Part shown: positions 1 through 64,000 of the stretch, one piece after another
Layout: the number at the start of each line of letters is the position of its first letter
Position numbering within the stretch: the first letter of the stretch is position 1
DNA from: Heterotrichella gracilis
Lineage: Eukaryota; Sar; Xanthophyceae; Tribonematales; Xanthonemataceae
Direction of reading: 5' to 3'
Assembly (NCBI GenBank): GCA_032358255.1
Contig: JAULBX010012433.1
Coordinates: forward strand, 38,571 to 102,570
DNA length: 64,000 bases
Program-made: the position numbers and the translations under genes
The notes under the pieces: generated by a model
Seen by the model: only the letters and a program-made list of their open reading frames with translations
Database searches by the model: none
Told to the model about the DNA's origin: nothing

Positions 1-2575
1 TGGGCTCGCTGATTTCAAAAACTCTCACTGGGATCGAGGACCAACGCAGTTGGTACTCATGACGCCATTTACCTTCAAGTCTTCTGTTTGAGAGCCTAGG
101 GTTTGCAACACATGGACAGGTTGTCAAGGGGTCTAGCTGTACACACACTCATGCGGGGTGGTTGTTGTCGAACAAGAAACTCCCAACCCTCGCCAACCCC
201 CAGGAGCACAGGGCTGACAGTGCCTGGGGTGTGTAATACTAATGACATGGGGGGCCTTGATGTGAGTATAATACATGCACAACAACGGCACGAGAGGCCA
301 ACAGGGAAGTTGGGCTCAGCTATGCCAGTACCTCGTTTGAAGCTTGGTGAAGGAGATACACTAAAATGAACTGATTTTTGCGTTGCTAGGTGTTCCCATC
401 AAGAGCATGGTGGCCGGGGTTGCCATGGGCCTCATTCTGGAGGCAGATGGCTCATTTGCGGTGCTGACTGACATCCTGGGATCAGAAGACGCACTTGGGG
501 ATATGGATTTCAAGGTGGCGGGGAGTTCCGAGGGCATCACCGCCTTCCAGATGGACATCAAGGTGTCGATTGGCCTGGATTGGCTACGATTGCATCACAA
601 TGTGTTAATCGGTGGTTAATCAGGATCTTGGGATTACATTACCTGTCAGATGGACATCAAGGTACTGTTGTCCGAGTGTGGCTAGCCATTGCATCACAAT
701 ATGTTATTTAGTCGGTAATCAGGATGTTGGATTACACTGATTGTCATATGGACATCAAGGTACAGATAGCCAAGTTTGGCTAGCGATTGCATGATAATGT
801 GTTATTTGATCATTGATTAGGATCTTGAATCAATATTTTGTCAGAAATAGGGCTTGTTCTGCTGGCAGATGGACATCAAGGTACTGCTGGCCAGGATTGG
901 TCAGGGCTTTCCATCCATTTAATTGCATTCAGTTATCATTAGCCTAACTTCTAAATTGTACACCCATTTGTACGCACTCGGTTTCGAGTACTGTACATAT
1001 TACATAACACGGGTCATTTAATGACCGCGTTGGTGAGCATTGTGCAATCCCCCACTACCACACAGGTTGAAGGCATTACCCTGGAGATCATGGCGCAAGC
1101 ATTGAAGCAGGCGCGGGCAGGCCGGGAGCACATTTTGGAGGAGATGGCCAAGTGCAACCCCGCTCCCCGGAGAGCGCTGTCGGACTACGCCCCTCGCATC
1201 CTGCAGATCCAGATCAACCCAGACAAGATCGGCATGCTCATTGGGCCTGGTGGCAAGAACATCAACAAGATCCGGGAGGCGACGGGTACAAGCATCGAGG
1301 TATGGCTATTGGCATGGTACTAGGGTTGCTAAAACTAATGACATGTTTGAACATTAAATGCATGTTAATATTATATTAATTGTTCGTAAGCATCATTGCG
1401 CTTGCACTTCCAAAGTCAATTGTACGCCCACCGCCAACCAGTACAGCGTACAGCTGTACTATACTTTTGCCTATTATTCTTTTTTTACACTATAGTTTTT
1501 ACATTCCCGCAGATTTTGGAGGAGGGCAAGGTGGAGATCGTGTCCATCGACCCCGCCGCCCTGGAGGACGCCGCCTACCGCGTGCGCATGTGCGTGGCAG
1601 AGGCCGAGGTTGGCAAGGTGTACACCAAGTGCAAGGTCGTGGCCCTGCACGCCTTTGGGGCCTTTGTGGAGATCCTGCCTGGCAAGCAGGGGCTGCTCCA
1701 CATCAGTGAGATGGACATCGAGCGGGTGGAGGATGCCGAGAAGTGGTGCAAGGAGGGGGACGAGGTGGAGGTGATGTGCATGGACATCATGGCCAATGGC
1801 AAGCTGCGGCTGTCCAGGTGGGTGTGTCAGGATTAGAAAAAGATATAATGGGTTTTTTATAGCCTCCAGTTGAAGAACATATGCTTTGGTCAATGGAAAA
1901 TTCTGACTGGTTCCTGCAATCCAGGCCACTGAGATGCATAACAGGTCATTCATATGAATGCTGCGTCCGGTGATAATGCATGGGCCCGTCCTTTCCTCCT
2001 ACTGCCCTGTGCAAGTATTTTTGCTTTCCAGGCACTTTCTGGCCATGTTCGCCACCCAGGACTGTGTTACAAGAGCCTAGCATGTTGATGCTCTCCCCTG
2101 CCCCTGTCCCCTCCCCTCTCCGCTCTCCATGTCCCCGCCCTGGGCATCATTGTTGCTGGCAGCACGCAGATTAGTAAATTGAACATTGTGGGGAAATTGT
2201 GCATGGATCAGCCTTACCCTATCCTGACTGGGCATTGTGGTGTGTTGCAGGAAAGCGGTGCTGCTGCAGGCGCAGGGCATCGACCCCTTCGAGGCGGCGG
2301 CCGCAGCGGCTGCAGCAAGGGCTGCAGCAAACCCCTCGGACTCAGAAGACGGGGGCAGGGGGGGCGACCGACGCGGCGACCGAGGGGACCGCGGCGACCG
2401 GCGCAGCAACAGGCGGCCTCGCCAGGACAGCCGCCCGCCGAGGGTCAACAACGGGGGCAGTGCGGAGCCGGAGGCGCCAAGTACGCCCACTGCTGAGGCA
2501 GCGGCGCCGCCTGCGTTGGCGGCCACGCCACCTGTGCGGCCAGCTACCCCGCCTGCCACACCTCCGGAAGCCTAA
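1..2575 (+). CDS. pnp: Polynucleotide phosphorylase, C-terminal exons (5' part outside window)
   Basis: This is polyribonucleotide nucleotidyltransferase, a phosphate-dependent 3'-5' exoribonuclease/polymerase that in plants and algae acts in chloroplast or mitochondrial RNA decay. The visible exons are 390-562, 1066-1299, 1513-1817 and 2251-2575 (stop TAA), and all phases are compatible. The first exon carries the hallmark of the second RNase PH core ([18 protein letters not shown], then [10 protein letters not shown]). Exon 2 starts the KH domain ([20 protein letters not shown]). Exon 3 is the S1 RNA-binding domain ([15 protein letters not shown], then LRLSRKAV across the junction). The last exon adds an Ala-rich then Arg/Gly/Asp-rich, Pro-rich tail typical of a disordered eukaryotic extension. 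Bases 1-389 look like an upstream intron. The organelle cannot be assigned because the transit peptide lies outside the window. Confidence 0.95.
551..905 (+). repeat. Four degenerate tandem copies of an exon 3' end plus splice donor
   Basis: The phrase atggacatcaaggt, which is the last codons of the phosphorylase exon plus the GT donor, recurs at 551, 650, 748 and 869. The shared flanking sequence includes gattgcatcacaat and aatcaggat. Periods are about 99, 98 and 121 bp. Only the first copy lies in the open reading frame; the other three sit in the intron as decayed potential donors. Confidence 0.88.
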
Positions 2576-4424
2576 GTGCCGCGCCAGGGGTCGCCAACCG
2601 CTGCCAACACCAGCCGCTGCGCAAGCCGCTGTCCAAGCCATATGCTGTGCGTGAGTGTGCGCGAAGTGCGCAAACTGCTGCGACAGCCGATGCGTATCGT
2701 TTCCTGCGCAGCCTGCTGCTACAACCTGCTGCAGGACTACTGGGTAAATAGCACACCATAAAGCAGTGGTCGTTCACGGGGCATTGTCAGCTGGCTGACA
2801 TGAGGAGTTGCCTGTTCACCATTATGGCTCTCATATTGAGAAGATTTGTTTGAATCTTACTTTTGCTGGGTGCTACACACTTGCATTCTATGCAGTCAAC
2901 AGACGCAGACAGACAGGGACAGTGTTCACCATGATAAATTATCGCACTGTCTGTGTAGGCGGGGGATGAGTTTTGCGTTTTCAGATACCATGCATTCAGC
3001 TATCTGATTTTGTATAGCTATTGCCGTTGGCTTCTTGCGCATGTTGTCAACAGAGCGCTGTGTGTATATGCATACAACATATGGCTATCATGCCATTACA
3101 GCATGCCATGGTTTTTACGTAATGTAATTTATTCCAAGCTCGGAGGGTTCAATCTCTTTCAGTGAGCAGCTGCTGGCCTGCTGGTCAACCTGTCAGTGAG
3201 GGGTTTTGTAATACAGTTACTGTATTGTATTGCTTGTATCCCATGCATTCTCAGGGAAATTCCATTCAATGTTGTATGCACGATAGCAGGTTTTGCCTTT
3301 GTGCGAATGCGAGCGGCTGCCACATGGCCCTGACAACCCGTCACGGTGGCACCGGTTCACCCCGTAGCAACTACTGTGTTACAAAAATCTGCTCAATTTT
3401 ACAGAGTGCAACAAACAGCCGCCGGCGCGGCTGTTCCACTACTAGTGCTTACTGCGCAAGCATTATCTCTTACCACGTTATGTGGTATGGTACCCAGCCA
3501 GGTTCCTTCAACTGAATGCTACCTTGCTAATAGTTCGTAACCAATTGGTAATCATGCTATGGCGCAGCCAAGCTGGTCCAGAACTACTTATTCAGCGCAA
3601 AATCTAATCATTATGTAATGATTGTGCAATGCGCACTTTTACAACAGTATGTACTCACTAAGTAAAATTTAAAATGCCCAATGCCTTCCAAGGCTTGTAC
3701 CACCACGCCACAAACATCCAAAGTCATGTGCACCTCGTTGCAATAACTACCAACATGCTTCCCTACAACTATGCACGAATTCACAAAAATACTCAATAAC
3801 TAAAGCATACGTGTTTACATAGATGCACAACTGTACCTACACAATTGTCTAATCCAATGCGCAACACCAAATGCGAATATGTTCCAACCGTGCTAGCTGT
3901 ACTGATGCTATGTCTACACCACACGAAAATTATTCCATTGATGCCTATTCATGATGGAGATCCTAGACCTGCAGCAGGCAGCTGTCTACGTGTTTACCAT
4001 ATCCTAATTGGCCACTCTGGCTACATATTTCAACCCACCTGCGATGTCTGTCACAGAAAGATTGTTTTTGTGCCACATCATGGCCATGCCTGTCCACAGC
4101 CTGTCCTTGTGTATCCCCTTGTGCCATGTAACTGAGATATGCTATGTGACAAAGCATACATCTAGAGCAAGGTAATTTGATGCACAAGAAATCAGACCCT
4201 GTTTGACCCAACGTGTAAAACAACAACCTCATGCACAGTGGTTGGTAATCTGCCAGCTTAAACCAAATATGCTTCAGCCAATCGGATTAATTCAAGAACA
4301 TTGACAGTTGTTCTTGCCATCCATTGCCAAGCACGTCAACTAGTTTCTGCACCTACCCACCACCAAGCTTGCAATGATGCGTGTTCAAGCTTCAGCAATG
4401 CTATACAATCTAGAAGACACCCAC
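2576..4424. other. Convergent intergenic region
   Basis: This spacer lies between the 3' ends of the phosphorylase (+) and the LEA-like gene (-). I see no convincing coding exon, RNA gene or ordered repeat. A TGTAA motif, the usual green-algal polyadenylation signal, occurs at 3123-3127 on the plus strand about 550 bases after the stop. The reading frames here are short, low in coding quality and unlike any family I recognise. Confidence 0.5.
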
Positions 4425-4885
4425 TTAACTTCCACCAACAGCATTCTGCGCCGATGTCAGTGTCTCACATGCGGCCTCGCATGCAGACTGCACCACTCCT
4501 GGGCCCTGCTGCGCAGCACCAGTCCCACTGCCTTGCTCGCCTGGCGTATACCCTGAGAACCAGGAGACCACACATTTTAACCTTGCTTGTCATACCACAC
4601 TCCGCCACATGAAAACAATATTTTCCAAAACGTATGCCAATATGAATGCTATATACAATGAATACAACAGCCAACAAGATGTAAGGAACCACGCGCTTGC
4701 AAGTTGTGGATAAATTATGCCCTTTCAATTCAGCACTTTATTCAGGCAGTCGGGGGATTTTATTCCACACTCACCAACAGCCTGCTGCGCCGATGTTAGT
4801 GTCTCACACGCAGCCTCACATGCAGACTGCACCACTCCTGGCCCCTGCTGCACGACACCAGTCCCGCTGCCTTGCTCGCCTGGCG
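4425..4885 (-). repeat. Duplicated terminal exons of the LEA-like gene
   Basis: The last two exons (4879-4775 and 4540-4425) and their acceptor flanks are near-copies. Both encode GEQGSGTG, then QQGPGVVQSACEAACETLTSAQ. Exon 5254-5165 is a more distant relative (AACETLTSAEQAIG). These exons contain Cys, unlike the rest of the protein. In the last copy the donor is replaced by a GGS-stop ending. Confidence 0.85.
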
Positions 4886-7800
4886 TGTAACCTGAGGAAC
4901 AAAGAACTTGCCTCACCTACTGTACACAATACATACAGGACAATGCTCATTGACTACGATCATTTAAAATTAAAACAATTTCTCTTTAATGAAATGCATT
5001 TATAGGTCATCCTTTTGGTGATAGGAAGTTTGTTGTTCCACGACTCTGCATGTAAACGCAGAGGCTACACATTGCACTGCATATGCAGCCTACTGCAATA
5101 CAGAATAGGCTAGGGGTGCATACGTACTCTGGCATTAAATGTAGTGCAACATTCCCACACTTACCAATTGCCTGCTCTGCTGAGGTGAGGGTCTCACATG
5201 CAGCTTTCTGGCCTTCCTGCACCATGCCCTGCGCCCCCTCAACCAATCCCTGCCCTGGCACTCGTGCTGACGTGTCACCCTCTGCACAAATTATGGATTA
5301 TTGCATAAGAATATAAATGAAATACAGAGTAGGTAAAAACAAATTTCAGACCAACTTATAATGAAGCTGCTAATTTTTAGAATGCGAGTCAGTCAACTCT
5401 CGCAGGTTCCAGACGCAAGTTGGTGCTACGGTAACGCACTAATCTGCAAAAACCTGGTGCTGCATCAATAGGGCATTGGCCACGTCTTTTCAAAACCCTC
5501 ACCGCCAGGATTGGAGTTTCCATGGACCTCCCTATGGGAACCCTAACCCTGGCGATGCAGGTTTGGGAATAAATCTGGGTAAGGCCATAGTAACGCAGCA
5601 CAAGCTTCAAGGCCGATGTGCCACCCTGTGCAGCAACGGTACTGATTAGGGTTGTGCGAATGCACGCATAGTTTTGGCTATTACCGACGATCATGTCCAT
5701 TCTAAACCTATCCGGTAGGGCCTTTGCCAATAACTACTCTGCCAAAGCATTGTGCACACAGAACAGAGGAAGGTCAGGCAATGCACACATCATTCAAGGT
5801 CAAAGGGTGTGGCACATGTGCAAAAATGGATGTGCCACATTGGCCCTGCCCCTGGTGCTGTGTTATTAACGCCTTGTCCAGGTTATCCTTCAGTCCTCCA
5901 GCATGTATTGGGAACCCCAACACTGATGCTAGAGGACTGAAGGAATAACTGGACGAGGCTCTAATACCACAGCACCAGGTGCAGGGCCAATGTGCCACCC
6001 ACTGCAGCAGTGGCGAATGATCCGATCCCATCATTCCACACCTTTCCTTTGCCAAAAACTACCCTGCCAAAGCACAGTGCAACCAAAACAGAAGAAGATC
6101 CGGCAGTACTACACTCATCAGGCAACATCACAAGACGTGACACATGTGCAAATACTGAGGTGTCACTTGCTTGTCCAGCACTTACCCAGAGCGCGCTGGG
6201 TCTCATTCAGGGTGGCACACGCATCCTTGCGCACATCCGTGGCCTCCTCGCCCGCGCTCTGCACCAGCCCGCTACCAGCCTGCATTATCTCGGAAGCTAC
6301 CTCCTGCACCATGCGAGTACAACAAATATTAAGTTACAGGGCTGCGCTTGCAAAGAGTGAAAGAGCGGCCGCCTCCGTGGATAATTATCCCCTCACGAGG
6401 ACATTCATCATTGCATGTTCTTAAGAGCCTTCCCAGTGATAATACTCATATCCAACTTTGATTTACATATTAGCGTTTTAATTTAATAGCTGTGCGTAAT
6501 TTTTATGTAGTTTATATTTAATTTCATGGAAAACAAATATTTGCCACTCGGCGCCTGACAGCCCTTGCTGCAGCACGATACAATTTTGCACACCTTGGCA
6601 GCAATACGTTCAATACATACATGCAAAACCCTTTGGATATGCGGTATTAAATGTTGTGCTGCAGCAAGTGCAAAGCTATATTCCACTACAGCAGAGGCTG
6701 TCAGGTGGCCCACTGGTGAAGCGGTCAATGTTTAGGGTTTTAGGGTTTAGGATTTAGGGTTTAGGACTGGTGGCCCACTGGGTGAAGGTGCAGATAATGA
6801 ACCACGCCTATGGCCACACAGTGCTGTACTTGCCTCCCACATACGTATGCTCATTTCAATGGTTAAGCTTTATGTTATACATTGCTTAAAAATCCATACA
6901 CATTGGTGCAAGGTCATGCTTTACCTGCGCCACGCCAATGGCCACGCCAGTGCCGTACTTGGCTCCCTCAACAGCTGTGCTGGCGGCTGAGCCAGCAACG
7001 TAAGCTGCGGATTCGGTCCCAGCCTGGGCAGTGTCGAGGCTCAGCTGGGCCACCTTGTCAACTGTTGCATATGCCTGCGGGACAAAGATGTACTAAAATA
7101 AAATAGTACAGTACATTACTATTTTACTATTTTACTAATATAGTAAAAAACAATTTTTTATATTACATTAAAAATAAAATAGGACTAATAAAAAAAAAAA
7201 ATTGTTATCTTCTACTACACTGCACTTGTAGCACAGCAAAGTGCTTGCACCGTGTGTTGCTAATGAGGAATTGTGGTTTAGGGTTCAGGGATGCAAAGAG
7301 GGAGTGCATCGGGCATCACGCAATAATGGCTGGCCCATGAGGTCCTCAGTGGTACACCAACACTGGGTAGGCTTCGACAGGGGTATGCTTGTAGCGCGTA
7401 CCCCCTGTCAAGCCTGCCCATTCTTGGAGTATCACAGTAGCCCCCATGGGCAAAGCGCACAGGCCCATCATTACTGCGTGATAGCTGATGCAATGGCGGA
7501 GTATGCAGGACACATGCCCACTGCAGGACATATGCCCACTGGGGTGGCCTTGCTGGTGGACATGGAGCTGTTCTTTGTAAACAAGGTATGCAGGGGGGGA
7601 TAATCTGTTCCTTGCACAAATTGGGGTAGCAACTTTCCGATAGCTAGAGCGCATGTGATACGAATTTCACATCACCAGTGCATTCCGGCACAACATTGGC
7701 AATGCAATCGTACCTTGTCACTGATCTCCTTCCCCTCCTCATACCCAGTTCCATAGGCAGCCCTGGCCTCCCCAGCCAGCTGCCCCGCGGTCTGCATGGC

Positions 7801-10800
7801 GCTCTGCACAGCACTGGTAGCCGCGCCCCACACGCGCTGGGTCAAGCCCTGCCCGGTCTGCACCCCCTGCCCTGCCACCTCAGCACCCTTCTCAACTGTC
7901 TGCCGTGCGGTGGCGGCTGTCTGCCCCGCCACCTGCCCTCCCTTCTCAAGTGCCTGCTGGCCGTACTGCTGTGCGGTGACGGCTGTGGTGCCAGCAACCT
8001 CACCACGCTTCTCCACTGCCTGCTGGCCGTACTGCTGCGCAGTGGCGGCGGTCTGCCCCGCCACCTGCCCACCCTTCTCAAGGGCTTGCTGGCCGTACTG
8101 CTGTGCGGTGCCCACAGCAGATCCAGCCACTTCACCCCCCTTCTGCAGAGCCTGCTGACCGTACTCGCCTGCCTGCTGGGTAATACCCTGTGCCCCCTCC
8201 GCCGCCTGCTGACCCACACCCTGTGCGTACCCACCAGCCTGCTGACCATACTCCCCTGCCTGCTGAGCCACACCCTGCGCACCCTCCACTGCCTGCTGGC
8301 CCACACCCTGCGCACCCTGCTGCGCCTGGTGACCATACTCCCCTGCCTGCTGTCCCGTCCCCTGCTGCTGCTGACCGGGAGGGCACACCACACCCTTGGC
8401 GGTCTCGATGCCAGCGCCAATTGCCTGGCGACCCATCTCCACCGCCTGCTGGCCAATCCCCATCACCCCTGCACGCAACAAAGCATACTTATATCTTTTT
8501 TGCTACATTTCCTACTGCTGGAAATGGGGGTTGCATCACCCATCTTGCAGCTGGGTGATGCCGGAGTGGCTGCAAATATACCTTGTGACCCAGCCCTAAG
8601 GTCCAGCCCTAAACTTCAAAAACCTATGCCATAAACCCTAAGCCTCAAACCCTATGGTAGGGGGAACAGTGGACAGGTGGGCACTACCAATGCCGTTCTG
8701 AGCTCAATCCTCCTCCTTAATCAACACGCGCTTGTTCGAGGACAGGCTGCGCTCTAGTTGAGGACGAGGTTGGAGCTTAGAAGGGCAATGGCGGTGCCCT
8801 CCTGAGATGTTTACCAATTTTGAACTCCAACTCTTCACCATAAACCCTCGCTCCTACACAAATCAACAACCAGACTCAGATCAAAACTCAAAAAGGGTAT
8901 TTACCTTGTCCCAAAGGCCTAGCTCTAAACCCTAAAACCCCTACCTGGTCCGCCCAGGCCCTGCATCCCCCCCTCCTGCGCGCTCACGATCCTGGGCTGG
9001 GCATGCCCCACCACCTCCTGCTGCGTGATGCCGGGGTGGCTGGGCATAACCCCCACCGCCTCCCTCCCATACTCCTTTGCCTGCTGACCGGCCCCAGCCA
9101 CTGTGTCGTATGCCCCTTGGACATACTCCGCTGCCTGCTGCGCCACTCCCTGCGCTCCCTCCACTGCCTGCTGGCCATACCCCTTGGCCTGCTGGGCAGC
9201 GGCTGAGGCGTACTCGCCTGCCTGCTGGGAGATGTCGTGGGCACCCTGGAGGGTCTGCTGGCCTGCGGGTGATGGAAAGCATATGTCAGGCCTCAAACCC
9301 TAAACCCTAGCCTCAGAGATTAGTGTGATGTCTCACTGGGTTATTTGTGGAAGCTAGTGATGGAGAGCCACCCGCAGCAAAAACTGTTTAGTGTTTAGGG
9401 TTTAAACCATGAACCCTAAACCCCAAACCCTAAACAGACAATTGAAGACAAAGGCGTGCATGAGGCGGCATGAGGACAACGCATAGCTCCCATGAAAAAG
9501 GCATTCGAGGAAACAATCACTCAGAGGGGGGAATGCGGTGGCGGAGGGGGCAATGTCAGGAAAGCGGATGGGGGTTGGAAAGGGGGCGGGTGATGTTGGG
9601 GGGTTGTAGTGCAATTGCACAGGGAAATGTCATCAGAAGGACTGGACATTAGCAGCACGGCTATAAGATAAGAGGTAAGCCACCTTTGAGCATGACAACT
9701 TGTCTTGAAGAGAACAATGTATTTACAGCACATGGTTACCTTGTGATACCGAGGTAGCAGAAAGGAGCATCTAACGCATTATAATGAAGCGGTACAAATT
9801 ACTATGTACAAATTACTACGTACACACCTTGCCCTTGTAGTTTGTATGGGAGTGTTGTAGTGCAGCCTATCCTTTGCTATTCGGCTGTATCCTTGGTTAA
9901 AACCAATATTTAGTCGACAACAAGAAAGCAGACGAACAGCTTTGGATAGGGTGCACTACAATTCTCCCACACACATTCCCGCCTCAACCATCTCTTTCTT
10001 AGACCTGCCCTGCAAACCCTACACCCTACATCCTCAAACCCTGAAGTGCTGTGTGCTACCTAGTCCCCCACTCTACACCCTACACCCTAAAACCCCAAAC
10101 CCAGACCCTAAACCTCAAGGATGGAAAGTATATTCTTACCTGTCTGCTGGAACTGCCCTGCAACCTGCTGGGGCTGGCCTCCTGGCTGCTGTCTAGCTCC
10201 CCCACCTGCACCGCATGTGGAATGAAACCATTCAGGGTTTTGAGTGTAGGGTTTAGGGTTAGGGTTTAGGGTAATTCAGGGGCGAGTTGCAGGTGGGGGG
10301 GTGGCCAACGCCTCTCGAGGTGACGAGGAACATGTATGAACCATTTTGCGGTTACTGAGCAGCATGTTCATCACCACACTAAGCAAACTGCTGTTAAGAC
10401 ACCCTCCCCCACCTGCAACAAATGTGAATAATCAGCCTCATGAGCATTTGTGGAACATGCTGAAAAGTGGAATGATGCGATTAACATCAAATGCAAAATT
10501 TGCGCCTACAACACACATGCAGCCACACATCGCAAAGGGCAATTGGTAGCATGATTGCGACTGAAATGAAGACCAGGAACGCAGTAATGAACCTCCTTGC
10601 TAGAGCAAGAGGCTGTCAACATTGAAGGGTCAAAAATATCATTGTGGACCATCCAAAGCAGACACGGAGGATGGGCATATCGGAGGATATTGGGTGAAAG
10701 GGTCCTGCACCTAGTCAGCCCCTACATCTAGGTCTGGTACTGCGATGTATCACCAGTTGTCTAGCCTCTTTGCTAGTAAATTTCATGGTGGGGGCTGCTA

Positions 10801-13800
10801 GACATGTCTGGGGACAATACAGAGCTGAAGTTTGAGGTATATAGCGAGCTCTTGCAGCCTTCAGTGCCATCAAACTTGACCATGTGGGAGAAGGATAGTT
10901 AACAGTACAGGATTGAGAGTGGCTATATACCTATGCCTTGAGCTCTGTATAATCCCCAGCCAAGCCTTGCATCCCTCCCTTCTGTCCTATCCCCATCCAC
11001 TATCCTACTGGATTTTAACCAACCCCTTCACCTAACACCCTCCAAGCAACCTGCAACTCTCTCTACCCATAAATACTCGTCTATCTGCCAACAAACCACA
11101 CAGTACCTCGCACACTTTGAGAGGGAAGGGAGCAAGACAAAGGAACAGTTGATGGACAAGAACACCCCAGAATACTGTGACAGAAATGCCTGCACACACC
11201 TGTACCAGGCATTGCCTACTTCCCCTGCAATAAAACCCTAAGCACTAGCCCTAAACTGCAACCCTAAACTCCACGACAACAATAGCAGCCATGCTCGAAA
11301 CACACCTGTGCCAGGCATTGCCCACTTCCCCTACTAGAACACCCCAAACCCCAAGTCCTAAACTGCAACCCTAAACTTCATGACAACAATAGCAGCAGTA
11401 CTTGCTAACACACACACCTGTGCCAGGCATTGCCTACTTCCCCTACGAGAAAACCCCAAACCCTAAGTCCTAAACTGCAACCCTAAACTCCATGACAACA
11501 TTAGCAGCAGTACTCGCTAACACACACACCTGTGCCAGGCATTGCCTGCTGAGCCTGCTGCCCCGCTCCCTGTGCCCACTCCCCTGCCTGCTGCCCAGCA
11601 CCCTTGACACCCTCTGCTGCCTGCTGGGCCACACCCTGTGCACCCTGGTACAGCTGCTGACCTGCATGCGTGATAGGGACATGTGAGGCAGGCAAAATGC
11701 TAGCTGAGTGTACTCACGTCGATACCAACAGTCAAGTCTGTGTTCATGTTTATGTCTGACAACGGCCAATTCCATCTGTGTGTTCATGTCTGACTGAGTA
11801 CTAAGTAGTACTGGATAGATTTGTAATTAGTATGACAACTAAACAGTACTGGATACATTTGTAGTCGGTAGTATTAGCCCCCCTGGTGAATCCATGGCAC
11901 ATATATGAGCTCAGCTGGTGCGTCATCATCAGCTGCTGTATTATTTTTAAAAAATAATATGCTTGTATTCTTATATGCTCATGTCAGCCAGATCTTTCTT
12001 ACCTGTCCCAACAGTCCCCTGAGGTGCCTGCTGACCATACTCCCCTGCCTGCTGAGCCACACCCTGGGCGCCCTGATACCCCTTCTCCCCCGCTGACTGC
12101 ACAGCGCCCATACCAGACCCTGCAACACCCTGCGCCTCAGCTGGGTAGGGTGCAGTGCGTGCTTCCTCAGCCGCCTGCTTCCCCTTCTGGACAGACCCTG
12201 TTGCGAGATGGGATGTTTGGGTCAAAAGTCTGTGCTATTTTGTGGAATGGTAGAGTAGTGGGTGATATTTCCCCGACTCCCCAAGTTGATATGCATTGGT
12301 TGACAGTTTTGTCATTATCCAGGCTAACATTGGAAGGCAAATGCAAGGGATGATAATGAAGGATTAACATCTTCATCAATGCGCACAGTCCATTCAAGTT
12401 GATTTGCACTGCCAGAGTGGAGAAAAACAAACATATATACAGCACCAGAACCATGGGGTGTGTGGGGAGGCACACTGTGTTGTGTGGATGGGGGGGAGGG
12501 GGGGGGGAGGGGGTGACAAGGTAAGGAGCAACCACCCATGCATGCATGGTTGTGGTACGTACCCTTCAGGAAGCCAGGCACATCCACTGTATGGGCCACA
12601 AACCCAACCCAAAGTTTATTTTAAAATGTACTTCTCTATATTGCAAATGTCCCATTATCACACACGCACATTTGTGGCGTTTGTGCACGTACCCTTGAGG
12701 AAGCCAGGCACATAGCCATACGCGGTGTGGGCCACAGACCCCACCCCAGAATCCACAGCATCCTTGATCTGGTCCAGGCTGCTCTTCTCAACGTCGAATG
12801 GCTGCTGAGCTGCCTTGAGTGGAGGGATGTGCTCCACCGCGCTGTCAAGGATTGGCTGGGCCACGGCTTCAAATGCATGCCTTGACTCTGCAAAACATTG
12901 AGATTGTGTCAGTGCAAACGCTACCTTACCCTTTCAAGTATGCCATCAACTGGCACTGTCAGTGATGGACGTGCAAATGTTTCTGCATGGTACAGGGTTC
13001 CTCTCTGTAAACAAATACATGATTGTATGTGCATGGTGGGATATTGTGCACGTGGGATTAAAAAATGCATAACGACGTTCCTCATCTCAAGAATTGAGGG
13101 CGTTGGTTGAGGAAGCGATAGAACGACAGAGAGCCAACCTCTGAGGCTGGCTTTAACACTACGTGTGTTCCACAGCACCGGCCAGGAGGGGCTGCACCAC
13201 GGTTTCAAATGCGTGCCAGGACTCTGCAAATTTGTCGAGGCTAGATGCACTTGAGCCTGCGCAGTGCCTCATCCAAAGCACCGGTAAAACATGCAGGGGG
13301 AATGAGTGCCCACCAGGTGTCAAGGTTGGGCCGCTCACGCACCCAGTACGTTCCGCCGCAACTTTGGATGAAAAGATGCGCAGGCTCAAGCGTATCTGGC
13401 CAAAACACTGGCATAAGCTGTAATATCCTGACTATATGGTAGCTCCAAAATAGAGTACCCAGTGCAGGATTGATCAAGTAACATACGCATGCGCTACAAT
13501 TAGAATAGCAGACGCGTGCACGTTCATAAGTCAGGCATGCGCATATGGGCACCTATAAAATAATCATTTGCCAACATGCCCACGGGCAGGCGCCATACAG
13601 TAATGTGGATGCTCACATTATTGTACTCTACCAAAACCCTAACCCAAAACCCTAACCAGACATACCGCTGTAGGAGTCAATTGACCTCTCCAGGCCCTGC
13701 TCCACCAGCTTCCCAGTGGTGATGGCAGCTGCCTCCCCTGCTCCCCTTGCATACTCCACTGCGGCGCCGGTGTACTCCACCGCCTTCTCCGCACCCTTGC

Positions 13801-16800
13801 GGGGCACCTCAACCGCCACACCTGCAATGAAAGTGACAAGTTGCAATCAGGTGCAGGAAGCCCTTATTCAATCAAAATAACTAAAAACTCCTGGCTCTGC
13901 AATTTAACAACCTTTCCAAGGCAACATAATGAGCATAAAGTCCGCTCGGTCCCGCAACCACCGATCATTTCTCATTATGTTACATAGATGCAATTGTATT
14001 ACAAGCAATGTGGCCATGAGCAGTACTGATGTTGCAGAAGACTCCCAAAAATAAACTGCAGAAGCTTCGGAGACCCATGTAGCCAGCCTTGAGGACAACA
14101 TGGTGACCATTGTGAGGAAGGGGCACAACTAAACCCTAAACCCTTAGGTATAACACCCAAAGAACGCATAATCACAGCCACATTCGAGCCTACCTGCAGC
14201 GATGCCAGCATACTCTGCCGGCTTGGTCACCGCAGCATGCATGGCAGACTGGGCCACCTGGGTGCCCGTCTCCACAGCCTTGTACCCAAACTGCTGTGCA
14301 GTCTGCACCGCCTGGCCCGCCTTCTGTGCACCAAGTTCCACGACCTGCTGACCATACTCGAATGCCTGCTGGCCGTACTGCTGCGCAGTGCCCACTGTCT
14401 GCCCCGCCACCTCAGCACCCTTCTGAAGGGTTTTCTGGCCATACTGCTGTGCGGTGGCTGCGGTCTGCCCAGATATCTCAGCACCCTTCTCAAGGGCTTT
14501 CTGGCTGTACTGCTGTGTAGTTGCGGCTGTCTGCCCCGCCACCTCAGCGCCCTTCTCAAGCGCCTGCTGGCCATACTGCTGTGCAGTAGCGGCTTTGGTG
14601 CCAGCCACCTCAGCACCCTTCTCAAGGGCTTGCTGACCATACTGCTGTGTAGTGGCGGCTGTCTGCCCCGCCACCTCACCGCCCTTCTCCAAAGATTGCT
14701 GGCCGTACTGCTGTGCAGTCCCCATAGTCTGGCCAGCGGCCTGGCCGCCCTGCTGCATTGCCTGCTGGCCATACTGCTGCGCAGCGCCAACCGCACCACC
14801 CACAACTTCTGCACCCTCCCCAGCCGCCTGCTGGCCATACTTGCCTGCCTGCTGAGCCACTCCCTGGGCCCCCTCCGCCGCCTGCTGACCCACACCCTGT
14901 GCGTACCCACCAGCCTGCTGACCAATGCCCTGGTCATACTCCACTGCCTGCTGACCCGCACCGTGCTGCTGCTGACCTGGAGCAGGGCACACCACACCCT
15001 TGCCAGTCTCAATGCCTGCGCCAACCACCTGACGACCCATCTCCATCGCCTGCTGGCCGATCCCTGCCCCCTGCTGCGCCACACCCTGGGTGCCCTGCTG
15101 TGCCTGCTGCGCCATGCCCTGTGCAATCTGTGATGCCTGCTGCCCAGTCTCCTTCAGTCCCTGGGCTCCATGCTGAGCTGTCTCGGAAACAGCCTCCCCG
15201 GCTTGGTTGACGGCATCGCCTGCGCATGCGGACAACAAGTGGTAGAGTGCAATTTACGGCACTGCATTTTGCATGACCCGTACTTTTGTAAGTAATCTGC
15301 ATTTTTGGCAGTAAAATTGTCTTGCGTGTGCAGCAGCATTGCAGCACGGCAAGCTTGCATACACGATAGTTTGCTTATACCCAACACTGTTTGGAAAGTA
15401 ATCACCATGGAGACAAGCAATGTACTATTTAATTAATGTGCTACAGGTGCAATGACATACTCTCCACCTTTGAAGGGGAACCATTTTCAGTTGATATGTT
15501 GTACAACAGGAGGAAAAGCGGCATGCCATGGACGGGGTCATTGTAAAGCCAATGTCACAGTGCGCCGTGTAAGTCACGTACCATGTTTGCTCAGCTGCTA
15601 CCCGCTACAGCTTAAATTACACATGCTCACATGGATAATGTTAGCAGTATGACGGACCAACTCATCAACATCGTATGTGACTTTCCAGGTGCACATTGAC
15701 ATTGGCTTTATAAAGGGCCCCTCCATGCCACATTTGGTGATGCATAGCGTTGGCAAGGCGTAAAAACACATGATTACTGTGGTGCTTATGATGACCCACC
15801 ACCCCAATTACGGCAAGTGACATCCCATAGCAATATAGTGGGGTGGGTGTGGTACATGACTGATTTGGCAATTATTTTAACCATAACACCATTACTCCTG
15901 AAGGGATGCAGTTAAGGATACAGTGGCCATGCAGCCTGGTGTGATATTTGCGGAAGTGGAAGAAGGCCAGTACACTGTCAGTGGAAGAACCCACTTGGTC
16001 TAGCCTTGTTCAGCTTCAACAAAAGCCACACCGAGACATGCTGTATGGCCAGCTGCAACCTCCAAAATATCACTTCCACGCAAAACTTCTTCATTTACTT
16101 TAGAAGTTACGCACAAATACCATCCCTGGCCGCCATCTGGGAACTACGGCGTACCTGCTTGGCCCAAGGAGGGCACATACTGCTGGAAGGACCCCACCAT
16201 GCGGGACACCAGCCCGCGTCCAGCCTCCAACCCTTCACGGGTGCTGCTACCCCACTCGGGCTGGATCAGGCTCTCGCCCTTGGGCGCCTGGCTCCACTCC
16301 GCCTCCATCCCTGCAGCCTGCTCACGGCCGCGCTGGAAGGCATCGGAGGCGGTCTCCAGGGCAGCATCACCGTACTGCTGTGCTGCACCAGCCACCTGAG
16401 GAAGAAATGCATGTTGTAAGATGTTGAGGTGACGCAATGTCGGCCCACTTTGATTGTATTGGTAATATCCTAAAGGGGTTCTGCTAACAGAGCACAAGAA
16501 ATGATAAAAAGGGGCCGAAAAATGAGGGATAAGTAGACAAGAAAAGTCCCAAGGAATAATGTTCAATTCTTTGAGTCAACGAGGCAGAGAATTGACAATA
16601 TTGTTTGCCCTCTTGCTTGTCTACTCCTTCATTGCTTTTCCGCCATTCTCTCATTTCTTGTGTGCTGTTAGCAAATCCAATTACCAGACAAGTTGCCAAC
16701 ACAATCAGACATCAAGAGGCAGACGCAAGGACAAACAGCGGAGTAACCAGCACAAGTCACTGGATGAAGAAAGGCTTTGCTTAGCAGGACAGATGCAAGG

Positions 16801-19800
16801 GGCCCCTGAGACAGAATGCACGTGCATCTTCCCACCTGGCCAGTTGCCATAGCAGCAGTATCAGTGACTGGCTGGAGGTAAGGCTCAACTGTACCGGCAG
16901 CAACGCCTGCGGTACCCGCCACCACATTGGCAGTAGCCTCAAACGCGCGCTGGCCTGCAGGAACATAATAATTAAGTAAGCTCTAGTTACTAAAATATAG
17001 GCCACTGAAAATTAAATATGCAATCTCCCACTGTACTGAAATATTTTTCCACAGGAAAGTGATAAACAAATCCCAACACAACCCGATGCACATGGTAATT
17101 CAAGAGACCTTGCAGCCAGGCACATCAGGTTAGCTACACATGTGATGTTTACGCAATTAGGCTTTACGCAGTTCGCCTTGATTGAATACATATGTCAGAG
17201 GGTGCCAACAGTTAAAGAAGTTACGTTATTGTGCTGGCCCGCCCATGGCATGTAGAGACAACTTGTAGGCTACTATCTCCACCTGGCTGTGGTGCAAAAC
17301 GCATGTCACTAATTCCTCGCATGCATGCAAAGCCAACATTTGGCTTAGCACCACACCACTGTTTCAACTGTGCCTTGAATTGCATGGTAAGTACATTATG
17401 TGTATGATACACATGCAGCCTCTCGTTGCAATCAACCCTTGGCTTGGCAACACATACGTGCTTCAACTGCGCCTGAAAGCGCATACTAAGTGCATTTTAT
17501 ACGCTGCCCACCCATTGCAAAACATGCAAACAATAGGTTTTTCCCAGTAATTCAGTACATTTCCAAAAATGCATATGTAATCAACCCTTGCCTTGGCATC
17601 ACGCACCTGTCTCAGCTGTGCCTTGGAGTGCTTGCTGAGCCAGCCCAGTCACTCCCGGACCCTCTGGGCACACCAACTCCTTGGCTCCCTCAATGCCTGA
17701 GATTGCGCCCTCGCGGCCGTACTCTTTTGCCTGCTGTCCAGCAGCCTGGACTCCCTCCGCTGCCTGCTGGGCCACGTCCTGTGCACCCTGGTACAGCTGC
17801 TGACCTGCATGCGTGGCATGTGTGTGAGGCAGATAGCTCTACATCCACACTAGATTACGCAATACTGACATGAACCCTGAAGATTTTAGATACATTTAAA
17901 TGGACAGGGGGGTTATTGCCAATTACAAATGCCATTCAAGAACAGGCTGCACAGTACTTCGATATCTGCAAGTTGGAAAAATCTGGAACAGGCACAACAA
18001 GTCAGTGTGAGGCACGTCAATACCAATGGCCAGGTGGTGTGTTGCTCTTACCTGTTTCAGCAACGCCCTCAGCGGCCTGCTGGCCATACCCCACTGCCTG
18101 CTGCCCAACACTCTTGACACCCTCCGCTGCCTGCTGGGCCACACCCTGTGTACCCTGGTACAGCTGCTGACCTGCATGCGTGACGAAAAAAGATGCAGGG
18201 AGACAGTTGTTAGTTGTGGAGATATAAGACAGGAACACAATGCTTTCTATTATGCTAATGCATTTATCCCATCGACAAGCATGTCTACAGAACCAAAGCA
18301 TTTCTCTAACAAGGCCTGGGAATTGATGCTAAACCCTGACCGGAACCCTAAAGTGCGCACTGTCATTACTGTATGACATACAGAAATGACATACAGTAAT
18401 GACAGTGCGCAACTTCAGGGTTCCAATTAGGGTTAAACAGTTTAGGGAAACTGTTTGTTACATTGCAACTTGGATACATACATTGTTCCAGACAATTTCC
18501 AGGCCTGTTAGCAATTTTATACTCAAACATATATATCTATGTAACTCATTTGTGCTGCCAAAGAACGACAAGGCAGGGACAACGATAGAAGGTGCACCAA
18601 ATTCATTAGGCCCTGTAAGCCATTCATACTATTTCATGCGACACTCTTACCTGTTTCAGCAGCACCTTGCGCAGCCTGCTGGCCATACTCTATTGCCTGC
18701 CGCCCAGCACCCTGAACACCCTCCGCTGCCTGCTGGGCCACGCCCTGTGCACCCTGCAGCGCCTGCTGACCATACTCCCCTGCCTACTGGGCCACGCCTT
18801 GGCCGCTCTGGTACAGCTGCTGACCTGCATGCGTAGACGATGTGAGAAAGACATATCCACCACAAGTTGCACAATGTGGGGTGGGACACCACTGATATCA
18901 CTGTCACAGGAGGGTTACCCATATATAGATAAGTAGAAAGGAATGGTGCATGGTGGGTTCAACAATCCAAGTCAACATCACCGACATGATAACATACACA
19001 TTGCGTGACATCTTGAATGGCAACCTTACCAGTCTCAGCAGTACCCTGTGCTGCCTGCTGACCATAGCCGCTGGCCTTCTGAGCCACGCCCTGCGCCCCC
19101 TCCACTGCCTGCTGGCCCACGCCCTGCAAACCCTCCGCTGCCTGCTGACCAGCCTCCCCTGCCTGCTGCCCCGCACCCTGCTGCTGCTGGCCTGGAGAGC
19201 ACACCACCCCCTTGGCTGTCTCCAGGCCTGAGTCAACCACCTGGCGAAGCTTGTCCAGTGCAGGCTGGCCTACGCCCTGCACACCCTGCTGCGCCTGGGC
19301 AGGGGCTCCTCCTGCACCGTTCCTCACTACACGTGCCGAGTCCAGGGCATGGCCGGCGCGCATGCGCCCCGCAACATCTGCACCCATGTGACAATGATCA
19401 GTTAACCACCCAAGGACTTCATGCAACATGCCTGTGAAAGTACATTCTTGTGTTGGATGCAGATTAGCCCTTCTGAAGGCCAGATTTGTATCATTGGTAA
19501 AAAGCTTGGCATAATCAATCAGGGAATGTGTATTTGACATTGCAGACACTGATGTGCCATCTCATTCCTTACCTGAACGATACTGCTCAGGAGTTGGTCC
19601 AGACACATCTGGATCAGGTGCCTCCTCCTGCACATCACACACCATCTATTGCCAAAGTGCGTTACAGACAACTTGCAAAACAAAAGGGGCTGACTCTTTA
19701 TTAGTACTGAGGGTGGTTTGTGTGATGCCCATCCCTGAACAGCAGGGTACGCCTGTGCTTACCCACTCCCAACCACTCCCAGCATGACCATGCTATCTCA

Positions 19801-21130
19801 CGGTGCAGGCAGGGCATGCAAACAGGCTGCTACAGAGCTAACGCAGCGCAGGCGCAGTATTGTTGCAGGCTGCTGTCTTGCCCTTGCTTAACCATGGCCG
19901 CAATTGAAGCAATAGCCTGATTGTGGCTGCGGGGGCTCAGGAGTGGGTAGACAATGCCATACAGCGATGCCATGCAGTTCAGGGGCACGTGCAGTTCCAG
20001 CGGAGTGCCGCACCACTGTATACTTATGGGTGCGGGCATTATTGCGCAATGGTTGTGGCATTCTTGTGACAGGATGCGGTATCATGAAAAAGAATGCATT
20101 TTTTCACGTTCTTCAGCTAAAAAGCTTGCAATACTCTGAAGCTTACAGACACTGCATGGACCAAAGCAAGGCACTCGCAAAGTTCCTTTAACACGCTAAT
20201 GCATGATGCGCAGGCCTCCTCATTATCTCTACTGACTAACCATGTGTCCATGCTTTAGACTTGGAACATGGAGTAAAACTATGATGCCCACCATAGATGG
20301 GCTCACCCCAAGACCGTGGGGAACTGTTTCAAACACACTGTTTTAGCCATGTATGCACACTGTTTTGGACACACTGACAGGGGAGGAAACCATCAGAACA
20401 TCACACCAACAAGTGACTTACAATGCCAGCCTTGAGGTCCTCTGGCGTCAGACGGTAGTATGGGTCCTGAGATCCCAGAAGAGTGCTCATCCTGCAAGCA
20501 TGCAGTTGCCTTGGGAGTCAGCCTGATCAGAAGTGAACTACGTGGGCAGCAGCAGTTGCATGCAGCAAGCACTGCTGTTCCATGTGCAGTATATAGGCAA
20601 GCCACATGGCAATGTTTTAACACCACCTCGGGAAGAGGCTTTCTGTCACTGTGAAATCGTTCTGAGTAGAAGAGTGCATGGGACAAATACCTGGACGTGG
20701 ATGGTAGTGTTGCAGGACGAGGCGGCTGGTTGTCAGAAGGGAAGCCTTGCCTGCCCAGACGAAAACCCAGTTGCTCTTCTACTGCTTCAACGTCCCGATC
20801 GTGCAGGGTGTTATGCTCACCACCAACAGACTCGTACGCGTAGTAGTTCAGAGGACTGTCAGCAGGCTTGTCTGTAACACCGGTGGTAGGTGGAAAGGAA
20901 TCTTTGGAACTGCTGGCAAAGTCGGTAATGGCTTTATAAGCCTCGCCCGTGCTGCTTTCACCAACAGGTAATGAGTGCTGCTGTGAGAACGTCTTGGCCT
21001 GCAAGTCAAAGTCTGATGCGGTGTAAGGAGCCGGCTCTTTATAGGATCCTGGCTCAGGGTGCTTCAAGGCCGTCTCGTGGTGTTCCGGCAGAGGGTTAAA
21101 CATGTTGATGTCCCCGCGACGCATACTCAT
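4425..21130 (-). CDS. Giant multi-exon LEA-like Gln/Ala/Gly-rich repeat protein (about 1670 aa)
   Basis: Exons in order: 21130-20691, 20491-20422, 19627-19573, 19377-19030, (18824-18651, contains TAG), 18171-18052, 17804-17607, 16954-16836, 16395-16155, 15219-14194, 13821-13666, 12887-12693, 12197-12003, 11661-11530, 10205-10140, 9262-8945, 8468-7714, 7074-6925, 6303-6186, 5254-5165, 4879-4775, 4540-4425 (stop TAA). Without the TAG exon the 5013 nt stay in frame across every junction. The N-terminal ~170 residues are hydrophilic and non-repetitive. The rest is built of AQQYGQQALEKGAEVAGQTA-like ~21-22-residue repeats and GAQGVAQQAAEG blocks, expected to form amphipathic helices like group 3 (LEA_4-type) proteins that protect membranes and enzymes during drying or freezing. 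No signal peptide is evident. Exon 15219-14194 alone encodes 342 residues. The ATG at 21130 is the first in the open frame; an upstream non-coding exon is possible. Family membership is inferred from composition and periodicity, not from a diagnostic domain. Confidence 0.82.
5593..6160. repeat. Intronic direct repeats flanking a ~75-bp-arm hairpin
   Basis: Between LEA exons 6303-6186 and 5254-5165, a block starting near 5593 (cagcac, then atgtgccacc, then gccaaagca) recurs near 5957-6160. Between the copies, 5833-5905 and 5921-5998 form an imperfect inverted repeat: the left arm attggccctgcccctggtgc matches the right arm read in reverse. The block looks like a foldback element duplicated inside the intron. 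Confidence 0.7.
7306..7491. repeat. Foldback (hairpin) element in LEA intron
   Basis: An imperfect inverted repeat has arms of about 85-90 bp. The left end gcatcgggcatcacgca pairs with the right end tgcgtgatagctgatgc, and the centre pairs near 7385-7405 (caggggtatgc with gcgtaccccctg). It lies in the intron between exons 8468-7714 and 7074-6925. No transposase is present, so a MITE-like origin is only a guess. Confidence 0.75.
9391..9435. repeat. Interstitial telomere-type repeats
   Basis: Degenerate TTTAGGG runs turn directly into CCCTAAA runs here, giving an inverted arrangement inside an intron of the LEA-like gene. Similar runs occur at about 6730-6766, 10020-10110, 10244-10271, 41029-41060, 43865-43880, 44281-44307 and 56649-56680. 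Confidence 0.85.
11195..11524 (-). repeat. Tandem ~110-bp copies of LEA exon 3' end plus donor
   Basis: The 3' end of exon 11661-11530 and its GTGTG donor (plus-strand cacacctgtgccaggcattg) are repeated at 11195, 11301 and 11413 with periods of 106-112 bp. Each copy is joined to CCCTAAA-type telomeric motifs. The copies resemble the exon for only its last ~25 bases, so they are donor-side duplications and not full exons. Confidence 0.88.
12563..12600 (-). repeat. Decayed copy of the 3' end of LEA exon 12887-12693
   Basis: On the minus strand this reads as a short form of the exon ending (VAHT, then VPGFLKG) followed by the same GTACGT donor. It lacks a recognisable acceptor and lies about 130 bp downstream of the real exon end, so it is a duplicated donor boundary and not a usable exon. 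Confidence 0.75.
13163..13227 (-). repeat. Decayed copy of the 5' end of LEA exon 12887-12693
   Basis: On the minus strand, after an acceptor-like tttgcag, it encodes ESWHAFETVVQPLLAGAVEH. The genuine exon starts ESRHAFEAVAQPILDSAVEH. The copy then breaks off without an in-phase donor, so it is an acceptor-side duplication. Confidence 0.8.
13244..13396. repeat. Foldback element next to a decayed LEA exon
   Basis: The arms are about 75 bp: cttgagcctgcgca near 13250 pairs with tgcgcaggctcaag near 13378, and tcatccaaag pairs with ctttggatga. The element abuts the acceptor-side exon relic at 13163-13227. Confidence 0.75.
17340..17490 (-). repeat. Two degenerate copies of LEA exon 17804-17607 3' end plus donor
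   Basis: The plus-strand sequence around the real exon end (aatcaacccttgccttggca, then ctcagctgtgcctt) recurs in diverged form at about 17430-17490 and 17340-17390, downstream in the intron. The pattern matches the other donor-side duplications in this window. Confidence 0.7.
18342..18424. repeat. Near-perfect short hairpin in LEA intron
   Basis: Arms of about 34 bp (18342-18375 and 18390-18424) carry gtgcgcactgtcattactgt and its complement with a ~14-base loop. It lies between the TAG-containing exon and exon 18171-18052. Confidence 0.85.
18651..18824 (-). other. Symmetric LEA cassette exon with in-frame TAG
   Basis: This 174-nt exon has a good acceptor (catgcag) and donor (GTAAGAG), is phase 1 at both ends, and starts GQQLYQSGQGVAQ like exons 18171-18052, 17804-17607 and 11661-11530. 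Codon 14 is TAG at 18784-18786, where its paralogues have CAG (Gln). If it is skipped the protein frame is kept. If it is included the protein stops after about 310 residues. It may be a poison exon, a recently killed exon or an allelic defect. Confidence 0.8.
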
Positions 21131-22772
21131 GTTGAGGCCAAAAAGTGGCACGTTTTGTTCGTAAAGGCCCTTATCAGGTGGCGCAGGGGTGGCTTCCAGC
21201 CACAGGGCTCACTACTGACCAGCGGGACCGCAGCTGCTTCAACACCCCACGGGTGCTGCACAGTTGCCGCACATGTACGGCAACTGAGCCGCAGAGTAGC
21301 TGTTGGGCAGCCCACTTGGATGGCATGAGGGTTTAGCAGGCTTTTCATTAGGGTTTCTGCTGGCCAAGTGGCCCCAGGGATGGTGCAGGTAACAGGGATT
21401 GCTGGTTTCATGTGAAATGGATTTATAACCATGGATTCAGCATAGTTCACCCCAGGGAATGCCTGACAGCAAGGCAAAGAAATACCTGGTGGCTAGTAAC
21501 ACGTAATGTTGTGTTCTCAGTTATGTTCTTCATGCCCTTCACTGTGATTTAAATGCATGCAAAGGCTTTGCACAAGATGACCATTGCGGGATGCGATGCA
21601 GTTGGCAATTGCTATATCTACTGCCATATTCCATTGGTGCAAAAAGCGCATGCTTGGCGCATGAACTGGATGCATCGTGGGGAATAGCCTGGCGAAGTTT
21701 CACTCCACCTTTTGTGGGTGCAAGCATGGCGCTGGCACCGGCACAAGGCAAAAATGTGTGGTCAGTGTGCTATACATGTCCATTTGGTGCAGTTCCCTTA
21801 AAACACGGTGTATCGTATTATCAGGATATCCAGAAAAGGTTTGCTCAGGGATCCTTACCACCGTTAAATTGCAGCCTAAGCTGATAGTGTATGACCCTTT
21901 TGACCCTATTCTAGGGTTTTTCCCCCCAGCGATACTGTCCGCTCACAACCTTTTGCAACTCCGTGGCGTCCGAACCCATAGACGGAGTCTGATCATTGGT
22001 GCCTGGATGTATATAGGAAGGCACTAGGCACGAGCTTGGTAACCCTACAACACTGTACACCGGAAAGTCCTTGGGTGGTTTCAACGTTGCAACGCATGCG
22101 CGTCAGTATAAGACGCAAGTGGGTGGCAGTACTTTCTATCTGAGCGGGCGATGCGACACAAAGAAGATATTGGATACAACTAACAACGGAAGGGTACGCC
22201 TTCCTTCCACTTTCCGTTGATCCCTGTGTATGCATGCACACATCGTCCACCCGCCGTTTCACAAGTCAACCGGGGTGCAAAAGATGATGGTATCGTTGTA
22301 AACACTAGCATGTTTTGGAGTTCCTGTACGATGGGTACACCTATTAGGTGTCTCTCTCTTCCAGCTGCTTAATTCAGTAACTGTGACTGGCTAGTGAGCA
22401 AGTGGGGGCGCGGCATGTGCCGGAATAGTGCCCTACTGGCTAGCTGGTTTTGGTTAGAAACGTTGAAACAACGGAGTCTGTACAGGTTGCTGTGACCCAC
22501 AACTTATTTCCGTTCCTTACCCCTTTGCTTGGCTGCACCCTTGGCCCTCGATTGCATATGTGTGAGCAGGGACTACCCTCCTTACTCACTCCCATGCCAA
22601 CTCTCCTTTCGGTAGACTGTGAAACCGTTTGGTGTGCTGCAGGCAGTTACGCAACAGCACAGGAGACCTAAAGTTAATTATCTGCTGGGTTCCAGGTTCT
22701 AGAAGCTGGAAACTTCTAAAACCGGTGGAAGATTGCAGTCCCATCCAAGACTCAGCACTGCTTTTGTGCACC
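21131..22772. other. Divergent intergenic/promoter region (LEA-like gene and dehydrogenase)
   Basis: The region separates the LEA-like gene (-) from the dehydrogenase (+) and should hold both promoters. The minus frame upstream of the LEA ATG stays open for about 25 codons before a TGA, so a slightly longer N-terminus from another exon is not excluded. I found no other coding exon. Confidence 0.5.
21421..21427 (-). promoter_or_regulatory. Possible TATA box for the LEA-like gene
   Basis: TATAAAT on the minus strand lies about 290 bases upstream of the proposed ATG at 21130. The assignment rests only on the motif and its position. Confidence 0.25.
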
Positions 22773-24119
22773 ATGGGACCTCCTCGCAAGGCCAAGAAGG
22801 AAGGTGCAGCAGCAGGCTATGTGAAAAACTTCAAAGTTGTTCTGGTGAGTGAGGGCACATGTTTTGACCATGTACTGTGACTTGTCAAGTGCTGACCAAT
22901 GGTGGCTACTAGCTCCCAGGATTTTAGGGTTTGTTGGTGCATAAGGACGATACACTATACCCTAAACTGTTTTGGGCCTCATCATCTACCACTCCCAGCA
23001 AGCCAAGTAGTTGCATGCCAGGTGATCAGGCAGCTTTGTATTTGCTTCAATCGTCCCTTCAGGGCATGGGATGCACCTCTGGCTTGTGTGAAGGCTCTGT
23101 TGCGCTTTCCAGAGCCAGTGAAGTAACAACAAGTAGTGTAAAATATGCTCAAAACTTATTACCTACATAATCCACTTAGATACTTACTTGCACAGATACC
23201 AACCCCTGGTTTGTGTGCCCTTCAGGTCACAGGATGCTCCTCAGGCCTAGGCGAGGCACTCTGCTACGCTTTCCACAGCCAACTGAGTAATGACAAGCAG
23301 CGTCTGTTCAAGGTGTACGCAAGCGCCCGCTTCCCCTCCTCCATCCAGAAGCTGAAGAACGATGGCATGGAGGCAATCCACCTCAACGTCAAGAGCCCAG
23401 ACAGCGTGCAGGCTGCCGTGGGGCATGTGATCAATCAGGAGGGCAGGATTGACGTCTGCGTGTGCAATGCTGGGATCATGGCAGCGGGGCCCGTCATTGA
23501 GCAGCCCATGGATGAAATCAGGAATCTCGTGGACACCAACTATTTAGGCCCCCTGGTGACGGCCAGGGCTGTGGTCCCCTACATGGTGAAGAACAAGCAG
23601 GGGGGATTAATAGTCAACATCAGCAGCGTGGGAGCCACCATGACCAGCCCCTTCAGCGGGGCCTACTGCGCGTCCAAGGCCGCCCTGAACGCAGCGAGCG
23701 AGGCCATGCGCATGGAGGTGGCGCCCTTCGGCATCAACGTCATGGTGGTAGAAGCGGGGGGCATCAAGAGCGCCATCGGGCTCAACGCCAGCAAGATCTC
23801 CAGCGTGGAGCGGTACTTTGATGTGGGGTCGCTGTACTACCGGGTGGCAAAATACATCAAGGCAAGGGTTCAGCTGTCACAGGAGGGCAAGAATGTGGCC
23901 AGCCCGGAGGGCGTGGCAGCGCACATCGTGGCGGCGGCAAGGAACGTCAACCCCCCGTTCAAGATCCGGGTGGCGGGCAACGTGTGGAAGTTCACCATCC
24001 TGGGGTTCCTGCAGAAGTGGCTGGCGCCTGTGTATGTGCACCAGCGCTTCACCGCAAAGTTTGGGCTATCGCTGCTGGCTGACAACGGGCCGGAGCTCAA
24101 GAGCGAGGACAAGACCTAA
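22773..24119 (+). CDS. Classical short-chain dehydrogenase/reductase, AYR1-like (321 aa)
   Basis: Exons are 22773-22844 and 23226-24119 (stop TAA); the intron is phase 0. The Rossmann cofactor motif VTGCSSGLGEA directly follows the first exon (NFKVVL). NAG (VCNAGIMAAG), the catalytic Ser (NISSVGA) and YCASK complete the classical SDR active site. The overall pattern, including VEAGGIKSAIG after the catalytic helix, recalls 1-acyl-dihydroxyacetone-phosphate reductases (AYR1) and related sterol/retinol SDRs, so a lipid-reducing NADPH enzyme is likely. The substrate is inferred. The Lys-rich start (MGPPRKAKKEG) is not an obvious targeting peptide. The C-terminal hydrophobic stretch (WKFTILGFLQKWLAPVY) may attach it to a membrane. 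Confidence 0.9.
23058..23135 (+). repeat. Decayed upstream copy of SDR exon 2 start
   Basis: About 163 bp upstream of the real acceptor lies cccttcagggcatgggatgc, which matches the true junction cccttcaggtcacaggatgc. It continues through a degraded TGCSSGLGEA coding stretch (GCTSGLCEG) until a stop. It is an acceptor-side exon-boundary duplication left in the intron. Confidence 0.78.
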
Positions 24120-25125
24120 TGACAGGGAGTAAACAATCCCAGTCAATCAACCAGAGCTGACCCATGGGCGGTTTACAAAATACATATTATTCACAGCTAG
24201 TGATCTCCATTCCAGGAATGTTGTGCAATTGGGTTGGAAATCATTTGAAGTTCACTTGTTGCCCTTAAGGTCTCCAGAATCAGCCCTTGGATAAAGTGCA
24301 TGTGATATGACATTGCGTACAGGGATCGGCAGCTTTTATACAGTGGGCACCAATCCCTAACAGTATGCAGCAGGCTGATCAGACATCTGGGCAATGACTC
24401 CATTATTTTGGGTCATCAAATTAATTTACATGCGATTTGAAGTTGAACCCTTACAAATCTTTTGTGGCAGCCTCTACCCCATGCACCAGCCATTATTGTA
24501 TTTTATCGTACCCAGCCAAGTTATGGAATCCATGCGCAAGCCAGTAAATAGTAGTTTGAAATGACAACTTTTTGTATAGTGAGCATCCTGCATGCCTCTG
24601 ATTTGTCGTTAGGTTGGAGTCCCTTAGCAATTGATATTAAATTGAATGACCAAACAGGAATGTGATCATGATGCGCTTGCTTAGCGGAAACCATTAGAAT
24701 GTGCAGTTCTGTAACCCAGCTCATACATTTATCCCACGTGCAGCAGCTGGAACATGGCAACTGCCAATCCGCTGCAGCTCCGCATTCATGGAAACGTTGT
24801 TGTGAAATCACCATTGATTTATGTCAAACTGGCGGAAGGCGTGGTACAATAAGTTCCAAAAATGATGGCATACAAGCAGTACTACTACTAACAAACAAAC
24901 GACAGGCATTTCCAGCCGTCATTGGCTTATTGCCTAATGTACTAGTGACATAAAACATTGCTATCATAGTGTGAAAATATTTATTGGTTTGGGCTGGGTC
25001 ACATGTTGCACAGGCATGAAAATCTGCTCTCGTGGAAAATTGCGAGCCTCGGGTGCTTCCCATCCACTTGACAACAAATTGCATTTATGATGACCAGCAT
25101 TTGCACCGCCATTCCTGGCAGATGC
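24120..25125. other. Convergent intergenic region
   Basis: This is the spacer between the 3' ends of the dehydrogenase (+) and the BAHD-type gene (-). I see no coding exon, hairpin or repeat array worth annotating. Confidence 0.5.
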
Positions 25126-28100
25126 TCAAGACTCAGTGGGCCACTCAATTGGCTCCCGGAAATGCGCTCCTGGCAGGAGCCTGCCCCATAGTTCATGTTT
25201 CACAAACTGGTCCAACTCATGAGGGATGACCAGCTTGATCTCCTGCACTCCCAGTGTGCACTGAGGCATGATGAACATGGCCCCGTACACTGGTGAAGGT
25301 TGGCCTGCAGCTGAAGGCATGTATACCTGCTTCTCACAGCAGATGGGGGTTTGACCAGGTACAAACTCCATGATCGACCCTGCACACAGAATGGAGAGAC
25401 ACAAAAATCAGCGCCAGAAGCGTGCGTAAGCTGCCATAGCAGCTGTGCGTAGCCCTAATGGAATACAAGCGGGACGTTTGTCTAGCCAGCTGTGCATTTG
25501 GTGAGCTGTGCATTTGGTTGGATAACTCTCATCAATATGCACAATAGCACAAAGGGGCAATCGTGCACATGCACACTGTCACAGTGCTGCAAGATGGACA
25601 ACGGTGGCCAACAGTGGCAAGCCCCGCATTCCATACTTACCGTTGTACAGGTAGCGCCACGAGTTGACCACAAAAGCATCTTCACATGTGCGGAACTGCT
25701 TACGCTGTGAGTTGGTCAGCTCCCCTGCCTCTGACCGCTGCCTATCCGTAGTCACATTCATGCAAAGCCTATTGGCACCAACCTGCAAAGGCAGCGAGGA
25801 TTGAGAGGAACCATGTCGCAGGTAGCAAATTAAAACAATTTGTGTACAAAACTCTATGATTTGATTCCAGACAGCAGCAAACATGCTGGATGGGCACACA
25901 CAACCGCCTCACGTCAGATAGATATCCTGCACTACGCTACTGCACCCGTGTGCCAAGTCATATATTTGAGCAAGCTTATGGCGTCAGTTCTAGCCATACC
26001 TGTGGGTTGCGCAGCAATTCTGTCACATCCCGCAATCGCGCGGCCATGGTAGCAATATCAGTGATGACAGCATCAGGCGGAGGCAGCCCCTTCATTTTTG
26101 GAACTCCAGCTGGGCAGGTTTTTGAAGCTTGCTTGTTGGCCAGGGTGACAGTGCAGTTTGCTGGGAATTGCTGAACACAGTGTCCTTCAGGGTGATCATC
26201 TTCCTTGATGGCAGTCATCCTCTGGAGTTTTCTGTGTCCTCTGCCATTGCTGGACGTTAGCACATTTCCAAGCAGCAATTGTAGTATCCAACCCACGAGC
26301 TGTGCCAGTTTTGCCAACGCTGCTTGTAGCCTGGAACTTGAAGGAAAATCTGCAAGAATGCAAAAAAGGGGCAGGCCACCACATAAGTATTTGGTAACAG
26401 ATGTATGACATGGCTGCCACATATATTCACGTGCCAAACTGAAGAAGGCAACTGTTGCAGCAAACAATATACGCTATATATATGGCAACGCACGCAAACG
26501 GTGTTGTTTGGATCGTCTAGGTTTCATTTTCCAGTGTCACAGAGGAAAGCGAATGAACTTTCTCGTACCTATTTGGATATTGAAAGCTGTTGCGCATGTC
26601 CCAAAGAAACGGGCAGGCACATAGGACTTCCTGAAGTTGTAAGCCATCACTACGGATGGCGATCTGCCCTTCATGCTTTTGTCGTATGCACCCCTGGCTT
26701 CACGGACAATGTACCATGCCACGGCCACAAGCACCATTGCACTGGACAGTGGGGCCTCACCACAGCCACGTGCAGCATTGCATGCAGCCTGCAACATACT
26801 TAACATCATAAATCCCACCCAAAGGTTTTTAAAGATAAGCACAGAATAAAGCAGCAAATAAAAATTGGCGCAGCATGCTTGAGCAGGTGTGTGGGCAATG
26901 ACAGAAGAGTTGGTATCAATAATTATTAATTGACCTGCTGTCCCCTATGCCCCCTTCCGTAAATCAAATGCACACACCCCGAATAATTGACGTCAACATG
27001 GCACACCTGCAGTTCTGCAACAGCCCCTTCCGGCACCAGCAGCCTCTCAGTGTTGAACCTCCTCATCGGCCACTTTGTCTTTTCCACTTGCCGCTCCCTA
27101 TAGACCATGTATAGCTTCTGACACAGGGTTGGCAAATATGCTAGGCGCCAAATCTGCCACAAAGACCTGTGCAGTCTCTGCTGGGCCTGCGGGCAAGGAA
27201 GCACACTAAAAAGGCATGTAAAAATGTAAGTACCGCTGAACATTCAGTTCTGCGCAACGAGGGTGCAATGCTCAACAGTCAAATTCAGACGCAAGCACCA
27301 TACCAAAGCTCGTTGATTAGCATCGGCATTGCAGAAACCCTTACTGTAATAGCCATAACTCCCATGTATGTCTAGGAACCCATGTACGCCCCTCTTTAGA
27401 TATGTAGATGAATATCCCTTCCCGCACCCCCATGACATATTTTTTTGTAAACCAGGCAATACCCGGGCTATGCAATGCAGACAAGGACCACGCGACAGAA
27501 AATATGATTATGTCTGCATCGTGACTAGTGGGATTGATTCGATGGCAACGACATTGCATGCTTAACGAGCATGGCAATTTGCCAGTACCTTCATCGTGAC
27601 CTCTGCGTTGACTTGCACAGAGGGTAGGTTCAGGGATGTGGATCCAAAATTTAAAATTTGATTTCGAAATCTCATTTTAAAATTTTGGCAATGTGATACC
27701 TCGGTGAGTCCAGGTGGGCTGGCATTGACTGGACGTGTGATGCATGTGCGGTCAAATGTCAATGTCGGCGGTGTGTAACCCTTGTCGCCTCGGTAATGAG
27801 CCACCCAGGCCTTCATCACGTGCCCCATTGAGTCACCATCTGCAGGGAAAAGTACAGAGGACATTATTACCAGTAGGATGCAGCTGGATGCATTTACGCC
27901 ACTGGCCTTGCACAGGGCGACATTGCAATTCTGCGATATGCAACTTGGTTAACCTGAGATTAACTACCGCCATATGAATACTGAAGGATGATGGTGCTGC
28001 ACCCCCTTGGATATGGGCTACATAAGCCTCATGCAAGGCAGCCATAAAGCATGGGGTCCACCCTAAACCCTAGAACCCCCCTACCTGCCAGTAGATGCGA

Positions 28101-29131
28101 CCAGAACATTGTGAGCACGGATGCTCCATCCCCAAGCTGAAGCAGTGAGATGCGGATCATTGGATCCCAGGCGTTTGCAACCCTTTTGGCATCCAATGCA
28201 GTGAGCTGCAACATACATACATATACTCAGCTCCAACATTGGTGTATTAAACTCTCCACCATTTCCAAGCAATGCAGCTATGACATCATCATCCAGTCCA
28301 GGGGTGCTCACAATATGGCTTGTAAACCAGTTAATACATGTTGCATGGATGCAGCATATATCCATCCAGTATGGATTGCTCACCGTCAGGACATCGGACC
28401 ATGCAGGCTGCCCGTTCCTGCGCACATATCTGCCTGGCTCGTAGCGCTGACTAGTAGCGCCTGACTTTGCGATAATCACCTCAACGCCATGATTGATGCT
28501 CACCAGGGACACTTTGTCAAGGGGCTTGTGATGCTGTGCTATGAGTCTGCCTGCAAGTCATGAAATCTTGCGTTAAACCCAGGTGGGCGGGGCTTTTTTG
28601 AAGCCCTGTGGCAAGGACTAGCTTGCACCTAGTAGAGTGTGTCCACTTGTGCCGTTTTGACAAGATAGTAAGGGGACAGCACACGCGCACAGGCTTTCTC
28701 AAAGTAAAACCTTGGTGGTTGCCTTAGTGTTGCACTAAACCCTAGTATTCCAGGTGCAACCAGTGGGGGATGCTGGGGTGAAGGGTACCTGCCAGAAAAG
28801 GGAACTGGTCCACCACTGCCTGCAGTGCATGCACCAGCTTATCTGGGCACAGTCCATCCTTGTAAAGGTATGACACGAAAGTCAGCTGGTTGAAAGCTGA
28901 CGCCTCATACGGTTCAAGCTGCAAGAACAGAAGGTGGTAGTGCACGTGTGAGGCCAATGGACAGGTGACTCATAGAGGCTATGCACAAGGGAAGGAGGCT
29001 GCAGGCACAAAAAAAAAGCTCGGTTTGAAACCCAGAATTGTCAGTACCTCGACCTCCTTAGGAAACTCCTGGTGGGGTGTTGAGACTGGGTTGGCCTTCA
29101 ATGTGTGTGTGCTAACCACCTGAATCTCCAT
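25126..29131 (-). CDS. BAHD-family acyltransferase-like protein (about 632 aa)
   Basis: Exons: 29131-29048, 28918-28789, 28550-28384, 28205-28085, 27839-27589, 27186-27007, 26788-26569, 26349-26000, 25782-25641, 25379-25126 (stop TGA); all phases fit. The start MEIQVVS, then NPVSTP, and the ALQAVVDQFPFLAG block match the N-terminal half of BAHD CoA-dependent acyltransferases. The catalytic HXXXD(G) is present as SHLLADG, split by an intron between Ala and Asp. The second half has the SSAMVLVAVAW helix and R-x-x-x-P-ARFFG block. The family's DFGWG loop appears as EFVPG, so this structural motif is lost. At about 632 aa it is well over the usual 430-460, mainly through a long insert in exon 26349-26000. 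An O- or N-acyltransferase using an acyl-CoA is likely; donor and acceptor are unknown. Confidence 0.85.
27644..27688. repeat. AT-rich palindrome inside a BAHD exon
   Basis: A 45-base imperfect palindrome (ccaaaattt at the left, aaattttgg at the right, centred on ttcgaa) lies in frame in exon 27839-27589. It encodes about 15 residues with no counterpart in the family. A GTATCAC donor just before it at 27699 would allow it to be spliced out only with another acceptor, which I did not find. Confidence 0.75.
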
Positions 29132-31001
29132 GGTCATACAGGCTGATCCTACAACTCCTACGTGTAGTCTATCGATCGCAAAAACTCGTTTGGTAAGCTA
29201 CTAGAGCTATGTGGCTCGTGGCTTTGCTCTGTTGAAGAGCCTTGCTACTCTAGCCTAGAGTCTTGGCCTAGCTATGGCACCCGCTTGCGTACGCTCAACT
29301 GCTGCCATTACGGTTGTGCAAGAGCCGGGTAGGCGAATGTATAAAAAAGGAAGGTTCGCTACTTTCTAAGCGTGCACATATAGCCCACTTGACTATTTCG
29401 GCAGCTTTCCTCCCGTATAACGAAACGGCATGCACAGTGCCACTGTTCTATATGCATGCAAATGTGGAACGCCACCCTGCCATTCACGTTGATGCTGTAC
29501 AAAGACGTTACTGAAGCAGCGGTTATGTGACGCTGATATTCAATTAGTGCTCTCTTGGACAGGAAATCTTACTGAAACGAAGCAAACTGCAGGTCCACTC
29601 CAAACCTTGTTCAAACCCTAAAGCACAGCAAAAACCCTACCAGTAGGGTTTATTTTGTCCAGTTTGGGTCCATGGGAGCTTCCGAGGAGCTCGGAGCGTT
29701 TGGTATATCCCAAAGCATCACCCTCAAAGGTGATGGGAGGTCATACCATACCAATGGAGGGTTGGTCAAGGTGCGCAAGTACTGTAACGGGGCAAGGACA
29801 AATAGGTTAGCCCAGTCGCAAGATCTTACAATAAATTGCAAGAACTTGCAATTTTGCAAGCACCAACCATGCTGACAACAAGAAAGGAAGAAGCAACCTT
29901 CCCCACAAACGGCGGCACACCACCAGCCACCTGAGGACAGAGAGTTCAGGCAAGCCGGGCGGCACCCAGTGGAACAAGGCGGTGGTGACAATTTGCAGCA
30001 GCACCACCTTCCCTTTTGCTCCAGCAATGCACCAGTGAGCAATGAAATCACAAGGGCATTGCTTGCCGTGCAATGTACCGTGTGTGCAGCCTGTGCATGC
30101 CGTTAAAACCAAAGCATTAATTGATTACAAGTCAACGACGGCTGGAATATGCTGTCACCTGTATATGTAACTCACAGGCTGTATCGCTTGAAACAGTAAT
30201 GATGAGTTACTTCTCCAGCAGTATGCGATGGTACACTGTAAGTATCTACTTTAAGAGCAGACGCAGTTCACACCGCAGCAATCCACTGTGAGGGTCTCGT
30301 TAAATAGGACGCAACAGCTTCATATGATGAAACATGCACAAGACACTGTAAATGGACGCAACAGTGTCAACTACCCAAGCACCACATACCCAACACCAAG
30401 TACTTGTATCACAAAAGTCCTCTGCATCAAGTGATTTGCTGTCAGACATGAATGAAGGAGAACAATATTTTATTACCAGCCCTCCTATCCCTTGGGAACA
30501 ACCCATACAAATGATGATGGAGATCTGAAGATCCATAGTATTCCAGATGAGGTGGGAGGGCATTGCTCAGTCAATTTTCCCAGTCCATTTCTCAACGCAT
30601 CAACTGTGAGCGACACCTCCTGGTCCCATCAACGTGCTTCTACTCCTTTGGTACCTCCGACCCGCCCGAGGAATCGCCTCCACTGCATCATCAACACAAC
30701 ACATCATCGCTAATCAATGGCAACACAGAAACTAGAACAGCATTCCAGGACATATGACAGTGCAGCAACTGGTGGAACAGCAACATGTGGAGCAGCTCTT
30801 TCGGCTCGCCACCAATTTGCAAACCCCAGCGTTTGCATCTTGCCTGGTCCACAAGCGCTCACTGGTACTGCATTGCATCGTCAGATGGCATCCTCTAGAT
30901 GATTTGCAATGGCATTGCAAACATGGACGGTAGCCGCGACACTCGCTTACAACATTGTATGTCATGCTACACAAAATTCAATGTAGATATTTCCATTTTA
31001 C
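29132..31001. other. Intergenic region upstream of the BAHD-type gene
   Basis: It lies between the 5' end of the BAHD-type gene and the 3' end of the small mitochondrial-type gene, both on the minus strand. I see short telomere-type motifs near 29615 and 29640, but no supportable exon or RNA gene. Confidence 0.45.
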
Positions 31002-32447
31002 CTACCTGTAGGCTGGCCGCTCAAAATCCTCTGTGATCCTTCCCTCTGTGTGGCCAGTTGCGGGTAGCTTGAGGCCCGCTTCCTCGGCCGTTTTGCCGCC
31101 CTCGTTCCCCACTTTGCCGTATTCATCCCCCTGCTGCTGCTCCGAGCTGCCCTGCTTGCCCCTGTAGGGCTCCTCCTCCTCAGGTGGGAATGGTGTGGAG
31201 GTCAGCTTGGCCTCCTCAGCGGCCCTGGCATGATTCTCAGTGTCACCTGAAAAAGAGATAAAATATCAAAATATATAACTGGAAAGATTGCGCGCTTTTT
31301 ATTTTCAGTTATGAGGTTGTTGGGTGACGGCCAGACACTGCAAAGGGTGATCCATTCCCCCCGCGTTCATGTACCTCAATACAAAATCACATTATATATT
31401 AGTTCAACTCTGTCCGCTTGCACGGGACATGCTTGCCAAGGGCGGCCCTGCGCCACCACCAGGAGGACCGTCTAAAATGGTGTTTACAATCCCTCAAATA
31501 CCCCGGGGGCTGTCATAACAACATGCACCTTTGAGGCTATATATTGCATGATTTACAAACACAATGGTCACAGCATGACCTCACCGCACTTTTCTGCATG
31601 AAGGGTCCATGTATGCATGGACAGAGCTGGGAATCTGAAAACAAAGATGCCCAACCTCTCCATGCCTACAAGGAAACTTCATGCAGCAAAGCGGTGGCCA
31701 GGTCTTGCCAGGAACGTTGTGGCCATTTCCATATTTGCCTCGTGAGAGTTTCTGGGACAATAATTCTCCAGCACGGCGCCACCACCAGCTGGAATGTGTC
31801 ATCCTAGGGATCCGCACATGGACAAGAAACCCTAAACTCTAAACCCTAAGCCCTAAACAGACCCCTGCACAGGCACCAATGGCAGCGCTCCACATGGACC
31901 ACATCCCTGCAGGGGGGTGAGCTATGTGTCTATCAGGAAGACAATGTGACGTACAACTGCGGATTTTATCCATAGAAGGGTGCACTGTGGAGTATATCGC
32001 GTTGCTGAACTTTTGTCGTTCAGCGCCCTCAGACCACTGCAATGAGGGGTGGTGCGAGGGAGCTGAAGGACAAAAGGTAAGAGGATACAAATTGGGGCAT
32101 GACATGCGGCTGATGCAAGCTGGTAGACATGGACTATTGTGACTGAAGTATAGGGTGGGTTGGGCAAGACTGTGCATTACCTGGTGCCACTTTGCAGTGC
32201 CTTTGCTTTGCTTTGCTTTGCTTTGCTTTGCTTTGCTTTGCTTTGCAATGCAATGCTATGGCCACCCTTGGATGTGAGGGTGCTGAGTGAGAAGGGTACC
32301 GTACTTGCCTCCAGAGTAGTGCCTGGTTTGGGTTATCAGCACAGACGGCTGCAGCACAGCCTTTATACAGCGCGGACCACAGGTTTGCTCCAAGGAGAAC
32401 AAGTGGTGGATGGCCGAACCCTTGAGCACTTTGCTGATGGCCTGCAT
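31002..32447 (-). CDS. Small hydrophilic protein with mitochondrial-type presequence (130 aa)
   Basis: Exons are 32447-32300 and 31246-31002 (stop TAG), joined in phase 1 across a ~1050-bp intron. The start MQAISKVLKGS is followed by a basic, Ser/Leu-rich, acid-poor leader ending TRHYSGGKYG. The R-x-Y-S context is the classic R-3 matrix-processing site, so import into mitochondria is predicted. The mature ~85 residues are highly charged and disordered (PFPPEEEEPYRGKQ, GDEYGKVGNEGGKTAEEA) and end ITEDFERPAYR. Composition suggests a LEA-like mitochondrial protectant, but I recognise no named family. The second exon has no ATG and would be missed by ORF scans. Confidence 0.7.
32201..32245 (+). 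repeat. (CTTTG)9 microsatellite
   Basis: Nine uninterrupted CTTTG units lie in the intron of the small mitochondrial-type gene, about 55 bp downstream (minus sense) of its first-exon donor. Confidence 0.97.
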
Positions 32448-33472
32448 GGTGAGCCCCTGGATTCAATACAGTGCTCTGCCTCACAACCTCTTTTCAGACG
32501 GTCTCTCAAGTGCTGGAGTGCCGACCTAGTCGCTGGGCTGCCTGCAATGGCTTGCTAGCAGTGGTGGTTGGTAGGAAGTGAAATGCTAATGTGCTGGAAA
32601 CGAAATGCCCACTACGCAAAGTGCAGTAGTTGAATACCAAGCGAAAGCGTCGTTTATGCTATGTCCCAAGTTGTTCGAAGAGACTTTTGTGGTGGCGAGC
32701 CTCTGCATTTAGGTGCAACTGCCAGGCAACCCCAGTCCCCAAAAAGCAGAAACCCTAAACCCTAGCATAGGGTTAGCCACTCTGGATACTTTTGCGCGAA
32801 TGCCATGGCAATTATTTGCTCGTGTTTACTTGTGCAAGCACTGCATAGGAGCAAGGTCGTGTTGAACTGCAGGGTAAGCAATTCACAGCATTGAATCTCC
32901 CTTATCTCAGTGGTTGCAACCACTGATATTGTAAACCTGCTGTCTGTGCCTGTCATCTGCAGCTTGTAACGTGGGTGGTTTTGGAGGTGCAACAGCGTAC
33001 TCGACCTTGAGGTCAACAGGCACGCCAATCAGTTTCAGCACCTGCACGCGATACAGCTAGTGCTTTGTAAACCTTTATTAAAGGCGTGCAGTGCTCGCTG
33101 CGAATAAAAGGCTCCGTAACTCGGAACTGATAGTAGTAAAAGGGGGTGGCAAACAGTCCAAGCTGCACAGCCACAGCCTAGCATGTTGAAAGTACGGTCG
33201 AACAACCTTGGCTCCTGCCAGTGGAGGGTTGTTAGCGTACAGGTACGGCAACTCCTAGCGAGTCCTACACTCTGGCTGTAACCCTAGCCCAAGAACACCC
33301 TCCCTCATAGGAGTCCCACTAAACATGATCTAGCACCACTGTCCTTGCACCGGCTGTAACCGTGGCCCTGCTTTGCGTTAAGGAGTTGGTGTAAAGAGGG
33401 TTACAGCTTGTAACTCATATGGGTTGTCAACCAGGCTGCCACTGTGGACTTTTTACTGGCTGACCTCAACAG
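32448..33472. other. Divergent intergenic region
   Basis: This is the probable promoter region of the mitochondrial-type gene (-) and the acyltransferase (+). On the minus strand at about 33042-32961, after an acceptor-like cgtgcag, there is a coding-like stretch (VLKLIGVPVDLK, then VAPPKPPTL). It has no start and no clear donor, and I could not place it in a gene. A telomere-type motif sits at about 32750-32775. Confidence 0.4.
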
Positions 33473-36400
33473 TGTTTGCCGCTGGTGCAGCGTTCACGCC
33501 AACGTTTACAAAGCGTCAGAGCTGGTAGTTCTAGACGGCTGCGGTGCAGATCCCAGGTACGTTGTGTATCTTATGTGGCTCGTGCATGCATCGTGATGAT
33601 GAGTCACCTGATGACGACTCACCTATATGCATGCATATCCAATATCTAACTGGGCACCTCTGTCTATCGCCCACTTGCTGCTAAACGCCACTATAAGCGT
33701 CTAGCATTGGTTTCTTGTACCATTTGTACTAACCCTCCTCACATAGGCCCGTGACCCCTTTTTGTTTCGCCTGCAGGGTGCAGATGTGTCTGCTACTGGC
33801 ACAAGTGCCACGCCTGGCGCAGAGCAAGCCAGCCTGGATCCTGCCATATCTGCTGAGCTGCAGGCGGCAGAACGGACTCAAAACCTGCAACAGCTGAAGC
33901 TTTCGGTGCAAGTCATCACCAACATGGAACAGGCACGTGTTTTCATGGTTTGGCAAGCAAATGGCAGTCTCATAGTGGGCAGTGGCAACACATAAATATT
34001 TCCCTCTCCCTGTGCTGATTCATTCCTCAGTGAACATGCTCCAATTATCTGCACGCCCTCCACAAGCTCCCAGCACCCACTACTTTATTTAACGTCCACG
34101 CCCACTCGCTAGCCCCAAACCCTTTTGCAAAATCCAAAACCCTAACCCGTAGCCCTTTGCAACCTTTACCCTGAAGGGCACAATTCTGCTCCCCAACCTG
34201 TGCAAGTCAACCTCAAAACCCTAGTCCTGACTGCAAGTGCACGCCGCCGAGTGGGACGCACGTGTCACAGGCAGGGGGGAGGTGGACCCATTCCCGCCCG
34301 TCATGTCCCACGTCTAAAAACCATTCCTATCTGCATCACATGCTCTAAACACATGCTGCGATTGCATGCACACCGATAGCAAGCTCGTTCAACCCACATC
34401 CAAGCCTAAAATCCTAACATTGAGCACGAAAACCTTTGCCCTGGCTGCAGGTGAACGCTGCCGAGTGGGACGGATGTGCCACAGGCAGGGAGGCGGTGGC
34501 CCCTTTCCTGCTCGTCAAGTGCCACATCATTCCTCTAAGCAATTCTCCAAGTCCATTACGCACACCGATTGCAAGCTCGCTGTACCCATTACCTCAGCAT
34601 CCAAGCTCAAACCCTTCTCTTGGACACGAAAACCCTTGCCCTGGCTGCAGGTGGATGCTGCTGAGTGGGATGCATGTGCCACAGGCAGTGGGGAGGTCAA
34701 CCCCTTCCTGCTGTGGACCTTCCTGCATGCGCTAGAAGCCTCGGGGTCAGCCGTCAGGTAGGTTATCCCAAATCCTGCCGTAGGAAAGAATTAGCAATAG
34801 TGCAGAAAAATTTGGCATTTTACCGGATGAAGTTTACTCCATTTTGGGAAGACGTACCCAAAACGTCCTCATTCCTCATGTAATGAACTAGTATTGTTGA
34901 TGTTAAGCCTGTTTTCCATGTACAACAGGGATGAAGGCTGGCTTGCGCAGCACGTGCTGGTGCGGAATGAAGCCACCAAGGAGCTGCTGGGGTGTGTGCC
35001 CATGTACCTGAAGGGCCACTCCTATGGGGAGTACGTGTTTGACCACAGCTGGGCGGGGTACGCCAACCGCCTGGGGATGCCTTACTACCCCAAGCTGCAG
35101 GTGGGTGATGGTGCAGGGTAGGGCTGTGGTGGGCCTGGCACATTGGTTACGGTAGTCGCATGCACTCCTGTAGTACAGCCACAAGCTGCAGGTGCAACCC
35201 GTTGAGGGTTTAGGGTTTAGGGTTTTGGGTTTCCTTCAAGTGCCCTATTATCCTAGGCTGCAGATGGGTTAGGGTTTCTCTGATGCGCTACACCCCAAGC
35301 GGCGTGTGCATTACGGTTCTCTCGGCAGGGCTTTTGCGGACACCCCTTGAACCGGCTCCGTTGCTGACCAACTACTGCCGTTGCGCCAGGTGGCAGTCCC
35401 CTTCACACCAGTGACAGGTCAGCGCCTGCTGGTCAAGCCAGGCTGGCAGTCTGGACCTGTGCGGCGGGCCATGGCAGAAACCCTGACCACAATTGCAGAC
35501 GAGCTCCAGGTGGGGATGGCATGCGCAGAAATACTCAAATAAAATATAATGAAATTATAAGTGGAATTTATTGTACTGTACAATCTGGACCTGTGCGGCG
35601 GGCCATGGCCGAAACCCTGACCATGATAGCAGACGAGCTCCAGGTGGGGATGGCACACGGCTGACTTAGTTGAAAAATAAAGGTATATGAAATCATGATA
35701 CAGCACATCATGAAAGTGAGCGTTAAAATCAAGCGGTAGGTAGTCGCAGTCATGCTGCATGATTTGGCCATGCACTGTCCATCTGCACATGAGCGGCAGT
35801 GTGGATCTTGTGAGGCCTGTGTGTGATGTTTGTGACTGGAGGGTGGCAAGTCGGAGAATAACACAAGAGCTGCCCGCAGGTGTCCTCCCTGCACATGACC
35901 TTCAACACCCAGGAGGAGAGCGATGTCATGGCGCAGATGGGCTTCCTGCAGCGCACAGGCATCCAGTACCACTGGCACAACCAGGGGTACAACACCTTTG
36001 ACGATTTCCTCATGACCCTGAAGCAGTCAAAGCGCAAGAACATCCGCCAGGAACGCAAAAAGGTACCCACACTTTGTTTCAGTTAGTAATGGATCCCCAC
36101 TACCAATGGTATGGGATGTACGTTGGTGATGAACGTACGTACTATGTTCCTATATCACATACACTGCCATTTGCTGGGAGCCGTTGCCGTTTTACACATG
36201 TGATTTGTAAATTTTTCCCTGTATGGTTCTGTAAATGCTGCATGTCACTGGTGTATCTGCTGATAATTCCTGAACGTGTGGTTGTCTGAAACCCTAAACC
36301 CTTGTGCTGGCAGGTTGCGTCGGAGGGTATCAACATGAAGCGGCTCACCGGGTCTGACCTGAAGGCGCACCACTGGGATGCTTTCTACGAGTTCTACAGG

Positions 36401-37674
36401 AACACAACAGGTGGGGGGCCGATAGAGGCGCCATATATGGGTGGTTATTAGTTTACCTGGGTTCCAGCAATACTGCCAGATGAGCAGTCAGCCCTGGTGT
36501 ACATGCCTGCAAGGGCTTCCTTGCTTGCTTGGCATATCTGGCCCCCTCTTCCTTACACATGAATGCGAGGTTGTGGCTGCAGGCCAAACAGCCTTTGCCA
36601 AGCCGGTATTGTAACCCTGTTAGCCAGGCCGTGCCTGTTACAAGCTCCAGGTTTGCACAGGGCTTACCCACCTCTCCAGCACCAATGTTTTTTATACATT
36701 TTCGTTCCCTTTCCTGCAGACCGCAAGTGGGGCTCGGCATACCTCACCCGCTCCTTCTTCCACATGATTGGGGAGAGCATGGGAGATAAGGTGCTGCTTG
36801 TGGTGGCTGAAGCTGACACATCAGCATTCACCACCACCCGGTCGCCACTTGGCGGGCTGTCAAGGAGCATTCTGGCGAGCAACAGCAGCGGCAGCGGCAT
36901 CATAGCGGGGGCGCTGAACCTGGTTGGGTCCAAAGCGCTGTTTGGCAGGAATTGGGGCTGCAGCCTGGGCCGGACCGTCAAGAACCTCCACTTTGAGCTG
37001 TGCTATTACCAGGTGGGTGCAAGAGATTGGCTGAAAGGGGAGGAAAATTGGTGCTGGGGCGGTGCTTCTTAATTGAGATGCTCCTGGAGACAGGGCCCAC
37101 TTTATTGGGCAGTGATGCGCATTGGCGTAAAAGTAAAAACCAGTACAATTTTGCTAAGAGATTGGCATACACATGCAGTTACAATACGAGAATATGCCTA
37201 CGTGATTTTTGCTGTGCATGTTGCCATGTCTGGGAGTTGCCTGTGGTCAACGGCCTGCGGTGGGTTTTTCATCATTTGTATCTTGTCCTGTTGTTACATG
37301 TTGCCACATCATCCTTGATTTGCCGGCCACCACATGGTTGGATGGGTGTAGATGACCGAGGATGGGTTGGCTGACATGAACCACCATCCTGCTGATGGCT
37401 CATTGGGTCCAATTTTTCTTCTCATTTGGCCACACACCTTGCGCAGGCATTGGAGGCAGCCATTGAGTGGAAGCTGGAGCGGGTGGAGGCGGGTGCACAG
37501 GGGGAGCACAAGATACAGCGGGGCTACCTCCCCTGCCTCACCTACTCCTCGCACTACATCCGGGACCCCATGTTCCAGAATGCGGTCAGGCAGTTTCTGG
37601 GGCGGGAGGAGTATGAGATTCAGTATACCATGGAAGCACTGCGACAGGAGGCGTCGCCCTACAAGGATGTATAG
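33473..37674 (+). CDS. COG3146/DUF482-type GNAT (FemAB-like) acyltransferase
   Basis: Confident exons: 33777-33932 (GC donor), 34651-34757, 34929-35100, 35390-35509, 35880-36062, 36314-36410, 36720-37012, 37447-37674 (stop TAG); 452 codons in frame. A probable upstream exon near 33473-33556 is Arg/Ser/Gln-rich, like an organelle transit peptide, but no start ATG was placed. The protein follows the bacterial 'peptidogalycan biosynthesis/recognition' family PF04339 throughout: [107 protein letters not shown]. These proteins have an acyl-CoA N-acyltransferase (GNAT/FemAB) fold; their reaction is not established. Length is close to bacterial relatives plus a leader. An organellar, bacterium-derived enzyme is likely. 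Confidence 0.9.
34231..34750 (+). repeat. Three ~200-bp tandem copies spanning an exon acceptor
   Basis: The unit ending ccctggctgcag and running into the exon (gctgccgagtgggac) is present near 34231, 34441 and 34641. Only the last is an intact exon (34651-34757, [14 protein letters not shown]). The upstream two keep acceptor-like ends and 40-90 bases of exon-like sequence but no in-phase donor. The intervening intron parts (gcacaccgat, caagctcg) are also repeated, so the whole boundary was duplicated twice. Confidence 0.88.
35450..35660 (+). repeat. Recent duplication of an exon 3' end plus donor
   Basis: The last ~60 bases of exon 35390-35509 and its donor (tctggacctgtgcggcgggc to ctccaggtggggatggca) are repeated at 35584-35652 with only a few changes, period 134 bp. 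The copy encodes [20 protein letters not shown] and keeps a usable GTGGGG donor. It is the youngest-looking of the boundary duplications. Confidence 0.92.
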
Positions 37675-38435
37675 ATTACCCTAAAATAGGGTATTTATTG
37701 GGGTGTGGGGGTGGGGCAAGGGCTGCGTGGGGATGGCTGATGGGATTCAAGCATGGGATTTTTATTTTCTGGTGTACATGCGTGGCATGCTAGGGATGAT
37801 TGTTGGAGTTGGCGGTAAGGTTAAACTCTTTGAATAGGCAATTGGCAGTATAAGGGGAGGCTGACGGGATGGCGGCAGCATAGGCTGTATTAGGGTGGCG
37901 TAACATATCAAGCATTCAAGGGATTGTATTGGGTTTGGTGTACAACCTGTACTTTAGCCGCTGAACTGCGGCACCATTATAGCTGGGAATGGGGAGATTT
38001 TGCATGGGCTTGGCAGAAGGGGCAGTGGGATTTGCAGCATTCTGTCAAGCTTGTTGGTGTTCATGCTGGTTCATGTGGATTTTTTGGCAGTTGGCGGGAA
38101 GGAGGGGAGAAGCCAACTCCTCGGTCATGTAGCATTGTGGGTACAGAAAATTTGATATTGTTGTACCATAGCATATACTAGACTAGGTCTGCACTCTTCA
38201 TGAAAGTTGTTGTGGCGTTCAAATTGCATGCGGGATGCATATGTTTGTATCAGTGGGAATGCAGACTGAGTACTTAGAGAATAACTGCACATAGGCTGTG
38301 ATGGGATGTTCACTCGTCTGTGCGTGTCACAGTGCATGCATGCAACTGCTGATATCCGAATTGAATAGAGTGCAAGGCTATTTGAGTCTGGACTACATGG
38401 ACATGTATGTGTGCAACGTCTCGTGACATTCTACC
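37675..38435. other. 3' flank of the DUF482 acyltransferase
   Basis: Probably 3' UTR and spacer. I see no exon, RNA gene or repeat; it ends at the decayed LINE remnant. Confidence 0.45.
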
Positions 38436-38539
38436 TTGATGAGCTCAATGAAGCTCAATGTTGAACCTGCTGGCAGCACTTGTTGTACTGTAGCCTGTCT
38501 GATACCTATTGTAATGTTGCATGTGAACTACCGTAATGG

Positions 38540-39206
38540 AAAGTCAAGCATGATTATGGCTCACATGCACGTCCGGCGACTCCCTAACAGGCCCCTTGAA
38601 AAGATGCAGCATCTGCAGCTGCTGGTGGCTTGTGGCATACCTGTCCTGACACCCAGCCCGGAAGCGCTAGAGATCGAGGAGCTAATGGAAACAGCGAGGC
38701 TGGCATACTTGAGGTCAAACACGGTCAATGCGAGTAGGAAAACTATGCAATATGTTAGCATACACGGTAGTGATTGGGGATCGATGGCAGAATATTTGAC
38801 TTGGGACTTGTGTAAAAGCCATAGGGTTGAATTAGCTAGGTTTAGAATGGGTGCCCATGATCTAGAGGTCGAAACTGGTAGATGGAGACGCGTTGATTAT
38901 GAACATAGGTTGTGCTATTACTGCACTACAATTGGGCAGCATCATGTTGAAGATGAACACCGATTTACTTATTTAATGTCCAGTGGATGAACACCAATTT
39001 ACTTATTTAATGTCCAGTGGCACTATACCACGACATCAGAGAAACATTTTATAGTTGTTATGATGATATTCCCAGAAACTTGTTTAGCTTTTTCGGTAAT
39101 AAATGTGGGGGTTAATGTGGCTCCATTATTTCACAGACTTTTTAGTGAGCGGGTTGACTTCTTTAAGAGCCTTCAACAGTCTTGCGAGCCCGGGTTGGCT
39201 CCCTGA
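38540..39206 (+). mobile_element. Decayed LINE-type retrotransposon C-terminus
   Basis: The frame starting upstream (38436-38990) reads RVELARFRMGAHDLEVETGR, then RLCYYC and HHVEDEHRF. This is the post-reverse-transcriptase C-terminal region of many non-LTR elements. After a frameshift and the 34-bp duplication at 38953, other frames continue with CPVALYHDIRETFYSCYDD and a last fragment ending at 39206. No reverse transcriptase or endonuclease core remains, so it is a 5'-truncated, inactive copy. Confidence 0.75.
38953..39020 (+). repeat. 34-bp perfect-period tandem duplication in the LINE remnant
   Basis: Two copies of a 34-bp unit (atgaacacc, then atttacttatttaatgtcc) differ at one base. 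The duplication changes the frame and creates the TGA that ends the remnant's first reading frame. Confidence 0.95.
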
Positions 39207-39511
39207 ATGTGACTGTCAAATAAAATCTTGTAAAATCTTGCTGGTAAGCCTTTCGGCAAATAACTTCAACACACACAAAAACAAATATAACGTGTTCCTT
39301 CCAGGTAGGCAACACATGGCTGAAGAGGTATAAACTTTAAGGGCACCCTTGATAATAAGCAGCAGCAGCCGCAGGAAAAAACAGTGCGGCTCCAAAAACA
39401 TTTCAACTGGCAGTATTAAATGCGCAATTTATAACTTTTGCGTGTCCATGCCTGCCCAGCGTGCCATGCCACAAAATCCAGTCCGCTTAAATACAGCGGA
39501 CCCCCCAGTGC

Positions 39512-42169
39512 TCAATGGTGGTCAGCACTCATGACCACCCACAGCTTGCGGCCTTCCCCATCATGGTCCATCTTGGCATGCATAACCTGCAACCCAAGTG
39601 ATACAACGGTTCATGATAGGTCCACCTTGGTTGAGCGGAACACAGTGTCTTGACCAAAGGCAGTGCATGTGGAAAGAAGGACAAAGAAAGAAATGAATGC
39701 ACAAAGGTGGAACGAGGGGTACACGGTAACAATTATGACGCTTCCACCAGGCCCAGCTGTAGCAATCATCATTGCCTACTCTAATGCACTGGATAGTTTC
39801 ATTGGTCTTGCATTGACCCTGCATTGATGGCCCACTCCCTTTCCAAGGTTGGGCAGGTGCACTGATACCACACGACCAGACATGCCATTACTAATGGCCA
39901 TGTCAGCATGGGCATCACCTCCTAACAATGCCACATCCCAACGTCTTACGATCTGCACCTCTCATGCACACAACACCCCACCCCACTCACAAACCCCTAG
40001 CTGCGAGCTTGCATGAATATAGGCGCTAGCAGCCATCCTACCTGTCTGTTATCCATGATGAGCAGGTCACCTTCCTCCAATCTGAGCACGCACGATGAGC
40101 GCCACATGGCGGTCTGGTACAGCTCATCAAGTTCCTCCTCCAATGGGGATCCATCACCATACCTGCATCCCCAGTGTTTGTAAAGTCGGTCTAATAGAAC
40201 GGTAGTGTGTTGAGACAGCTTTGCCAGACATTTGTGCCATCATAACAGGCTTGCATGGCGGCCCTCCCACCATGGGAATTGGATGCAATGTAGTCTGAGA
40301 AACCCACAACCTCTTGCCAATTTTTATTGTTGTTGTTGGGGCCCAGATATCCCAGGTAGGAATGCAGTACAATCTCTTTTCTCACATGATAGAACTTGCT
40401 GCCTGTACCCACCTTGTGCATGACATATTGGGTGGCTCATAGTACGGTGTGCTGCTGACACGTGGCAGCATGGGGTAGAACCACATGGGCTCGCCACTCA
40501 GAGGATCTTCTCTGATGCCTGCAGGAAGGGTGTTTAATTGCTCCAATTAAATGCTCCAATTAAAAATTTAATTCGACGCTTACCAATTTCCACACTGCCT
40601 GGATGCAATAAAACTGGCCCAATTCAGTTTCACATGATGGCGCATGTACTCCGCTCCCTGTGTGTGCGTGGCCTAGCTGCGCTGCTGCTATGGGCACCAA
40701 GATCCGCGCACCTGGTAGGGGCAGGGCGACTGTGAAGGAGCCATTCTCCTCCCATCTGAATCTGCACCAGAAGCGCTGGGACCAGTATTCTTCAATGTCC
40801 TCCCGGGTTTGATCATGGAACAGCACCTGCAAGGGCATGAGCCTCATCTTATTATTGTGAATGGAACGTTGCAGACACACCACAACAGGGCAGAAAATAC
40901 AGAAAGTGCAGAAAATAAGAGCGCAAGTCCCCAACACGATTCTCAGAAAAATAGAAGGGAGAAAGGAGGAATTGCAGGGACCAGTCTCCCTGAATGTCAT
41001 GGCAAGTCTGGTCAGGGAACTGTTCAGGGTTTAGGGTTTAGGGTTTAGGTTTAGGGTTTAGTACCTCCCAGGGAACCAGTTTCATCTTGTTTGGGTCGTC
41101 TTCTGCAAGCGCAGCTATTGCCTTGGCGGAGTATGTCGTTGTCTCCTTGGTCAACCCTCCCTTGGAGATGATTTGATTAATCACCTGGGACCAGCAAGGT
41201 TGTGTGACGCTGGACATCAAAACTAAGAAGAGCAATTTTCATTACTAGACAGTTGTACAACTGCTTTTACCTCTGGACCAAGCAACTGTGTCATGTCCTT
41301 GTTCCTGAGCAACATGGTTTCCCCGCCCACAGGAGCTGCCCGCCTGCAATAGAATGCCAGTGTCTGCGCAATGTCGGGACACTTGTACCAGTTCTCGTTG
41401 TGGGGCGCAATGAACGCCCTGCCTCCATCTTTGGCCCCATCGCCGGTGGAGTTGTAGACCTTTTTTCCTCCCTGTAGAGGTGTGCGCTCAAACAAGCCCT
41501 GGAAGGGTGCCGTCCTGCATAGACAGGGAGTGGGGGGCAGTTGATACCTTAGGTAGGGTCTACTGCTTACACTAAAGCCTAAATCCTACGTAATAGGCTT
41601 TCAGCACCACCAATGATTATCGCACGCAGCGACAAATCCAGCACATAGAGATTCTTCCATATGCTCCAAAGATAATGTGTCACAGGTTGGTTTGTAGCTC
41701 ACGGCATGAGAGAAAAGGCTTGCACCCAATTTCTGGGTCACCCAATGGTGACCGCAAGAGAAAGGCTATGGCTGTCACCACACCTCAGGCCAGCAGCTTC
41801 CATGAACTCCTGCATGTCCTCAGGGTTGTGGATGTGCTTCTCCAGTCCCCTGAACAGCACTGCCCCACTGGCTGCCAGGTGTCCTCTCAGCACCGCTCCA
41901 GCAGCCTGTCCCAAGCTGTTGAGTCGGTGACAAACCCTAGTAGGGTCTTGGCAGCCATCGTCGCACTCAGTAGTCTCTGCGCTGGTGATCCTGTCACAAG
42001 GCTGGGTGCTGCTAGGTGGTTGGCTGAGTGCAAAGGTGCAAGGGCAAGTTGTGGCTCCTGGCAGGGTGGCCGGTGCATAGGGGTATGCCTTCTTGGTTTG
42101 TGCCGTGATGGTGACTGGGGCAAAGCCTGGCTCTGGTACAGGCTGGAAGAAAGGCTGTGCAGGTGCCAT
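39512..42169 (-). CDS. TauD/TfdA-like Fe(II)/2-oxoglutarate dioxygenase, copy H (388 aa)
   Basis: Exons: 42169-41784, 41514-41271, 41184-41065, 40826-40712, 40518-40413, 40162-40042, 39586-39512 (stop TGA); all phases close. The N-terminal GAVLFRGL and the metal site APHNENWY (His-x-Glu instead of His-x-Asp) mark the TauD superfamily, SyrP-like branch. So do AFYCRRAAPVGGET, LEEGDLLIMDNRQ followed by the distal-His VMHAK, and the 2-oxoglutarate Arg in GEGRKLW. Such enzymes hydroxylate small molecules using O2 and 2-oxoglutarate; the substrate is unknown. No targeting peptide is obvious. Start: the ATG at 42169 is the first in frame; upstream codons lack ATG. It is head-to-head with paralogue I, with 915 bp between the starts. 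Confidence 0.9.
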
Positions 42170-43084
42170 TGTTGGGGGATCAATTACAGTACTGCCTCCT
42201 ACTTGGGAGTGTAAGTGTGTGTGAAGGTGTGTTGCAGTCAAGTAGCCTGCGTGAGCAGTGTCAAGGTTTCAGCAACCTGTGCGAGCACGTAGGTTGAAGT
42301 GGGCAGTCAGTAATCACGTCTGAGGCATAGACAACGCTTCATATACTATTCAACTACAGTAAGGGAATGGGTTGCAGGTCAAGCTTGGAAGCATTACTAG
42401 CTAGGTATAGCCGATTGGCGAAGCGGTGCATGCTGCCTAGGAATGGGTGTGCTTGACCACGCAAAGAACTACGCACAACGGTGGGCTATGACTTTGTTTA
42501 TAAAGACATAGTTTTGGTTCACATACCTAGCTTTAGACGACAAGAGTGGGTCGTGCTCAGAGGGGTGCCGTTTGGGAAGGGGCTTGCAACTGCCCACAAG
42601 CCTGCATGCACTGCACGCCCATACAAAACAAGGCAAGCCAAGGCAATGGCTGCTGCAATTCCCTCCCTATTAAAGAGGTGCTACTTCCATGATACAGCGA
42701 GCTCCCTAGAGGTCTGCGTGCGAACGGTGCAAACGCCTTGCTTCGTGTGTGAAAGGGTGCGCAGGCAGGGTGAGTTGCAGACCATTCCGTGCAGCGGCCG
42801 GCACGCTCCACGGCGGTCAAAAGGCGGTGGCTATCGCATTTGAAAGACGTACTTGAAAGCAAGTGTCTGTGTGGTCCTGTTGACACCAATACCTTTAAAA
42901 CCATTTAGTGGAGTTGCATCGGCCATGCCAAGGCATCTTCCCGCATGGGAATGTTCCTCGTGCCACTTGGCAATGCAGCGTGTGTGTGCCTCTTTGTTCG
43001 TGGATTGAGTATGTGGAGACTTAAAAACAGTAGTCTAACCCCATCTACCAACGCTTCAGAATTGTCAAACCAAGTACTTGTAGC
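42170..43084. promoter_or_regulatory. Shared divergent promoter region of two dioxygenase paralogues
   Basis: This 915-bp spacer between the start codons of the head-to-head dioxygenases should contain both 5' UTRs and promoters. A tttataaag motif at about 42495 could serve the plus gene. I see no coding exon here. Confidence 0.5.
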
Positions 43085-46000
43085 ATGGGCCCGGTGGGCG
43101 ACCAAGGTGCGGCACCGTTTGTGCTGCAGCAGTGCCACTTCCAGGGTGTCGTCACCACAGAAGGCTTGAGAGAAGTTTACAAGCATGTAAGTGCTGTTAC
43201 TGCTTGATGTTGGTACACACATACATTTATCCTGGGCACTCAGCTGCCACACCTTGCCCACCAGTGGCAACAACCCATCACCCCAGAGAAGTGTGGTTCC
43301 CTCCATTGTGTCATAGCCACAAGAGTGTCAGCTTTGAAGTGTTTTCCAGTAAAAATGGTTTCCCATTTTCTTGCAGGCACCAGCTGTTGTGCCTGCAGCC
43401 TCAAACTTCCCCAAGGTGTATGCACTCTCGCCAACCCATTGCCCACCTGCCGATGCTTCGCAAACCACTTCAGTGCACGCCAACAAAACTGCAGTGGAGC
43501 CAGTGAAAAGCGAATCAGGTGCCCCTGTGGTCCCACAAAACGGTTCACTGGGCATTCAGGATGTGGCCAAGGCCGCGCGCACCTTGATGAAGCGGCACCT
43601 GGTGCAGGACGGCTGTGTGCTGTTGAGGGGGTTGCAGGGTTTTGTGCAGCAGCCAGAGAACCTGCAAACTCTCATGGAAGCGGCAGGGTTCAGGTGTGCT
43701 GGTATGCAGCTCGCTAGCCAAATACCAGGGACACGTGCAAAAATCCTGAACCTAAACCCTAAACCTTGAACCCTATCGCTCATGAAAGCGGCGGGGTACA
43801 GGTGTGTCTATGTGCAGCTAGTTAGCCAAGAACCAGGGAAAGTGCCTATATCCTAACACTAAACCCTAAACCCTATATTAGGTCTTACTTACCATCACTC
43901 TAGTACCAAGCTCTGGCTCCTTCTGCAGAATGACTGATGGGCCATGAGTCATGGATGCTTGTAACATGTAGACCTAAGCGTCGCTTGGTCGATATTGAAA
44001 ATGGGGTTGTACCATTTACAGGGGGGTAGAATTCGTTGGCTTGTTTGACAGAGACGACCTGGTGGGTGGGACCAGCCGCATCTACAATGCCACCAGTGCA
44101 CAGCGGGTGAAGCATGGCGGGTATGGCTTCATATCATCGCACAATGAGAACTGGTACAGGGCCCCTGACATCGCCAACACCCTGGCGTTCTACTGCCATC
44201 AGCCGGCGGTGGAAGGGGGGGAAACCATGGTGACACGAAACCAGGATCTCACAGCTGTCATTAACCCTAAGGCGAGCTGGTGCTAAACCCTTAACCCTAA
44301 ACCCTAAAGAATATGCTCATTGCAATTTTGCTTTAACCTGCTTGAGTTTTTTACATGCGTGGGTGCCCTGCACAAAGCGTCTAGTCATGCCTCTGAACTG
44401 CCATGCACATGCATCCAAGAAAGAATCCATGCACAAGCTTGGATAGTGTGCAGCACATGGCAAGATGCAGACACGCCCGTCAAATTTCCCACATCCAGAA
44501 AACTCATTAGCTGCTGCACTGCATGCATCGCCCCATTTCAGCCTCCATTTGTGACTTAATGAATCACGAAGCTCAGTCATTAAGTCATTAAAAAATAAGA
44601 GCTAATCATTGGACCATGTGCCGCACGCAGATCATACAGCGGGTACAAGCCAAGGGCGGCTTCCACATGCGCACCCTCACACCCTCCATGAAACATGTGG
44701 AGAGCCTTTCAGATGACAACCCATTCAAGTCCCGGCTGGTGGGATGGGAGAAATCCCGGGACTGGGGACACCGCGACAAACCATGGATTGAACAATATTG
44801 GGCAAAGCGGCCTTGGGCGAAGTTTGAGTGGCTGGAGGATGGCAGCATGCTGACCACGCTTCCTTTGCCAGGTAAATACTAGAAACAGAAAAATATGTAT
44901 TGTTGCCAGCTGGGCATATTATAATGGATAGCATTTTTTGTCTGTTTTTGTAGTTATAATATGCTTTTGTTGTATGTGCCTGAGTCATTTCAGAGGATTG
45001 GTTCTGAGCGACACTCATGCCCCAATTCTATCATAGAGGACAACGGTGATATTTGCCCTTTGTCAACCATTGCTAGCACTCTTGGGGTGCTTAGTGCCGC
45101 TGTGTGGGTTCATGCCACTTGATTGATTGCGCCAGGCTGGGGACATTCCTTACCTTCCATGCTGGTGCAGCGCGTCAAGAGCAATGGTTGCATATGCATT
45201 GCATGTGACGGCCATTGGAATGCTTTGTTGCATGCAGCCCAGCACATCCAAATTTGCCACACAATACATGTATAAACCAGCACATCCAAACTTCCCACAC
45301 AATACATGTATAAATAATGCAAAGGGCGCCCCAGGTTTGGTTGCGCCCTAGCTACAGGACCTAGGGCAATCCTATCTTTGAACACCATGATGGCGGTCTG
45401 ACCCTCAACCCTAATATGTCAACCCTGAACCCTATACCCTGTCCATGTAACTCATAGTACATTTCCTTCTCTATGCACCGCTGCCAGGACAGATATTTCT
45501 CTCTGTGGCATAACGTTGAGTATGACTTGACAGTTGGTTCTGCTGCAGGCTTGGCGACACACCCTGTGACCCAGCAACTTATGTGGTTTGCGCCGCTCAG
45601 GGCCAAGCTCAGCAGCCAGCCGCAGCTGCTTGAAACTGGCATGGTGTCGTGGTGGTGCGCCTTCCAGTCCCCTACCTTGCCAAGGAAGTCCTCACTATGC
45701 GCAGTATGCCACCACAGCTATGTAATGCATCATGGTGCCAACATGGAGCCATCAGCCAACAAACTAACAATTGTTAACATGTTCAAGGAGTCCTGGCGCG
45801 CAATGTTCAAATTGATGGAATGGGGCCAGGCTTTAATCGCCACTTAATCATTGTATCACTTGGTGCAACATTGTCAGTGAAGATCGCAACCTATTGAGTG
45901 ATTCCTTGGTCACTACAAAGGAATGTCACTAAGTCTCAGGTACCAACCCGCCTGTGTAGGTATGCTGACGGCTCTCCCATTGAGGACGAGGTCAGCGATG

Positions 46001-46394
46001 CTGCACAGGCCGCCACCTGGCAGGCATCAGTGGCCCTGCGGCTGGAGGCAGGGGACCTCCTGCTCATAGATAACAGACAGGTGCGGCTAACTGGCTGCCA
46101 CTCTGTGCATTTTGGGCTGATAATAAACATCCTGTCTGCCACCGGGTGAGACAGTTGATTTGCTGCTTTTTTAATGCATTGCCCCATTTAGTGCATTTCA
46201 GCAAACGCGTGACATGTGAATGGTGCATTAACACTGCCAATTTTGCTGATGGCAACAAATCCAGACCAGATGGTTCACGCATGGTCACGTGTCCCATGCA
46301 ATGCCATGCTGCTGTGCAGGTCATGCATGCCAAGCTGCGGCACGAAGGCGAGGGGCGCACCTTGTGGATTCAGCTCAGCTACGACACCATCTGA
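43085..46394 (+). CDS. TauD/TfdA-like Fe(II)/2-oxoglutarate dioxygenase, copy I (401 aa)
   Basis: Exons: 43085-43186, 43377-43693, 44022-44271 (GC donor), 44631-44871, 45549-45648, 45960-46080, 46320-46394 (stop TGA). It parallels copy H: GCVLLRGL, metal motif SSHNENWYRAPD, AFYCHQPAVEGGET, LEAGDLLLIDNRQ, VMHAK and GEGRTLW. Five of the intron positions match H in place and phase. Exon 44631-44871 corresponds to two H exons, so one intron was lost here or gained in H, and I has an extra N-terminal exon. The 45648 donor (GTGGTG) was chosen by phase and alignment to H and is the least certain junction. It probably shares the unknown small-molecule hydroxylase role of H. Confidence 0.87.
43671..43870 (+). 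repeat. Duplication of dioxygenase I exon 2 end plus donor
   Basis: The end of exon 43377-43693 (ctcatggaagcggcagggtt, then AG-GTGTG) is copied at 43779 with period 108 bp (ctcatgaaagcggcggggta). The following intron text (gcagct, gttagccaa, accaggga) is repeated too. The copies are separated by CCCTAAA-type motifs. Confidence 0.9.
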
Positions 46395-47969
46395 CGGTGA
46401 AGTATTGATGAGCTGTATCCTCAAGGCACACAAGGCAATAATCAATGACGGCTTGGAACGCCTTTTGTTTGTTTGTTTGTTTGTCTCCTGAAGGCTAGGA
46501 CACCTGCTGACAGTGAGGCCGTCCAGTGATGCTACTGCTGCCAACTGCTGTCGCCACGACTTTGATGGGTGATCAAGGACCAGCAATGACAGTGGCAGTG
46601 TGGCGATGCCATGAAGGTGAAATGCGCACGCTCTCAATGGGATATGACAGCAATGTTCAGCCTGGGTTGATTGATGCGCAGACTATTTGTTGCCTGTTCT
46701 GAACCATTGAGGTTTTGCTCATGAATCATTGAGGCTTTGCTCCACGCTGGCGTAATGGATTTTGTAATTTTTTAAAATCTTGCCACCACGTTTATGCCTG
46801 GGATGCCATTCAATTCCGGGGATTCCGACTTGGAGGTGTATATCTGGCCATTTCAAACATTCCCGCCATCTTTGAGCTGCCGCCAATTTATTTTATTACT
46901 CGAGAGCTTCCCTTGCAAGGGGTAAGATCCCCAACGAGGAGGATCCGCCACATGGCATTGCCAACTGCATGCCGCGGGGGTTCCTATGCATGCGGCGTGC
47001 ATGCAGAGTGCATGCCGCTTGCAAGCGTTGTCAACTCCCACACAGGCATGACCTGGCACAGGACGCTAGTCTGCAAGGGTCTTGCATGCACAAGTGTTGT
47101 CGCTGTGTTTATGACAAAAGTAGCAGTTGCAGTGGAAGGCAACGAACGCCCATACAAGGCATCGCATTTGCTTTAATAGTGCAAGATTTGGCGTATGGTG
47201 AGGTGCTTCAAGGCTTGGTTGCAGCTTCACAGGACCCATCACCCTGCCTACAGTGTAAGCTTAAGTTGAACGGGGTAAGCACCATGACCAGGTTTAGGCT
47301 GCTGCACTATGCATGGTTACTAATGAACTTGCTCAGGATGGCACTTGACCGGGGCAAGCCTTTCTTTGTTCTCTTGACAAAGTTTGACGCACACTCTGCG
47401 ATTAGCGAGCGGATATTACCAACTAGCCTATCCGTTCAACGTCAGACCAATATTGTTGTTGTATAAAGTCTTTGACCAAACCTGCCACACTTTCAACACC
47501 TGACACGCCATGGTCCACGTTGGCCTAGCGCCGCGCTGTAGGCTATGTGTCCTTCGCCATATTATGTCGAAGACTTATGTGAGACAAAGTCTGTTCTGTT
47601 CACAAAAAATGTGCTTTAATAAAGCACATTTTTTGTGAACAGAACAGACTTTGTCTCACACAGTTTTACATCCCAGCGGTCGTCCTGTTTGCACAAGACA
47701 TGCCTGCCCACGACCTTAGATTCGTAGCCAGGGTTCAATAGCCACGTTGCGCTTGCAAGTTTGGTGTCCATCAACTTCCACATGCCAGTGGGCTGGTGTG
47801 GTAACCAGGTCCCTGTAAACGGTTATTATGCTTGTCTGACCAAACATGCAACAACTGGATGAAGTGCATTTACTGCAGTCAGGCAACATCTGTGCTAGGG
47901 TTTCCTGTCTGGAGGTGTTGACCTAAGTGGTGTTTCTGAGGTGTCACACCTGTGATGATCCATTTCAAC
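46395..47969. other. Intergenic region with simple repeat and palindrome
   Basis: It contains a (TTTG)5 tract at 46464-46483, a TGTAA at about 46764 that could end dioxygenase I transcripts, GCATGC-rich short palindromes near 46970-47030, and the perfect palindrome at 47578-47660. The longest open frame (46969-47466, +) is Cys/His-rich, matches nothing I know and has no exon signals. Confidence 0.5.
47578..47660. repeat. Perfect 83-nt palindrome (41-nt arms)
   Basis: Left arm 47578-47618 and right arm 47620-47660 are exact reverse complements around a single central base at 47619. The arms start tgtgagacaaagtctgttct. Such perfection implies a very recent origin or selection for the structure. 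Confidence 0.97.
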
Positions 47970-50900
47970 ATGGCTAGGAAGATGTATGTTTTGGCGGCAG
48001 TGGCACTGTTGTGCCTGGCAGTCTCTGCAGAGGCCCACTTGCAGCAGGTGTCAGATGGGAGCAACGAGCGGCAGGTGAGCAACCCGGATGGCTGGCAGTG
48101 ATATTGGGCCCCAGTGTGCAGCCTCAGTGAGCTGACTTAAACTGGAAGTTAAAGCACCATGACCAAATGTGACCTCAGATTACACCCACTGCCATGAACA
48201 TGGTCTCCTAGCCTTGGAATATCGCTGACGTATCCTTGCTATGGCATGAATGATCCAGTTGCATGCCGTCGTCACCATATTGCCACACCCCCTGTGTGCC
48301 GAGGGATAGTGACAACTAGACAGGAGTTTTCAAATATAGGCTCTTGGTCATGGACCGAATGTCCATGACAACATGCAAATTTGGTCCTCAGACCTGCACA
48401 AAGGGCAGTGCTCGCTGCAGCAGTGGGTCCCTCCTGCCAAAGCTGTCGATTGGGCTTCCCGAGTTATGTGTGCGGTTGGTACACTTCTCGCCCTTGTATG
48501 CTGTTGAGAAAAACCTCCAGTGGTTCTCTGTGAAGTGCTGCAATCCAGTCCCTGCCAGCCACTGGACATAGTTATTTGTTCAAAACATAGAGAACCACTG
48601 GATTACTTCTCTAGCAGCATACAAGGGTGACACGTGTACCCAGTTGCACAAACAACTTGGAAGCCCAATTGGCAGCGTTGGCAGGGGAACCACCTGCAGA
48701 GGCACTGCCCTCAGGGTTCATGCACATCTGCATGCAATGCTGCGGACCGAATCTGTAGGCCAGGGGAAGAGGATGCCAAAATTGACCAAGGAAGCAAACC
48801 AAATTCGCAGGACTTTGCTGAAGCACAGGAAGGGACCCAAGACCAGCGTGGCCAGTTGGGATTGACAACTGGCCTGCCTGCGCCTAACGTTGCCAGGTAG
48901 GAGTACTACTGTGTTCATGGAAACTGCTGACTCAGAGCCTTTAGGTCGGAATCAAACGCATTCACATTTCCTTGCGCAAACTGTATCAAAATCCAATGCC
49001 CTTACCTAGGGTTTCACGTCAGATTCTCACCAGAGTACCATCACAGCAGGCCATTGCCAGCCCCTAGGAAGCTCCTGTGGGGCTTCACAACTACATTCGG
49101 CACCAGCAGCGCTGATAGCTGGGCCAGCAGTGGTGGCAGCAGCAGTGCCACAAGTAGTACAGCCAGCACAGCAAGGTCGGCTGGCTCCAGCAGCAGCTCC
49201 AGCGGCAGCTCCACGAGGTGCGGTTGGGAGTTAAGGGTTTGGGGTTGGGGTTCAGGTACAAGGCCATGGGCTGCCAGCCTATGGATGTTGCCAGTGGGGT
49301 GCCGGTCTTTTAGGGTTTGCTGTAGGGTCCAGTGGTATCACAATACTATTGCACCATGATGGTACAATTGGTGAACTTTGAGTAATGCTATGCTTTATTT
49401 TTAGTTTAATTGCAACATACAGATGTTTTCAATGCAAAAAAGTCATGAAGTGAAATTGCATGCAGTAGCTGCATCATCTGGGAAATAAACCTCAACCAAA
49501 CTCACTAATTACCCCCGGGGCTCGCATGTAGTGAAAAGTCAATAAATCCTGTTAAAAAAGCTGAGCAATATTTTGCCAACTTGAATTCTCAATTTCAAAA
49601 AGTTAACTTGATAAGTTAAATTTTGATACCAGTATTCCTCACGCTCTGATATTAATTTTACGGCTGCAGCTCATCAAGCTCTTCATCTTCAGGCGGTTGG
49701 CCATGGTGGGGCACTGGCAGCAGCTCTACCTCTGGCGGGAGCTCCACCTCTAGCGGGAGCTCATCGTCGTCGGGCGGCAGTAGGCAAGGGGATGCAAGTG
49801 CATGATAAATCAATATAAACTGCATTATAAATAGCAAAAGCGGTGTGAATTATATAATTGATGCAACTAGCCATCTGGCGTGAACTGCCACTGTCACTGC
49901 CGCTGCAAGTCTATCGTTACAGCCACACATCCACACATCCTTGCACGCGATCAATGATGACAGACACGGAGTTGTTGCCAGTACTTGGAACCTCTGGAAG
50001 ATGAGTACTGACGTCCAGGCTGATGTCACTCCAGCGGCACGTATGCACTAGAAGGGATAGGAGTAGGCCCGTGGGTTTCTTATCACTAGCCCCAGTACCT
50101 ACTCCAATCCCTACCAGTGCCTACGTGCTGCTCTAGCGACATCAGCCTGGACCTCAGCACTCATCTTCCAGAGGTTCAAAGTACAGCCCCAGAGTGAACA
50201 AACTGAACCATCTTGGCATGCGGCCCAATGATGACAAACACAGAGTTGTTGCCGCAACAACAGCGTGTTTGTCATGATTGGGCTGCATGCCAAGATGGTT
50301 CACTTTGTGCACACTCTAAGACTGCCCCAAAAGTGGCCCATCGTGTGCCCCTCAGCGCGTCATCACTACCCTTTTTGCAATGGATTTATTGATCATGCTG
50401 CTTTCCTTGGTACCAGGTCCTAGGTTAGCTAATCTATTCCAAGTCACCAACTTCCCAGAAGCCCTTTGCCATGTTGTGTCTAACACCTACCTAGTTACCC
50501 AGTTACCTAGTTGCTCAGTAACGCAGTAAGCAGGCACATGTGGCAAGGGCCTCTGGTCACTAGGTAACGTGGCTAGGTAACGTGGCTAGGTAACGTCACT
50601 AGGTACCGTATTCCAAGTTACCCAGTCGCTGTCGTCCCTTGTCATGCCTGCTGACTGAGTTACTGACTGGACAGGTACATAGGTAGCTGTTAAACTAAGT
50701 ACCAACAACAACAATCCCAAAAAATGTTCCACGAGACCAAAGGAAAACAGTGGGTCAACCAAATCACCATTACCCAAGCCCCCTTTACCATGTATAAATG
50801 CATTCACACTTTTCTAAGCTACCCAGTTACCGAATCACCTTTGCAATCAAGAAATGCTTTCGTTTCTGGTAACTAAGTAACATTGCACATTGCACATGGC

Positions 50901-53900
50901 AACAGCTCTACTTCCAGTTCCTCATCAACCAGCGGTTCCTCATCAACCTCAAGCTCCTCCTCAGGAGGCGGGAGCAGCTCAACATCTTCTGGAAGCTCAT
51001 CAGGTAGGTGGGTTAGCTAGTTACATGCGTAACAAATTTATTATACAATAGAGACGCTGTCAGAGTAGCAGTCAAGGCTTGCGCATGCGGCGCCGAGTAC
51101 CTCTGTCTTCCAGAAATCCTGTCCTATTGATTTGGAATGTACTTTCTTTTGAAGTGACTTAGCTAGTTACATGCGTCGCCAACGGGTTTAACAATAGGGA
51201 CAGAGTAGCAGTCTGTCAGACTTGCGCATGCAACGCCAAGCACCGCTGCCCTCCTGGACAAGGGCCTGGCAGTGTTATTTTTTATATTGAACTGCGCAAA
51301 TCCCTCTGCCATTGGCAAGCTGAGTGAGTTTAATAGCCCGGACCTCTGCCCCATACAACCACAGTGCAATATGTGCGTGATTGTATGTGCGCATTATGCC
51401 GCAGGCGCGTCCTCCTCCTCTTCCAGCGGCGCCTCTGGCGAGAGCAGCAGCAGCTCATCTGGCGCAAGCAGCTCTGGTAAGTGCTCTATGTGGCACTTTG
51501 CACGGGCAGTTTGATCCTAGCACTGTTTATTTCGTGTCTTGGACTTTATTTCGTTATCTATGTGAGGTCAGTCCGTGTAGTCCTAGGCTTACCAATCCCA
51601 TATGCCCTCTGTACATTGTTTAGGGTTGAGGGTTGGGGTTTATTCCTGAATAATCCAATTTAAATTGGTAGCAAATATCAAACCGGTTTAAAACTTCATG
51701 TACTGGCATTATACTGTGATTGGTGATAAACACCACTTTATTCACAAATTATGATGCATTTAAGAAGTAATCATCTGACCAATGCCCTGCATGCAAAAAA
51801 CGCACCCTATTGCCTGAAATCCTCACCTATGGTGTGATTTCCACACCTACGGTCAGTAGTATGGGGGTAGGAGCAACCTGGAAACCCCACACAAAGCCAT
51901 CAACCAAGTTTTCTCCGCAGAAAACGTCCACCTATCAAGCTAGTGTGTTTGATAAGTTATCAATGATAACCCATTCTGTTTGCACCATACGGCAATAGGT
52001 AGAACAGCAGACTTGAAAACCCTGCATTTGTTGAGTGATTGCATGCGCCCATCATGCCACAGGCGCATCCTCCTCCTCAACTAATGGCGCCTCAGGAGGG
52101 AGCAGCAGCTCTTCTGGTTCAAGCAGCTCTGGTATGATACATAATGACACTGAATTGGGCTATGCTTAGGTGCTATGCATTTGTTACCCATGCCATGTCC
52201 CACTATTTGCCGCCCAAGCTTGCCATTGTTTTCACCATTGGCGGTTTGTGGTGTGCCGTCATGTTGGGGGGCGTTCTTTCTTTCTTTCTAGTTACACGCA
52301 TTGCAGCAACATAGCCAAAGTAGCAGTCAGGCATGGACATGCCGCATCATCTTGGCAATGCTTGCTGCTTTTGCGCTATTTTGCACTAAGTCAGGTCCGC
52401 TCATGTGACCTCAGGCTTGCCGCCTCCCGTGTCCCATTGTACCCCACCAAACTTCATGCATTATGGAAGGCGCCAATGATTGGCCGGTCAACAACATGTC
52501 TACTGATGCGCCAAGTAGCGCAGCGTGTTACCTATATTTTGTTGCGCACACAGTGATAATGCGACTCCACTGGACACCCAGCATAACGCGTGCTTGCATG
52601 CTCACAGGCACATCCTCCTCCTCCTCCAGCGGTGCCTCAGGCGGGAGCAGCAGCAGCTCATCTGGCGCAAGCAGCTCAGGTACGGTAACTACTCAACTTA
52701 CACAGAAGGGGGCTATGCCCTTGATAGTGACGCCGTTTCCACTGCTTGCTGCTCGGCTTGGCTGCATTTAATGATAATAACTATAATGATAATGATTGTA
52801 ATGATAATAACTATAATGATAATAATTTTTGGACTTGCTGTCTTTGTGGTGCTGTCATGTGTGAGGTCGGTGTAAACGTGTTATTTCTTGCTTACATGCA
52901 TTCCAACAACACAGCCACAGTAGTTGCCAGACTTGCATATGTAGTGTCATCCTGGCACCATTTACACTCCTTGTTGCTTTTGCCCCGTCTGCTAAGTCTG
53001 ATTCGCCCATGTGGCCCTGGTCTGACCTACACACATACTCCCCTGTACCCTACCAGACATCATGCATCTTTGAAGGGAATCGGAATCGGCGGTACAAACG
53101 TCTAGCAATGCCATTATTGGACGTTTACCAGCGTTTACCCTCCTTGATGCATGCTGTTTGGTAGGGCAAGGCGCCATCTAGCGCAGCCTGTTATGAGAGA
53201 TGCTGTCACCTATGGTTTGTTGCCCACACGACACAAAATGGCTGCACTAAATACCCTGCATTTTTTGAGCTCGCATGCCCCCCAGGTGCATCCTCCTCCT
53301 CCTCCAGCGGTGCCTCAGGCGGGAGCAGCAGCAGCTCATCTGGCGCAAGCAGCTCTGGTAGGTCACAGCTACTTACATGCGGTGGCAAGTGCGGACAATT
53401 TGGTCCTGGCTCTGCTCATACAGTATGCTGATCTTGCGCAATGTGGGTCAGGGCAGTCCATGCGAGCCCAGGCTTGCCTCCCCCAGTTGCTCATTGTACC
53501 CTATTTACAATCTAATAGGTTGCAAATTAACCTTTTCATGGACAGGTTGTTCAAATGTTTGCTTATCTAATTATTCATAGGCGCATCCTCCTCCTCCTCC
53601 AGCGGGACCTCAGGCGGGAGCAGCAGCAGCTCATCTGGCGCAAGCAGCTCTGGTAAGTGGTCATTGATATATTAAACTGGTAGCCAGTAAAATCTTACTT
53701 GAGTTTTTAGTGTACTATATCTTGCGTATCAAGCCCCCATATTGGATATGTTTGGGTACTCAACTTGGCTGTGTATGGAAAGGAAGTGGTAGTTTAGGTG
53801 CAACCCTAAACCCCTGCGGGTGGCAATGCTAAAACCCTAACGCTTGACCCTACAACCCCCCACGCCGCCCTCAAAACAGCTATTCATATATAAAAAAATC

Positions 53901-55115
53901 CAGCTGACTGCGTTGAAGGGCCCCAGCTATCTGCCCCATACAACAATGTAATTGGGAACACTGCACTGAACACCTGCAAGTTGTGCGTGATTATGTGCAC
54001 CCATCTGCCACAGGCGCGTCGTCGACCTCATCTAGCGGTGCCTCAGGCGGGAGCAGCTCCTCGTCATCTGGCGCAAGCAGCTCTGGTAAGTTGGCTACAC
54101 GCAGCGCCAAGCGCGAGAAACTTGATTTTGGCACTGTTTACACTGTTTTTGGGACTTCGGTGATATGGGTCAGGTCAGCCGATGTGGTCTTAGGCTTGGC
54201 TACCTCATTTGGCCTCTGATTACTGTTGAAGGTTGAGAGTTTTGGAAATTTGTCAGACAGTCGGTAGCAAACATTTCCTAATGTGTTTATATGAATATTA
54301 TACCGATTTCATTATATTTGGCCGTACTAAATTGCTGTGATTGGTGATTTCCGCCTAACCCGCATGTGCCCATCATGCCCACAGGCGCATCCTCCTCCTC
54401 TAGTGGCACCTCAGGCGGGAGCAGCTCGTCATCATCTGGCGCAAGCAGCTCTGGTAAGTTGCAGCTAATTAATTACATGCATTTTAGCAATGCAGGCACA
54501 GAAGCAGTCAGGCTGGCACATGCAGCGCCAAGCAGTTTGGTCGTGGCAATGTGCACACTATTTGTTGACCATGCGCAATTTGTAGTCATGCTTGGATGAG
54601 CCACATGGGCATATGGGCCTGAGATTCCTGCCCAGTCTGCCGCCTATAGCCTAAAAAAGAGCATTTTAATGGGATCGCGATTGTTAAAATCATTTTCACC
54701 AGTGTAGTCTGTTGACAATGTGCCTGAGTCAGTCACATGGGGTTGTTGCTCACATGTCCTGAAAAGATGGCCTGTCCTCGGAGGTGTGCGCCAGCATGAA
54801 AAGCCCCACATAGACCTGCAGCCACTCTTCAGAATATCCTGGTACAGTAGAATATTTTCACGTAATATCCACGTAATGTTCTACTACACTATGTTGCGTG
54901 TGTTGAGAGCCCCTGCTTGCTGCCTCAAACACCAATGTAGATGCAATAACTGCCCTGAACACACTGCAATTTTGTGCGAGATCACAAGTACCCATCATGC
55001 CGCAGGTGCATCCTCCTCCTCCTCCAGTGGCGCCTCTGGGGGGAGCAGCAGCAGCTCATCTGGCGCAAGCAGCTGTGGTGCCAGCTCATCATCGTCCTCC
55101 GGCATCAGTGGTTGA
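47970..55115 (+). CDS. Secreted Ser/Gly-rich protein with tandem exon array, copy J (392 aa)
   Basis: Exons: 47970-48074, 48811-48896, 49050-49217, 49670-49783 (GC donor), 50906-51003, 51405-51476, 52063-52131, 52608-52679, 53286-53357, 53581-53652, 54014-54085, 54385-54453, 55006-55115 (stop TGA). All phases fit and the protein closes at 392 aa. The start ATG was chosen because it aligns with paralogue K; an in-frame ATG lies 15 bases upstream. The N-terminus is a clear signal peptide (YVLAAVALLCLAVSAEA). After a short linker (DFAEAQEG, then APRKLLWGF) the chain is almost entirely Ser and Gly with a GGWPWWG island. The last eight exons each encode the same ~24-residue unit (GASSSSSSGASGG, then SSSSGASSSG). 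A heavily O-glycosylated cell-wall or extracellular-matrix protein is likely. I recognise no named family. Confidence 0.82.
48402..48711. repeat. Foldback element with ~130-bp arms
   Basis: Left arm 48402-48532 and right arm 48586-48711 are imperfect reverse complements (agggcagtgc with gcactgccct; gattgggcttcc with ggaagcccaatt; cccttgtatgctg with cagcatacaaggg), loop ~53 bp. It sits in the first intron of gene J. No transposase is present; a MITE-like or self-duplicated hairpin origin is possible. Confidence 0.88.
49981..50312. repeat. Two adjacent foldbacks sharing end sequence
   Basis: Inverted repeat 1 spans 49981-50184 (arms ~95 bp; cctctggaagatgagt pairs with actcatcttccagagg). Inverted repeat 2 spans 50194-50312 (arms ~57 bp; gaaccatcttggcatgc pairs with gcatgccaagatggttc). 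The phrase caatgatgaca, then cacggagttgttgcc, just left of repeat 1 resembles the left-arm tip of repeat 2, so the two seem related. The pair lies in an intron of gene J. Confidence 0.82.
50555..50612 (+). repeat. Short tandem repeat of a ggtaacgtggcta unit
   Basis: Three to four copies of a 13-bp unit (aggtaacgtggct and variants ending in gtcact) lie in an intron of gene J. Confidence 0.85.
51405..55079 (+). repeat. Array of eight near-identical symmetric exons
   Basis: Exons at 51405, 52063, 52608, 53286, 53581, 54014, 54385 and 55006 are 69-72 nt (the last is extended to the stop). All are phase 1 and encode almost the same Ser/Gly/Ala unit. Parts of the introns are repeated too, for example ttacatgcattccagcaa-like, agtagcagtcaggc-like and cagcgccaagca-like blocks. 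The repeating unit is therefore exon plus intron, 0.3-0.7 kb long. Confidence 0.92.
52768..52832 (+). repeat. ATAATG-type tandem repeat
   Basis: Two copies of a ~28-bp AT-rich unit (taatgataataactataatg) lie in an intron of gene J. Confidence 0.9.
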
Positions 55116-58100
55116 CTTATCTTGCCAGTAAACTTGGTGTGTGCGCCACGCATACCTCCTATGCTCCTGCGACAGGAGTAACATATGCGGATGCAGGCAA
55201 AGCTTGGTAAAGCCAATAGAAGTGGTTGGCACAGCTGTGGAGTGTAGCACTAACACATCGCCGCTTTTGGTACACTAGGATTCCCACAAGACTGCGCATA
55301 TATATGGGAAACGGGTACCTTCTATTGCATTTGATGATCATTCAGTGGAGGTGGACCAAGACGTTTGTACAGGGCCCTTTGAGTTTTAGGCTGCGTCAAG
55401 ACCTGTCATTGCAGCGGATAGTGCAAGCATGGAACAATTGCACATGGTGCTCATCCATCCCAGGAAAATGCAATAGCATGAACCCATATGAGCCCTTACC
55501 GGACATGTTTGCATAAATGAGTTTATTTAGTGCAAAATTATCCAAGGAACATTTTGAAAAGCCTTATGGTGTGAGTAAGGACTATTGCACTCAGTGCAAA
55601 GGGTAAATTACAAGATCGTTCAGTGAAAGGGAACGATTTCATCATCTTCAAAACATGGAGGCATTCGTCTCCTGTCCACAATGGCAACTATCATGTAGTG
55701 CAGATGTTGATTTTATTAGTGTTAGTCATTGTGAGCAAGATTAAAAATGCATGGCATATAGGGCTTTATGGGGATCCAATCATTTTTTGGATAGCCATTA
55801 TTGTTGTTTCTGGCCACTGGGCAGAGGTTTCAAAGCTGTTGTCAGCCCTCAACTTCCCCACAGTCCTAAAATGTGCCTTGACTTGCACAATGGTCGTTGG
55901 ATGTTGGGTTGGGTGGACGTCATGTGTTATCTGGAACAATTTGCGTGTAACGTCTCTTATTTGTTTATGATATTTCATTTTCCTGGGTTGGTTGAGCATT
56001 TTGTGCATTTTGTCCGCATGTATGCTAGCTCTTATCTGTGGCACGCGTTACAACAATGCCACGTTGCAGGTGTGCATTGCCAAGTGTATGCTGAAAGTTG
56101 CTACTTTAAATTCATTATGCCCGATAAGTATGCATGGGTATTTGCAAATTGGGCTATTGCTGTCATGGCTACTTGTGCGAGTGGTGCCGTTCTGCAAAGC
56201 ATGTAATTAGTGCAATGCAATTGATAACATCGTCTTCATTGCGAGAAAGGGTACTCCTGCAGCTGTTGGAATATCGACTGCATTGCTGCTGCTGCTGGCA
56301 AACATAAACTGCAGAATTATGGAAGCAATTGCTGGCGTAGGTGCAGCCAGTGGGCTTTAGATTACGTGCTGCATGGGGACATGTGCCAGTGTGCATTTGT
56401 GTCCCTGGACTGGTAGTGAGGATGCTCTGGCTCAGGTTGTGGCTGTGGCACTGCAATGGCAGCATTTGCACCTGCCCCACAGCGCGGGAAGATATTCACT
56501 TGCATGATTCACCAAGATATTGCCCAAAAGAAGCTGTTTGAGCCTCTGGTGCCCGCCAGCACATTATGCCGGCTAAGTTTATCCGGTCATTAATTCAAAT
56601 TTAATCTTGTAAGTTTACGACGTGTACTGTGGGGTCCGGCCCAACTGTCCTAAACCCTAAACCCCAAACCTAAACCCTTAACTGGATGGTGGCTGTGGCG
56701 CACCGTACGGTGATTGCATCTTTGCCACTTCTCGGCATTGCTACGGGAGCATGCAGTTGTAATTTCATGCCAATGCTCACAGGCTATCCCATAATAAAAA
56801 GTGGAGCATGCAGCACACTGTTACACAATGTGGTCATGGAAGGGGAGCCAAGGTCCTGCGCATGCAGCCAGTTGAGGCCTGCAGTTGCAGCTCCGCTCAT
56901 TGACAACACACATCGACAGTCGAAACCCTGGCGCCACGATATGTTTGGCTGTGGTTGTCACCGGCCCAGGACATCCTGTCATACCTGCAGTAAATTTGGT
57001 GTGCACATCATGTCCGGGTGTCAAAGTAGTGGGTGTTCTGTTAGCACTGCTGTATTGATGCCTGTGGGCTTACAGCCCCTACCAGGCGATTGTAGCAGAT
57101 GAGAAACAACAGTCACCAAAGCATATTCAAAATACTGTGTGCAACTTGCAAGCTGTCAGCTCAGTGAGGGCTAGGGCAGACAGCATGCACAGTGCACTGA
57201 CAGTGTGTGCATGTTAGTGGCTGCCTGCTAGCTGTGCGGGTTGTGGCATTTGACGCATGCTGTCAACGCATGCTGGATCCAAGTGGCGGTGTTGTTACTA
57301 ATACCTTGTCATATCTCGGACAGAGGATTTCGACAGATAATATTCGCAAGCCAACAGCTGTCTTTCTGAATCTTTCGGGTCAAATCACGGTGTGTATTGC
57401 ACTCGAGACTCGAGTCGAGTGGTGACTAAGACTTGGCTCCTGATACGGTAAATGCTTTCAAAGTTGCATGTTGCATTTGGCCGCCGTTCAAACATGCTGG
57501 ATGTCGACTGAAAGACTCTTCAGAAAATGCAGGGAAGCGACTTCACGGCGTTCTGTACTTCATAGTATGTTTGCGCATCAATGGGTACACCAGCAGCTTG
57601 GCGTTTCTGCATGCCGCAACTGTGCCTGATATTTTTTTGAGTGGGCATCAGTAACTGGAATAAAAACTCCTTATAATCCATGCACATGTTGCATGCGTGG
57701 CTAGTAACAAGTACGAAGACTTTCATGAGGAAACTTGCCAGATGCGCAAATGTATGTGTTAGCCACATACATAAAGTCTGTTACGGCGTGATGTGTTATC
57801 TTGCACTCCTCCTTCCAGGTTTCACAGTGCGTCTTCAGAATTCTGATTGACTGCGACTGAGGTCGACGTCGGCTTGCCAACCTATCGCATAACAGTCTTG
57901 GAGCCTAGCAGAGGTAAGCTTCTCAACTTTTGAAGACCCGCCAGGCCAGGCCTAGGTACATGAATGCTCAGTATTGCAGTGCGTTAATACGATAGGTTTC
58001 CATTCATGCTTGCATAGCTTATGGTGCGGCGCTCGGCAGAAGGCTACGAACTGGCTTCACTAGACGATGAAGCCATGCGGGCGACAGTCGGTTCACCGTG

Positions 58101-58509
58101 AGGCTCACTTCTGTCTTGCTTTTAGTTGTGGAATTTACGTCCCTTATGTGTGCACAATAAGCTGTCGTCGACTTGCCTGTGACTACCTGCAAATAAGTAA
58201 GTTGGGAAGTTGTGCACACATAAGGGACAGTGTAAATTGTCTCAAATGGGATCCATTGCCTATTGAGGTGTACCGCTAAAGGTACAAGTATTAGGTCGGT
58301 TTTGCATCCTTGGGTGCATTGCTGCCGCCAGGCAATTGCACTACATTGGCGATCTTTGTGTAGTGGCCCTCAGTCCATCACGTTGGGTACACCATAGTAT
58401 GCCATACGGGCAAAGACAGTGGTAAACCGAGTGCCTCACTGATTGTATCTCCAAGTGTGCAGGCTGGTGTATTGAGCTACTGTGGTGAGTGAGCCCTAAA
58501 CCTCGCATC
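55116..58509. other. 3.4-kb spacer between the two Ser/Gly-rich genes
   Basis: I found no supportable gene. Overlapping open frames at 55623-56206 give hydrophobic, Trp-rich products without family likeness. A telomere-type run lies at 56649-56680. An inverted repeat at 58131-58238 has 26-bp arms (cccttatgtgtgcaca with tgtgcacacataaggg). The promoter of gene K should lie in the last few hundred bases. Confidence 0.45.
58131..58238. repeat. 26-bp-arm inverted repeat upstream of gene K
   Basis: The left arm 58131-58156 (gaatttacgtcccttatgtg) and right arm 58211-58238 are near-perfect reverse complements with a ~54-bp loop, ending about 270 bp before the start codon of gene K. Confidence 0.88.
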
Positions 58510-61500
58510 ATGGCTGCTACACGGAGTTGCATTATCCTGGCAGGAGTGGCGCTGCTGTGCCTGGCGGCTTCAGCAGAGATCAACGTTGATCAGGGAGACA
58601 AGCGCAAGGTAGGCATGAGGGATATATGCATGGTTTACCGTTAGGTCTTCACTACCTTATGTGTTTTATTGAACAAATTTATTCAGATCCTTAAATCATT
58701 GTGGCGCAATCCATTTTACATGGTAGCCAACTGCCACGCCGCAGTAATTAAATGGGTTACAATGTAGCTTAGGCCCTGGTATATGTAGCAGGCTTGCTCT
58801 GCCTTGCAATTGCACGGTACCATAACCCTACAGTACTACCCTTCACCCTCAGTCCCACTTTTGGGTGTGACACTCCATTCGTTTTACACCCAAATTGGTG
58901 CAGGGCCACACTTGTGGCTCACCAGGTTTGGAACATGCCAATGGAGGAGAGTGTGAACCAGGACACTTTCCCTTGCAATGTTTGCATACAGAACCGGACT
59001 TTTGAAAATAAAAGACAACATGACGGGGTAGGAGTATATGGTAGGATGGAGGTGTGTGCTACAATTGCCCCGCCATGTGCAGGATATTGAAGCTCTGGGA
59101 GACATCCAGTACCAGCTCAGCCTGCTGGGGCTGGATGCCGACTTGCCTGACAGGTGCAGATACATGCCTCCTGCATTTCATCCTGCGTGACCCACTTTTA
59201 AACTCTGATTAGCCAACTGAGTCCCCAGGTCTTGCATCTGTTGCAGCCCACTTTTAAACTTCAGATTGGCCAACTGAGTCGCCAGGTCTTGCATCTGTTG
59301 CAGCCCACTTTTAAACTTCAGATTGGCCAATAGATGTACATCCTTGTAGATAATATGTCATTATTTGCAACAACTGCCATGGAAATTGTGGCCAGCAGCA
59401 TGCTAGATGATGTCATATGCATACAAATGGGTGTTCACGTGTTGCTGTCCTCATTTGGAATATAAGATATATTCTTAAATTTCAAACATAAATTTATATT
59501 GGTCAATGAAGCAGCGCATATCTGACCACTGAGGATGCACCACTTTTCATCAACGTTGCTGCCAGCGCACCTTTCTAACAGTGAGATTGTTCTTCTGCAG
59601 CGTGCTTGAGACAGGCAATGTAGACGACAAGCTCAGGTGAGCGCTTGCACAGTTCACTATGTGCAGGCAGTGGTAAACCACATCCACATAGGAATCTGGT
59701 GGATTCCGTCCGGCATCATTGTGATAGTCAGTGCGTCTGGATGTTGCACAAGAAGGTTTAAGTATTTACAAAAGGGCACTTCTGCATTGGTCCGAAACAG
59801 CGGTTGGCATTTGGTAATGCAAATTGGTATTTTATAGTTGATCATTGTATTTTTTCATTTTAGATTTTTGTCTTTTGTCTTTATTTTTATGAAACAAGCT
59901 TGCTGCCAGTGGCACTCCAGGCCCGTCGCAAAACTGCAATGCTGGAAATCTGCGCTGACACTTTGCGCTGCCATCTATGCAATGGTCACCTGCTTTGACC
60001 TTGTCACTGGTGTCAATAAGATTTGGTTTATTTGATTCCACAGCCCAAAGACAGTGTCAGCCAGGAAGGTACTGTCCTCCAGCGGCTCTGGCAGCAGCTC
60101 ATCCAGCAGTTCATCATCTGGCAGCAGCTCATCTTCTGGAGGCAGAGGTAGGAGTGCATCGCCTCCACCCGTAATTGCTGCTTGGCCTGTCTCTATTTTT
60201 CAGTATTTCTGGCTTGTGGTGTGCCGTTGTGTGTGAGGATTTTTTGCTCCTTTTTCTTGCCCCCCTGTACTCTATCACGCATCATGCATCAGGAAGGCGA
60301 TCAGCAATAAACATGCCTAACAATGCCCCAGCATAGCACAGCCTAGTAGCCCTGGAACTGCCACCTATGGTTTGCCCACACCTACGGAGAACATCAGAAA
60401 TGGTAGCCATTTACAGTACACTAAGTTGGTATCAGCCCACAAACTGGATATGTTTTGGTACTCACCTTGGCTGTTATGAAACAGGTACAAGTGAATTTGG
60501 TGTAAGCCATGCAAACCCGCAGATGCAAACCCTGCTAAACCCTAATGTCGCTACCCTCCTAAAACCCAAAACCTTCCAAGGAGCAACCCTAAACCCAAAT
60601 GCTTAACCATTAAACGCCAACACAACGCCTTCAAACAGCTGGTCAAAAATACTCTAGCTGAGTATGTTGAAGGGCTCTCTCTCTCCTATAGCCAAGCAAT
60701 GCCATCTGCCTCCGGTAGCTGGGAACACTGCACTGAACCTGCGTGTTGTAAACCCTACTGTCGCAACCCTCCGTAACTTACTCTGAAACCCTGAAAGGAG
60801 CAGCCCTACATACCGAATGCTGCATCATGTCACAGGTACTAGCTCCTCCTCTTCCAGCGGCAGTTCATCCTCCAGCGGCCCGGGCAGGTCCTCTTCCTCC
60901 TCATCTTCGTCATCAGGAGGCAGCAGCTCATCAGGTATATATGGATATCCGTGGCCAGGAATGACAATATGAATTGCTTAAGTTAATTCAGTTAACATAT
61001 GTGAACGGAGCGGGATAAAGCTTCAAAAAAAGCCAGTAATTTTAGCCAATTGGGTCATTTTTCTACTGCCTACTCTTAGTTCTAATTTGTTATTGGTAAT
61101 GAGGAAGTTGGTACGCTCTGAGGAAGTGTGCTAATAGTATTATTGTTGTCAGCCCGCACCCTATATCCAACACCCCCACTCCCACACACCCAAGCCCACA
61201 AATCCCATACCCATAGCTTGCTGAAACTAACAACCCTATGCAGATATTCATATGTGACTCCATATTAATACATTGTATATTAATTACTTTACCCCAAAAG
61301 CACTGAACACCTACAAGAATAAAAAATGTTGGCATTGCCACTATCACAGCCAAACATTGTCTCAGTGGGCCAACCCTCCAGGTATCCCAAGCGCAAGCAC
61401 TTCCTTGCGCATAAGAGAGTAGCGTTTACAAACTAGCATTAACACTTCATTACTCAAGTCCTTTTTAATGCCTACCCAGGTGGAAAAAGCTCCTCTAGCT

Positions 61501-62609
61501 CCTCATTGTCATCGGGAGGCAAAAGCAGCTCCTCAACTTCTGGGGGGCAAACCTCATCTTCTGGGGGTCAGAGCTCCTCTTCCTCGTCATCAGGGGGCAA
61601 GAGCTCCTCTAGCTCTTCATCTTCTGGTTCCTCTGGGGGCAAGAGTTCCTCAAGCTCCTCCTCCTCTGGTGGCCGCGCCAGCAGCAACAGTGGCGGCAGC
61701 AGCTGGAACAATGGTAGGGGGGATCATGAGACAGAATGGACAGGATGGGTTCTGACAGCCTTTTGCGATGATCGTCATTTTTCCCTTGTAAAAAAGGAAA
61801 TGAACTAATGCGCCCTACTAGGGCATGCTGTCTATTGCATTAGTTTTTTATTTTATTGTTTTGGCAGCTGCTGGTAGCAATGCGCTGTAGATATGTGCAG
61901 TAGGTTCTACTGGACAAGAGAATTTATGCAAACCTGACTGCCGCAGTCCCCCGGGATGATCATGGTTTCCAAGAATATTTTGTTTTTAGGATACATCCAA
62001 ACCTTCCTCAATATGCTACTGTTGATTCCCATTTGCAGCGTGGGCTGCAGCACATTTAATGACCGCTGAACTTTTTGTGCTGCTGCAGGTAACAGTGGCA
62101 ACCGCTGGACCCAGGTGTGGTACAATGGCCACGGCAACCCATGGAATGGGTACGTGCAGGAAAGATGAGGATACGAGTCTGTAATATATTTTCTCCGCCA
62201 CACTATTGTAGCTTTAATTTCAATTATATAAAGCTTGCTTGGGTAGGAAGTCATTTTTGTGACTGTAGTGGTTAGCCCGGGTGGCGAACACGTTGCACCT
62301 TGCACTTTAAAGTTGCAATTGCTATCAGGCATGCACCGTGATCATGGCAACTGCCGGCCTCTTGACCATAATACCAAAGTATCCCTATCTACACGCATGC
62401 ATGTCAAATCCAGCTGCCATCCCCACGCCTTTAGCACAGTGTAGTGCTTGCGATAGAGCTACTGGGTATGCGTTGTTATATGAACACCATTTGATGATCT
62501 ATCATGGACCATATCGTTTATCCATTGAGCGCAACGTTGGATAAGTCTTCTGACCAGTTGTTTGTTGCTTGGCAGGCGCAAGCTGCTGAGGGCTGGCATT
62601 GCAGTGTAG
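58510..62609 (+). CDS. Secreted Ser/Gly-rich protein, copy K (245 aa)
   Basis: Exons: 58510-58608, 59083-59153, 59601-59636, 60044-60147, 60836-60934, 61480-61713, 62089-62149, 62576-62609 (stop TAG); 738 nt in frame. The first exon is a signal peptide (IILAGVALLCLAASAE) matching copy J in sequence and phase. The next two exons form a short conserved linker (DIEALGDIQYQLSLLGLDAD, then DDKLR). The following exons are Ser/Gly-rich with SSGGKSSSS and SSGGQSSSS blocks, and the end is Asn/Trp-rich (NRWTQVWYNGHGNPWNG). Copy J lacks the 36-nt third exon. The last exon was chosen by phase and is the weakest. A secreted, probably glycosylated wall protein is inferred. Confidence 0.78.
59191..59331 (+). 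repeat. 56-57-bp intronic tandem repeat with acceptor-like ends
   Basis: Units 59191-59246, 59247-59303 and a partial 59304-59331 each start cccacttttaaact and end gtcttgcatctgttgcag. The end looks like a 3' splice site, but no reading frame through the unit fits the phase-2 neighbours without a stop. The array lies in the intron after the second exon of gene K. Confidence 0.92.
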
Positions 62610-64000
62610 GCTCAGCAGGCGTCTGTGGGGGGATTGCAGCTGCCATATTACAGCTCCCCTTAAGGCTGTGCACACATGGACCTGATTGCTCAAAGAGTGA
62701 TGATCTTGCAGCCACCTTCCCAATACATGCACCGTTGTTGCTGCAGCATCAGAGACATAACACAATGGGCGTACCGCCCCCATATTGTACATTCCTCTGA
62801 GGCAAGCAGTCCCTACTGGTCATTAAAAGTCATTGAATTGTTTGTCGGTGTATAGCTTGTGCATAGCTTGTTTAGTGGCTCTGTTTTGAGGCTCTATGTG
62901 GCACCATGCTTGCCTCCGGGAGGCCGCCTGTCCACGGCACTGTCAGGTTGCCTGGCAGCTGTTTTTGAAAGCGGCATATTCGTCGGTGAACATCGTTGTT
63001 GAGAACCAGTCATTGATTCTATCAGTGCAACTCTGTGCGCGTAGACAAAAGTGAGTATGAATGCTGCTGTGAATATTGTCTCTTATGTTTTAGTATAGAG
63101 CTGGCATCGCAAATGTTGATAGTGACAGAAGACAAGTTGAGGTGAGTGGATAAACGTTGTTTGGCATTGCTGTAGAAAATGATCTGTAATAAAAACATAC
63201 TTTAGAGGAATAAGTGCCATTAAGAAGGTAAATCTGATAACCGCTCTACAAGCCTAAGACTTTGACCCGGATACCCTAGCCTGCCAGGCCATGTTGCATT
63301 GTCCATAGAAATGTATCATCGAATTATTTTTTTTGCGCCAAATGTCTCCATTGTTGCCTCCACTGCCTGCACCGCCACCGCTGCCTTTCGTCATTGGTTG
63401 CGGGTCATGCAACGTCGCACTGGCAAGCCAATATGATGATGACAATTATCGTCAGCATGCGTGTGACTCGGCAAGGATATTGGCTGAATTGAAACTGGTC
63501 AGAAAGTGTGAATTTGGCAGCATCTTCTGCCACATCGGATGTGCGATGAACTTGTCCCTTACCGTCCCCGGCACCTGAAAAATCACACGGCAAGGAATGA
63601 GGGTCTAATTTATTGCAAGATACATTGCACAAGATTCACATCAGTAACAACTGGGCGGGAGGCAGCAGTGTTTGACATAGAATCAAGTCAGCATTTCCCA
63701 TATTAGCAACCCCCTATGCTACCCGTTCAGATAGTACTCCCAGTGATAACTAGCGCTTGCTCAACCATTAGCCTAAAGAATAATGTGCGCTGGTGGATGG
63801 GTTGGATGGAGCATAAGCACGAAACAGGAAGTCAAGGCGCATAAGGCGCATGCATTGACATAGGATCCCAAGTTGTAATCAGCTTGACAACATCAATAAT
63901 TATCGCCATAGAGATGTTAGTTAGTTAGTTAGTTAGTTACATGCATTCCAGCAAAATAGCCAGATTAGCAGTCAGTCTTGCACATGCAGCGCCACGCAGC
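62610..64000. other. 3' flank of gene K to window end
   Basis: A fragment at about 63091-63136 (GCTGGCATCGCAAATGTTGA, then a GTGAGT donor) resembles the linker exons of gene K and may be a relic. A (TTAG)5-6 tract lies at 63916-63939. The final ~75 bases match the dispersed block found in the introns of gene J (ttacatgcattccagcaaaa, then cagcgccacgcag), so a further paralogue may start beyond the window. Confidence 0.45.

Follow-up and report, generated by a model that had tools for sequence, protein, structure and literature searches.

Exon ends are copied into the adjoining introns of contig C126, part of a green-alga-like genome, more often than chance would give, a result that we regard as confirmed. 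Judging from the regions sampled, this copying seems to be confined to certain regions and is not general. The window is a 64,000-nucleotide stretch of this contig, and negative coordinates such as -2918 denote C126 upstream of it. Our best explanation, held tentatively at a probability of about 0.4, is that break repair in a mutation-prone region has again and again produced short local duplications, of which those inside exons are lost and those that carry a splice site survive. Intron lengthening and the origin of alternative splice sites are poorly resolved because the source sequences are usually lost. C126 holds about two dozen cases of various ages in which the source lies beside its copy, so that the content and range of the copying, and any use of the new sites, can be tested directly in one organism.

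Splice edges with copies in the window

A first-pass annotation of this DNA named nine duplicated splice edges, and in alignments each of them had between one and three direct copies within the adjoining intron. The six donors are PNPase 562, those of LEA exons 17607-17804, 12693-12887, and 11530-11661 (minus strand), FemAB/DUF482 35509, and dioxygenase 43693; the three acceptors are SDR 23226, FemAB 34651, and LEA 12887. FemAB, TauD, and SDR have Pfam matches by profile search, while the LEA edges are based on an ab initio gene model. The three LEA exons are numbered 5, 10, and 12 in the present model, and are taken to be exons 7, 12, and 14 of the earlier numbering. The edge previously assigned to a 'phosphorylase' is real, and the gene is more exactly a polynucleotide phosphorylase (PNPase), in whose solved homologues the K/V junction at 562 is contiguous. 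The features are as follows.

390..562, + strand, PNPase exon with duplicated donor edge (homology contiguous across K/V)
548..630, + strand, PNPase donor 562 parent block (alignment)
647..732, + strand, PNPase donor edge, intronic copy 1, GT at 662
745..827, + strand, PNPase donor edge, intronic copy 2, GT at 760
863..909, + strand, PNPase donor edge, intronic copy 3, GT at 881
11523..11558, - strand, LEA donor (exon 11530-11661) parent block
11193..11446, - strand, array of the same donor, three intronic copies (11411, 11299, 11193), units of about 112 bp
12687..12746, - strand, LEA donor (exon 12693-12887) parent block
12557..12610, - strand, intronic copy of the same donor
12828..12894, - strand, LEA acceptor 12887 parent block
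13164..13230, - strand, intronic copy of the same acceptor
17576..17634, - strand, LEA donor (exon 17607-17804) parent block
17334..17474, - strand, two intronic copies of the same donor (17427-17474 and 17334-17386)
23218..23303, + strand, SDR acceptor 23226 parent block (Pfam match)
23055..23139, + strand, SDR acceptor intronic copy, 73% identity
34629..34711, + strand, FemAB acceptor 34651 parent block (Pfam match)
34215..34297, + strand, FemAB acceptor distal intronic copy
34429..34512, + strand, FemAB acceptor proximal intronic copy
35447..35521, + strand, FemAB donor 35509 parent block, 63 bp exon and 12 bp intron
35581..35655, + strand, FemAB donor intronic copy, 93% identity
43671..43765, + strand, dioxygenase donor 43693 parent block, 23 bp exon and 72 bp intron
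43779..43872, + strand, dioxygenase donor intronic copy

Copies are enriched at exon edges

Across 94 kb of C126 there are 92 local direct pairs, versus none in one dinucleotide-resampled control. Further cases lie upstream of the window; counted by hand, 24 edges on C126 carry copies, against 176 modelled edges. At two of the 24 (-18132 and -11874) the block begins 5-7 bp inside the exon without crossing the splice site, and the copy at -27913 was modelled as an exon. Left of 46.5 kb on C126 (genes to the right were excluded, their models being unreliable), edge-to-intron and edge-edge clusters made up 23 of 37, compared with 12.7 ± 2.4 under rotated annotation, and 17 of 25 compared with 7.8 ± 2.0 when LEA was left out, and none of 2000 rotations matched these counts. 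The rotation test was run on masked DNA, in which the PNPase 562 array is labelled intron-only; in unmasked DNA the array crosses the edge. Among the six gene models supported by a Pfam or PDB match, which have 86 edges in all, edges accounted for 14 of 19 clusters versus 4.5 ± 1.8 expected (0 of 3000 rotations). The PNPase model, predicted as two pieces, was joined for the tests, and three short predicted exons (-2849, -2664, and -3368) were dropped from it as copies of exon ends, a choice that favours edge-to-intron labels.

An explanation that requires no new process is that ordinary tandem duplications arise anywhere in genes, with those internal to exons purged and those at edges kept visible for longer by conservation of the parent exon. 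Several cases are indeed true tandem arrays, and simulated tandem units of 90-253 bp gave about 49% edge cases (680 events were recognised through an exon part, 650 were intron-only, and 55 were edge events visible only through their intron part), which places the edge majority near expectation for long units. The shortage of intron-only copies is also not significant alone, with P values for clusters of 0.05 with LEA, 0.12 without it, and 0.09 in the homology-backed genes, and of 0.14 for pairs in the unmasked analysis. We nevertheless consider untargeted duplication unlikely, as edge pairs outnumbered intron-only pairs by 19 to 7 (with some dependence among the pairs) and, in the six homology-backed models, 14 clusters lay at edges versus 4 that were intron-only, while simulated short blocks reached an edge share of only 21-27%. 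Relative to the short-block simulation the exon skew of the blocks is modest (P 0.01), and their mean intron share of 0.23 does not differ from the 0.20 of a rotation null that includes fully exonic blocks. In addition, simulated tandem copies of at least 90% identity align over their full spacing (ratio of aligned length to spacing 0.97-1.06), whereas observed pairs of about 90% identity in genes outside LEA have ratios of about 0.15-0.82 (masked data). Recurrent exon-edge copying, as first proposed for this DNA, is supported, with edges enriched relative to rotated annotation and to both simulations of uniform duplication. Even when purging and detection bias are included, uniform duplication accounts for only a part of the edge excess.

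Shape, orientation, and age of the copies

The nearest copies lie 90-336 bp from their source, and within 1.5 kb there are 106 direct versus 3 inverted pairs (a count over the whole of C126, with the LEA repeats). In many cases the copied block is just 47-77 bp long. The '100-200-bp tandem units' originally described fit some arrays, with units of 90-214 bp (562, 11530, 34651, 43693, -3615, and -13194 are array-like edges), but at least eight cases consist of an exon-rich block of 47-77 bp that ends 2-19 bp beyond the splice site and is followed by a spacer. At the FemAB donor, a 59-bp spacer precedes the copy and lacks homology to the sequence 3' of the copy. In all seven spaced cases that were aligned, similarity between parent flank and copy flank was within that of shuffles (z -2.6 to 1.3), two of the seven being old enough to hide a true flank match, and none had the adjacent copies, with aligned length equal to spacing, of a young tandem duplication. 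Spaced cases instead present direct repeats flanking non-repeat sequence, the layout of an insertion made in break repair. Most exon-derived parts are 71-98% identical to their sources, which bears out the earlier view that copies of many ages reflect a recurrent process, and the introns are lengthened by them as had been suggested.

The same layout resembles an insert between direct repeats, as would be left if a dispersed intron element, whether an introner or a mobile element of another kind, had inserted and produced a long target-site duplication. Introners occur as many similar copies across genes; five DNA queries, comprising two copy-bearing stretches and three spacers, matched only their own place among the best candidates scored in the 68.5-Mb assembly, and we regard this origin as very improbable. 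An assembly artefact is just as hard to credit: the assembly is mixed and includes bacterial-looking contigs, but artefacts would be near-identical, and here source and copy differ by 2-29%, with extents and spacings that vary from case to case. The direct orientation and exon-rich shape of the blocks could also arise if intron breaks were patched from the local unspliced transcript, leaving sense, exon-rich patches that end just inside the intron. Such RNA-templated repair seems quite improbable to us: it is not needed for the tandem arrays in which the intron part is long, and the intron bases in the copies make a spliced cDNA template unlikely.

Substitution pattern consistent with drift

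Scored by eye at the aligned place, GT is kept in 19 of 20 donor copies and AG in 11 of 16 acceptor copies, and 14 bp are identical in all four copies at PNPase 562, as might be expected if copies served as in-frame mini-exons, alternative splice sites, or decoys under selection while their intron flanks diverged. One such case is PNPase donor -2918, with two in-frame 63-bp copies, each preceded by AG and followed by GT, that are 94% identical (59 of 63 positions in the exon-derived part versus 79 of 116 plus 22 gaps in the intron part). Their spacers are partly alike, a pattern that points to constraint, to conversion, or to a tandem unit of greater age. Function is on balance unlikely, as the SDR copy carries two stops, a PNPase homologue has no inserted exon at the junctions covered (the -2918 junction is just outside the aligned part), and the substitution pattern fits neutral copies. 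The synonymous share is 67 of 151 (44%), compared with 28.6% if all sites drifted and with about 42% by our own arithmetic when amino-acid changes in the parent are assumed to be cut to a tenth; this count uses one pair per copy with one gene-end pair dropped and LEA and PNPase 562 outside the set, and its pairs are not all independent. Two changes in the set create stops. The substitutions fit neutrally drifting copies of constrained exons, and the pooled share is that of a drifting copy and a constrained parent, with the PNPase -2918 copies a possible exception.

Regional distribution

A genome-wide mode of intron growth found no support in two other contigs of the same assembly (C24, 200-250 kb, and C46, 100-108 kb; 58 kb together), in which 0 of 134 edges carried a copy. 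The C24 region contains four clusters, none of them edge-to-intron where rotation expects 1.4, which is not a significant deficit by itself, and the C46 region contains no local pair. One low-complexity repeat on C24 overlaps a donor. It is unlikely that C126 and C24 come from different organisms, given third-codon GC of 0.742 and 0.740 and similar splice motifs. Telomere-like runs number 53 in 41.6 kb of C126 introns versus 4 in 23.2 kb of C24 introns. Within C126, 7 of the 23 clusters listed by hand had TTTAGGG-like 9-mers inside or close by, versus an expectation of 4.6 ± 1.9 (P 0.16), and such 9-mers occurred in 10 of the 20 introns that have edge copies versus 17 of the 68 that do not (P 0.052). 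We claim no link between these repeats and the copying within the contig.

A proposed model based on break repair

The process acting in this region places direct copies at most a few hundred bases from their source, each about 25-100 bp long or, where arrays form, longer; in the genes tested a splice edge is involved in most local copies, and spaced copies are mostly exon sequence. We propose that staggered double-strand breaks, for example from paired nicks, would have their ends filled in and joined again, at times with additional spacer DNA, and that breaks in this region would fall mainly in or beside exons. Selection would remove events wholly within exons, while an event that includes a splice site would leave the outer donor or acceptor usable, with the extra copy in the intron, and would survive. 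Introns would grow as a result, and decoy splice sites would arise incidentally. As fill-in duplication predicts direct pairs, their excess counts in favour of break repair. The edge enrichment, the unlike flanks of the spaced cases, the single-place matches of the five DNA queries, and the synonymous share also speak for this model. Uniform breaks give too few edge cases, so the bias towards exons is assumed and not explained. Further points against break repair are that neither breaks nor their positions are visible in the sequence, that a spacer is unnecessary for those cases that form tandem arrays (units of 90-214 bp), that the PNPase -2918 copies agree better in their exon-derived part than in their intron part, and that C24 and C46 give no sign of such a process. 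It is possible, if doubtful, that a region-specific copying process instead favours exon ends with their splice site and pastes sense-strand copies into the adjacent intron, guided by exon identity or transcription; if so, it would seed introns with ready-made splice sites.

Comparison with known systems

Gao & Lynch 2009 reportedly described internal gene and exon duplication; those duplications, like the copies on C126, lie within genes and include exon-intron structure, whereas ours are mostly partial exon ends, apparently neutral, and clustered in one region. Small tandem duplications are also said to arise from filled-in break ends (Vaughn & Bennetzen 2014, Schiml 2016). In the titles and abstract openings covered, with most subscription papers outside, we found no description of exon-edge copying into introns. 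The first-pass statement that no mechanism had been described is nonetheless too strong, since tandem genomic duplication and staggered-break repair are, in the parts of these papers available, published models of intron gain (PMC4974935, PMC3443670), although the exon-rich shape of the blocks is not predicted by them there. Of the known processes, these two models come nearest to the copying on C126. The filling-in of break ends is a documented source of small tandem duplications (PMC8355091), which resemble our copies in being local, direct, tens of bp long, and products of break repair; unlike here, no exon-edge bias is described in the accessible text. Tandem genomic duplication, exemplified by a potato RdRp gene (PMC4974935) and reviewed in PMC3443670, likewise supplies an extra splice site by duplicating a short segment of a gene locally and in direct orientation. 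There, as far as the available portions go, a new intron runs from the GT of the first copy to the AG of the second, whereas the second copies in the window sit inside introns that already exist, away from the opposite splice site, and lengthen them. Intron gains in Daphnia, interpreted as staggered double-strand-break repair, are similar in that direct repeats are parted by other sequence (PMC3443670); the Daphnia repeats are described in the accessible part of that review as short, whereas those on C126 are 47-77 bp long, include the splice site, and extend an existing intron.

Copies of exon edges on the contig carrying the window

The window spans bases 38571-102570 of C126 (102,570 bp), a contig of a 68.5 Mb assembly of 903 contigs, and its DNA is ~50% GC, with many TTTAGGG-like repeats and spliced genes. 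Genes were modelled using an exon-chaining gene finder trained on this DNA (positions on C126 that precede the window carry negative coordinates).

Gene models
-5932 to -1120 and 407 to 2575, PNPase; two predicted pieces, joined manually
4425-19645, minus strand, LEA-like; gene finder, edges ab initio
22773-24119, SDR; gene finder and Pfam match
33183-37674, FemAB_like; gene finder and Pfam match (2e-144)
43085-46394, TauD-like dioxygenase; gene finder and Pfam match (TauD)

Genes upstream of the window were also modelled; Aa_trans and GT61 are backed by Pfam, and the GT61 model is fused with a dynein light chain. The PNPase junctions at -3615, -3525, -2317/-1763 and 562 are unbroken in the best PNPase alignment (e.g. 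QMDIK joined to VEG), while that at -2918 lies outside its span. The first part of the LEA-like gene has a weak Pfam Phasin_2 match. Whole exons of this gene are repeated (4433-4562 and 4772-4901 share 88-90% identity), and 17715, 18082 and 18681 have exon and, partly, acceptor sequence in common.

The first-pass annotation had proposed that ~100-200-bp units crossing splice sites are recurrently duplicated in tandem into introns. Alignment revealed direct intronic copies at all nine splice edges that it named, and 15 further edges with copies were found upstream of the window.

Copied edges upstream of the window
-3615, PNPase acceptor, three copies
-3525, PNPase donor, copied
-2918, PNPase donor, two copies
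-2317, PNPase donor, copied
-1763, PNPase acceptor, two copies
-19356, GT61 donor, copied
-18630 and -18132, GT61 acceptors, copied
-13194 and -11874, transporter acceptors, copied
-12407, transporter donor, copied
-28455, -27913 and near -26090, edges of a gene that we take to be topoisomerase-like (putative name), copied
-9757, acceptor, copied

By hand count, C126 thus has 24 edges with copies against 176 modelled edges, the edge near -26090 not being among those modelled. Edge copies were absent from the sampled stretches of two other contigs, C24 (0/108 edges) and C46 (0/26 edges; 13 introns modelled), a difference from C126 with a Fisher P of 1e-6 that rests on only three contigs. Exon-edge copying is real and more extensive in C126 than first claimed, but weaker as a claim about the genome as a whole.

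Duplications are concentrated at exon edges

The exon structure of each gene was rotated while the duplications were held fixed. In C126 below 46.5 kb, 23/37 clusters lay at edges versus 12.7±2.4 by rotation, a count reached in 0 of 2000 rotations; with the LEA-like gene excluded the figures were 17/25 and 7.8±2.0 (0 of 2000), and in six homology-supported models 14/19 and 4.5±1.8 (0 of 3000). We also simulated uniform duplication in which exon-internal events were purged and copies drifted, using the detection threshold applied to the real data. Edges made up about half of detected cases for long tandem units and 21-27% for short blocks (ungapped scoring), versus 19 edge and 7 intron-only pairs observed (LEA excluded). 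Under the assumptions of the simulation, selection and detection bias thus account for the edge pattern partly, not fully.

Arrays, spaced copies and a candidate mechanism

Two kinds of copy were distinguished among the cases sorted. In arrays (562, 11530, 34651, 43693, -3615 and -13194), exon and intron parts are repeated jointly in units of 90-214 bp. In the eight clearest spaced cases (FemAB 35509; PNPase -3525, -2918, -2317 and -1763; GT61 -19356; transporter -12407; topoisomerase-like -28455), the exon contributes 41-71 bp to the copied block and the intron 2-19 bp. Alignment of parent-block flanks with copy flanks gave no match above shuffles in seven spaced cases, all but -2918, where the spacers of the two copies are partly similar. 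A plain tandem duplication at 93% block identity, as in FemAB 35509, would still align in the flanks. Dispersed elements are an unlikely source for the cases searched. Break repair with fill-in, in a region where such events are frequent, is the mechanism suggested by the direct orientation, the local range, the single-copy spacers and the dissimilar flanks. The exon-rich make-up of the blocks could stem from breaks biased towards exons, from repair templated by RNA or from partial retention by selection, any one of which would suffice.

At 51365-55083, 7-8 blocks of ~75-100 bp, mostly 75-95% identical and spaced 295-678 bp apart with mostly unlike intervening sequence, can be read in a single plus-strand frame as short exons rich in Ser and Gly, preceded by a signal-peptide-like exon (47970-48074); their block-limited appearance resembles that of the exon-edge copies. 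A tandem repeat (57-bp unit, 2.5 copies, 95% matches) occupies 59191-59330.

Coding and splicing potential of the copies

Counting one pair per copy and leaving out one gene-end pair, 67/151 substitutions were synonymous, versus 28.6% expected without any constraint and ~42% for a drifting copy, a figure that assumes a strongly constrained parent; two changes created stops. This pattern argues against coding use of the copies in general, though less clearly for two PNPase sets, in which the copies resemble one another more closely in the exon-derived part than in the intron part. Copied donors scored approximately equal to their parents or higher (six donor cases scored), and could therefore compete in splicing.

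Sequence context and relation to known processes

TTTAGGG-like runs numbered 53 in 41.6 kb of C126 introns versus 4 in 23.2 kb of C24 introns. Several adjoin edge copies (e.g. -12470, -3941, 11193-11547 and 43750), but the association within C126 was not significant. In C126 and C24, exons, introns and intergenic DNA are all depleted in CpG (observed/expected 0.47-0.60), a sign that this alga may methylate cytosine. SDR matches occur on several contigs. Stretches that look bacterial, with 35-43% GC and long open frames (e.g. contig C111, ~39% GC), are also present in the assembly, which is thus probably not axenic.

Edge copying, with its bias towards exons, belongs among the known small-duplication processes as a variant.
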